Shown here one piece after another: positions 1-45,121 of a DNA stretch of 45,121 nucleotides (positions are counted from its first letter, which is position 1; every line of letters starts with the position of its first letter). The DNA lies in assembly GCA_028711995.1 (NCBI GenBank), contig JAQTRE010000011.1:1-45121 (forward strand), written 5' to 3'. A model generated the notes under the pieces. The model worked only from the letters and a program-made list of their open reading frames with translations, did no database searches and was not told the origin of the DNA. The position numbers and the translations under genes are program-made. The DNA comes from Dehalococcoidia bacterium (GTDB lineage Bacteria; Chloroflexota; Dehalococcoidia; SZUA-161; SpSt-899).

Positions 1-1
1 T

Positions 2-487
2 GACCACTGAGTCCAGAATGACCTGGCCCTCGGTGACGGCATGCACCACCTGGGTCAACTGACCGATCCTGTCTATGGAGTGCTTCAGCAAGAAGGCGCA
101 TCCTTTGGAGCTTTTCTTGGTGAATTACCTCAATTCCTTAATTCCTTGAATATCATAAAGCGTGGAGAGAAGGATGATTCCGATATTGGGGTACTGCTCG
201 CGGATAACTTCCAACTGCCTGATGGTGCTCGGCTGAAGCATCTTGGTTCCCAGAAGCACCACATCCGGTTGCATTGCCGCCAGCATAGCGATGATGACTT
301 CCAGCTTGGCGTCGCTGGATATTCCCGTCAGCTCAATGGTAGGCTCTGCCGGGAAAGCAGCTTTATAGGCCTCTTGTAATATCTCTTGCTCTTCTACGAT
401 AAGGAGTTTAATTTTCTTGACAACACTATCGTTCGTGTGATCAATCGTCTCTTTATCCGCAACCCCTGGCTTAACATTATCTATCAT
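2..487 (-). pseudogene. Response regulator receiver domain, interrupted by an in-frame stop, runs off the window
   Basis: The reading frame begins at the ATG at 487, with a GGAGG-type site just upstream, and resembles a receiver domain: an acidic pair in LLIVEEQEI, a PDVVLLGTKM strand and a IILLST strand. It stops at TAA (125-127), but the same frame continues to the window edge with clearly receiver-like sequence (GCAFLLK, then HAVTEGQVILDS), as in LuxR-type response regulators. The phospho-acceptor position in PDVVLLG is Gly rather than Asp. I infer a decayed gene or a sequencing error at the stop. A short truncated protein of 120 residues is the alternative. The output domain lies outside the window. 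Confidence 0.65.
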
Positions 488-949
488 TGGTTCCTCCGTT
501 TTAGCTCAAAGTGGGGTAGACATCAACATCCACCGACGTGACCCAAAATTTCTTGACGGGCATCCGGCCCACAAAATGCTCCAAACGCCTTAAGCCTATT
601 TCCCTCTCCAAGGGATCAACAGGCTCCCATTCGGCGCAATCTATATCCTAACTAAAAGGTAGCTCTCTTGATGGGAATTGATGATTCTCATCCATCTGAT
701 CCCTGAATCGGGCTCTATTACCTACACGATACGCCGATTGGGCAAGATTTGCTAAGGGGGAGCCACCCATCTTTGTTTAGGCAGATTCATGTAAATCCTG
801 TGGGGGATGGCACCTAGGAAAATTTGGGGATAAAACCTTGGGAAAATATGGGCTAGCCCGGTGTTTAACCGGGCCAAATGATAGTAAATTCAAGCCTGTG
901 GAATATGATAATCCCTCGTCCAGTTGATTTTGACATGGGGAAGATTGGC
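488..949. other. Intergenic region between divergent genes, leader of the archaellin cluster
   Basis: This 462-base stretch separates the minus-strand receiver gene from the first archaellin. No convincing gene is seen. A perfect 7-bp stem with a 5-base loop lies at 856-874 (GCCCGGT, loop GTTTA, ACCGGGC), about 75 bases before the chosen start. It could be a 5' UTR stem-loop. No clear -35/-10 pair was found, although the promoter of a highly expressed filament gene would be expected here. Confidence 0.5.
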
Positions 950-1531
950 ATGAAGAACAGACTATACAGGAACCAGCAGGGGATTACCGGCCTGGAGACG
1001 GCCATTATATTGATTGCTTTTGTGGTAGTGGCGGCAGTGTTCGCCTACTCCGTTCTTTCGGCCGGTCTGTTCGCCTCCGAGAAGAGCAGCGAAGCGGTCT
1101 ATAAAGGACTGGAGGAAGTCAAGAGCACCATCATTGTCGATGGCGCCCTCGTTGCCTACGAAGGCACCGGATGTGTGGATCGGATCACCTTCTCAGTCAG
1201 GCTGGCCCAGAAAGGAGACCCGGTTGATTTCACTCCGAACTCAGGACTGACCGCGGGCCAGAACAAGGTGGTTATTTCTTACCTGGATAAAGACCAGAAG
1301 CATGATGATTTGACCTGGACGCTGACACGGCTGGGAGCATGTGGCCCGGACTACCTGCTGGGTAATGACGAGCAATTTCAGATCACCATCAGCGGCCTTG
1401 AGGCGCTTCTGGACCCGGACCTCCAGGAGAATACAGATTTCTCCATAACTATGATGCCACCCCAGGGAGCATCGCTGACCGCAGAAAGAACTACTCCGCC
1501 GCACATCGATTCGGTGATGATCCTTCAATAA
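950..1531 (+). CDS. arlB: Archaellin (archaeal flagellin family), copy 1
   Basis: A filament subunit of archaellum type, 193 residues from the ATG at 950. This start gives a short basic leader (MKNRLYRNQQG), as in the paralogs; in-frame starts at 878 and 935 would lengthen it oddly. The leader ends in Gly followed by [20 protein letters not shown], a class III signal with Glu at +5 that would be cut by an ArlK/PibD-type prepilin peptidase, leaving the hydrophobic helix as filament core. The C-terminal part has the strands shared by all paralogs here: VVISYLDKDQ, DDLTWTLTRLG, the Gly-Asn-Asp-Glu loop and SLTAERTTPPHIDSVMILQ. The helix most resembles crenarchaeal archaellins as I remember them. 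No prepilin peptidase gene lies in the window. Confidence 0.88.
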   Translation: MKNRLYRNQQGITGLETAIILIAFVVVAAVFAYSVLSAGLFASEKSSEAVYKGLEEVKSTIIVDGALVAYEGTGCVDRITFSVRLAQKGDPVDFTPNSGLTAGQNKVVISYLDKDQKHDDLTWTLTRLGACGPDYLLGNDEQFQITISGLEALLDPDLQENTDFSITMMPPQGASLTAERTTPPHIDSVMILQ

Positions 1532-1595
1532 GATGGTTTGCCTGTGACTTACTCTGAAAACGGAGGTGGGGATGATATGTAAAAAGAGATCAACG

Positions 1596-1622
1596 CCAGG
1601 GCCCTTCAAAACCAGGCCCTGG
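1596..1622 (+). other. Hairpin between archaellin genes
   Basis: CCAGGGCC (1596-1603) and GGCCCTGG (1615-1622) form a perfect 8-bp stem with an 11-base loop, 65 bases after archaellin copy 1. No U-tract follows, so it is more likely to stabilise or attenuate the mRNA than to stop transcription fully. It could set different levels for the first archaellin and the later ones. Confidence 0.45.
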
Positions 1623-1748
1623 GCTAAAATAGCACCTAAACTCGATCCAGGGAGGTGTACCGATTACGATAACGACACTTGAACGGGAAAGAGACCCGAC
1701 GCCCTTACAGGGTTAGACAAGAAGATCAGAAAGAAAGGAGGACCAGAT

Positions 1749-2885
1749 ATGTTGGTAAAACTAATGCGAAGAATATACAAGAACCAGAAGGGAATAACCG
1801 GCCTGGAGACAGCCATTATATTGATCGCCTTTGTGGTTGTCGCCGCGGTATTTGCCTATACCGTCCTGTCCGCCGGCCTCTTCTCCTCACAGAAGAGCAG
1901 CGAGGCAGTTTACAGCGGATTGAAGGAAACCCGGAGCACGCTAGAGCTCAAGGGGGGCGTGGTTACCAAGGGAATGTCCATGATTGATGACTGCGAGACA
2001 GTTTGGACTGCGGACGTTGGCGCGGTCGTCCTAGAGACTGACCCTGTCATAGAACATGACAATAGCCTGCAAATAACGACGGCAACCGGCGCAAATATCC
2101 AGGCCCATCATGCAGTTCCTGCTACGGGAACCTGGGATTTGAGCGGTTGCACCAGCGTCAGCTTCTGGATCATAACCGGCAGTGATGTCAGTGCACTTGG
2201 CGGTAGCGCCATAGTACTTGACCTGTGTACAGATACCGCTGGCGCCGTTCCCGGAGAGACCCTGGCAATCGCTGCAGCCAACCTGGACGGTACTTGGCAT
2301 CATGTGACTGTCAATTTGTCTGGAACGACCGCCAACTATAATGCCGTCGCATCTATAGCTGTGCGAACAACAGCCACCTGGGTATCAACTGAAACGGTCA
2401 ATATTGATTGCATCGAGACCCAGGCATTCCAGGATATCGATCAGCAGCCCGTCAGCTATGCAGACTCAGTCCAATTCACCCTGGTGAACGCCCTGAACGG
2501 TGAATCCATCGACTTCACCGACACCACGGATATCTGTGACACTACTGCCGATACTGAGGGCGACGGAAACCTGAACGATCAGACCTCACAGCTTCACAAA
2601 GTGATCATTAACTACGGCGACCAGTTCCAGTACCTGGAGAACCTGGCCTGGACCGCCACTCCCATCGGACACGCCGATACCGATGAGCTACTCGACGCCG
2701 GCGAGCAGTTCCTGATCACCGTAGACCTGAGTTATGTAAACAGCACCGAGGATAGTAATGACGACACTAACAAAGTCACCGCAGGGAGAACCTTCACCAT
2801 CGAAATCAAACCGCCGACCGGAGCAGTCATGGTCTTGGAAAAGACCATGCCGGATATCGTTTCCCAGGTGGATGGCTTGAACTAG
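1749..2885 (+). CDS. arlB: Archaellin with inserted beta-sandwich domain, copy 2
   Basis: An archaellin-family protein of 378 residues, starting at the ATG at 1749 behind AAAGGAGG. The N-terminus has a basic leader ending QKG, then [13 protein letters not shown] and a hydrophobic helix to about residue 45. Residues about 79-225 are an insertion starting at [12 protein letters not shown] and ending near VNIDCIETQ, with alternating strands ([20 protein letters not shown]) typical of jelly-roll, carbohydrate-binding-like domains. The usual archaellin body resumes at [18 protein letters not shown] and ends [19 protein letters not shown]. The insert would face outward from the filament, so an adhesive or decorated filament is plausible. 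A related insert sits at a different point in the archaellin at 5680. Confidence 0.87.
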
Positions 2886-2982
2886 GGATAGCATGAGCCG
2901 AAGGCTGTTTGTAATGGGGAAAGATAAAGAGACTCCGACCCCCGGCACTCACATTCCGGGAAGAATAGAGGGAGGAAATAAA

Positions 2983-3615
2983 ATGATGAAATTCCTAAAA
3001 AGGATGCAAAAGAATCAAAAAGGCATCACCGGGCTGGAAACAGCCATCATCCTGATTGCCTTTGTAGTAGTGGCGGCAGTGTTTGCCTATACCGTTCTAT
3101 CGGCCGGGCTTTTCGCCTCGGAGAAAAGCACTGAAGCGGTCTATTCCGGCTTGAAAGAAACAGGGAGCACCATAAAGCTTACGGGGCCGGTGATGGCCTT
3201 CCAGGATCCGGATGACACGGATCATGTGGGATGGATCAAGTTCACCTTGCAGAACGCCTTGAACGGGGAGCCGATCAACTTCACCCCGCCGACCAATGCT
3301 GCCGGACTGGCCGCGGCTGGAAGCGCCAATGTGGTGGTTCTGTCCTACTCTGACAGCAATCAGAGGATAGATGACCTCGCATGGTCGGTCATCAAGCTGG
3401 GCGATGCCGACGCGGATAACCTGCTGGACCCCGGCGAGAGATTTGAGATCGTCTGCACATCTCTAACGGGCGGCAGCATGTTCACCGACGTGCTCGCCAC
3501 TGACATGAGCGCATACACCAAGTTTAATATCGAGCTGAAACCGCCGACCGGCGCCGCTCTGGTCATTCAAAGAATGCTGCCGGCTCATATCGACCCGGTG
3601 ATGAACCTGAACTAG
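2983..3615 (+). CDS. arlB: Archaellin, copy 3
   Basis: An archaellin of 210 residues. The ATG at 2983 is chosen because GGAGG lies 7 bases upstream at 2971-2975 and because it gives the normal short leader MMKFLKRMQKNQKG; an upstream in-frame ATG at 2893 would add 30 non-family residues. After the Gly cleavage site comes [20 protein letters not shown]. The body carries IKFTLQNALNGEPINFTP, VVLSYSDSNQRIDDLAWSV and FNIELKPPTGAALVIQRM, and ends VMNLN. It has no insert and is the clearest minimal archaellin here, so it is a candidate major filament subunit. Confidence 0.9.
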   Translation: MMKFLKRMQKNQKGITGLETAIILIAFVVVAAVFAYTVLSAGLFASEKSTEAVYSGLKETGSTIKLTGPVMAFQDPDDTDHVGWIKFTLQNALNGEPINFTPPTNAAGLAAAGSANVVVLSYSDSNQRIDDLAWSVIKLGDADADNLLDPGERFEIVCTSLTGGSMFTDVLATDMSAYTKFNIELKPPTGAALVIQRMLPAHIDPVMNLN

Positions 3616-3662
3616 CCAAAGAATAGTCTTTCCCAGAAGTTCAATCTACTAAGGAGGAAAAG

Positions 3663-4424
3663 ATGCTTACAAAACTGATGCGTAAGATATATAAGGACCA
3701 GAAGGGCATCACCGGCCTGGAAACGGCCATCATTCTCATCGCCTTTGTGGTCGTAGCGGCAGTATTTGCCTATACCGTTCTATCCGCGGGGCTTTTTGCC
3801 TCGGAGAAGAGCAGCGAGGCGGTTTACAGCGGATTGCAGCAAACCCAGAGCACACTGGAGATGCGGGGGGGGATAACCGCCTATGCCAGTAACACCGGCG
3901 ATGCCCATGAGACGGCTGCCGAGGACGTGCATACCAGTGCTGATGGTGAGATCACTGTCGGCGCTTGTGTGACCCGATTGCAGTTCACTGTGGCCAACGT
4001 GCTGGGAGGAGAGCCAGTCGATCTGACACCCAACTACACGGCAACGACAGTGGATTCACCCTCCACCCTGGCCGCCTCCGGCTATAATGACAAGACCGTC
4101 ATCAGCTTCAGGGATCAGTACAACATCTTCCCGGAATGCGCCTGGACGATAGATTGGATCGGGCAGGCCAGCCAGGATAATCTGCTACAACCCGGCGAGA
4201 AGGCCATGATCACTGTATGGCTGATAGATCATCCCGACGCAAACGAATTCCACCTGAATGCCGCCGCAAACTCAGCCTTCTTCACAGATGCCGATGCGGT
4301 TGCCAGCAGGCTGGTGGATATCAATCACCAGTTCACCCTGGAAATCAAGTCCCAACAGGGAGCCGTTCTCACCTTGGAGAGAACCACCCCCGCCTTCTTG
4401 GATGCAGTGATGGATCTGCAGTAG
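3663..4424 (+). CDS. arlB: Archaellin, copy 4
   Basis: An archaellin of 253 residues. The ATG at 3663 follows AAGGAGGAAAAG. The leader MLTKLMRKIYKDQKG closely matches that of copy 2, followed by [20 protein letters not shown]. The body is longer than copy 3, with extra loops around residues 80-100 and 195-220. The C-terminal block reads HQFTLEIKSQQGAVLTLERT and ends FLDAVMDLQ. It lies 47 bases after copy 3 and is followed by a strong hairpin at 4471, which may end or reduce transcription of the first four archaellins. Confidence 0.89.
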   Translation: MLTKLMRKIYKDQKGITGLETAIILIAFVVVAAVFAYTVLSAGLFASEKSSEAVYSGLQQTQSTLEMRGGITAYASNTGDAHETAAEDVHTSADGEITVGACVTRLQFTVANVLGGEPVDLTPNYTATTVDSPSTLAASGYNDKTVISFRDQYNIFPECAWTIDWIGQASQDNLLQPGEKAMITVWLIDHPDANEFHLNAAANSAFFTDADAVASRLVDINHQFTLEIKSQQGAVLTLERTTPAFLDAVMDLQ

Positions 4425-4470
4425 AAGAAAACAGGAACAACTGAACACAGCAACCTACTAGGATGTTTGG

Positions 4471-4504
4471 AGGGGGCAGGGCAGGAATTCTGTCCCTGCC
4501 CCCT
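4471..4504 (+). terminator. Strong hairpin after archaellin copy 4
   Basis: AGGGGGCAGGG (4471-4481) and CCCTGCCCCCT (4494-4504) form a perfect 11-bp GC-rich stem with a 12-base loop, 47 bases after the stop of archaellin copy 4. There is no clean U-run after it, so termination may be partial. It would fit a high-archaellin, lower-accessory expression pattern. Confidence 0.5.
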
Positions 4505-4567
4505 GCTCTGTAAAAAGCAGGCGGCTTAAGTGGTGAGTTGTTCGATGAATTGAACTCCCCCGTTAAT

Positions 4568-4590
4568 CCCCCTCTTTCGCAAAGCGGGGG
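4568..4590. repeat. Palindromic intergenic repeat, C-run/G-run type
   Basis: CCCCC at 4568-4572 pairs with GGGGG at 4586-4590, and CTTT at 4574-4577 pairs with AAAG at 4581-4584, with one T-C mismatch. I recall repeats of this form (TTAATCCCCCTCTTT and relatives) as common dispersed elements in Chloroflexota genomes. A genome-wide count would settle that. Confidence 0.4.
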
Positions 4591-4659
4591 AAAGCGGCAG
4601 GGGACTTTAAAAAGGGGCCATTACAACTGCTCCGAATTGAGTGTTTGTTGAAACGATCT

Positions 4660-4692
4660 CCGTTCGTGCTGAGCTTGTCGAAGCATGAACGG
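4660..4692. repeat. REP-like palindrome (CCGTTCGTGCT ... AGCATGAACGG)
   Basis: CCGTTCGTGCT (4660-4670) and AGCATGAACGG (4682-4692) pair over 11 positions with one G-T pair, around an 11-base loop GAGCTTGTCGA. This matches a dispersed element of the form TGCTGAGCTTGTCGAAGCA that I remember from many bacterial assemblies. It probably marks a non-coding insertion rather than regulation of the archaellum genes. Confidence 0.5.
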
Positions 4693-5020
4693 ATAAGATA
4701 ATGCCTCTCTTTGCAAGCAAGCGCTGGCCCACCGGAAATGCCTGACAGGACTGCCGACTTGCAAAGGCAAAACGCTCACTTAGAGGTGGGGGTGCACTCA
4801 TCAATTATTCTGCATGTGTACCATCACACAACTTTCAAGTTGCCATCATTGAGGCAGATTGGGTAATACCCTACGATAGAAGGTAGCCTATAGACTTGGA
4901 GAAATTCCGGCCGAAGTGGGCGCGTACCGATGGAGTCAAGGAAAGGGTTCCTTCTGAATTCAGAGGGGTCCGGAACAACAGGAAGTCTGTATCTGAAGTA
5001 CTTAGAAGCAGGAGAAAGTT

Positions 5021-5638
5021 ATGTTGGCAGAATTCATAAAGGGAAAAAGCATCACCCGGCTGGCACTATCCTTCATGCTGGTCGCCTTGCTGGGAGAATC
5101 AGCGTTGGTCGCCTACGGCACATTCTTCTATGAAGAGGATAAAGCAATTGTCTTTGCCGGCCCAGAGCAAAACAGCACCCTGCAGCTCAGGGGAGCCGTG
5201 CTGGCTAAAGCCGATCCCGCTCAGGGCTGTGTGGATGAGATGATTTTTACGGTAGCCCTGGCCGATGGCGCAGAACCGGTGAATTTCGCTATGACCCCGG
5301 ATGCCAATGCCGATGGCAAGTTGAATGATGAGACGGCCCCGATCCATACCGTGATGATCTCGTACGTTGATGCCGATCAACGAGTCGATGATCTCACATG
5401 GAGCTTTGCCGAATACGGCCCCGGCGACGAGGACACGCTTCTGGAATCCGGCGAGAACTTTCGTATTACCCTGGGGGCGGATAACAACGGACACTGCGGT
5501 CTGCTGCAAAACGCGCTCAGTCCTCAATTAGGGACATCCGCCCCATTCACCATCGAGGTGAAAACGCCCAATGGAGAAGTACTCCGTATAGAAAGGGTCA
5601 CTCCTGATGTTTATAGCCCGGTAATGAATCTGAGCTAG
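5021..5638 (+). CDS. Archaellin-like protein with degenerate class III signal
   Basis: A 205-residue protein starting at the ATG at 5021 behind CAGGAGAAAG. From about residue 45 it is a clear archaellin paralog: STLQLRGAVLAK, MIFTVALADGAEPVNF, VMISYVDADQRVDDLTWSF, ESGENFRITL, and FTIEVKTPNGEVLRIERVTP ending VMNLS. The N-terminus aligns with the paralogs but has lost the signal: the residue before the cut is Ser instead of Gly, position +5 is Ala instead of Glu (SITRLALSFMLVALLGESAL), and a Gly-Glu pair interrupts the helix. It would probably not be cut by the prepilin peptidase. It could be a membrane-held cap, base or anchor subunit, or a decaying copy; the intact frame favours function. Confidence 0.78.
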   Translation: MLAEFIKGKSITRLALSFMLVALLGESALVAYGTFFYEEDKAIVFAGPEQNSTLQLRGAVLAKADPAQGCVDEMIFTVALADGAEPVNFAMTPDANADGKLNDETAPIHTVMISYVDADQRVDDLTWSFAEYGPGDEDTLLESGENFRITLGADNNGHCGLLQNALSPQLGTSAPFTIEVKTPNGEVLRIERVTPDVYSPVMNLS

Positions 5639-5679
5639 TGTTACTTTGCCGGAGACGGCGTAACCGGAACGAGGTTGAA

Positions 5680-6861
5680 ATGTGTAACAAACTCATCAAC
5701 AGCATCCATCGTGATCAAAGGGGTATAACCGGATTGGAGACGGCGATTATTCTGATCGCATTCATAGTGGTAGCCTCTGTATTCGCCTACACTGTGCTTT
5801 CAGCGGGCCTGTTTTCGTCTCAGAAGGCAGAGGAAACCATTCATTCCGGAATTGGGACGGCCGAATCGACCATGAGCATCAAAGGGGGAAATGTCATCGG
5901 CTACACCGGTACTACCAATGGAGATGAGTGCGTAACCAAATTGTCGTTCATCGTCGCCAACGCTCTGGACTCCGCCAAGGCAATCGACCTGACGCCCCCT
6001 TATCATCTTAATTCCAGCGGAGCGCTGGTGGCTGGCCCCCCGGCGACATATGGGAGCGCCGTGATCAGCGATTGCGAGACTAACTGGACCGCAAGCGCCA
6101 ATGTTACCGCTGCTCTGGACTCTGCGGATACCAAAGAGGGATCAAACAGCGTCAAGCTGACGGTGGCCGATGGATTTACCACCGGATTGGCGGCATATTA
6201 CGCCTACACCGCGCCAGCACCTGAAAATGCCGTCACGGCGGCACGCGTACAACTCTGGATTAAGTCGAGCCTTTCCCAAACGGCAGGGAATATTCAGTTG
6301 CTTCTCTGCTCTGATGCAGCAGGAACAACCCCGGTGGCAACAGGAACGCTCGACATACCGGCATTGACTGCCAACGTATGGCAAGAAGTCTCTGTTGATC
6401 TGTCAGTTGCCACTGTTTTAAGCACAGACACCGTAAAATCGATCGGGATAAAGGCGGTGGCGGACCCGGGCGCCACGGTCATCAATGTGGATGACGTGAA
6501 CGCAGCAATTCTGACCACTGGCGGCAACAACAACAATGTCACCATGATCGCTTATGACGATGGAGTTCAAGTGATTGATGACGTGGCATGGACAGTGGAA
6601 ATCGTGGCCGGGATCGAAGAGGACGACGACTACCTGCTGGAGAACACGGAAAAGGCAACCATCACGGTCTGGCTGCAGAATTACGATGGGTCTGCCTATT
6701 CCAATGGCTCCGGGATATCCGATCCCTTTATTGACTCCAATACCAATCATCTAAAGAGCAATGATGCTTTTCACCTGCAGGTGATGCCTCCCAGAGGAGC
6801 CACACTGCTGATTGAGAAGCGAACGCCAGCCTATCTTGATCCGGTAATGCGCCTGTATTGA
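5680..6861 (+). CDS. arlB: Archaellin with inserted beta-sandwich domain, copy 5
   Basis: An archaellin of 393 residues. The ATG at 5680 follows GAGGTTGAA and gives the leader MCNKLINSIHRDQRG; the in-frame start at 5638 overlaps the previous stop and adds 14 Arg-rich residues. [20 protein letters not shown] follows the cleavage Gly. The body begins normally (VTKLSFIVANAL, IDLTPPYHL), then residues about 129-280 form an insert beginning SDCETNWTASANVT and ending TVINVDDVNAAIL. This insert resembles the one in copy 2 but lies after, not before, the first body strands. The usual end follows: VIDDVAWTVEIV, HLQVMPPRGATLLIEKRTP. Confidence 0.87.
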   Translation: MCNKLINSIHRDQRGITGLETAIILIAFIVVASVFAYTVLSAGLFSSQKAEETIHSGIGTAESTMSIKGGNVIGYTGTTNGDECVTKLSFIVANALDSAKAIDLTPPYHLNSSGALVAGPPATYGSAVISDCETNWTASANVTAALDSADTKEGSNSVKLTVADGFTTGLAAYYAYTAPAPENAVTAARVQLWIKSSLSQTAGNIQLLLCSDAAGTTPVATGTLDIPALTANVWQEVSVDLSVATVLSTDTVKSIGIKAVADPGATVINVDDVNAAILTTGGNNNNVTMIAYDDGVQVIDDVAWTVEIVAGIEEDDDYLLENTEKATITVWLQNYDGSAYSNGSGISDPFIDSNTNHLKSNDAFHLQVMPPRGATLLIEKRTPAYLDPVMRLY

Positions 6862-6939
6862 GGGTCGGCAGTCAATTGTTAGCCAGAACTCAAAAACGAA
6901 TCGCTAGAAGCGCAATTGGGAAATCTCCGGGAGTAAATC

Positions 6940-8133
6940 GTGGAGACCAATAAGAAAATCGACGAGCTGGAAAGCGAATTAAAGGTATTAAAGAACGAAG
7001 TGCAGAGCGTGCTCATCGATATTCGAGAGCATGTTCTATCCTACTATAAAAATCCCTTCCAGATGGTGAACCTCTCTCCCCCAAAAGGTGAGGGGGCCGA
7101 TAGCGCCACGAGCAGCACTAACACAAACGTAAGTGGGGGCAAGGAACAAGTCGTCACAGAGAAGCCCCCGGAAAGGAATGAACAGGAACAGGATAAAGGG
7201 GCCAAGATGGAAGATATCCAGGAAGGAACCAGCCAGTTGAAAGCCCTTATGGATCAGTTGGAACGAGAAAGGCAGGCATTGAAACAAGAACGCTTGAGAC
7301 CAGTGGCGGCAACTCCTGCACCGCTTCCAGAAGAACCGGTGCAGCCGGAAATAGCCGCTTCACCTGGCCCGGCCGCTCAATTCTCACAGCCTTCCCAGTG
7401 GGGCGGACAATCTATGCCCGGATCACAGCCACCTGGCGCTGGAGCTGAGATTTTCGAAGGGCCTTCTGCCCGACCGGTGGCCAGTTCGCGAAAGAGAGCA
7501 ACGGGGAGAAGAGAGCGCTTCGACGAATCAGAAGGAGAAGACAGGGGGAATTGGAGTGAGCCAAGAGTCAGCAGTAGCTATCGAGCTGAGGCAAGAGGCG
7601 CAAGATTGTCTGATGAAAGGCAAGATGAAAGAAGGCCTGGAGTTGACTCAAGAGGCGGCAGTAGCTATCGAGCTGAGGCAAGAGGCGCAAGATTGTCTGA
7701 TGAAAGGCAAGATGAAAGAAGGCCTGGAGCTGAGTCAAAAGACGGCAGTAGCTATCAAGCTGAGGCAAGGGACACAAAAACACCTGAGGAGGGAATTCCA
7801 GCTGTTGACGGGAAGCAAATGAATCTACTGACCCTGGTGGGGTTGGTGAGATGGGTAGAGAGAAGCATCAAGAAGGTCGGCAAGGAGAAGGTGGAAGCCA
7901 TTGTGGAGATATATCGGACGGCAGGATATCTCCCCGAAACTCACAAAGAAATTATTGCCCAGATCATCCGCTTGGCCGAAGGCGAAAAGCCGGAGGGGCC
8001 GGTGACAATGGGCGCCTCTATCCTGGTCCTGCTCCAACTCGATAGCCTTCTGGGGGGGAAATTCCAAACTGAATCATCCATCATCTCCACCCTCTTTAAT
8101 GAAGACGGAGGCTATCCGTGGACAAAGCAATAA
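6940..8133 (+). CDS. ArlD/E-domain archaellum accessory protein
   Basis: A 397-residue cytoplasmic protein. The GTG at 6940 follows CCGGGAG. Residues 1-35 form a coiled coil (KKIDELESELKVLKNEVQSV); a second helical stretch of about 85-110 precedes a Pro-rich and then highly charged linker with tandem repeats. Residues about 294-397 resemble the archaellum accessory ArlD/E domain (LLTLVGLVRWVERSIKKVGK, then VEIYRTAGYLPETHKEII). In Euryarchaeota, ArlC/D/E couple the motor to chemotaxis through CheF. No separate ArlC or CheF is seen here, so this protein may be the sole adaptor, possibly to the stressosome downstream. Assignment rests on remembered family pattern, not a search. Confidence 0.7.
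   Translation: METNKKIDELESELKVLKNEVQSVLIDIREHVLSYYKNPFQMVNLSPPKGEGADSATSSTNTNVSGGKEQVVTEKPPERNEQEQDKGAKMEDIQEGTSQLKALMDQLERERQALKQERLRPVAATPAPLPEEPVQPEIAASPGPAAQFSQPSQWGGQSMPGSQPPGAGAEIFEGPSARPVASSRKRATGRRERFDESEGEDRGNWSEPRVSSSYRAEARGARLSDERQDERRPGVDSRGGSSYRAEARGARLSDERQDERRPGAESKDGSSYQAEARDTKTPEEGIPAVDGKQMNLLTLVGLVRWVERSIKKVGKEKVEAIVEIYRTAGYLPETHKEIIAQIIRLAEGEKPEGPVTMGASILVLLQLDSLLGGKFQTESSIISTLFNEDGGYPWTKQ
7573..7773 (+). repeat. 87-base tandem repeat inside the ArlD/E-domain gene
   Basis: Two almost identical 87-base units (7573-7659 and 7660-7746) plus a partial third encode a 29-residue charged unit starting SSYRAEARGARLSDERQDER. The second frame over the same DNA is also open, because the unit length is a multiple of three. 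The repeat probably extends a flexible linker and may vary in copy number between strains. Confidence 0.85.
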
Positions 8134-8657
8134 TCACCGTCCTGCTCATCATTGCCGGGGTGGTATGCGTGACCGTCATGTTCAACGGCATTTTCCCAGC
8201 AATCACCAAGGGAAGCGATGCCGTTGTGAGCATGGCATCACAGGTGGATGATCGCATTAAGAGCCAGGTTAGCATCGTCCACGCCGTCAGCGAGTACGAC
8301 CCGGATAGTCCCGGCGAATGGAATGATGTGAACGGCAATGGCTCTTTTGACGTATTCGCTTGGGTCAAGAATGTGGGCGATTCACGCATACTGGCCGTCA
8401 ATGGCTGTGACGTTTTCTTTGGCGCCGAGGGAAATTTTCAAAGAATATCCCATGATGACTATGTAAGCAGTGGATTCCCCTACTGGCAAGATACGATTGA
8501 GGACACCGCCACCGAGTGGGGCAGAGGGGAAACCCTCAAGATAACGATTGTATTCGCGGATAGTTTTGCCAGCTCCGGAATGGCAGCGGGGACGACCTAC
8601 CTGATGAAAGTGATCATTCCCAATGGCATTTCCGACGAAATATATTTCAGCCTGTAG
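8118..8657 (+). CDS. arlG: ArlG-like archaellum stator protein
   Basis: A 179-residue protein beginning at the GTG at 8118 (GGAGG upstream), overlapping the previous gene by 16 bases, so probably translationally coupled. One N-terminal membrane helix (residues about 4-27, IITVLLIIAGVVCVTVMF) is followed by an amphipathic stretch and an extracytoplasmic beta domain with VFAWVKNVGDSRILAVNG, the N-T/V-G loop typical of ArlF/ArlG proteins. In archaea ArlG and ArlF sit around the motor and bind the S-layer as a stator. The helix ends GIFPAITKGSDAVVSMASQV, which suits ArlG better than ArlF. What such a stator would bind in a bacterial envelope is unknown. Confidence 0.68.
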   Translation: MDKAIITVLLIIAGVVCVTVMFNGIFPAITKGSDAVVSMASQVDDRIKSQVSIVHAVSEYDPDSPGEWNDVNGNGSFDVFAWVKNVGDSRILAVNGCDVFFGAEGNFQRISHDDYVSSGFPYWQDTIEDTATEWGRGETLKITIVFADSFASSGMAAGTTYLMKVIIPNGISDEIYFSL

Positions 8658-8658
8658 G

Positions 8659-8676
8659 GGCGTATCGCGATACGCC
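8659..8676. repeat. Perfect 18-base palindrome between arlG and arlF
   Basis: GGCGTATCGCGATACGCC is a perfect palindrome starting 2 bases after the arlG stop and followed by TTTA. It resembles a dispersed palindromic element (AGGGGCGTAT type) that I remember from Chloroflexota. It could also act as a weak terminator or mRNA-stabilising hairpin within the operon. Confidence 0.5.
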
Positions 8677-8713
8677 TTTACTTTGAGGCCAATTCAAACA
8701 AAAAGAGCTGATT

Positions 8714-9724
8714 ATGGAAAACGCAATCGTCGCTATATTCGCCATCGGCCTGATATTGTTTGCCATGCTGGTGCTTTCTCAGGTCTCCCTGTCTTCGACG
8801 GATACGATCGCCACAGCCTGGCAACAGCGGGCAGATACGTCAGCCGACATATCAAAAACCCGCATCTCATCCCTTGGCGTTGAAACTCAGAACGGGGGCT
8901 CGATTATCAACGTGACGTTGAAGAATGAGGGCACAACCAAGATAGCGGACTTCGACCACTGGGACGTCATTCTTCAATACGACCACTCGTCCAGTGAGAT
9001 CATCGAAATCCTGGCGGATAATTTTGAGACCGGGACGCTGGACAACTGGACACAGGATGCCTACAACGACTGGGATGTCAGCACCGAGCGATTCAGCGAG
9101 GGCAGCTATGCGGCACACGTGGATGACGCAGATGCCGATTCGATTCTCACTTTAAAAGACGCCATCGATTTCAGCCAGACCAGCGGATGGGTGCCGTACA
9201 CCTTGAGTTTCTCCTGGTTCATTGAAAACGGCCTGGATGCAGGGGAATATCTGGCGCTGGATATCTGGAACGGTACTGCCTGGGACCCGATAGACCAGCT
9301 CGACGGGGATGCCACCCCATCGGAGGAGAACCAGTGGTTCGATGAGGTGATTGACATTACTCCTTATACCGTCAGCGACTTCAGGATTCGTTTTCGCGGA
9401 CGTATGACCGGCCAGAATGAGGATGCCTTTGTGGATTCGGTGAGCATAACCGCCACACCTGACCCTTCTACCGGTCATATCGAACGGCTGACCTATGCCG
9501 AAAGCTCTCCGGGAAACTATGAATGGACAAGTCGAGGTATCTATCTGAATGCCGGCGCCAGCGAGCCGGAAATGCTTGAACCGGGGATTTTAAATCCCGG
9601 TGAGGAGATGATCATTCAACTGCAGGTCATTCCGGCGATCGGCGCTAATACGACAAATCAGGTGATAATATCGGCCCCCAACGGGGTCTCGACTTCGGCC
9701 ATTTTTGCCGGTCCGGCATCTTAA
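8714..9724 (+). CDS. arlF: ArlF-like protein with inserted beta-sandwich domain
   Basis: A 336-residue protein; the ATG at 8714 follows AAAGAGCTG. Residues about 4-24 form a membrane helix (IVAIFAIGLILFAMLVLSQV), then TATAWQQR-like and GGSIINVTLKNEGTTKIADF, the extracellular ArlF strand with its N-E-G loop. Residues about 98-253 are an insert starting DNFETGTLDNWTQDAYNDWD and ending FVDSVSITATPDPST, rich in strands and aromatic residues as in MAM- or carbohydrate-binding-like jelly rolls. The normal body resumes at ERLTYAESSPGNYEWTSRG. The next gene is its insert-free paralog, which fixes the limits of the insertion. ArlF acts as an external stator in archaea. Confidence 0.7.
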   Translation: MENAIVAIFAIGLILFAMLVLSQVSLSSTDTIATAWQQRADTSADISKTRISSLGVETQNGGSIINVTLKNEGTTKIADFDHWDVILQYDHSSSEIIEILADNFETGTLDNWTQDAYNDWDVSTERFSEGSYAAHVDDADADSILTLKDAIDFSQTSGWVPYTLSFSWFIENGLDAGEYLALDIWNGTAWDPIDQLDGDATPSEENQWFDEVIDITPYTVSDFRIRFRGRMTGQNEDAFVDSVSITATPDPSTGHIERLTYAESSPGNYEWTSRGIYLNAGASEPEMLEPGILNPGEEMIIQLQVIPAIGANTTNQVIISAPNGVSTSAIFAGPAS

Positions 9725-9744
9725 ATGTGCGCTGATGACTATCG

Positions 9745-10281
9745 ATGGAAACGATACTTATTGCTGTGGTTTGTATCGCCCTGATATTGTTCGGGGCGCT
9801 CACTCTATCTCAGGTATCGCTATCTTCGACAGACGAGATCTCCATAGCGTGGCGACAAATGGAGGATAACTCGGGAGACATCGCCAGAACTGAAATCACC
9901 TCGATGGGTGCTGAAACTCAAAATGCCGGAGCCATAGTTGAATTGACACTGGAGAATACGGGAGAAACCAAATTGCGATCCTTCGAAAAATGGGACGTGA
10001 TCATCCAATACCATGACGATCCGAATAATGACATTTTTATCAAAAGGGTTCCCTATGCCGAAGCTGCTCCGGCCGACAACGAATGGACTGTTGAGGGAAT
10101 TTACATGGATGCCGGCACAGGAACTCCGGAGGTTTTTGAATCGGGGATTTTCAATCCGGATGAAGAGATGGTGATTCGAATGCAGCTCTCGCCAACCATA
10201 CTGGCAGGAACAACCAATACGATAACGGTAGCCACACCTAACGGTGTCTCAGCCTCCGCTATTTTCATCGGGACACCCTAA
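9745..10281 (+). CDS. arlF: ArlF-like archaellum stator protein, minimal copy
   Basis: A 178-residue paralog of the preceding protein without the insert, starting at the ATG at 9745, 20 bases after the previous stop. The membrane helix is ILIAVVCIALILFGALTLSQ, followed by SLSSTDEISIAWRQM and GAIVELTLENTGETKLRSF, the ArlF-type N-T-G strand. Then come DVIIQYHDDP and VPYAEAAPADNEWTVEGIYM, and near the end TNTITVATPNGVSASAIF. One membrane helix with the rest outside the membrane is predicted. Two ArlF-like proteins side by side suggest a ring of two subunits or a recent duplication. Confidence 0.72.
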   Translation: METILIAVVCIALILFGALTLSQVSLSSTDEISIAWRQMEDNSGDIARTEITSMGAETQNAGAIVELTLENTGETKLRSFEKWDVIIQYHDDPNNDIFIKRVPYAEAAPADNEWTVEGIYMDAGTGTPEVFESGIFNPDEEMVIRMQLSPTILAGTTNTITVATPNGVSASAIFIGTP

Positions 10282-10320
10282 AGGCTCGCGATCGGCAATT
10301 AAGGAAGCGAAGCGAAAACA

Positions 10321-11100
10321 ATGAGAAGAGAAATACGTGGCCTTCTAATAGTACTGGTGATATTGATGGCAACGGCATCCGTTGTAATCGGAGTTGTCGA
10401 TTCCAAAAACGGGGCTCAAGGGGGAATGACGATTTCGCTTCGGGGAACTGCGCCTCCTGCAAATACCCCGCTATTCATGATCGAAAGGTCCCCCGATGCC
10501 AGGTACCTGAGGAGTGCCCTGGGAATCACCTACGATGGGAAGGAGTGGCAATTGGATAAGATCGCCGGCCAGCTTCAGAACGTCAACCGGTCCTCCGATG
10601 ACGTGAAAAGGCTCCCTCTATGCACGTCTTCACTATCCCAGAGCTACCGCGATTTCAACAGAGATGTGCTGAATGAAACCGCAACCCTGGTGGATCCACG
10701 ATGCCTGCAATTGCCGGACAGTATCTCGGACAGGGTGAAGGACCTCTCCCGGCGTATCACCGAAAATATGCCCACCCCGTTTGAGAAAGCCCGGGCAATA
10801 GAGGAATTCCTACGTGTTAGATATAAATATAGGCTGGACTACCAAGAAGCACCTCCCAACTGGGAGCCGAATGACTGGTTTCTGTTTGAATCCAAGGAAG
10901 GTATCTGCAGTAACTTCAATTCCGCCTTTGTCATCCTAGCCCGGGCATCCGGCATCCCTGCAAGGCTGGCCGCGGGCTACTACATCAAGCCGGATGACGG
11001 AGAGCAACAACAAGTTGTCTATGCCAATCAAGCTCATGCCTGGGCAGAGGTGGGATTTCAGGGATTGGGCTGGCTCGCCTTTGAGGCGGTCCCTCAATGA
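10321..11100 (+). CDS. Membrane-anchored transglutaminase-like protein
   Basis: A 259-residue protein with an N-terminal membrane anchor (residues 7-25, GLLIVLVILMATASVVIGVV) and a C-terminal transglutaminase-like cysteine peptidase/transferase fold. The catalytic Cys196 lies in EGICSNFNSAFVILARASGI and His239 in NQAHAWAEVGF. The third position, usually Asp in FDPTP, is Glu255 in LAFEAVP. The fold lies outside the membrane, so it could crosslink or trim filament or envelope proteins. Position between arlF and the stressosome genes, on the same strand and with an ATGA overlap with the next frame, suggests membership of the operon. A role in the filament is inference. Confidence 0.8.
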   Translation: MRREIRGLLIVLVILMATASVVIGVVDSKNGAQGGMTISLRGTAPPANTPLFMIERSPDARYLRSALGITYDGKEWQLDKIAGQLQNVNRSSDDVKRLPLCTSSLSQSYRDFNRDVLNETATLVDPRCLQLPDSISDRVKDLSRRITENMPTPFEKARAIEEFLRVRYKYRLDYQEAPPNWEPNDWFLFESKEGICSNFNSAFVILARASGIPARLAAGYYIKPDDGEQQQVVYANQAHAWAEVGFQGLGWLAFEAVPQ

Positions 11101-11108
11101 GGGCGCAA

Positions 11109-11528
11109 ATGAATGAGGAAAAAAGCGTACTAATCAAAAATGAATCGGACATAATCAACGCCTGCTCAACAGGAAAACAGATGGCTGCCACGATCGGGCT
11201 GGGTATTGTTGAGCAAGCCCACATCGTTACGGCTATCGCGGAACTGGCTCGTAATATCATGGCTTATGCCGGAAGCGGGGTAATCAGTTTCCATTTACTG
11301 GGCAATTCTGGAGACAATGGGCTGGAGATTATGGCAGTGGATAGCGGACCTGGCATTGCCGATATTGAATTGGCGATAAGAGGCGTCTGCGCTTCTGGAG
11401 GCGGGTTGTGCGGAGGTTTGATGTGTGCCAAACGGTTGATGGATGAATTCCAGATAGAGTCGGAGGTGGGGAGAGGAACCACGGTGACCATCCGCAAATG
11501 GAAGCCTGAACGGCAGACAGGTCAATAA
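11109..11528 (+). CDS. rsbT: RsbT-like serine kinase, copy 1
   Basis: A 139-residue GHKL-fold kinase of the RsbT family, the switch kinase that leaves the stressosome after phosphorylating RsbR and RsbS. I prefer the ATG at 11109 to that at 11097 because it aligns with the second copy (MNEEKSVLIK and MDIEKSVLIK) and has GAGGG five bases upstream. The N-box ELARNIMAYA and the G1 box DSGPGIAD are intact. The G2 box reads GGGLCGGLMCAKRL instead of GGGLGIGLPGTKRL in copy 2, so nucleotide-lid behaviour may differ. Located upstream of rsbR rather than in the usual R-S-T order. Confidence 0.88.
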   Translation: MNEEKSVLIKNESDIINACSTGKQMAATIGLGIVEQAHIVTAIAELARNIMAYAGSGVISFHLLGNSGDNGLEIMAVDSGPGIADIELAIRGVCASGGGLCGGLMCAKRLMDEFQIESEVGRGTTVTIRKWKPERQTGQ

Positions 11529-11548
11529 TCGTCCCGCGGGAGGATAAC

Positions 11549-11579
11549 AGAAAGGCCTCCGATAAAGAGAAGCCTTTCT
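11549..11579 (+). terminator. Possible attenuator hairpin between rsbT and rsbR
   Basis: AGAAAGGC (11549-11556) pairs with GCCTTTCT (11572-11579) over 8 bp with a 15-base loop, followed by CAAAAATAA. There is no U-run on the coding strand, so it is at most a weak terminator or a processing site within the operon. Confidence 0.3.
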
Positions 11580-11652
11580 CAAAAATAACCCGGGGATTAA
11601 ACAATATTCAGTCGGGGTTTCCCCGAATCATTAAGAGGAGAGAGGGAACAAG

Positions 11653-13272
11653 ATGCCGCAAAAAGGACCTGTAAGGAAAAGTGTCACAGTGAGCGCGAAG
11701 AAGTCGAAGGGGCAAGCCCCAAATACGCTCCGTTCGGAACCGGAGAGCCTGTATGCTGCCGTGGTGGAGCGGGCCAATGATGGCATCATCGTCACCCAGG
11801 ACGGCATACTCCAGTTTGTCAACCCGAACTTCGCTCGAATGGTTGGGTATGACGATGCGGAACTTCAAGGAGAATCCTTTACCAAGGTGCTCACACCCGA
11901 TTCACTGAAGATTATAGAAGAGCGCTATGAAGGCAGAATGTGGGGAAAAGAACTGCAGCCAACTTATGAGATCGATCTCCTCACCAAGGATGGTGAGATT
12001 CTGCCCGTTGACGTAAGCACGGGGGTCATTGAATACCAAGGCAAGATAGCCGATGCGCTCATTCTGAGAGACAATACCAAACGCAAGCGCGAACAAGAGA
12101 CTTATAGACTCATCGCCAACTGTTCTCTGATTGGAACCTATATCGTCCAGGATGGCATATTCATTTTTGTTAACACCGAATTTCAGAGAGCCTTGGGATA
12201 CAGTGAGGCCGAATTACTCAAGATGGGGCCCCATGAAGTGGTTCATCCGAAAGATAGAGAGAGGGTGAGGGCAGACGCCATCGCCTCACTCAAAGGCGAA
12301 CGCAGTGACGGATACGAGTTCAGGACGATCACCAAAAACGGATCGATCCGGCATGCCTATGAAAAGGTGGCCTCTATCGAGTTCGGGGGCCGAAAAGCGA
12401 CCATCGGCAGCTACATGGACATCACCGGACGCAAGAAGATCGAGGCAGCCGCCGCAGATATCGCCGCCTACTATGAGAGCATCGTATGCTGCATCCCGGA
12501 GATGTTGCTTACATTCAACAAAGGGGAGGAACTCACTTTCTTCAACTCAGCTTGCGAGCAATTTGTGGCACAGAAAGCAGATGATCTCCTCGGAAGACCC
12601 AAGTGGGAGATATTTGAGGAGCTAAATCTCCTTACCCCGGAATCGATAACCAAAGTCAAGGGAAAACTGGTAGCACATTCCAAAGACGGCAATCCTGCCT
12701 CAGGGATAGATGTAGAAGCTTTGGACAGGGACGGCAACAGAGTGCCCCTGATCTATTCTGAGGCGGCGATAAAAGATGCGTATGGGCAGAGTGTTGGAGA
12801 GATGGTGTTGCTGAGTAACGTGAGCAAGATGAAGCGATTGGAAGAAAAGCTGGTAGACACCGTGGAGAAACTCAAAGCAAGTCAGGAAGAGCTCTCCACT
12901 CCGGTGATCCAGGTCTGGGATAAGATACTCGCGCTGCCCGTCATCGGCCTAGTGGATAGCAACCGCGCCCAGACCATTATGGACGTCCTCCTCTCACGCA
13001 TCGTGGAAACTCAGGCCGAAATGGTCATCCTCGATATCACCGGCGTCTCCACCGTCGATACCCAGGTCGCCAATCACCTCATCAAGACCGTGGAAGCCGC
13101 CAACATGCTGGGAACCGAATGCGTCATCACCGGCATCAGACCGGAGACAGCCCAAACCATGATCCGCCTCGGCCTGGAAATGGATTCATTCCCCACCAAG
13201 AGAACCCTCCGCGACGGATTGATGTTTGGCCTCAAGAAACTGGGCTTTGAGGTGAAAAGGGCCGCCCGATGA
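11653..13272 (+). CDS. rsbR: RsbR-like stressosome sensor with three PAS domains and STAS, copy 1
   Basis: A 539-residue protein. Residues about 32-145, 150-263 and 270-395 are three PAS domains (for example DGIIVTQDGILQFVNPNFAR and GIFIFVNTEFQRALGYSEAE), followed by a helical linker and a C-terminal STAS domain (about 414-539). The STAS domain keeps the two RsbR threonines phosphorylated by RsbT: Thr470 in VSTVDTQVA and Thr502 in RPETAQT. In Bacillus, RsbR has a non-haem globin sensor; PAS domains here imply a small-ligand, redox or light cue, not identifiable from sequence. GAGGAGAG precedes the ATG. The STAS end is nearly identical in DNA to that at 15242-15633. Confidence 0.9.
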   Translation: MPQKGPVRKSVTVSAKKSKGQAPNTLRSEPESLYAAVVERANDGIIVTQDGILQFVNPNFARMVGYDDAELQGESFTKVLTPDSLKIIEERYEGRMWGKELQPTYEIDLLTKDGEILPVDVSTGVIEYQGKIADALILRDNTKRKREQETYRLIANCSLIGTYIVQDGIFIFVNTEFQRALGYSEAELLKMGPHEVVHPKDRERVRADAIASLKGERSDGYEFRTITKNGSIRHAYEKVASIEFGGRKATIGSYMDITGRKKIEAAAADIAAYYESIVCCIPEMLLTFNKGEELTFFNSACEQFVAQKADDLLGRPKWEIFEELNLLTPESITKVKGKLVAHSKDGNPASGIDVEALDRDGNRVPLIYSEAAIKDAYGQSVGEMVLLSNVSKMKRLEEKLVDTVEKLKASQEELSTPVIQVWDKILALPVIGLVDSNRAQTIMDVLLSRIVETQAEMVILDITGVSTVDTQVANHLIKTVEAANMLGTECVITGIRPETAQTMIRLGLEMDSFPTKRTLRDGLMFGLKKLGFEVKRAAR

Positions 13273-13652
13273 CAGGAGGACTTACATGCTGCAAGTAGAA
13301 CAAATACCCATACTCAAAATCGATGATTTCCTGATCACCTCTATCCAGGTTGCCCTCCATGACAAACTGGCTTTGTCGTTCCAGGATGGCGTCCTGCGCA
13401 AGATAGAACACACAAACGCCAAAGGGCTCATCATCGATATCACCGCCGTGGATGTGGTGGATAGCTTTATTACCAGAATTCTGGTCGAAACAGCCGCTAT
13501 GGCCAGAATGATGGGCACAAAGACGGTGCTGGTGGGACTGCGCCCTGACGTCGCCATTACCCTCACCGAATTCGGCATGAAACTGAAAGGAATTCAAACT
13601 GCTCTCGATCTCGAAAGAGGATTGGCTATGTTAAGAAAAGAGATCGAGATGG
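12881..13652 (+). repeat. Direct repeat, first copy (rsbR STAS end plus rsbS)
   Basis: About 770 bases covering the last 390 bases of rsbR copy 1, the 13-base gap and nearly all of rsbS copy 1 match 15242-16013 with only scattered, mostly silent differences. A stretch spanning the rsbR end and the rsbS start is identical over roughly 300 bases. Outside these limits the flanking PAS regions are unrelated in DNA sequence. Confidence 0.9.
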
Positions 13653-13672
13653 ACAATGAGGAGTTCTGTTGA
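13286..13672 (+). CDS. rsbS: RsbS-like stressosome scaffold (STAS), copy 1
   Basis: A single-domain STAS protein of 128 residues that with RsbR forms the stressosome core and holds RsbT. The RsbT target serine is Ser60 in VDVVDSFITRIL, and the family signature continues in GTKTVLVGLRPDVAITLTEF. The ATG at 13286 follows ACAGGAGGAC, 13 bases after rsbR. Copy 2 at 15647 differs at few internal positions (Arg/Lys) and mainly at the C-terminal tail. Confidence 0.93.
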   Translation: MLQVEQIPILKIDDFLITSIQVALHDKLALSFQDGVLRKIEHTNAKGLIIDITAVDVVDSFITRILVETAAMARMMGTKTVLVGLRPDVAITLTEFGMKLKGIQTALDLERGLAMLRKEIEMDNEEFC

Positions 13673-13778
13673 GCAAAGCAGGATATCTCCTGCCCGGGGA
13701 TATATCGGAACTTGAGCGGCTTTTCCTTCAGCAGTTCGGAGCGGCCCATCAAGCATTCAACATTCAAGGAGTGAAGGG

Positions 13779-14180
13779 ATGGATATCGAAAAAAGCGTAT
13801 TGATCAAGGATGAATACGATATCGTCACTGCCCGATCAACGGCAAAACAAATGGCTGCCGAGATCGGACTGGGGATAGTTGATCAATCCCGAATTGCTAC
13901 TGCTGTTTCAGAGCTGGCCAGGAATATCGTCGTCTATGCCGGCAAGGGAGTCGTCAATTTCCAGTGGCTCAGTGAGAACGACAGGAACGGTCTGGAGATT
14001 GTTGCCGTAGATAGCGGCCCCGGCATTGCCGATATTGACTGGGCGATGACGGATGGATACACATCAGGGGGTGGTCTGGGCATCGGTTTGCCGGGAACCA
14101 AACGATTGATGGATGAATTTGAGATCGAGTCGAAGGTTGGCAGGGGAACCACCATAACCATCCGCAAATGGAAGAGATGA
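13779..14180 (+). CDS. rsbT: RsbT-like serine kinase, copy 2
   Basis: A 133-residue GHKL-fold kinase of the RsbT family. The N-box Asn49 is in SELARNIVVYAG, Asp78 in AVDSGPGIAD, and the lid GGGLGIGL is complete, so this copy looks fully active. It starts at the ATG at 13779 behind AAGGAGTGAAGGG, 106 bases after rsbS, giving the classic R-S-T order for this set. In Bacillus, released RsbT activates the phosphatase RsbU; no complete RsbU is present here, so its downstream partner is open. The protein at 16114, with an RsbU-like N-terminus, is the natural candidate. Confidence 0.92.
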   Translation: MDIEKSVLIKDEYDIVTARSTAKQMAAEIGLGIVDQSRIATAVSELARNIVVYAGKGVVNFQWLSENDRNGLEIVAVDSGPGIADIDWAMTDGYTSGGGLGIGLPGTKRLMDEFEIESKVGRGTTITIRKWKR

Positions 14181-14223
14181 TTGTCCGGAATGCTGCAATA
14201 CTGAAGGAAAAACAGGGGGTAAA

Positions 14224-15633
14224 ATGCGACAACAAGAAGCAACAAAAGCGAATCCAAAAGTGAAGGGTGCGTCCTTTAGAGACTATGGCTCAGATATGCC
14301 CGCAGCGAAGCTGGATAGCATCTATGCCGCAATGGTAAACCTGGCCGATGACGGATTGGTGATCATCATAGACGGGATTTTCGTGTTTGTAAACTCCACA
14401 TTTGCCCGAATGACCGGATATGATACGACAGGTCTTATGGGGCAATCTTATCTAAAGGTCATCGCTCCAAGATGGCAGAAGCTTGTTAGGCGAGAGTATG
14501 AAAGCAAGATATCAGAAAGGAGAAGTGCCTCCAATTATCGCATAGAGCTTGTTGGCAGAAACAACCAGACCGTTCCTGTGGAAGTCCGATTGGGGAAAGT
14601 CAATCACAACGGAACCAGGGCAGACATGGTCATTGTCAGGAATATTACCGAGCACAAACGGATGGAGCAGGAAATACAGGAAAGAAACCGGCAACTGGAC
14701 GCCCAGAACGAGGAGCTCAAAACAAGGCTCGATGAACTGGCCAAATCCAGGGCATTCAGCGAGGGATTGCTCAAGAGCATGATCGATGGATTCTGCGTCT
14801 TTGACCTTGAGGGGAGATTAATTGACATCAATGAAGCTCTCTTGAAAATGACCGGCTTCAAGAAGGAGGAGATTATAGGGCTTCAGTTTGAGCAGATAAT
14901 TGCTCAACTGACTGCTCCGGCCGAGGCAGAGAAGATGTCCGCCGGGATCAAACGGTTCATGGCCGGAGAGCCGGTGGGGATCATACGGATGCTCATCACT
15001 AACAAAGGCGGCAATCAGCTCACGATATCGATTGCCAACAGTGTGGTAAAAGATAACAAAGGCATCCCGACAATGTGGTTTGCAGTCATAAGGGATGTCA
15101 CGGAGCAAGAACAGGCCGAGGAAAAAATTCAGGCGCAGTATCAGGAAATTGAGGTATACTCTCACGAACTGGAGGCAGCCAATGATGAGCTGCAAGCGTC
15201 TCAAGAAAAACTACTGGCGGCCAATCGAGCGCTCACGGTAAGTCAGGAAGAGCTTTCCACTCCGGTGATCCAGGTCTGGGATAAGATACTGGCTCTGCCC
15301 GTCATCGGCCTGGTGGATAGCAACCGCGCCCAGACCATTATGGACGTCCTCCTCTCACGCATCGTCGAGACTCAAGCCGAAATGGTCATCCTCGATATCA
15401 CCGGCGTCTCAACCGTCGATACCCAGGTCGCCAATCACCTCATCAAGACCGTGGAAGCCGCCAATATGCTGGGAACCGAGTGCGTCATCACCGGTATCAG
15501 ACCGGAGACAGCCCAAACCATGATCCGCCTCGGCCTGGAAATGGATTCATTCCCCACCAAGAGAACCCTCCGCGACGGATTGATGTTTGGCCTCAAGAAA
15601 CTGGGCTTTGAGGTGAAAAGGGCCGCCCGATGA
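14224..15633 (+). CDS. rsbR: RsbR-like stressosome sensor with two PAS domains, coiled coil and STAS, copy 2
   Basis: A 469-residue protein starting at the ATG at 14224 behind AGGGGGTAAA. Residues about 30-140 and 175-295 are PAS domains (DDGLVIIIDGIFVFVNSTFA; GFCVFDLEGRLIDINEALLK), joined by a coiled coil (about 143-175) and followed by another (about 295-340). Residues about 344-469 are the STAS domain, matching copy 1 almost completely, with VSTVDTQVA and RPETAQT threonines. The sensor halves of the two RsbR proteins differ widely while the STAS ends are the same, so both can enter the same mixed stressosome with different inputs. Confidence 0.9.
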   Translation: MRQQEATKANPKVKGASFRDYGSDMPAAKLDSIYAAMVNLADDGLVIIIDGIFVFVNSTFARMTGYDTTGLMGQSYLKVIAPRWQKLVRREYESKISERRSASNYRIELVGRNNQTVPVEVRLGKVNHNGTRADMVIVRNITEHKRMEQEIQERNRQLDAQNEELKTRLDELAKSRAFSEGLLKSMIDGFCVFDLEGRLIDINEALLKMTGFKKEEIIGLQFEQIIAQLTAPAEAEKMSAGIKRFMAGEPVGIIRMLITNKGGNQLTISIANSVVKDNKGIPTMWFAVIRDVTEQEQAEEKIQAQYQEIEVYSHELEAANDELQASQEKLLAANRALTVSQEELSTPVIQVWDKILALPVIGLVDSNRAQTIMDVLLSRIVETQAEMVILDITGVSTVDTQVANHLIKTVEAANMLGTECVITGIRPETAQTMIRLGLEMDSFPTKRTLRDGLMFGLKKLGFEVKRAAR

Positions 15634-16013
15634 CAGGAGGACTTACATGCTGCAAGTAGAACAAATACCCATACTCAAAATCGATGATTTCCTGATCACC
15701 TCTATCCAGGTTGCCCTCCATGACAAACTGGCTTTGTCGTTCCAGGATGGCGTCCTGCGCAAGATAGAACACACAAACGCCAAAGGGCTCATCATCGATA
15801 TCACCGCCGTGGATGTGGTGGATAGCTTTATTACCAGAATTCTGGTCGAAACAGCCGCTATGGCCAAGATGATGGGCACAAAGACGGTGCTGGTAGGACT
15901 TCGCCCTGACGTTGCCATTACCCTCACCGAATTCGGTATGAGACTGAAAGGGATTCAAACGGCACTCGATCTCGAAAGAGGGTTGGCTCTATTAAGAAAA
16001 GAGATCGAAAGGG
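15242..16013 (+). repeat. Direct repeat, second copy (rsbR STAS end plus rsbS)
   Basis: Second copy of the repeat at 12881-13652, offset 2361 bases. Visible differences include agctt for agctc near the start, ACTGG for ACTCG about 45 bases in, and ccaag for ccaga in rsbS. The pattern is expected of a recent duplication or of gene conversion that keeps the assembling parts alike. Confidence 0.9.
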
Positions 16014-16048
16014 ATGGGGATTGGGTGGATCAGAATGAGAATCTATAG
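15647..16048 (+). CDS. rsbS: RsbS-like stressosome scaffold (STAS), copy 2
   Basis: A 133-residue STAS protein, nearly identical to the copy at 13286 through residue 110, with Ser60 in VDVVDSF. The tail differs (ERDGDWVDQNENL). The start and its ACAGGAGGAC site are the same as in copy 1. No rsbT follows this copy; the next gene is the kinase-like protein at 16114. Confidence 0.92.
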   Translation: MLQVEQIPILKIDDFLITSIQVALHDKLALSFQDGVLRKIEHTNAKGLIIDITAVDVVDSFITRILVETAAMAKMMGTKTVLVGLRPDVAITLTEFGMRLKGIQTALDLERGLALLRKEIERDGDWVDQNENL

Positions 16049-16113
16049 ACAGGATTGAGATGACAAACCCTTCGCGTCGGCGCTCAATTTATCAAGAGAT
16101 GCGGTAAGGAACA

Positions 16114-17160
16114 ATGAACAGCGATAGGCTTCCGGAATTGCAGGCCAGATACACTGAGGCGTTGCGCAACTATGTGCAGACTCACAGTGAAAACGCCTTG
16201 TTCAGCATATCCAAACTGAGCAAGGAATTCATGAGTGAAGGCCTTGGCCCGGATGATGTCACCAGCATGCATTCTGTAGCCATGGGCAGAATCGTCAACG
16301 AACTGAGCGGCGAGTCGGCCATGAGCGCTTTTCATAGCTCTACGGAGCCACTGCTGGAAATCATGATGAACTACGCCATGTTCTACCATACGCATATGGA
16401 GAAACATAGACAGCAGATTGCCGAATTTGAGGGCGGCGACAGGGTGAAGGAGATGGAGAAACTGGCCAGCGTTGGCCTGATCTTGCTGGGTATGACCAGC
16501 GAGATGGTGATTCAAATGGAATCGGTTACCGCATACACGAATATGATGGCCCAGGGCGGGATAAGCAAAGCCAAAGAGCTCTCACAGATAGTCATGCAAG
16601 AGGCAACACAGTTACAAGAGATGCTTAAGACGGCATTCCTGTACTCCCGAAAAATGGCCAAGCGGACAGATGACAGAATGTCAGTCGTTTTGAACGACCT
16701 CCTGGTAGAATCCATCGACGTGGTGAGGAATGCGGTCAGGCTTGACTCTGTTGCCATTCAGACCAACTACAGGATTTCGGTCAAAATAAACGTCAATCCC
16801 GTCGAAATGCAGCAGGCATTGGTGAACCTGATTGCCAGCGCCATTAATATCATCCAGGGCAGCGGCAGTTTAATGATCTCTACTACCATCGATGAGAGTG
16901 GTGCACGAGAGATTGTGGCCTTAAAGATCATTTCCAGCAAGAACGGTCCGGCCAAACGTCCGGATATATTCAGTCTGCCGATGGCAAAATCAGACGTCGG
17001 ATTGAACATCGCCGCCAGCATCATAAGAAGAAACGGCGGTGCGATTGATGTTGTTAGCGGTGAAAATGGCATGCATATCACGGTTCGCATGCCGGTGGCA
17101 AGTAAAGCAAATGACTTCATCGGAAGCGTTGCCATGTCGGCAAGGCAGCCTGTAGCCTAG
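16114..17160 (+). CDS. RsbU-type N-terminal domain fused to a degenerate histidine-kinase-like module
   Basis: A 348-residue soluble protein. Residues about 5-90 (LPELQARYTEALRNYVQTHS, EFMSEGLGPDDVTSMHSVAM) resemble the N-terminal RsbT-binding domain of RsbU. Residues 110-190 align with a HisKA dimerisation helix, but the phospho-acceptor His is Ser129 (SVGLILLGMTSEM for the usual GxAHE). A GHKL ATPase-like end follows with an N-box-like MQQALVNLIASAINII and the late motif DVGLNIAASIIRRNGGAIDV; the G1 Asp-Gly box is not obvious. It could be a pseudo-kinase that receives RsbT and passes the signal on without phosphotransfer, replacing RsbU. No output domain is attached. Family resemblance is by eye only. 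Confidence 0.72.
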   Translation: MNSDRLPELQARYTEALRNYVQTHSENALFSISKLSKEFMSEGLGPDDVTSMHSVAMGRIVNELSGESAMSAFHSSTEPLLEIMMNYAMFYHTHMEKHRQQIAEFEGGDRVKEMEKLASVGLILLGMTSEMVIQMESVTAYTNMMAQGGISKAKELSQIVMQEATQLQEMLKTAFLYSRKMAKRTDDRMSVVLNDLLVESIDVVRNAVRLDSVAIQTNYRISVKINVNPVEMQQALVNLIASAINIIQGSGSLMISTTIDESGAREIVALKIISSKNGPAKRPDIFSLPMAKSDVGLNIAASIIRRNGGAIDVVSGENGMHITVRMPVASKANDFIGSVAMSARQPVA

Positions 17161-17184
17161 CCATTTGACCCGCTGTGAGGAGAT

Positions 17185-17763
17185 ATGGATTTAGGAATAG
17201 CAACCAGACCGAAGGCAAACGAAACCTCAAATGGCGATGCCTATTTTGTCGGTGAGCACGAGAGCACTGTGCTCTTTGCCATGATCGATGGACTGGGACA
17301 TGGGGAGCAAGCAAATGACGCTGCCAACAAAACCACAGCGTTTCTGGCCAGTCATCTGCAGCAGGACCTGGTATCGCTGATAAAGGGATGCCATCAGGAG
17401 TTGCGCGGGAGCCGAGGCGCTGTAATCGGCATCGCTTCAATTGACAGGCAGACCCAGTCGCTCAAGTATGCGGGAGTCGGAAACATCGAGAGCAGAATCG
17501 TCACAAGAGCAGTGACAGAAGGGATCAAGGTATCGCATCTGATATCCATGAATGGGATCGTCGGCTGTAACCTGGGAAGAGTGAACGCTATGGAGTATCC
17601 CTTTCACGTCGGGGATATCATCGTCATGTTCAGTGACGGTATTTCTTCCAGGCTCAACCTCTCCGAATTCCTGCCGGTCCAGAATCTGCAGGCAGCCGCC
17701 GAGAAGATTCTGATCAAACACGGCAAGGATGATGACGCCACCGTCCTGTTGGCAAGGTTGTGA
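17185..17763 (+). CDS. rsbX: RsbX-like PP2C serine phosphatase
   Basis: A 192-residue single-domain PPM/PP2C phosphatase starting at the ATG at 17185 behind GAGGAGAT. Metal-binding acidic residues are visible in NGDAYFV, AMIDGLGHGE, MFSDGIS and KDDDATVL. The short length, lack of a sensor domain and position after RsbR-S-T fit RsbX, which removes phosphate from RsbR and RsbS and resets the stressosome. With it, every core part of the switch except a true RsbU/anti-sigma branch is present. Confidence 0.9.
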   Translation: MDLGIATRPKANETSNGDAYFVGEHESTVLFAMIDGLGHGEQANDAANKTTAFLASHLQQDLVSLIKGCHQELRGSRGAVIGIASIDRQTQSLKYAGVGNIESRIVTRAVTEGIKVSHLISMNGIVGCNLGRVNAMEYPFHVGDIIVMFSDGISSRLNLSEFLPVQNLQAAAEKILIKHGKDDDATVLLARL

Positions 17764-17848
17764 TAAACGGTGTGTGGTCTATTGACCGTTTGCGATTGCC
17801 CAATCCGGTTGGCAATCAGGAATTCCAACAAGATACGGGAGAACGCTC

Positions 17849-18562
17849 GTGACAACAAAGGCAAAAGCAGAAGAAAAACTGATCACCTCGGGCAGCGCCG
17901 AGATCGATAGAAAGATGGGAGGCGGCATTCCCAAGGGATCCCTGACGCTCATAGAAGGCCAATCGGATGCCGGTAAATCCGTTCTTACCCAGCAAATCAT
18001 CTGGGGATCTCTCAATACCGATTGCAGGGTCACTCTGTTCAGTACCGAGAGCACCATCAAGAACCTGATGAAACAGCTCGATAGCCTCGGGCTGCATGTC
18101 ACCGATTATCTCCTGCTGGATCGACTCAGGGTGTATCCGGTCCAACTGGCAAAGGGCGGGGTCGATATAAACTTCGCCTTGAAGATCATGTCTGAGGCCT
18201 TTCACCGTGAAGCAGATGCCGAGATGATCATCATCGACTCTCTGACCTCTTTTGTTACCAACGTGCCAGTGGAATCTACCATTGCCTTTTTTGAGGACTG
18301 CAAGAATCTTTGCAACGAGGGCCAGACCATTCTCATCGTCATCCATGCATACGCCTTCAGCGAAAGTACGCTGGTGCGTGTGCGCTCCATGTGTGACGCT
18401 CACCTGAACCTGCGAATTGAGCAGCTGGGAGACAAGCTGCTGAAAGTGCTCGAAGTAAGCAAGATAAGAGGCGCTACCCGAAACACGGGCAATATAGTGG
18501 CTTTTGAGATAGAGCCTGGATGGGGAATGCGAATCATTCCTGTGTCCAAGGCGCAAGTATAG
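17849..18562 (+). CDS. arlH: Archaellum ATPase regulator ArlH (KaiC-like)
   Basis: A 237-residue RecA/KaiC-fold protein. The Walker A loop is GQSDAGKS (residues 37-44) and the Walker B strand MIIIDSLTSF. It begins ITSGSAEIDRKMGGGIPKGS, the usual ArlH opening, and ends in the ArlH/KaiC beta region (VLEVSKIRGATRNTGNIVAF). The GTG at 17849 is the only start giving the normal N-terminus. In archaea ArlH forms a ring under the membrane that binds ArlI and ArlJ, and its autophosphorylation state gates assembly. It follows the stressosome genes by 85 bases, which makes it a possible target of that switch (inference). Confidence 0.9.
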   Translation: MTTKAKAEEKLITSGSAEIDRKMGGGIPKGSLTLIEGQSDAGKSVLTQQIIWGSLNTDCRVTLFSTESTIKNLMKQLDSLGLHVTDYLLLDRLRVYPVQLAKGGVDINFALKIMSEAFHREADAEMIIIDSLTSFVTNVPVESTIAFFEDCKNLCNEGQTILIVIHAYAFSESTLVRVRSMCDAHLNLRIEQLGDKLLKVLEVSKIRGATRNTGNIVAFEIEPGWGMRIIPVSKAQV

Positions 18563-18646
18563 TGCGAATCAAGGATCGGGGACCAAGGGTTAGTCTTTCG
18601 GAAGCACCGCAGACCCTTTATCCCTGCATCTTATATTGGAGTAAGA

Positions 18647-20518
18647 ATGCCCGAACTTCTGTTGCCATTTGAAGCCAAGAAAGTCGATTTGAAAGGTGCA
18701 GACCTTCTTGACGCCGGGCTGTACCCCTTGCTGCCAAAAGGACTAAAAGAGGCATCGAGGGCTAAGCCTTTCCTGTTGGAATACCTGCACATGTTGCCCA
18801 TTGAGGAAATCGGTATTCCAAAATACTATGAGACGCTTCCCAGAAGTCTTTCCGATGAGAAGAATCCCAATCTGATTTACCCGGTTGAGGGAGGGGTTTT
18901 CGTTCACATCTATCCTGAACCTACGGACGAAAGGCATACCTACGTCTCCGTTGAGCCCAGTCTCACCATCAACATCGATGCGATCATGCCCAAGATCGAA
19001 GAAGCCCTGCTGGACTATACCGATGAATTTGATTCCCTCGATACGGACGAGGAAAAGACACAAGGTTTCCTGAGAGCCCTGGACAAGATCTGCTATTCCA
19101 AGGTCAGCAAAACAGGCAAGTCGTCTAAAGAAGACGCCAAAGACAATGCCAAAGGAAACGGCAACGGGAATAATGGGGTAACCATCGGAGAAGACAAGCT
19201 CACCGGATCCAAAGGCAAGTGGTTTGGGAAAAGCGACAAATCCAAGGACAAAAAAAACGGCGCATCTTCGGGAAGAAGTAGATTGTTTACCAGAGCAGCC
19301 AAGACCAGGATCGAATTGACGCCTGACGAGATCGAGGCGGTCAAATATCTCGTCGTTCGGGAGAAAGTTGGGGTAGGTGTCCTGGAACCTCTTGTGCATG
19401 ATATCTATGTCGAGGACGTCAGCTGCAGCGGGCTCGGGCGTATTTTCATCGAGCATAAGGTATTCAAAAGCGTGAAGACCGCCATATCCTTTAACAACAT
19501 GCCAGAGCTGGATAACTTTGCCCTGAGACTCTCCGAACGTTCCAAAAGGCCGGTTACGCTGCACAGCCCCATTTCAGATGCCACTCTTCCGGATGGTTCC
19601 CGAATCAATATCGTATACGGCGAAGATGTCTCCAGAAGGGGAACCAACTTTACCATTCGAAAGGCTATGGGCACTCCCACCAGCATCATGGAAATATGCG
19701 GATTCGGCACGATGACCTATCAGATGGCAGCCTATATGTCTCTGGTAATCGAGCATGATTTGAATGTGTTTATCGCCGGTGAGACGGCATCCGGAAAGAC
19801 AACCACAATCAATGCCCTGACCGCTTTCCTGCTACCTGAAACCAAGATCGTGAGCATCGAGGATACACCGGAATTGGTCGTCCCTCACAAAAACTGGATT
19901 CGCGAGGTATCCAGAGAGGCCAAGGATGGGAGAGGGGGCGCAGTCGGCATGTTCGATTTACTCAAGGCGGCCTTGCGGCAACGGCCCAATATGATCGTCA
20001 TCGGTGAGATCAGAGGCGCAGAAGGACTGATCGCTTTCCAGGCTATGCAAACCGGCCACGGCGTGATGGCCACCTTCCATGCTGCTTCCGTGGAGAAACT
20101 CATCCAGCGTCTCACCGGGGACCCCATCAATGTCCCCAAGGCTTATATCGATTGCCTGAACGTCGTCCTCATCCAATGCGCAGTCAGACTGCCCAGCGGA
20201 AAATCGGCCAGACGCGTCATCAGCATCAGTGAGATCGTAGGGTATGATTCCGTATCAAACTCTTTCTCCTTTATCCACACCTTCATGTGGAACCAGTCAA
20301 AAGACGTATTCGAGTTTCCCGGGGATAAGAACAGTTACATCCTGGAGGAGAAGATAGCCCCAAAGAGAGGGCTTCCTCCGGAAAAGAAACGAAACATCTA
20401 TAACGAACTCAACAGAAGAGCCAGAATTCTGGAGCGCTTACACAAAGAAAAAGGGGTTACTGATTTCTATGAGCTTCTTGGGGTCCTTAACACTGCGCGC
20501 AAGGAAGGGGTTTTCTAA
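18647..20518 (+). CDS. arlI: Archaellum motor ATPase ArlI
   Basis: A 623-residue type II/IV secretion superfamily ATPase that drives assembly and rotation. The N-terminal part (to about residue 150) matches ArlI-type domains (ELDNF comes later with the linker). Residues about 152-212 are a Lys/Gly/Asn-rich low-complexity insert. The core has Walker A GETASGKT (378-385), the acidic EDTPELVVPHKNW, Walker B MIVIGEIRG (449-457) and the His box TGHGVMATFHAAS. The ATG at 18647 follows TTGGAGTAAG. ArlI-specific features such as IYVEDVSCSG and VEHDLNVFIAG-type strands separate it from GspE/PilB, and the lack of the C-terminal tetra-Cys zinc motif supports this. Confidence 0.92.
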   Translation: MPELLLPFEAKKVDLKGADLLDAGLYPLLPKGLKEASRAKPFLLEYLHMLPIEEIGIPKYYETLPRSLSDEKNPNLIYPVEGGVFVHIYPEPTDERHTYVSVEPSLTINIDAIMPKIEEALLDYTDEFDSLDTDEEKTQGFLRALDKICYSKVSKTGKSSKEDAKDNAKGNGNGNNGVTIGEDKLTGSKGKWFGKSDKSKDKKNGASSGRSRLFTRAAKTRIELTPDEIEAVKYLVVREKVGVGVLEPLVHDIYVEDVSCSGLGRIFIEHKVFKSVKTAISFNNMPELDNFALRLSERSKRPVTLHSPISDATLPDGSRINIVYGEDVSRRGTNFTIRKAMGTPTSIMEICGFGTMTYQMAAYMSLVIEHDLNVFIAGETASGKTTTINALTAFLLPETKIVSIEDTPELVVPHKNWIREVSREAKDGRGGAVGMFDLLKAALRQRPNMIVIGEIRGAEGLIAFQAMQTGHGVMATFHAASVEKLIQRLTGDPINVPKAYIDCLNVVLIQCAVRLPSGKSARRVISISEIVGYDSVSNSFSFIHTFMWNQSKDVFEFPGDKNSYILEEKIAPKRGLPPEKKRNIYNELNRRARILERLHKEKGVTDFYELLGVLNTARKEGVF

Positions 20519-22046
20519 GGAGAATACTTCCGATGAAGTAAACCTGCCGAAACTGGCCTCCGGCAAGCAGATCATCCAGAAGAAGAGGGTATCGAGTACA
20601 AGCAACCAGGAGCTATTGTACTTTGACCTTTTCTATCAGCTGTCGTACATGGCTGCCATTTCTACGGCGGGAATCAGCCGGGATCGTATTTTCGATTACT
20701 CTGCTCAGCTTTCCGGTAAGGCAGCAGTGTATTTCAAAGAAATCCAGCGCATAGCCGTTCACCTCGGCTATGACTATGCGGACGCATGCCGGCTGGAAGG
20801 GGAGTCTGTGGATGACGAAATGGTGCGCACGATGTTGCTCCGCCTGTCCGGGTCGATGAGTTCCGGCGAACGCGAATCTGAGTTCTTCGGCCGCGAGGCC
20901 GATGTTTTTGGAACCAGCTACGGCGACCAATATGAACGTAAACTGGACACCTTGAAACTGTGGACTGATGCCTTCAGCGCGCTGATTATCTCTGCTGTTC
21001 TGGTGATCATCATCGGCGTCGTCTCAACCATGATATACAAAACGGACCGGATATTCACCCTGGGACTGGTAGGGCTCACTATTGGTATCTCCATCGGGGG
21101 GACATGGCTCATATCATTGATGTCCCCCAAAGAACAGGTACCGCTCCAGCAACCGAGCTCCGCCGAGCAGAAGCAAATCCGACTCTTGATGATGGCGCTC
21201 ATTCCTACTTCAATCGTTGTCGCGCTTCTGTTGCTGGCAAGCGATGCCGGTATGGGATGGGCAATGTTGATAGGCGGGTTGATCCTCTTCCCTATAGGCC
21301 ATGTAGCGGTGAAGGATGACAAGCTGATCGCTAAAAGGGACGGTGAGATAGGAGCTTTCCTGCGCTCGCTGGGAGGAGTAACGACTGCCATAGGCGCCAC
21401 TGTCACGGAGGGCATCTGCCGGATGGACTTGCGCGCCATGCCTGTTCTGAGAGAAGGGACTACGCACCTGAAGAAGCGGCTGGAAATAGGCATTATGCCT
21501 TCCATCTGCTGGAAACGATTTGTAGTGGAGACGGGAAGCGTAGTAGTCAACCGAAGCGTAGGCATGTTCCGTGATGCCATGGCCTTAGGCGCAGGTGCAG
21601 AAGATGCCGGCAAGCGGGCTTCTGCTTATGCCGTAAAACTGGATCTCTTGAGAGCCAGAAGAAGACTGATAACCAAGCCCTTTGGAATGCTCACTTTCGC
21701 CATGCACGGCGCAGTTGTACTGCTTCTGGTTTTTGTGACCGAGGTCATGATGCGATTTGGCTCCATGATAATGAACATTGAGATGGACATCCCCGGGTCA
21801 GCGTCGTCCTCTGCCGTAGGGGGTTATTTCTCTTTTAACTTCGCTGGACTGCAATTACTGACTTCGCTGGTAATGCCGGTGATCATCGTGCTGACTGTAG
21901 TCAATGCTATGGCGCCCAAGCTGGCTGAAGGGGGACACAAGTGCAAGTTCTTTTACAACCTGTCCATCACCATGTGCATGTCAGGGATATGCTTGATCAT
22001 TGTACCCTATCTGGTAACGATGGTTTTCGGCAGCGTCGGGGGATGA
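20469..22046 (+). CDS. arlJ: Archaellum platform membrane protein ArlJ
   Basis: A 525-residue polytopic platform protein (T2SSF/GspF fold twice) on which ArlI turns. Membrane helices lie at about residues 167-190, 194-217, 238-280, 407-430, 459-480 and 496-520, separated by a long basic cytoplasmic loop. The N-terminal soluble part (SYMAAISTAGISRDRIFDYS) and EYERKLDTLKLWTDAFSALI-like entry match ArlJ. The ATG at 20469 overlaps arlI by 50 bases. A Shine-Dalgarno (AAGGAG, 20517-20522) lies just past the arlI stop but no in-frame ATG, GTG or TTG follows at a suitable distance, so the earlier start is kept. Confidence 0.88.
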   Translation: MSFLGSLTLRARKGFSKENTSDEVNLPKLASGKQIIQKKRVSSTSNQELLYFDLFYQLSYMAAISTAGISRDRIFDYSAQLSGKAAVYFKEIQRIAVHLGYDYADACRLEGESVDDEMVRTMLLRLSGSMSSGERESEFFGREADVFGTSYGDQYERKLDTLKLWTDAFSALIISAVLVIIIGVVSTMIYKTDRIFTLGLVGLTIGISIGGTWLISLMSPKEQVPLQQPSSAEQKQIRLLMMALIPTSIVVALLLLASDAGMGWAMLIGGLILFPIGHVAVKDDKLIAKRDGEIGAFLRSLGGVTTAIGATVTEGICRMDLRAMPVLREGTTHLKKRLEIGIMPSICWKRFVVETGSVVVNRSVGMFRDAMALGAGAEDAGKRASAYAVKLDLLRARRRLITKPFGMLTFAMHGAVVLLLVFVTEVMMRFGSMIMNIEMDIPGSASSSAVGGYFSFNFAGLQLLTSLVMPVIIVLTVVNAMAPKLAEGGHKCKFFYNLSITMCMSGICLIIVPYLVTMVFGSVGG

Positions 22047-22097
22047 AAGACTTCGACCTTGAGCACTCGCGGGAAGACCCGCCAAGAGGAGGTTGAA

Positions 22098-22466
22098 ATG
22101 GGCCTAACAGACAAACTGAAAAAGAAGTCAAAAGATGCCGAAAAGCCTGAGGAAATCGGCGGAATCATAGCAGATACAAAGTTGACGGAACGTCCAATCA
22201 GCCCTACGAAAGGGGATGTGGCACTGCCTGATATCCCTCCGGCCCCATTACCTCAGGGCCTGCCACAAGCCCCCCCTGAAGCGCTGAAAGAGCCGCCAAA
22301 AGAGAAGAAAACCGGTGGACTTTCGGCAATGGATATCTTTGCCGCTGAAACCGCAGAGTCAGATGAAGGTAATCAACTTGCCAAACAATTACACGAGGTC
22401 GATATCAACGACCTGCTGACAGAGTGCAAGGAAATAGCCGCCAAGCTCCGTCAGCCAATCACCTGA
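22098..22466 (+). CDS. Small proline-rich protein at the end of the archaellum operon, unknown
   Basis: A 122-residue soluble protein. The ATG at 22098 follows GAGGAGGTTGAA, 51 bases after arlJ, so it is probably co-transcribed. Residues 1-20 are Lys-rich (MGLTDKLKKKSKDAEKPEE), the middle is Pro-rich (PDIPPAPLPQGLPQAPPEAL), and the end is a helical acidic segment (LSAMDIFAAETAESDEGNQL, then VDINDLLTECKEIAAKLRQ). I do not recognise the family. Its place beside the motor genes makes it a candidate adaptor or a substitute for ArlC/ArlX, but that is a guess. Confidence 0.7.
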   Translation: MGLTDKLKKKSKDAEKPEEIGGIIADTKLTERPISPTKGDVALPDIPPAPLPQGLPQAPPEALKEPPKEKKTGGLSAMDIFAAETAESDEGNQLAKQLHEVDINDLLTECKEIAAKLRQPIT

Positions 22467-22665
22467 ATCTTCCGAGAGAACTGATCGACTCAATCAACCG
22501 GGAACCTGCCGGACAGGACCATACCCTAACCTTCCCCCATTGAAGAACCTCCGCAAAGATGTTCATCAACGCTTCTTATGGACAATCCCGTCTCGTGAAG
22601 GGGCAGGAATCTTTCACATCACCGACCCCCACCCCTTCATTTCATAGTTCGCACTTTCTGTGATG

Positions 22666-22809
22666 CTATTTTGCTTTTCCGATTCGGAACATCTTGGTCT
22701 TACAAGTCGGGCACACACCCTGTGTTGCGGGCTTTCCGTTCTTCATGGTGATGGCCTTAGGATCTTTCATTTCCTTCTTGGCACGGCATTTCACACAGTA
22801 CGCTTGCAT
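22666..22809 (-). CDS. DUF5679 zinc-ribbon protein
   Basis: A 47-residue protein starting at the ATG at 22809, with GGAGGAG upstream; a longer in-frame start would add 13 residues of unrelated sequence. It has two CxxC pairs (YCVKCRAKK and GVCPTCKTK) joined by MKDPKAITMKNGKPATQ, the signature of DUF5679 zinc ribbons, which I know as free-standing proteins in Chloroflexota and as topoisomerase tails. The function is unknown. A near-perfect promoter lies upstream. Confidence 0.88.
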   Translation of the reverse strand: MQAYCVKCRAKKEMKDPKAITMKNGKPATQGVCPTCKTKMFRIGKAK

Positions 22810-22847
22810 GGAACACTCCTCCTCATAAAGGTTTTGTATTACGTGCA

Positions 22848-22876
22848 ATCATAATATATCTCTGCTAGAATGTCAA
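22848..22876 (-). promoter_or_regulatory. Sigma70-type promoter of the DUF5679 gene
   Basis: TTGACA (22871-22876) and TATGAT (22848-22853) on the minus strand are separated by exactly 17 bases, about 40 bases upstream of the start codon. Both boxes and their spacing are near consensus. Confidence 0.78.
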
Positions 22877-23229
22877 CAGGCTCACGCCGCTTATCCCCAC
22901 AAGTGAACGAAACATGCCAGGGGCTCCACATTATTATTGGAACCTCCTCGCCACAACGAGATTGTTCCTCACCTGCTGTTTTTCGAGTAGGCGTTATCCC
23001 TGATTTTGTCATTCTGAGCAGCCGAGGAGACACAAAGGACATCATCCGGTTCCCATGATCCGTGCCGACTCATAGCATCTCCTGAAGAGAAAAAGGATTC
23101 CCCCAAATAAGGTGTTTCAGCTTGGACTTATCTTTGTGTTATAATTGAACCTAAAATGGGTATGTTTCGAAGCGCACGGCTGCTTCTTGCCCCGATCAGA
23201 CCTGAATTGAGTCGTCAAAGGAGTCTCAA
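22877..23229. other. Intergenic region before the FKBP-LRR gene
   Basis: About 350 bases between divergent genes. I see no convincing gene; the short open frames on either strand have no family resemblance. The region holds an extended -10 element at 23137-23145. Confidence 0.5.
23137..23145 (+). promoter_or_regulatory. Extended -10 promoter of the FKBP-LRR lipoprotein gene
   Basis: TG-T-TATAAT at 23137-23145 is a full extended -10 element 85 bases before the start codon. The -35 box is poor (TTTCAG at 23115-23120, 19-base spacing), as is usual for extended -10 promoters. Confidence 0.55.
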
Positions 23230-24942
23230 ATGAAACAAAGGCTGGTACTTAGCACAGGGATAGTTCTCCTAATTATTCTGAGCATTGCCTTGGCAGCATG
23301 CGGGAATGACTCCGACAAAAACAATGATGAGGCTACCATCACCACAGCCAGTGGTCTGCAATACCTTGAAATCCAGGAGGGGACCGGCGCCATGCCTCTG
23401 GTCGGCGATTCGGTGGCGGTTGATTATACCCTCACTTTGGCAGATGGCACCAAGATCGAGAGTTCACTGGATAGCGGCAACCCTTATGAGTTTCCCCTTG
23501 GATTTGGCGAGGTAATCCCCGGCTGGGATGAAGGGATTGCCCTGATGAAAGAAGGAGGCAGAGCCAGGCTGGTCATTCCGCCTGAACTGGGATACGGTGA
23601 TCAAGACAGGGGAAGTATCCCCCCCAATTCCACCCTCATCTTCGCGGTCGAATTGGTTTCCGTTACTCCTGCCAAAGTAATGACCTTCCCGGACCCCAAC
23701 CTTGAGGCTATCGTTAGAGGGGCCATCGGAAAGTCCGAGGGGGACATCTATTTATATAACCTCGAAAACCTCACCGGCCTGGCTGCAGACGGCAAAGGCA
23801 TCAGTGATCTCACCGGCCTGGAGAATTGTCCCAACCTGACCACGCTCACCCTTTCCGGGAACAAGATTGCCAATATCGCTGCGCTCTCGGGGATGACGAA
23901 GCTAACCAGTCTCGACCTTGCGGATAACCAGTTGAGCGACATCACTCCGCTCTCCGGTCTGATCAATTTGACTGGACTCTCCTTGATCAAGAATCAAATC
24001 AGCGATATTTCTGCACTTTCCGGCCTGACTAACCTGGCCCAACTCTCCCTGGGTGAAAACCAGATCACCAATGTCTCCGGGCTTTCAAATCTCGCCGGTC
24101 TGACCCACCTCCGGATGTACAAGAACGGGATTCAAGATATCTCCCCTCTCTCCAATCTCACCAATCTGGTCCTTCTCGATCTCTGGGGCAATCAGTTGAC
24201 CGATGTCTCTCCTCTAGGTAACCTGACCAAACTGAGTTCGCTCAGCCTTTTCGAGAACCGCATCAGCGATATCTCTGCCCTCTCCGGACTGACTAACCTG
24301 GCTAACCTCGAACTCTGGGACAATCAGTTGAGCGATATTGCCCCTCTCTCCAGTCTGGTGAAACTGACGGAACTCGATCTCTGGAACAACCAGATCAGCG
24401 ACATCTCCGCCCTATCCAGCCTTACCGCATTGTCCCAACTCTCCCTTGGCAAAAACCAGATCAGCGATCTCTCTGCACTCTCGAGTCTCACCAGCCTGAC
24501 CCACCTCTGGCTCTATCAAAACCAGATCAGCGATCTCTCTGCACTCTCCGACCTGACAAACCTCACCAATCTCTACCTCAAGGGCAACCGCTTGGCCGAT
24601 ATCTCCCCGCTGGACGAACTCGCAGGCCTTAAAACACTCAGCCTTTCCACCAATCAGATAACCGACATCTCCCCACTCTCTACGCTGACCGGCCTCACAT
24701 GGCTTGAGATCAATGACAATCAGATAACCGACATATCTGCCCTCTCCGAGCTCTTGAGCCTCACCCGGATCGAACTTCAGAACAATCAGATAGCAGACAT
24801 TTCTCCGCTGGTGGCAAACACTGGACTGACCACCGGAACTGTTGTGGATCTGACGGGCAATCCATTAAGCCCTACATCGACGAATGACTCCGTTCCGCAA
24901 CTGGAAAAGAATGGCGTGACGGTTAAGGGGATTTCCCAATAA
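23230..24942 (+). CDS. Lipoprotein with FKBP-type peptidyl-prolyl isomerase and internalin-like LRR domain
   Basis: A 570-residue exported lipoprotein: signal peptide with lipobox LAAC (mature Cys about residue 24). Residues about 37-140 are an FKBP domain (ASGLQYLEIQEGTGAMPLVG, GFGEVIPGWDEGIALMKEGG, IPPELGYGDQ, PPNSTLIFAVELVSV). Residues about 150-560 are some 17 leucine-rich repeats of 22 residues with the internalin pattern (LTSLDLADNQLSDITPLSGL). The ATG at 23230 follows AAAGGAGTC. A foldase joined to an LRR recognition module suggests a surface protein that binds and folds or handles another protein. The substrate is unknown. No neighbour is co-transcribed in the same direction within 100 bases. 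Confidence 0.9.
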   Translation: MKQRLVLSTGIVLLIILSIALAACGNDSDKNNDEATITTASGLQYLEIQEGTGAMPLVGDSVAVDYTLTLADGTKIESSLDSGNPYEFPLGFGEVIPGWDEGIALMKEGGRARLVIPPELGYGDQDRGSIPPNSTLIFAVELVSVTPAKVMTFPDPNLEAIVRGAIGKSEGDIYLYNLENLTGLAADGKGISDLTGLENCPNLTTLTLSGNKIANIAALSGMTKLTSLDLADNQLSDITPLSGLINLTGLSLIKNQISDISALSGLTNLAQLSLGENQITNVSGLSNLAGLTHLRMYKNGIQDISPLSNLTNLVLLDLWGNQLTDVSPLGNLTKLSSLSLFENRISDISALSGLTNLANLELWDNQLSDIAPLSSLVKLTELDLWNNQISDISALSSLTALSQLSLGKNQISDLSALSSLTSLTHLWLYQNQISDLSALSDLTNLTNLYLKGNRLADISPLDELAGLKTLSLSTNQITDISPLSTLTGLTWLEINDNQITDISALSELLSLTRIELQNNQIADISPLVANTGLTTGTVVDLTGNPLSPTSTNDSVPQLEKNGVTVKGISQ

Positions 24943-24971
24943 TACCTGCTGTAAAACCTCCCTATTTCGGG

Positions 24972-24977
24972 TATAAT
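24972..24977 (+). promoter_or_regulatory. Putative -10 box before the gene at 25074
   Basis: A perfect TATAAT at 24972-24977, about 97 bases upstream of the start codon. The expected -35 window is poor, so this is tentative. Confidence 0.4.
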
Positions 24978-25073
24978 ACAACAAACCCGCAGCAAACTGG
25001 CGGCAAAACTGCCATATATATGTTTGGAGAGTCTGTCAAAAAAGACGCCATCCGCGATAGGGGAGGGTAAATT

Positions 25074-25940
25074 ATGGCTAGCAGCTACAGATTCGACAAA
25101 GCTGCGAGATCGGAAAAATACCTCGTGAATACAATCTTCACCCATCTTCTCCTACACAATAACTTCTCAGGGATGCGCCCGCTCTTTCACAGGGTTTTCG
25201 GCCTGGCAGCATGTTCACAGCTTCCCGATGATTTTGAGATCGTTTCCGACCCCGATCCTTTGCGGGATGGATCGGCTTTCCACCCCGAGGTCAAGAAAAT
25301 CTGTAGCGAGTTCAAGCAGGTTGCCGCACCTGATCTGTTTCTCCGATGGTCACACCTTTGTCTGGTCATAGAGGCAAGATTCTTCGCTGATCCTTCAACC
25401 GATGAACTCTCTGAGCAGATAAGACTCCAACGCGAAGTCATAGAGAAAGTCCAACCCTTTACCCTTTATCGAGATTGGGAAATCAAGTTTGCCGTTCTGG
25501 TGATCAACCCGGCCAGGATAAGAATGGGAAGAGATGTCGTTGTCCTTTCCTGGGATGAAATTATTAGTACGATGAGAGCCACCGAAAAAAACTCCAGCGA
25601 TGTGGAATACTGCTGGAAAGTGCTTGAAGACGCTAAAGACAGGGCGCGCAAGGAAGCTACCTCCAGTCCCATCATCACCTTTGAGAAGCTGAAGTTTGCC
25701 GATATGTTGAAACAGCTGCCCCGACTGATTGAGCAAGGGAAGGTCTATGTCGGCTTTTCGGGCGGGCTCGAAGAACTGTCGACGCTCACAGAACAAAAGC
25801 TAGCCAGCCGACCGCACTATGAAGTTTCGAACATTCAGTGGTCGGAGAACTGGATCACCATCGACAGATTCCTGCACCGGGTTCTGGAAATGAAAGGATA
25901 CTGCTCCCCGGACGAGCCATCGATAAGACTGGCCGTATGA
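25074..25940 (+). CDS. Conserved-looking protein of unknown function, possible degenerate nuclease fold
   Basis: A 288-residue soluble protein starting at the ATG at 25074 behind GGGAGGG. I do not recognise the family. The pattern APDLFLRWSHLCLVIEAR (residues about 83-100) resembles the D-x(n)-E-x-K core of PD-(D/E)XK nucleases with Arg in place of Lys, preceded by an N-terminal helical region, and the strand WEIKFAVLVINPARI follows as in that fold. This is a weak resemblance. The stop overlaps the start of the broken radical SAM gene (ATGA), so the two were probably one operon. Confidence 0.75.
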   Translation: MASSYRFDKAARSEKYLVNTIFTHLLLHNNFSGMRPLFHRVFGLAACSQLPDDFEIVSDPDPLRDGSAFHPEVKKICSEFKQVAAPDLFLRWSHLCLVIEARFFADPSTDELSEQIRLQREVIEKVQPFTLYRDWEIKFAVLVINPARIRMGRDVVVLSWDEIISTMRATEKNSSDVEYCWKVLEDAKDRARKEATSSPIITFEKLKFADMLKQLPRLIEQGKVYVGFSGGLEELSTLTEQKLASRPHYEVSNIQWSENWITIDRFLHRVLEMKGYCSPDEPSIRLAV

Positions 25941-26184
25941 GCGTTCAATATCACGCCAAAGATTTCAAGACGATCCTCAACAAGCTGAAGCTCATCGATA
26001 GCTGGTTCTGGTGCCGATACACCCTCAATCCTATAACGGCTGCGAATTTGCCTGCACCTATTGTGATTCGCGGAGCCACAAATATCATCTTCACCCCGAT
26101 TTCGACCATCAGATTTTCATCAAGACGAATATCGGCCGGATGCTGGAGGCGCGAACAAAGGAACTACTCAAGACGGCGGCTTAG
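25937..26184 (+). pseudogene. Truncated, frameshifted radical SAM (SPL-like) gene
   Basis: The start ATG at 25937 overlaps the previous stop. The first 33 codons read SILNKL-like, ending IDSWFWCRYTLNP; there the frame shifts by one and continues as YNGCEFACTYCDSRSHKYHL, containing the radical SAM CxxxCxxC cluster motif, then FDHQIFIKTNIGRMLEAR, and ends at TAG 26182-26184. About 80 residues remain of a family usually near 300, with no downstream remainder before the convergent gene. Both the frameshift (near 26032) and the truncation point to a dead gene. Confidence 0.82.
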
Positions 26185-26816
26185 CACCAATTCACCAGAA
26201 TGCGAAAGGTCACATTGATGAAGACGTGGATAAAGAATGCCGGCCAAACGGAATTCCCCCGGTAGGCAACGTATCCGAAATAGATGCCGGTAGGAATGGT
26301 GCTGATCACTTCCGCCTCCGGTTTACCGATGTGAAGGAGAACGAATGGGATCATCTGAATCAGGATGCTCGCTTCCTTGAATCGTTCTCTGAGCCCGAAG
26401 AGCAGAAAACCGCGGAACATAAACTCCCATCCGGCTTGATATCCTATTGTTTCCAGGAGATAAACGGGCAGGTTGAAGTCACTGATCGAATAGTACTCCT
26501 CAAAGGAGGAAAATCGGGAAGCGATGAGCAGGATCGGTAATGCGACCAGGCAAGCAACTGCCACATGGACCCGCCATACACGGAAGTCGCCCATCCTCAA
26601 TCCGAAGTCGAGGGGGTTTTTCCGGAGCAGAATGATGACGGTAAGAATGGGCAAGAGTGCATAGAATACCAGAGAATCCGCCCAGTCGGAGTAGATCGAA
26701 TGGTTCTCTGCCAGAATCAGAAAAAGGGCGGCAGCGGATATGATCACGGCCTCGTGATAATTCCGCGCGAGGAAAGCTTGCATCTCCTGGAGTTCTTTTC
26801 TGATCACAACTTCCAA
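26181..26816 (-). CDS. CPBP-family (CAAX/Abi) intramembrane metalloprotease
   Basis: A 211-residue polytopic membrane protein. Glu131 and Arg135 in AGWEFMFRGFLLFGL correspond to the EExxxR motif (first Glu replaced by Trp), His162 in IPFVLLHIG and His197 in FFIHVFINVTF supply the other ligands. Such proteins cleave substrates within the membrane or are linked to peptide self-immunity. The start is uncertain: TTG at 26816, GTG at 26807 and ATG at 26783 are all in frame. It converges on the radical SAM remnant, overlapping its last bases. Confidence 0.82.
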   Translation of the reverse strand: MEVVIRKELQEMQAFLARNYHEAVIISAAALFLILAENHSIYSDWADSLVFYALLPILTVIILLRKNPLDFGLRMGDFRVWRVHVAVACLVALPILLIASRFSSFEEYYSISDFNLPVYLLETIGYQAGWEFMFRGFLLFGLRERFKEASILIQMIPFVLLHIGKPEAEVISTIPTGIYFGYVAYRGNSVWPAFFIHVFINVTFRILVNWC

Positions 26817-26900
26817 CGTCCTGAGTGGAACTTGTGATCATTATACACCGCGAAGAATATGATAGAATTCAAAAGGCAAAAGCAAAAAAGAGAGGTAACA

Positions 26901-27668
26901 ATGCGCCGGCAAGGAAATGAGGCCCCTCTCGTCACTCCCCACCGGGTATTGACGGATAACGGCATTGATCCGGCTGAATATCCGTTCAGCACTGCGGTGC
27001 TGGTTTTCATGCCTGTAGGATTTATTGCCCGGCTTTTCGATGGAGAACCCCCTGGCAAGCGAATCTTCGGCATGGTGAACAAATGCCTGGTTCGCCCCGA
27101 TCATGGAGGCACCCTTCTAATGGGGCCCGTCTACGGCAGTCCGGTTTGCGCCTCGGCCCTCGAGGAGCTGTCTGCGCTGGGCGTAAAACACGTTGTCGGA
27201 TTCGGACTCTCCGGCTCGCTGGTCCCGGAAATTGTTCCCGGTGACCTGATGATCGCCTCCTCCGGCCTTGCTTCCGATGGGACGACCAAGGAATACACCG
27301 ACGACGACGAAATCGGGCCGGACCCTGAACTACTGACCCTGACCCAGGACATCTTCCAGAAACATGGGCTCAAACCCAAAACGGGCAAAGTCTGGACCAC
27401 GGACGCCATCTACCGGGAGTATCCATCGAAAGTCTCCTTCTGGCGAGAGAAAGGGGCTTCTTATGTAAATATGGAAACCTCCGCCTTCTACGCTGTAGCG
27501 CGGGAAGTAGGCATCCGCTCCGTATACCTTTCGTTAGTATCCGATCACGTGGGAGGGGAGGAGTGGACAGGCTGGCCAGCCGATCCGAGCGAAGGCCTCA
27601 CTCAGCTCTGGAATGTGTGCCGGGATATCATCGCCGAAGTCGGCAAAAAGGGGAGAAACAATGGATAA
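26901..27668 (+). CDS. Nucleoside phosphorylase (uridine phosphorylase-like)
   Basis: A 255-residue soluble enzyme of the PNP/UDP phosphorylase family, which splits a nucleoside with phosphate in salvage. The ATG at 26901 follows AGAGAGGT. Family marks are GGTLLMGPVYGSPVCASALE, KHVVGFGLSGSLVPEIVPGD, and YVNMETSAFYAVAREVGI with the M-E-T-S substrate-binding loop, then SLVSDHVGG. Substrate (uridine, purine nucleoside or other) cannot be fixed from sequence. Its stop overlaps the ridA start by 8 bases, giving a two-gene operon. Confidence 0.88.
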   Translation: MRRQGNEAPLVTPHRVLTDNGIDPAEYPFSTAVLVFMPVGFIARLFDGEPPGKRIFGMVNKCLVRPDHGGTLLMGPVYGSPVCASALEELSALGVKHVVGFGLSGSLVPEIVPGDLMIASSGLASDGTTKEYTDDDEIGPDPELLTLTQDIFQKHGLKPKTGKVWTTDAIYREYPSKVSFWREKGASYVNMETSAFYAVAREVGIRSVYLSLVSDHVGGEEWTGWPADPSEGLTQLWNVCRDIIAEVGKKGRNNG

Positions 27669-28041
27669 GAGAATCATCAATCGAAAGAATGCTCCGGCCT
27701 CAGATGCGCCATACTCGCCGGCCATTGCCTGCGGATCGTTCATTTTTGTCTCCGGTCAGGTTCCGATCGACCCCGGAACCGGAGCCATCATTTCGGCAGA
27801 TTTCGGGGAGCAAGCCGAACAGTGCTTTCAAAACCTGAGGGCGATCCTCGAAGAGGCAGGCTCATCGCTGGAGAAAGTCGTCAAAACCACCGCCTTCCTG
27901 ACCAACCTGGATGACTTCGGCAAGTTGAATGAGGCCTACAAGCGCCACTTCCCCAAGGAAAGACCTGCCAGAAGCTGTATCGAGGCAAGCAGACTTCCCC
28001 TTGGAGCCAGAGTGGAAATTGAAGCAATTGCCGTTATTTGA
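27661..28041 (+). CDS. ridA: RidA family enamine/imine deaminase
   Basis: A 126-residue RidA/YjgF protein, which hydrolyses reactive enamine or imine by-products of amino acid metabolism. Hallmarks: PYSPAIACGSFIFVSGQVPI, the catalytic Arg in ARSCIEASRLPLGARVEIEA, and FLTNLDDFGKLNEAY. The ATG at 27661, behind GGGGAGAAACA, overlaps the upstream phosphorylase gene. Length is normal. Confidence 0.93.
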   Translation: MDKRIINRKNAPASDAPYSPAIACGSFIFVSGQVPIDPGTGAIISADFGEQAEQCFQNLRAILEEAGSSLEKVVKTTAFLTNLDDFGKLNEAYKRHFPKERPARSCIEASRLPLGARVEIEAIAVI

Positions 28042-28066
28042 ACTCGGCCAATACCTGCCCTAATAC

Positions 28067-28327
28067 CTATCTTCGGGACAGCCGTACTACCGTAACCCCG
28101 GCGCCACCCTCGCGAGGCTCCGCTGGCCGAAACGACTCGACCAGCGGATGGTGCGCCAGCTCGCGCCGCACTACCAGCCGCAACGTACCCGTGCCTTTCC
28201 CATGGATGACTCTAACAGTGTGCAATCCGGCAACAAAGGCATCGTTCAAGTACTGATCCAGATTTGCCAGCGCATCCTCAACGCTGAGGTGCCGCAGCAT
28301 TACTTCCGTCTCCGGTCTATTCATCAT
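28067..28327 (-). CDS. Stand-alone Smr (MutS2 C-terminal) domain protein
   Basis: An 86-residue Smr domain like the end of MutS2: LSVEDALANLDQYLNDAFVA, then VRVIHGKGTGTLRLVVRREL and HPLVESFRPAEP with GGAGVTVVRL. The GKGTG loop is the nuclease/DNA-binding signature. A free-standing Smr is possible, since the frame has its own start and a nearby -10 box, so a truncated mutS2 relic is less likely. The start is the ATG at 28327, with AAGG about 10 bases upstream. Confidence 0.8.
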   Translation of the reverse strand: MMNRPETEVMLRHLSVEDALANLDQYLNDAFVAGLHTVRVIHGKGTGTLRLVVRRELAHHPLVESFRPAEPREGGAGVTVVRLSRR

Positions 28328-28348
28328 TCATCAGTTGACCTTAGAACC

Positions 28349-28354
28349 ATTATA
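28349..28354 (-). promoter_or_regulatory. -10 box of the Smr gene
   Basis: TATAAT on the minus strand (28349-28354) lies about 22 bases upstream of the ATG. No good -35 box at 17 bases was identified. Confidence 0.4.
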
Positions 28355-28398
28355 TTACAATCAGCTCTCAAATGCGTGTCAGCTCAGGGTGGCCGGAC

Positions 28399-28426
28399 TT
28401 GACTATCATCGAAAATGAGATATACT
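28399..28426 (+). promoter_or_regulatory. Promoter of the beta-propeller lipoprotein gene
   Basis: TTGACT (28399-28404) and TATACT (28421-28426) are 16 bases apart, 63 bases before the start codon. Confidence 0.65.
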
Positions 28427-28489
28427 AGCCATAAACGGCCTTGCTGGCTATGCGTATATCAGCGGCCATCTCAATTTGAAGGAGGGCAT

Positions 28490-29641
28490 ATGAAGAAGCT
28501 GGGGGGCATTATTGCAGCTACTGTCGCGGCCGTAGTCATATTGACGATGGGCTGCGCCATCGAGTTGCCTGAGAACATATGGTCAGATTTCCATAACAAC
28601 CTGGCCAATACCGGTTATTCCATTTCGAGTGGCGTTAAAGACGGAGAGGTGAAATGGGATTTTTCGGGCGCCGGATCGATCGCCACCTCGCCCGCGGTTC
28701 GATACGATAAGGTCTACGTAGCGGCCGAAGATGGAGCTGTCTACTGCCTGAAGAAGAGCGGAACCTATGTCTGGAGATATCCCCAGCAGGGCAGCATTGG
28801 CGATGTCCTGACCTCCCCGGCAGTTGCAGGCGATAAGGTCTTTGTGGGCTCAGATGATGGAAATGTTTACGCCCTGAATGCCAAGACCGGTGAATTGAAG
28901 TGGAAACAACCGCTGGGTGCTCCGATACATTCCGCACCTACAGTAGCCAGCGGCAAGGTGTTGCTGGGTTGCGACGATGGCAATCTCTATGCCCTGGATG
29001 ATGGCGATGGAAAAATCAAGTGGAAATACCCGACAGATGGTCCGATATACACTTCACCGGCAGTGAAGACCGATAAGGTCTATTTCGGTTCGGATGATAC
29101 CAATGTCTATTGTCTGAAGATAAAGAAGGACAAGGGAGAGTTCATCTGGAAGTTCCCCACGGGCGATAAGGTGCGCTCCTCGGTGGCCATCGGCGGGAGT
29201 CAGATCTATTTCGGCTCCGATGACACCAACGTCTATTGCATCGATGCGGGGAAAAACATGACAACCTATTACTGGAAGGTCCCCACGGATGGACCGGTGC
29301 GCTCCTCCCCAGCTCTGGCATACAGCAATGTCTTCATCGGCTCGGACGACGGCAATATCTATTCCCTGGAGGATGGCAAGAAGGGCGGCGAGTTGAAATG
29401 GAAATATCCGACGGACGGCGAGGTTCGATCCTCTCCGGCCGTGGCCGGCAAAATCATGTACGTCGCCTCCTACGATGGCAATATCTATGCTCTGGATAAG
29501 AACAAAATGAACGATAACAAGGTCGTCGAAGCATTGAAATTCAAGCAGCCGGTAGGGGAAGGCGCGGTTGACTCTTCGCCGGCTATCGCTTCCGGCAGGC
29601 TCTACATTGGTGGCGACAAACTTGTTTGCTTTAAAGACTGA
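28490..29641 (+). CDS. PQQ-like beta-propeller lipoprotein (BamB-like repeats)
   Basis: A 383-residue exported lipoprotein. The ATG at 28490 follows GAAGGAGGG and begins a signal peptide ending in the lipobox LTMGC. The rest is eight or so PQQ-type repeats with the pattern [14 protein letters not shown] / YVWRYP, and [18 protein letters not shown] / LKWKQP. Such propellers act in outer-membrane assembly (BamB) or as quinoprotein-like binding scaffolds; residues for PQQ binding are not evident. A terminator follows directly. Confidence 0.88.
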
Positions 29642-29685
29642 TCATCCTCGCTCTGAGCCAAGGAGTTGAGGGCAGGTTCCTAACA

Positions 29686-29735
29686 GACGAAACGGCCCCC
29701 CGAAAAACCCAAGTTTTTCGGGGGGCCGTTTCGTC
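29686..29735 (+). terminator. Perfect 23-bp hairpin after the propeller gene
   Basis: A 23-base arm (29686-29708) pairs without mismatch with 29713-29735 around the loop CCAA. The stem includes GGCCCCCC/GGGGGGCC and an A5/T5 block. It is an intrinsic terminator or a bidirectional stop between the propeller gene and the ABC operon. Confidence 0.88.
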
Positions 29736-29777
29736 TCCGCAATCCTCTCAGTTCTGGTGCATTCTCCACGGGGATTA

Positions 29778-29786
29778 TGCTATACT
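29778..29786 (+). promoter_or_regulatory. Extended -10 promoter of the ABC exporter operon
   Basis: TG-C-TATACT at 29778-29786 is an extended -10 element 56 bases before the ATP-binding protein gene, just downstream of the terminator. Confidence 0.55.
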
Positions 29787-29841
29787 GATCGAAATCAGGT
29801 CCGGACAGTGGCACCTCGCCAAGACTATTCAGGAGGGGAAC

Positions 29842-30567
29842 ATGAAAGATTCCAACATCGTCCAGGTTAAAGGCGTGCACAAAACCTATGATACGGGCCA
29901 GGTCAAAGTACACGCTTTGCGAGGCGTTGATCTGGAGATCAGAGATGGGGAAATGATGGCCATCATGGGGCCCAGCGGATGCGGCAAAACCACCCTTCTG
30001 AATTGTCTCTCCGGCCTGGATTCAATCGACCAGGGGGAAATCTCCGTCAAGGGACATATCATCCCCAAAATGTCCGATAAGGAACGCACCAAGTTTCGCG
30101 CCGAGGAGATGGGGTTTGTCTTCCAGGCGTTCAATCTGCTGCCGGTGCTCAATGTGGTGGAGAATGTGGAGTTGCCCTTGCTGCTATCGGGAACCAAGCA
30201 GCGCGAGGCCAGGAAACGAGCTGAGGACGTGCTGGAACTGGTCCATCTCGGGGATCAGCGAAACAAAAGGCCAGCCGAACTCTCCGGTGGTCAGCAACAG
30301 CGAGTGGCCGTGGCAAGGGCCTTGGTGAACAATCCGGTAATCGTCTGGGGAGACGAACCCACGGGCAATCTGGATAGCGAAACAGCCATGGAAATAATGC
30401 ACGTACTGCGAAGCCTCAACAAAGAGAAAGGGCAGACCTTCGTCCTGGTGACTCATTCGCAGGAAGTGGGCGAATTCACCGACCGCATCGTCCGCATGCG
30501 CGATGGAGTCATCGAGTGTGACAGCATCAATGGCAAGGATTCCTGCCTGGATAACCAGGTGCGATAA
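29842..30567 (+). CDS. ABC transporter ATP-binding protein (MacB/LolD type)
   Basis: A 241-residue nucleotide-binding subunit. Walker A is GPSGCGKTT, the signature [15 protein letters not shown], Walker [16 protein letters not shown] and the H-loop VLVTHS. The start ATG at 29842 follows AGGAGGGGAAC. It pairs with the FtsX-type permease downstream, as in the MacB/LolCDE exporters, which use ATP to drive lipoprotein or peptide movement out of the membrane. No periplasmic adaptor is adjacent. The gap to the permease is 50 bases. Confidence 0.92.
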
Positions 30568-30617
30568 TGCTTATCTCAGACTCCAGATAATCGAGATGAT
30601 GTGAGGGAGGCAAGCTA

Positions 30618-32537
30618 ATGGCAGACCTGAAAGTCATGCTGGTACCGCTTATAGTAATCTTCGCATTGTTCGTGGCGGGGATTTCCGTCCTCGCTTTGCG
30701 CAACAAGGTGATTTTTAAAATGGGGGCGCGCAACCTCCCACGCCGACCGGCCAATACCCTTCTGACCTGTCTGGGCCTGATGCTGGCAGCCATGATTTTC
30801 TCTGCCTCCTTTGCCACGGGAGATACTCTGACGCACTCCATCCGCAGCATTGCCGTGGATTACATCGGGCAGGTGGATGTCATGGTGATGAGTGATGGAG
30901 TGGAATTCGGAGGGCAAGGACACACAATGGATGCCAGCAGCAGAAGCGTATACTTTGATCAGGCTGAACTCCAAAACGTGGAAGTTGCCCTGAGCGATCT
31001 CTCTCAGAAAGGCGTAGTCGAAGGGGTTGCGCCTGCCATTATTGAAACAGACATACCGGTAATCGCCAGGGAAACGAGTCTGAACGAGCCTCAGGTCACC
31101 CTGCTGGGGTTTGACTATCGGTATATGAAGTCCTTTGATCCCCTCTTGGAGAAAGGCAACCGGGAGCTTTCCCTAAAAGACCTTGAGGACAAGGGGAGCG
31201 GCTATGCCTACGTCAATACCGGCCTGGCAGAAGCCATCTCTGATCAGAACCGGACGATAGGCGTCGGCGACCAGATAGAGGTCTATCTGAGTCAAGACCC
31301 CACCTTTCTGACCATCGCCGGCATTTATAAAACGGGGGGCAATCCAACCGTATTCAGCTTCGATACCTCCGCGTCTATCATCATGCCCCTTGATCATCTG
31401 CAAGCCCTGCGGGGTTCCAGCGATATCAACTTCATCCTCATCACCAATAAAGGCGGAGCCCTTACCGGGGCAAAGCATACCGATACAGTCATGGCTTCCC
31501 TCGAACCGGCGCTGAATGGAACGGGGATCAAGGCACAGCCCATCAAGCAGGATGCTCTGGACCAAGCTGACGAGGGAGGCGCTACGTTCTCTACCATGTT
31601 CATGGTCTTCGGCAGTTTCTCTATCATTGCCGGAGTCCTCCTGATCTTCCTCATCTTCGTCATGCTGGCAGCCGAAAGAAAGCAGGAACTGGGCATGACG
31701 CGAGCAATAGGCGGGCAGCGGGGACACATCATTCGACTCTTCACTTTTGAGGGGACCCTGTATGCACTGTTGGCCTCAGCCATTGGCGCCGCGCTGGGGT
31801 TAGTGGTCGCCTGGGGAATGATCCAGATGATGAACTCCGCCTTTGAAGAAATGGGCTTTGATCTGACATACTACTACACCGCCAGCGGCCTTATCATATC
31901 CTACACCCTGGGGGTTGTATTAACCGTGCTGGTGGTTTTCTTCTCGGCACGCAACGTCAGCCGACTCAATATCATATCCGCTATCAAGGATATTCCCGAA
32001 TCCAAGCGGGCCGACAAGCACCCGATCCGGAGTATCGCCATCACCGTCCTGGTTCCCCTGGTGGGGCTCCTCTCCCTGATAAGCGGGCTGCAGGAAAAGA
32101 TGCAGGTCTCCTACACCCTCGGGGCGTCTCTCCTCATCATCGGCATCTGTCTGGTGGCCAGGAAACTCCGCCTGCCGGACAGGCCCGCCTTCACCCTGGC
32201 GGGCCTTGGCCTTTTGACTTTCTGGCTCATTCCTTTCAGCTGGCATCCCTACCACGATGAGATGAGCGGCGGCATGGAAATGTTCATCCTTTCAGGGGTA
32301 ATGCTGGTCCTGGGAGCAGTGTGGACTATCATGTATAACTCAGACCTGCTGCTGACGGCAGGTTATGTCTATCTTCGGGCGAATCCGGGCACTGGCGCCG
32401 ATTTTGAAGCCAGCCGTAGCCTATCCCCTGGCCAGTCGGTTCCGCACCGGAATGGCCGTAGCCATGTTCTCTATGATCGTCTTCACACTGGTGGTCGTGT
32501 CTGTCATCAGTGCTTCTTTCAGCAAACTGCTCGATGA
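30618..32537 (+). CDS. FtsX/MacB-like permease, N-terminal part before a frameshift
   Basis: A 639-residue frame, the first part of an ABC permease with an FtsX-fold extracytoplasmic domain: membrane helix about 9-25, then ARNLPRRPANTLLTCLGLML, external domain to about 330, helices in SFSIIAGVLLIFLIFVMLAA, LYALLASAIGAALGLVVAWG and IISYTLGVVLTVLVVFF, and more near 480-580. At about nucleotide 32361 the reading shifts: from there the residues look random to the stop, while the frame at 32365 continues in family fashion. The last 60 or so residues of this frame are therefore probably out of frame. The ATG at 30618 follows GGAGGC. Confidence 0.78.
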   Translation: MADLKVMLVPLIVIFALFVAGISVLALRNKVIFKMGARNLPRRPANTLLTCLGLMLAAMIFSASFATGDTLTHSIRSIAVDYIGQVDVMVMSDGVEFGGQGHTMDASSRSVYFDQAELQNVEVALSDLSQKGVVEGVAPAIIETDIPVIARETSLNEPQVTLLGFDYRYMKSFDPLLEKGNRELSLKDLEDKGSGYAYVNTGLAEAISDQNRTIGVGDQIEVYLSQDPTFLTIAGIYKTGGNPTVFSFDTSASIIMPLDHLQALRGSSDINFILITNKGGALTGAKHTDTVMASLEPALNGTGIKAQPIKQDALDQADEGGATFSTMFMVFGSFSIIAGVLLIFLIFVMLAAERKQELGMTRAIGGQRGHIIRLFTFEGTLYALLASAIGAALGLVVAWGMIQMMNSAFEEMGFDLTYYYTASGLIISYTLGVVLTVLVVFFSARNVSRLNIISAIKDIPESKRADKHPIRSIAITVLVPLVGLLSLISGLQEKMQVSYTLGASLLIIGICLVARKLRLPDRPAFTLAGLGLLTFWLIPFSWHPYHDEMSGGMEMFILSGVMLVLGAVWTIMYNSDLLLTAGYVYLRANPGTGADFEASRSLSPGQSVPHRNGRSHVLYDRLHTGGRVCHQCFFQQTAR

Positions 32538-33690
32538 CACCGAACGCGTCAGCGGCGGGTTCGATATCAGGGCAGAGGTGAGCTACATCAATCCCATAAC
32601 CGATATCAATGCTGCCCTTGAGAAGACTGATGGTGTTGGCCCGAACGATTTTCAAGCAATCGCCGGCTTCAACACTGCCGTGGCTAACGTGCGCGATGCC
32701 AGCAGTGATAAACAGAACACGGACGGAGATAAGAAATGGGAGCTCTTACCCGTGGTAGGAACCGATGCCGGATACACTGAAAACGTGACCTACAATTTTG
32801 AATTGGTGGCCGAGAAATACTACAACGAAGGCGCTTCCGGCCGAGAGGTGTGGGAGGCACTCACCAACAACCCGAATCTGGCCGTGGTCAACCTGGCGCT
32901 GGTTCCCACCAAAGAGACCGGTGACTTCGGTGACACCGGCATTGACTTGGTCATTGGCAAAGGCAGATTCTATCTTCAAGATAAGTTCATGCCCGATGAT
33001 ATCTATGTTGAGATTCAGAACCCTCTGACCAAGACAACTCAAACGCTGCAGGTAATCGGCGTGGTCGATGCCATGTCCGGTCCCTATGCCTCTCTGATAA
33101 CCACCTCCCAGGCAACCATCAACTCTTTCCTGGGATTCCCCCGCTCGTCCAATGCTTACCGCTTGATGGTGAAACCGGAACAAAAGGACAATATCCCCAA
33201 CTTGGCCAAGAACCTGGAAAAGAACTTTTTGGCCAATGGCATGAATACCGAGGTAATGGCCGAAGAAGTCAAAGACTACGGCAAGACAATGGACATGTTC
33301 ATGAATCTCTTGATGTCATTCATGGGACTGGGCCTTATTGTGGGAATTGCTGCCCTGGGGGTTATCGCTGCCAGATCAGTGGTGGAACGCCGGCATCAGA
33401 TCGGCATGCTGCGGGCCATCGGTTTCCGGCAGGGGATGGTACAGGCCAGCTTTTTGCTGGAGTCATCTTTCATCGCCCTAATGGGGATCACTCTGGGTGT
33501 CGTGTTGGGAGTGGCCCTTTCCTATCAGATCATCCCTGACTCGGACGTCGAAGGAATGACCACCGCGATCCCATGGACTATGATTACGCTGATCGCCCTT
33601 GGCGCTTATCTGGCATCACTGACCACCACCTTCCTGCCCGCCTATCGAGCTGCCAAGGTTTATCCCGCTGAGGCGCTCCGATACGAATAG
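32365..33690 (+). CDS. FtsX/MacB-like permease, C-terminal part after a frameshift
   Basis: A 441-residue frame whose first residues (MSIFGRIRALAPILKPAVAY) and SRFRTGMAVAMFSMIVFTLV are the usual second half of a duplicated FtsX permease, followed by an extracytoplasmic domain and three closing helices (GLGLIVGIAALGVIAA, ALMGITLGVVLGVALSY, AIPWTMITLIALGAYLASLT) and the FtsX end AYRAAKVYPAEALRYE. It overlaps the first frame by 173 bases. Removing one G from the GG at 32361-32362 would join them as TAVMSIF. No separate Shine-Dalgarno supports independent translation. Confidence 0.76.
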   Translation: MSIFGRIRALAPILKPAVAYPLASRFRTGMAVAMFSMIVFTLVVVSVISASFSKLLDDTERVSGGFDIRAEVSYINPITDINAALEKTDGVGPNDFQAIAGFNTAVANVRDASSDKQNTDGDKKWELLPVVGTDAGYTENVTYNFELVAEKYYNEGASGREVWEALTNNPNLAVVNLALVPTKETGDFGDTGIDLVIGKGRFYLQDKFMPDDIYVEIQNPLTKTTQTLQVIGVVDAMSGPYASLITTSQATINSFLGFPRSSNAYRLMVKPEQKDNIPNLAKNLEKNFLANGMNTEVMAEEVKDYGKTMDMFMNLLMSFMGLGLIVGIAALGVIAARSVVERRHQIGMLRAIGFRQGMVQASFLLESSFIALMGITLGVVLGVALSYQIIPDSDVEGMTTAIPWTMITLIALGAYLASLTTTFLPAYRAAKVYPAEALRYE

Positions 33691-33818
33691 GTGGACCGAA
33701 CGGCACTCAGACGCCAAAGGAAGAAGATGATAGCGGAGCTTCTGCGGTTACTAGTGGCTTAGTCCTCAGCATGGGCTGAGAAAAGTGAATTGGGCTGCGC
33801 TTCGCGAGGACTGCTACC

Positions 33819-34550
33819 CTATAATGAAGATATGCACACGTCTCGTTGCTGGATTTCACTGGAGGGATTGGCGAACTTATACCCCTCCCCTTCTGCGACA
33901 ATGATCTGGGGAGCATTGGGATCATCTCCCAGCTTTGTTCTCAGGCAGCCAGCAAACACTTTCAGGAATTCCATTGAATCCACGTAGGACCCCCATCGAC
34001 CCTCCTCCAAAAGGATCCGGCAGGGTATTACGCGGCCTGCATTTCTTACCAGCAGATCCAGCAAAACATATTCTGTGGGAGTAAGCCTGACTTCCTGCCC
34101 ATCCAGTGTTACCTCATGGACAGCGACGTCGATCCGCAGTCCCCCAATCACAACAGCCTTTTCAGCCTCCATATCCTGACGCTTTTTGCCGTTGGACAAT
34201 ACTCTTTTCACCCTCTCCATGAGATCGGCCTGACTGAATGGCTTTGTAATGTAATCATCTGCACCCAGATCCATGGCACGGGCTTTGCTGAACTCAGTAT
34301 CGTTCGCGGTCAGAATGACAATAGGCACTCCAGAAAACGTGCGAATTCCACGGCATACTTGTAAGCCATCGACATCGGGCAAGCCAATATCAAGGATGAC
34401 CACATCAGGAGCGTGTTTTTCGACCAAATCGATGCCTTCAAGGCCTTTGCTGGCAGAAAGGAATTCCACTTTGTCCGGCCAGCGAAGTTCGAAGCACAGC
34501 GAAAGGGATTCTATTATCTCCGGGTCATCTTCAATGATGAGTAACTTCAT
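33819..34550 (-). CDS. OmpR/PhoB-type response regulator
   Basis: A 243-residue DNA-binding regulator. The receiver has acidic residues in LLIIEDDPEI, phospho-acceptor Asp54 in DVVILDIGLPD, Thr81 in IVILTAND and Lys103 in YITKPF. Residues about 130-230 form a winged helix (VRLTPTEYVLLDLLVRNAGR, and ending IIVAEGEGYKF). No partner kinase gene lies beside it in the window, so its signal is unknown. It converges on the ABC permease gene and is divergent from the acyl-CoA dehydrogenase operon. Confidence 0.92.
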   Translation of the reverse strand: MKLLIIEDDPEIIESLSLCFELRWPDKVEFLSASKGLEGIDLVEKHAPDVVILDIGLPDVDGLQVCRGIRTFSGVPIVILTANDTEFSKARAMDLGADDYITKPFSQADLMERVKRVLSNGKKRQDMEAEKAVVIGGLRIDVAVHEVTLDGQEVRLTPTEYVLLDLLVRNAGRVIPCRILLEEGRWGSYVDSMEFLKVFAGCLRTKLGDDPNAPQIIVAEGEGYKFANPSSEIQQRDVCISSL

Positions 34551-34761
34551 GATTCAATCTCACTTAAGCCAGCGTCCGGACAGTGAATACATACTAACAT
34601 ATGTACAGTGCTTGGTAACTGAGAAATCAGTACCACCCCGGTATGCAGGACAATTAGCAACTGCCGTGCTATTGCAAGGCAGGACAGGCTCTGCTTAAAT
34701 GAAGCTGACCGACACGAATCGAAAGGGGTGTCAGTCTATCCGGCAAAAGGAGGTTAGTCCG

Positions 34762-35886
34762 ATGGATTTTCGTCTAACCATTGAAGAGAAGCTTATCCAG
34801 AAGACGGCCCGTGAGTTCGCCCAAGCTGAAATCGAGCCCATTGCGGCAAAGGTGGAGCGCGAGAAGAAAGTCCCTCGTGACATCGTCAACAAGCTGGGAA
34901 AGGCCGGTTTTCTGGGAATGCCTCTCCCCAAGGAATACGGAGGGGGAGATTCGGGTTACCTCAACTGGATACTGGCCCTGGAGCAAATGCACTATCCGGT
35001 ATCTGCATGCAGCAGCTTCATGAATATGTGCGGCATGGTAGGCCTGGGTATCGTTACCTTCGGGACAGCAGAGCAAAAAGAGCAGTTTTTGAGGCCGATG
35101 TGCACCGGCGAAAAGATCGGAAGCTGGGCCTTTACGGAGCCTGCCACGGGATCGGACCCGAAATCGCTGGTCACAAGAGCCGAACTTGATGGAGACTATT
35201 GGGTGATCAACGGTATCAAGCGCTTCAACACCGAGGGCAACCACGATGGCCCGGCGGTGGTTTTCGCCAATGTCGACGGGGTAATGACAACCGCTTTCAT
35301 TGTCGACAAAAACCAGGAAGGATATGTCAACTCCAAGCCCTACGAGCTGATGGGCAACCTTGGCACCGAGACGATGGATACCCGGTTTACTAACATGCGG
35401 GTACACAAGAGCCGGCTTCTGGGCGAGATAGGGAAGGGATTCAATATACTGCTTGTGGCAGCGGCAGTCGGCAGGCTGGGGCTATCGACTAAATCGGTAG
35501 CTATGGCCCAGGCTGCCCTGGATGAAGGGGTCAAGTACGCCAAGCAGAGGACCCGGAGAGGCGTGCCCATCGGTTCTATGCAGGCCATCCAATGGTTACT
35601 CGCTGAGGCTGCAGTCAGGGTGGAAGGGGCACGGTGGATGACATACAGGACCGCATCTCTCAAAGACCAAGGTTCTGATATTCTCAAGGAATCTTCCATG
35701 GTCAAGTTGTTCGCCACACGAATGGCCAAAGAAGCGGTGGATATGAGCATGCAGATTCACGGCTCATACGGATTTATCAAGGATTTTAAGATCGAACGAA
35801 TTTATCGGGCTGTCAAGGAAAATGAACTGATCGAGGGCTCAAGCGAGGTTCAGCGGTCCATCATCGCCGGACATCTGATGAATTAG
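34762..35886 (+). CDS. Acyl-CoA dehydrogenase
   Basis: A 374-residue flavoenzyme that takes two hydrogens from acyl-CoA and passes electrons to the electron transfer flavoprotein encoded downstream. The ATG at 34762 follows AAGGAGGTTAG; the longer in-frame start at 34699 adds 21 residues with no family match. Features: LGKAGFLGMPLPKEYGG, AFTEPATGSDPKSLVTRA, the flavin motif QIHGSYGFIKDFKIERIYRA, and the probable catalytic base Glu358 in ELIEGSSEVQR. The chain-length preference cannot be told from sequence. The usual partner order ACAD-etfB-etfA suggests one operon. Confidence 0.93.
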   Translation: MDFRLTIEEKLIQKTAREFAQAEIEPIAAKVEREKKVPRDIVNKLGKAGFLGMPLPKEYGGGDSGYLNWILALEQMHYPVSACSSFMNMCGMVGLGIVTFGTAEQKEQFLRPMCTGEKIGSWAFTEPATGSDPKSLVTRAELDGDYWVINGIKRFNTEGNHDGPAVVFANVDGVMTTAFIVDKNQEGYVNSKPYELMGNLGTETMDTRFTNMRVHKSRLLGEIGKGFNILLVAAAVGRLGLSTKSVAMAQAALDEGVKYAKQRTRRGVPIGSMQAIQWLLAEAAVRVEGARWMTYRTASLKDQGSDILKESSMVKLFATRMAKEAVDMSMQIHGSYGFIKDFKIERIYRAVKENELIEGSSEVQRSIIAGHLMN

Positions 35887-35929
35887 GCCATGAGTCGGGA
35901 CCAAAAATATATTTCAAGGTAGGCTTGAT

Positions 35930-36718
35930 GTGAAGATTATTGTCTGCATAAAGCAGGTTCCCAGCGCCGCCAATGTACCCATCGATACCCGTACAGGTGC
36001 TCTGGTGCGCGAAGGTTGCCCTTCCGATATAAACCGGGCCGATAAGCATGCATTGGAGGAAGCGCTGCTACTCAAGACCAAATACGGTGGAAGCGTGACG
36101 GCTATCACCATGGGTCCGCCTCAGGCAGAGGAGTCGCTCCGTGAATCGCTGGCCATGGGCGTGGATGAGGCGATATTGCTGAGCGATCCGGCCTTCGCCG
36201 GTGCGGATACGTCGGCCACCGCTTACGTGCTGGCAAGCGCCGTCAGAAAGTGGGGAGATTTCGACCTGATTCTCTGCGGAAAGCAAACCTCCGATGGCGA
36301 TACCGCCCAGGTCGGGCCGCAACTGGCCGAAGAGCTTCAATTGCCCCAGATCACCTATGCGCGCAAGCTCCAAATCAAAGGAATGACCCTTAAGGCCGAG
36401 CGATCGCTATCGGACGGTTATGAAGTGGTTGAAGCGAAGTTGCCGGTTCTGGTGACTGTCACCAAGGAGATCAATACCCCTCGAAAACCGACCATCGGCG
36501 ACATCTTGGACGCATGCAGGCAACGGGAGGTCACGATTTGGAATGCCGCTGATCTTAATTTGGACAAGAACAAAATCGGTCTTGAGGGCTCACTCACAAA
36601 AATGACCCGAGCATTCATACCCCAGCCACGTAAACGGTCGGGAAAGATATATGAAGGTTCGGGGCAAGATGCGGTTCAAAATCTTCTAAAAGACCTTGAA
36701 GTCAAGCATCTGATCTAA
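35930..36718 (+). CDS. etfB: Electron transfer flavoprotein beta subunit
   Basis: A 262-residue EtfB. The GTG at 35930 follows AAGGTAGG. Family features: KIIVCIKQVPSAANVPIDTR, ADKHALEEALLLK, DLILCGKQTSDGDTAQVGPQ and the ETF signature VEAKLPVLVTVTKEINTPRK. It binds AMP or a second FAD and docks with the dehydrogenase. Whether this EtfBA is a bifurcating type cannot be decided here; no fixABCX partners are in the window. Confidence 0.94.
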   Translation: MKIIVCIKQVPSAANVPIDTRTGALVREGCPSDINRADKHALEEALLLKTKYGGSVTAITMGPPQAEESLRESLAMGVDEAILLSDPAFAGADTSATAYVLASAVRKWGDFDLILCGKQTSDGDTAQVGPQLAEELQLPQITYARKLQIKGMTLKAERSLSDGYEVVEAKLPVLVTVTKEINTPRKPTIGDILDACRQREVTIWNAADLNLDKNKIGLEGSLTKMTRAFIPQPRKRSGKIYEGSGQDAVQNLLKDLEVKHLI

Positions 36719-36731
36719 CCAGGAGGAAAAG

Positions 36732-37739
36732 ATGATCTGCAGTGAATATCACGGCGTATGGGTTTTTGCCGAGCAAACAGACGGTCGGTTGAGCACGGTA
36801 TCCCTGGAGTTGCTGGGAAAAGGGCGCGACTTAGCCAATAGTTTGAACACACAACTCTCGGCGATCTTTCTGGGATCAAGGATCGAAACCATGGCCCATG
36901 AATTGATCCATTATGGGGCTGAGAAAGTATATGTTGCCGATGAACCCAACCTGGGTAGCTATACTACAGGTGCCTACACGTCTGTCATTGCCAAGCAGGT
37001 TCTGGAGTCCAAACCGGAGATAATGCTCTTCGGGGCCAGCGATATCGGCAGGGATCTGGCCCCCCGGGTAGCCAAACGATTGGGTACCGGTCTCACCGCA
37101 GACTGCACGGAGCTGGCTATCGAGAAGGAAAGTGGCTTACTACTGAGCACCAAGCCCGGCTACGGGTCAAGCATGATGTACACTTTTGTCTGTGCCCAAT
37201 CCAGACCGCAAATGGCCACTGTCAGGCCAAGTGTGATGCAGGCGCTGGAAAAGGACACTAAACGCAAAGGGCAGATAATCCATATCCCTGTAAGGCTGGA
37301 AGCAACCGATATGCCGGTCAAGATCGTAAACAGAGTCAAGCAAGCTAGGAAAGGCGCGAAGCTGGAGGAAGCCCGGATCATCGTCGGTGCAGGGATGGGT
37401 GTGGGTTCGGCCGAGAAGTTTGCCGTGATCCATCAGCTCGCCGAAGCGTTGGGCGCTGAAGTCGGCGTCACCAAGGATCCGTTAGATGAGGGCTGGATCA
37501 CCGGGGACTGCATGATCGGACAGACCGGCAAGACTGTTAAACCGGAGCTCTATATCGCCTGCGGTATTTCGGGAGCCATCCAGCACATCTCAGGCATATG
37601 GGATTCCGACACCATAGTAGCCATCAACACAGACCCCAGGGCAGATATCTTCGGCATTGCGGATTACGGAATAGTGGGCGATCTGCATGAGGTGCTTCCT
37701 ATGCTGATCGAGGAGATAAATAAGCGACGGCGCGTATAA
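36732..37739 (+). CDS. etfA: Electron transfer flavoprotein alpha subunit
   Basis: A 335-residue EtfA following etfB by 13 bases, with AGGAGG before the ATG at 36732. The N-terminal domain (VWVFAEQTDGRLSTVSLELL) and the C-terminal FAD domain (GAGMGVGSAEKFAVIHQLAE, QTGKTVKPELYIACGISGAI, SDTIVAINTDPRADIFGIAD) are both complete. The normal length and the operon with the acyl-CoA dehydrogenase fit beta-oxidation electron transfer. Confidence 0.94.
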   Translation: MICSEYHGVWVFAEQTDGRLSTVSLELLGKGRDLANSLNTQLSAIFLGSRIETMAHELIHYGAEKVYVADEPNLGSYTTGAYTSVIAKQVLESKPEIMLFGASDIGRDLAPRVAKRLGTGLTADCTELAIEKESGLLLSTKPGYGSSMMYTFVCAQSRPQMATVRPSVMQALEKDTKRKGQIIHIPVRLEATDMPVKIVNRVKQARKGAKLEEARIIVGAGMGVGSAEKFAVIHQLAEALGAEVGVTKDPLDEGWITGDCMIGQTGKTVKPELYIACGISGAIQHISGIWDSDTIVAINTDPRADIFGIADYGIVGDLHEVLPMLIEEINKRRRV

Positions 37740-37871
37740 CTCGAACTTATTGTAGACAACTACCGTCACGTTACACCCGGGTCCTTCTAGAAGCCACTGC
37801 CAATCGCTCCGATGTCCTGCTACATCCAATCGCGATAGAGCGTCCCTTCAAGACTTTCATTAGCAAAAACA

Positions 37872-37911
37872 AAAAAGGCCCCCTTAAGATTTCTCTTTAG
37901 AGAGCCTTTTT
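37872..37911 (-). terminator. Intrinsic terminator after tRNA-fMet (bidirectional)
   Basis: AAAAAGGC (37872-37879) pairs with GCCTTTTT (37904-37911) with an internal TCTCT/AGAGA hairpin in the loop. On the minus strand the stem is followed by TTTTTTG-type Ts, suiting the end of the 23S-tRNA transcript. Reading from the plus strand it also ends in T5, so it may stop etfA transcripts. Confidence 0.75.
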
Positions 37912-37923
37912 GGCCTCAAAACT

Positions 37924-37998
37924 TGGTAGCGGGGGTTGGATTCGAACCAACGACCTTCGGGTTATGAGCCCGACGAGCTTCCACTGCTCCACCCCGCG
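37924..37998 (-). tRNA. Initiator tRNA-Met (anticodon CAU)
   Basis: A 75-base gene with encoded CCA. The anticodon loop CTCATAA carries CAT, the anticodon stem has three G-C pairs (GGG/CCC), and the acceptor stem has a C1-U72 mismatch, the initiator hallmarks. The T-arm is GTTGGTTCGAATCCAAC. It begins only 25 bases downstream of the 23S 3' end, so it is probably cut from the same transcript. Confidence 0.93.
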
Positions 37999-38023
37999 AT
38001 GGATAAAGTTTTTGCTTATTACT

Positions 38024-40963
<2,940 letters not shown>

Positions 40964-40972
<9 letters not shown>

Positions 40973-40983
40973 CAGTAACAAGC
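40964..40983 (-). other. 5' arm of the 23S precursor processing stem
   Basis: The RNA at 40964-40983 (GCTTGTTACTGTGCAAAAGC) pairs with that at 38014-38033 (GCTTTTGCGCAGTAATAAGC) over 20 bp with two G-U pairs, and the flanks extend the helix by about 7 more. This closes the 23S into the usual RNase III substrate and shows it can be processed alone, without the 16S. Confidence 0.85.
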
Positions 40984-41020
40984 CAAAAACTCTATTCACT
41001 TTTTAAGGTGCGTTTAAGAC

Positions 41021-41050
41021 AAAAAAAACGGCCCGATGTCCTCAGGGCCG
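41021..41050 (-). terminator. Intrinsic terminator in the 23S leader
   Basis: On the minus strand CGGCCC, a 10-base loop, GGGCCG and eight Ts (41029-41050 stem, 41021-41028 tract) form a textbook terminator. It lies about 50 bases before the 23S 5' end and downstream of the promoter at 41158, so it is either the end of the J-domain gene transcript or an attenuator that rRNA antitermination must overcome. Confidence 0.82.
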
Positions 41051-41157
41051 CCAGATGGCCTACATCAGACTTTTTGCAATTACCAGGGTGACCTTTTTTC
41101 TCTTCTGATTTGACTATCCCCCTTCGAACCGGATAACAAATCTTCTTAAGCGGATAG

Positions 41158-41186
41158 ATGTTATCATATCAACACTATGTTGTCAA
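41158..41186 (-). promoter_or_regulatory. Promoter upstream of 23S rRNA
   Basis: TTGACA (41181-41186) and TAACAT (41158-41163) on the minus strand are 17 bases apart, with TG-A before the -10 box. It lies within the last codons of the small gene at 41164 and would give a leader of about 180 bases before the 23S. Confidence 0.68.
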
Positions 41187-41535
41187 CCTCAATCTGAGGA
41201 TTCTTCCAGGCTATTTGCTCTGCTATCGAGAGGGGTCCTCTCAAAGAATAAAACTTCTCCACCACAAGATGCCCCCTAGGGCTGCTCGAATTCTCGTATA
41301 GGAGCTGTCTCAAAGCACAACTCAACTGTAACTCGGAGTATACCATCGATCCTGGACAATAGACATTCATAAACAATCGAACAAACCAAGCCTTAGTAAT
41401 TTCTAATTTCTCCCAAGCCTCTGCCGTTAAAATGATCGCGGATGTAGACGAAAGAGTGCTCATAAGATGGCTGCAACCAGCACTCCACAGAAGTGCTCCG
41501 TCTGTAGCCGTAAACTCGATCAGGTCTTTCCCCAC
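41164..41535 (-). CDS. Unknown small protein after the J-domain gene
   Basis: A 123-residue frame whose GTG start overlaps the J-domain stop by 16 bases, which suggests coupling. I do not recognise a family. It shows EIVDN-like ends ([10 protein letters not shown]), [17 protein letters not shown] at the start and several Cys and Trp residues; no clear membrane segment or signal peptide. Coding is plausible from length and coupling, but it lies between rRNA genes and could be chance. Confidence 0.5.
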
Positions 41536-42149
41536 GTATCCCCAGGCTCTTTGGTTGGCCTGTCTATCTCAATCCCCAGAGATTTTTTGAGGATAAACCC
41601 GCCTACCTTACAGACCGCCTTGTCGAGCCACCTTTCAATGAAGTTCGGCTTTTTGGTCAAAAGTGGGGAGGTGTAGACATAAGACGCTTCGCTGTCCGTT
41701 GACGAATCATAACGTCGCTCAGTTCCATTCGATTTGCCGAAGAATTGGAAGCGGAAATCACGGCCCCCGAAGAAAACGCGATTTCGGAAATTCGCATCGA
41801 ATCTGAGCCCGGCCTGAGCGAACATCCGGTTTATCTCGTCAAAGATGTTTTCGTTAGAAAAGGCTTCCTTGAAGATGTCATCCTGAGTGTACCTGAAGTC
41901 ATGGGAACCCCGTCTGGAGCCGATACCAGCGAACTGGCTGTTCCGATAGGCATCGTATTCGCTCTTTCTTGCCTCATGGCCCAAAATGCCGTATGCCTCA
42001 TTAATTAGCTTGAATTTTTCCTCGGCCAAGCTTTCATTCCCGGGATTTTTATCCGGATGATATTCAAATGCCAATTTTCTGAAGGCGCTTTTGATCTCCG
42101 GCATACTTGCACTCGCCGGGACACCGAGAATATCATAATAATCTTTCAT
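41520..42149 (-). CDS. J-domain protein (DnaJ-like)
   Basis: A 209-residue protein with a J-domain at residues 2-66: [20 protein letters not shown], the HPD motif in [10 protein letters not shown], and [20 protein letters not shown]. It lacks the Gly/Phe and zinc-finger parts of DnaJ, so it is a type III J-protein expected to direct an Hsp70 to a particular client. The C-terminal half is unrecognised. It lies between 16S and 23S on their strand and has its own promoter at 42206. No strong Shine-Dalgarno precedes the ATG. Confidence 0.87.
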
Positions 42150-42205
42150 CGTGCACTTCGTTTTAAAGTAAACCTATCCATTCAATTAGGCATCAAACTG
42201 CTTTG

Positions 42206-42234
42206 ATCATATCACAGGGGTTAAAGGCTGCCAA
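42206..42234 (-). promoter_or_regulatory. Promoter of the J-domain gene
   Basis: TTGGCA (42229-42234) and TATGAT (42206-42211) on the minus strand with a 17-base spacer, 57 bases before the ATG. It suggests the gene is transcribed separately from the 16S. Confidence 0.7.
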
Positions 42235-42358
42235 CTGGATTGAGGCATGGTTTCAATCTAATTAAGACCAAAAAGGAGTCACGCGCCGGGGAAATATAAC
42301 TGGCCGCATACGTAAATTACAGAGTTTTTCAACTTCTCTGGAGGCTCTTACAAAAAGA

Positions 42359-42385
42359 CCTTAACCTCTGGATAGTGGAAGGAAG
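42359..42385 (-). other. 3' arm of the 16S precursor processing stem
   Basis: The RNA from 42359-42385 pairs with the 16S leader at 43977-44003 in 25 of 27 positions (only a two-base mismatch). The 311-base stretch 42150-42460 otherwise holds the J-domain promoter and no gene. Confidence 0.88.
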
Positions 42386-42460
42386 TTATAGTTTGAACAA
42401 ACCGAAGGGTTTCCCCTTCGACCGACCTGGAAATCGAGAAGCAAGCCTCTCAAACTCCCT

Positions 42461-43973
<1,513 letters not shown>

Positions 43974-44024
43974 TGTCTTCCTTCCACTATCCAGTTGTTA
44001 AGGTTCTTTTCCGATGCGGTATTA

Positions 44025-44053
44025 ACGATAACACGCCAATCAAGAACTGTCAA
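44025..44053 (-). promoter_or_regulatory. 16S rRNA promoter
   Basis: TTGACA (44048-44053) and TATCGT (44025-44030) are 17 bases apart on the minus strand, about 52 bases before the 16S 5' end. A leader with the processing arm follows. Confidence 0.7.
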
Positions 44054-44262
44054 TAGAAACCATAGCCCTGTTTGCTATTCTCTTCAGGCAGGTTAGGCAG
44101 TCTGCCAATGATTTGAAAATCCCTAACAGAAGCCAATCCCATAGGCATTCTGGTGAAGTATGCCAAGACTCTCCGACATGCTACACTCTTCTCTTTGATA
44201 GACATCATGGCTATACTACTATTAAACAGCAATAGAACAGCAGCCACCATAGGAGCACAACC

Positions 44263-44643
44263 TTGGACAAGATCAGCATTACAATCGAAAACCTGACTGT
44301 TTTGGCAGAGTTGACTGAATCCCCCACCGCTCAGCGCATATGGGAAGCCTTACCGCTGGAAGGGAAGGCCAACGTTTGGGGAGAAGAAATCTATTTTATC
44401 ATCCCTATCAAAACCGAACTGGAAAGAGAAGCCCGCGCCGAGGTGGAGGTCGGTGATCTGGGGTATTGGCCTTCAGGTCCCGCCTTTTGTATTTTCTTTG
44501 GCGCTACACCCATCAGTACAAGCCATAAGCCTCGCGCTTATAGCCCTGTGAATGTCTTCGGACGCATTCTTGGCGATCTAACCCCACTCAAGACTGTCAC
44601 CGAAAACGCCAGGATAAGTGTGAAAAGAAAGGGGGAATCATGA
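44263..44643 (+). CDS. Cyclophilin-like protein (TM1367-like)
   Basis: A 126-residue protein starting at the TTG at 44263 behind AGGAG at 44251-44255. Marks: ENLTVLAELTESPTAQRIWE, GEEIYFIIPI, VEVGDLGYWPSGPAFCIFFG, and VFGRILGDLTPLKTV, as in the small cyclophilin-like fold known from Thermotoga TM1367. Such proteins lack the usual isomerase residues and have no settled function. Its stop overlaps the start of the selenoprotein gene (ATGA), so the two are co-translated. Confidence 0.8.
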   Translation: MDKISITIENLTVLAELTESPTAQRIWEALPLEGKANVWGEEIYFIIPIKTELEREARAEVEVGDLGYWPSGPAFCIFFGATPISTSHKPRAYSPVNVFGRILGDLTPLKTVTENARISVKRKGES

Positions 44644-44864
44644 TGCAGAAAATCGATATTCACTATTGCAGGGAATGAAACTATAAACCAAACGCCGCCC
44701 GTTTGGCGGACGAACTGCGCCAAGCCCTCGGCAAGGAGGCAAATCTGATTCCGGGGGAAGGCGGAATATTCGATGTTGTTGTCGATGGGAAGTTGATCTA
44801 CTCCAAGCATGAAACCGGCCGCTTTCCCAACCCAGGAGAGATCGCCAGCAAACTCAAAGGGTAA
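44640..44864 (+). CDS. Selenoprotein of the SelT/SelW/SelH (Rdx) family, Sec at residue 13
   Basis: A 74-residue thioredoxin-like redox protein. The frame is ATG at 44640, in-frame TGA at 44676-44678, stop TAA at 44862-44864. Reading TGA as selenocysteine gives IHYCRE-U-NYKPNAARLADEL, the C-x-x-U active site where Cys-containing homologs have C-x-x-C, followed by GGIFDVVVDGKLIYSKHETG and RFPNPGEIASKL, standard for Rdx. A stem-loop after the TGA fits a bacterial SECIS. Without readthrough only 12 residues would be made, while conservation continues on both sides. selA, selB, selC and selD are not in the window. Confidence 0.85.
44695..44709 (+). promoter_or_regulatory. Putative bacterial SECIS stem-loop
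   Basis: CCGCC (44695-44699) and GGCGG (44705-44709) form a perfect 5-bp stem with the loop CGTTT, with G at loop position 2. The loop G lies 23 bases after the TGA, inside the 16-37-base window known for bacterial SECIS elements. An alternative fold CCAAACG/CGTTTGG also exists, so structure prediction should decide. Confidence 0.65.
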
Positions 44865-44910
44865 AACGACGCAGCGAGTCTTTTCTAATCCAAAAATGAG
44901 CCCGAAAGGG

Positions 44911-45120
44911 TCATAATAATCGTTTCTTTGTGAACAGTGTGGACAAGTGGATAACCCCATGAGCCGCAGCTTGTGACAACCCGTTGTCATGCCCGGATAT
45001 TCTCTCAAAGAGATCGGACCGTGCTTTCACCATCCTTTTGGCGAATTCATTATCGCTCATTCGACCCGCAATAGCATCAAGCTTGGCGAAGGTTACTCCC
45101 GGAGCCAGATAATCTTGTGC
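44911..45120 (-). CDS. C-terminal end of an unknown protein, runs off the window
   Basis: A 69-residue open end on the minus strand reading in from the right edge and stopping at TGA (44911-44913). The sequence includes YLAPGVTFAKLDAIAGRM, FAKRMVKARSDLFERIS and a closing AAHGVIHLSTLFTKKRLL. It is mostly helical. No family recognised; the start lies outside the window. Confidence 0.5.
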   Translation of the reverse strand, partial: AQDYLAPGVTFAKLDAIAGRMSDNEFAKRMVKARSDLFERISGHDNGLSQAAAHGVIHLSTLFTKKRLL

Positions 45121-45121
45121 T

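Follow-up and report, generated by a model that had tools for sequence, protein, structure and literature searches.

The archaellum locus of this Chloroflexota bacterium carries, between arlF and arlH and on the same strand, a bacterial RsbRSTX stressosome module (11097-17763; identified by Pfam and solved structures). From this gene context we infer, with a probability of about 0.6, that the stressosome controls the archaellum, and its position points to a mode of control that has not been described before for this machine. The first-pass annotation had read 950-22466 as an archaellum cluster; the flanking arl genes bear this out, but 10321-17763 is not archaellum structure and the stressosome had been overlooked.

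An archaellum locus in a Chloroflexota chromosome

The window (45,121 nucleotides) is an entire contig, C11, of a 3.3 Mb MAG that is 96% complete, in 240 contigs, with 4.5% contamination. On a single strand and in arl2 (G-before-F) order it encodes archaellins, an ArlCDE-like protein, ArlG, two copies of ArlF, ArlH, ArlI and ArlJ, and we regard its identity as an archaellum locus as virtually certain. The genes outside the stressosome module are:

878-1531, 1749-2885, 2893-3615 and 3663-4424, + strand: four archaellin genes (arlB-like); PF01917, E = 2e-24, 6e-17, 6e-26 and 4e-22
5021-5638, + strand: archaellin-like, degenerate N-terminus; PF01917, 2e-5; signal motif degenerate
5638-6861, + strand: long archaellin with an insert of ~170 residues; PF01917, 5e-17
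6940-8133, + strand: ArlCDE-like switch-complex protein; sequence likeness and position
8118-8657, + strand: ArlG stator; NCBIfam ArlG, 4e-5, below cut-off
8714-9724, + strand: ArlF stator 1, with a beta-rich insert of ~160 residues; NCBIfam ArlF and Pfam FlaF_Ig-like, below cut-off
9745-10281, + strand: ArlF stator 2, without the insert; NCBIfam ArlF and Pfam FlaF_Ig-like, below cut-off
10321-11100, + strand: transglutaminase-like protein; PF01841, 3e-26
17849-18562, + strand: ArlH, KaiC-like motor regulator; NCBIfam FlaH, 2e-81, over cut-off; ArlH, 3e-60, just below
18647-20518, + strand: ArlI motor ATPase; NCBIfam archaellum motor FlaI, 1e-190, over cut-off; tree
20469-22046, + strand: ArlJ platform protein; NCBIfam ArlJ, 2e-113, below cut-off
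22059-22466, + strand: conserved uncharacterised protein after arlJ; C-terminal motif L-x3-[DE]-[IV]-x2-L-L

In the profile searches that the first-pass annotation had proposed, archaellins, the FlaH subfamily and ArlI scored over cut-off, whereas ArlG, ArlF, ArlJ and the ArlH-specific model remained below it. The ORFs at 878, 1749, 2893, 3663 and 5638 all exceeded the PF01917 cut-off (E = 6e-26 to 6e-17), and a putative class III signal motif, GITGLETAI, is present in all five; the true start of the first archaellin is probably downstream of 878. The archaellin-like gene at 5021-5638 and the long archaellin that follows it are both kept, in unchanged order, in G490, a genome of the same family. 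The ArlCDE-like protein itself has no Pfam match, and BLAST found its relatives at the same place in archaeal loci (3e-16 to 1e-5); of these archaeal proteins, the one in L182 is a strong match to Arch_fla_DE and the rest are weak ones. ArlG and ArlF were assigned from weak matches to their families combined with gene position and fold. The predicted fold of 8714-9724 resembles the solved FlaF of S. acidocaldarius (Foldseek, 6e-6), and its insert, for which a Pfam search returned no family, gave weak matches to carbohydrate-binding modules in a model of low confidence. G490 has a counterpart of ArlG (66% identical) and, at the same place as here, one of the transglutaminase-like protein (60%). 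The Walker A motif of ArlH is intact, and ArlJ relatives lie at the expected place in all surveyed sister loci. A relative of the protein after arlJ was found within 1 kb past arlJ in 27 of 30 Chloroflexota loci, compared with 1 of 43 archaeal loci.

Placement of ArlI within Tad or type IV pilus clades had been named as evidence that would speak against an archaellum. In our tree, Chloroflexota ArlI formed a single clade among archaeal ArlI (SH-aLRT 97) and nine Chloroflexota Tad-like ATPases formed a separate one (support 100), and on this ground we rejected the idea that ArlI belongs to a Tad system or a type IV pilus.

As the first-pass annotation had stated, bacterial 23S and 16S rRNA genes share the contig with the archaellum genes, along with a tRNA-Met; the 16S classification it had called for gave another genome of the same family as nearest match (92%). 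A chimeric contig, made of archaeal and bacterial DNA, is very improbable, as is an assembly error behind the duplicated stressosome module: the bin is fragmented and partly contaminated, includes an archaeal-looking contig (C57), and the module contains a 783-base repeat at 96% identity, but GC and tetranucleotide composition are uniform along the contig, other genomes of the family share these archaellum genes and their order (ArlI ~70% identity), a single-contig relative, G030, has an archaellum locus within its chromosome, and between the repeat copies there are 29 differing sites as well as different sensor parts, so that they represent two genes. On uniform composition and a 16S closest to the same family, we rejected chimerism or contamination of this contig.

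Contig C57 encodes a FlaK-like peptidase and may be archaeal contamination. We considered this archaeal-type prepilin peptidase as the missing ArlK and set it aside because just one genome out of 393 in the class has it, its neighbours look archaeal (an archaeal pilin, and a CheA closest to a haloarchaeal model) and the bin is 4.5% contaminated.

The locus is therefore genuine on the strength of the ArlI tree, composition, 16S and sister loci; the novelty implied for it does not hold. The first-pass annotation's statement that such loci had been noted in some Chloroflexota is correct: published work reports them together with swimming and a filament seen by cryo-EM (PMC12488501, PMC10444878), and since functional archaella were published in 2025 (PMC12488501), an archaellum in this phylum is already known. 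As described there for Litorilinea aerophila, SAR202 and others, the same parts lie on one strand in arl2 order; ArlI falls in the same clade, and this bacterium likewise lacks a FliM gene. In contrast, the seven-kilobase stressosome between arlF and arlH, the transglutaminase-like gene and the inserts in ArlF and two archaellins distinguish this locus from those published, and the main texts on Chloroflexota archaella make no mention of them.

The stressosome module

The module consists of two RsbT-like proteins, two PAS-STAS RsbR proteins, two RsbS proteins, a fusion of RsbU_N with a degenerate histidine kinase, and RsbX:

11097-11528, + strand: RsbT-like kinase a; HATPase_c_2, 2e-8; altered ATP-lid motif
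11653-13272, + strand: RsbR-like sensor a, three PAS domains and STAS; Pfam PAS, STAS
13286-13672, + strand: RsbS-like scaffold a; STAS, 4e-11
13779-14180, + strand: RsbT-like kinase b; HATPase_c_2, 1e-12; SpoIIAB structures, 7e-6
14224-15633, + strand: RsbR-like sensor b, two PAS domains and STAS; solved RsbR, 3e-31
15647-16048, + strand: RsbS-like scaffold b; solved RsbS (PDB), 6e-33
16114-17160, + strand: RsbU_N (RsbT-binding) and degenerate histidine-kinase region, putative stressosome output; PF08673, 3e-14
17185-17763, + strand: RsbX-like PP2C/SpoIIE phosphatase; PF07228, 9e-9

Judged by its sequences, this is very probably a genuine RSTX stressosome. The STAS domains of the two RsbR proteins are identical (125/125 residues) and their sensor parts differ; both RsbR threonines (VDT, AQT) are present in each, the phospho-serine (DSF) is present in both RsbS copies, and RsbX keeps the DGLGHG, SDG and DDAT motifs. 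By inspection the motifs of RsbT b are intact, whereas RsbT a looks degenerate in the ATP lid, with GGGLCGGLMC where RsbT b has GGGLGIGLPG.

The protein at 16114-17160 matched RsbU structures (1e-5) and ZraS (4e-10). Its acceptor histidine is replaced by serine, and by asparagine in orthologues, and the G-box residues are absent in the ZraS alignment; it thus lacks the marks of a working sensor histidine kinase. Its predicted model (pLDDT 52) matched histidine kinases in the PDB, adding nothing beyond the sequence.

As in the RsbRST system of B. subtilis and the RSTX module of Vibrio vulnificus (PMC9237108), R, S, T and X occur together with an RsbU_N protein and the phosphosites are kept. The module differs from these in having two R-S-T sets with differing PAS sensors and identical STAS domains, an RsbU_N protein with a degenerate kinase, a location inside an archaellum cluster and no SigB-type cascade found.

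Distribution of the module and of inputs at arlH

Across the genome, RsbX was the sole SpoIIE match, all four strong STAS proteins sit in the locus with one weak STAS match elsewhere, and no HATPase_c_2 match over cut-off lies outside the locus except a copy of RsbTa. This is apparently the genome's only stressosome. A search covering these three families (SpoIIE, HATPase_c_2, STAS) revealed no parts of a SigB cascade (RsbU phosphatase, RsbV, RsbW). Because SpoIIE, strong STAS and, bar the RsbTa copy, HATPase_c_2 matches are confined to the locus, no SigB-type branch is in sight, and we discarded a SigB-type output.

In two genomes of a sister genus, the RsbU_N-kinase and RsbX again lie directly upstream of arlH, and the gap from rsbX to arlH is about one base; this adjacency is kept over two genera at 53-55% identity. 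The RsbU_N protein was found in three genomes only, a small family. RsbR, RsbS and RsbT adjoin an archaellum in a single genome because the sister contigs end there. Among 80 named archaellum loci elsewhere, none had such a module. G490 has an archaellum without the stressosome module, which is therefore not needed for an archaellum, and stand-alone modules with RsbU_N-kinase or RsbU_N-GGDEF-EAL proteins occur in the same class (L074, L075).

A sister clade has an N-terminal receiver domain fused to ArlH, and in 2 of 5 of these loci Hpt, response-regulator or hybrid-kinase genes lie just upstream. The position before arlH thus serves signalling input elsewhere too, and the fusions suggest ArlH as the point where signals enter the archaellum in Chloroflexota. 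The archaeal chemotaxis link through CheF and ArlCDE (PMC8978795) is likewise a motor control input near ArlH, and an ArlCDE-like protein is present here; in contrast, the input resembles a partner-switching unit in our locus and a receiver domain fused to ArlH in the sister clade.

Possible routes from the stressosome to the motor

We propose that a Chloroflexota-type archaellum, acquired from archaea, has a dedicated stressosome in its gene cluster as its control unit. RsbT would be held by RsbR, with its PAS-STAS sensors, together with the scaffold protein RsbS and, upon a signal, would phosphorylate RsbR and RsbS and then depart. Free RsbT would bind to the protein at 16114-17160 through its RsbU_N domain; this kinase-like scaffold, which lacks the catalytic histidine, might in turn act on the neighbouring KaiC-like ArlH; RsbX would reset the stressosome and may act on ArlH as well. 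RsbT-RsbU_N binding and the RsbX reset are known from other systems (PMC9237108). In archaea, ArlH autophosphorylates and associates with ArlI according to its phosphorylation state (PMC8978795); here the phosphorylation state of ArlH would govern ArlI binding, and archaellum assembly or rotation would be started, stopped or reversed under stress. ArlH as the target is a plausible choice to which we give somewhat less than even odds; the kinase-like region might have an entirely different partner, and the part played by RsbX may end with resetting the stressosome.

Of the other readings, a role in archaellum gene expression, exerted through a transcription regulator elsewhere rather than at the motor and with the operon position providing feedback, is unlikely, yet it fits the conditional archaellum expression of L. 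aerophila (PMC12488501) and the outputs of other stressosomes, which are transcription or second messengers (PMC9237108, PMC10014275). However, the module encodes neither sigma factor nor DNA-binding regulator, and no RsbV/RsbW-like cascade is in sight among the genome's SpoIIE, HATPase_c_2 and STAS matches. Slightly less likely still, the stressosome is a passenger or general stress unit acting on second-messenger enzymes or transcription, its position giving co-expression only. The stand-alone modules of the class, the many downstream partners of RSTX modules (PMC9237108) and the module's absence from G490 would all be expected of such a unit, but its last two genes adjoin arlH in both genera at the identity given above, the output protein is encoded inside the archaellum cluster, and the cluster encodes no other partner. 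It is improbable that ArlH is dephosphorylated by RsbX, acting by itself or jointly with the RsbU_N protein, and that the rest of the module only times the release of this phosphatase: rsbX adjoins arlH in both genera, it is the only SpoIIE phosphatase of the genome and ArlH might, by analogy with archaea, be phosphorylated, but RsbX is the standard feedback phosphatase of RSTX modules (PMC9237108), and its presence is thereby explained without ArlH.

Stressosome control of the archaellum, the reading we favor, bears on a question raised in the description of the Chloroflexota archaellum, namely by what means an archaeal motor is governed inside a bacterium; CheF is reported absent there and another component is expected (PMC12488501). 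The stressosome beside arlH, the receiver-ArlH fusions and the conserved protein after arlJ are concrete candidates. More tentatively, and with the odds leaning against it, an archaellum cut off from CheF may have been rewired to bacterial signalling at ArlH, through an operon-encoded stressosome with a pseudo-kinase adaptor in this family, through receiver-ArlH in the sister clade and perhaps through the protein after arlJ as a FliM-like CheY-docking protein. If the stressosome does act on the motor, a rotary machine would be a new kind of stressosome output, beyond transcription or second messengers.

Identity and integrity of the archaellum locus

The window had been annotated at first pass as carrying a complete-looking archaellum locus in a bacterial chromosome, and we found this to be right. 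The main genes (878-22466) all lie on the + strand, where the archaellins are followed by genes for ArlCDE-like, ArlG, two ArlF and transglutaminase-like proteins, eight signalling genes, ArlH, ArlI, ArlJ and a small conserved protein. Five archaellins passed the Pfam cut-off, each with the class III signal motif GITGLETAI; the N-terminus of a sixth, archaellin-like protein is degenerate. ArlI scored above the curated archaellum-motor cut-off, and the ArlF at 8714 matches the fold of S. acidocaldarius FlaF. In a tree of 78 ATPases built by quick search, all archaellum-type Chloroflexota ArlI, including that of the window, formed one clade (SH-aLRT 97) beside archaeal ArlI and separate from nine Chloroflexota Tad-like ATPases, with the exact archaeal sister group of the clade not resolved. 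The identity of the parts is firm, the ArlCDE-like protein being a candidate. The structure itself is already known and is confirmed here: archaellum loci were reported earlier in SAR202 Chloroflexota (PMC10444878), and Litorilinea aerophila has a working archaellum, documented by cryo-EM structure and swimming (PMC12488501). The Chloroflexota archaella of the latter study share the arl2-type order (G before F) with the window.

The window is the whole of contig C11 (45,121 bases) in its source MAG, which comprises 3.3 Mb in 240 contigs and is 96% complete, with 4.5% contamination; by its relatives the MAG belongs to a Chloroflexota class, probably Dehalococcoidia, that includes small single-contig genomes as well. 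Bacterial 23S and 16S rRNA and tRNA-Met genes lie at 37.9-44.0 kb on the contig. An archaeal/bacterial chimera was rejected: GC is 0.50-0.55 throughout, the tetranucleotide correlation between the archaellum genes and the remainder of the contig is 0.94, and the bacterial 16S shares 92% identity with one genome of its family and ≤87% with other members of the class. ArlI is 71-73% identical to that of the window in three further genomes of this family, where the archaellum genes keep the same order as far as the contigs extend. Another contig of the bin (C57, locus L104) encodes an archaeal-type IV pilin, a FlaK-like peptidase, KaiC, an ArlI-like ATPase and a CheA whose best-matching model is the haloarchaeal one; of 393 genomes in the class this is the only one with the set, which is therefore perhaps archaeal contamination, or otherwise a second archaeal transfer.

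Beta-rich inserts of ~160-170 residues occur in one ArlF (8714-9724) and two archaellins (1749-2885 and 5638-6861), and the ArlF at L114:8132-9268 has a cadherin-like/Ig C-terminal extension; these are possibly adaptations to the bacterial envelope. Several Dehalococcoidia archaellum loci contain tandem ArlI pairs (L040:13075-16566, L043:13324-16813, L112, L116, L117, L122 and L124), a duplication that looks old, since first and second copies mostly group apart in the tree. Downstream of the window's archaellum genes, leucine-rich repeats are fused to an FKBP-type isomerase domain (23230-24942).

A stressosome module between arlF and arlH

From the end of arlF (10281) to the start of arlH (17849) there is a gap of 7.6 kb, a distance that is mostly <300 bases in the 56 other genomes where both genes are visible. 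The insert consists of one transglutaminase-like gene, with a 60% identical counterpart in the equivalent place in a third genus of the family (G490), and a bacterial stressosome module:

Genes of the stressosome module (start, strand, product)
11097, +, RsbT-like a
11653, +, RsbR-like, three PAS domains
13286, +, RsbS
13779, +, RsbT-like b
14224, +, RsbR-like, two PAS domains
15647, +, RsbS
16114, +, RsbU_N domain and histidine-kinase-like region
17185, +, RsbX-like phosphatase

RsbS matched its solved counterpart at 6e-33 and the RsbR STAS domain matched solved RsbR at 3e-31, with the RsbS serine and both RsbR threonines kept as phosphosites; the RsbX-like phosphatase has its DGxGHG and DDAT motifs. 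Within the RsbR/RsbS part, a stretch of 783 bases occurs twice at 96% identity. Because the STAS domains of the two RsbR copies are identical (125/125 residues) and their PAS parts differ, two sensors seem, on sequence, to feed one kind of core. A second RsbTa copy on contig C3 of the bin (L102:15223-15654) is 87% identical over 469 bases; as these include the last bases of the transglutaminase gene, the copy probably originated from the archaellum locus.

The N-terminus of the putative output protein (16114-17160) matches the RsbT-binding domain of RsbU (PF08673; PDB 1e-5), and its C-terminus resembles ZraS and other histidine kinases. In place of the phospho-acceptor histidine the window protein has Ser and both orthologues have Asn, and by eye the alignment lacks the D-x-G-x-G motif and the ATP-lid glycines. 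We read this protein as a probable pseudo-kinase adaptor; in stand-alone modules of the same class (L074, L075), RsbU_N is paired with a PAS-kinase or GGDEF-EAL.

A sister genus retains the order RsbU_N-kinase, RsbX, ArlH, ArlI in two of its genomes (G567, G574), with Rsb genes 53-55% identical to those of the window and an rsbX-arlH spacing of about one base; both contigs run out at this point, so that any RsbR/S/T genes beside the set would fall beyond their ends. G490 is without the module. In its place, between the transglutaminase gene and arlH, lies a lone PAS protein (L080:9924-10322) that shares 45% identity with RsbR a in its first PAS domain and may be a remnant or an ancestral state. 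No further close orthologues of the RsbU_N protein were found among the 393 genomes of the class, and relatives of RsbS, RsbT, RsbX or RsbU_N occurred in the archaellum cluster at 0 of 80 named loci from Chloroflexota and archaea; L159 gave one weak RsbT-like match (2e-5) to a long opposite-strand ORF.

Other signalling genes and the protein after arlJ

Genome-wide, the module's RsbX is the sole SpoIIE-family phosphatase, the four strong STAS matches all lie inside the module, and the only other HATPase_c_2 over cut-off is the RsbTa copy on C3. On these phosphatase, STAS and HATPase_c_2 searches, a SigB-type cascade in this genome is unlikely. The genome has a full chemotaxis cluster (receptors, CheW, CheY-like receiver, CheA, CheB, CheR, CheD and a CheX-like protein), and a genome-wide search for FliM found none.

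Relatives of the small conserved, uncharacterised protein (22059-22466) lie <1 kb 3' of arlJ in 27 of 30 Chloroflexota loci (for example L043:18315-18971 and L122:13264-14220) and in 1 of 43 archaeal loci, counting loci that extend far enough to show it, with weaker likenesses in another Methanosarcina locus and a Methanomicrobiales locus. They were found by iterating a profile of the protein's C-terminal region, made from those same loci and grown over four rounds, so that E-values are optimistic; their constant position after arlJ provides independent support. The protein's motif L-x3-[DE]-[IV]-x2-L-L is spaced like the N-terminal motif LSQxEIDALL of Chloroflexota FliM, identified in E. coli work as the CheY-docking peptide. 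Short helices easily yield such patterns, and we regard the likeness as a lead only.

ArlH as a candidate point of input

In archaea, hexameric unphosphorylated ArlH binds ArlI, and autophosphorylation frees it (PMC8978795). Five loci of a sister clade in the ArlI tree encode ArlH with an N-terminal receiver (L109:8871-9944, L110:4481-5551, L115:8831-9901, L134:8168-9235 and L152:8910-9980), and in L109 and L134 genes for Hpt, response-regulator and hybrid-kinase proteins lie immediately upstream. The main text of PMC12488501 mentions neither a receiver nor an ArlH fusion, and in the literature searched we found no pairing of a stressosome with an archaellum, or of an archaellum with partner-switching.

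Gene context makes it likely that the stressosome controls the archaellum. That ArlH is its target is a guess, one with comparative support; the simplest reading of the gene neighborhoods is that ArlH answers to a serine/threonine partner-switching unit in this family and that, in the sister clade, two-component signalling controls it. A stressosome on the archaellum is a new regulatory architecture on a known structure.
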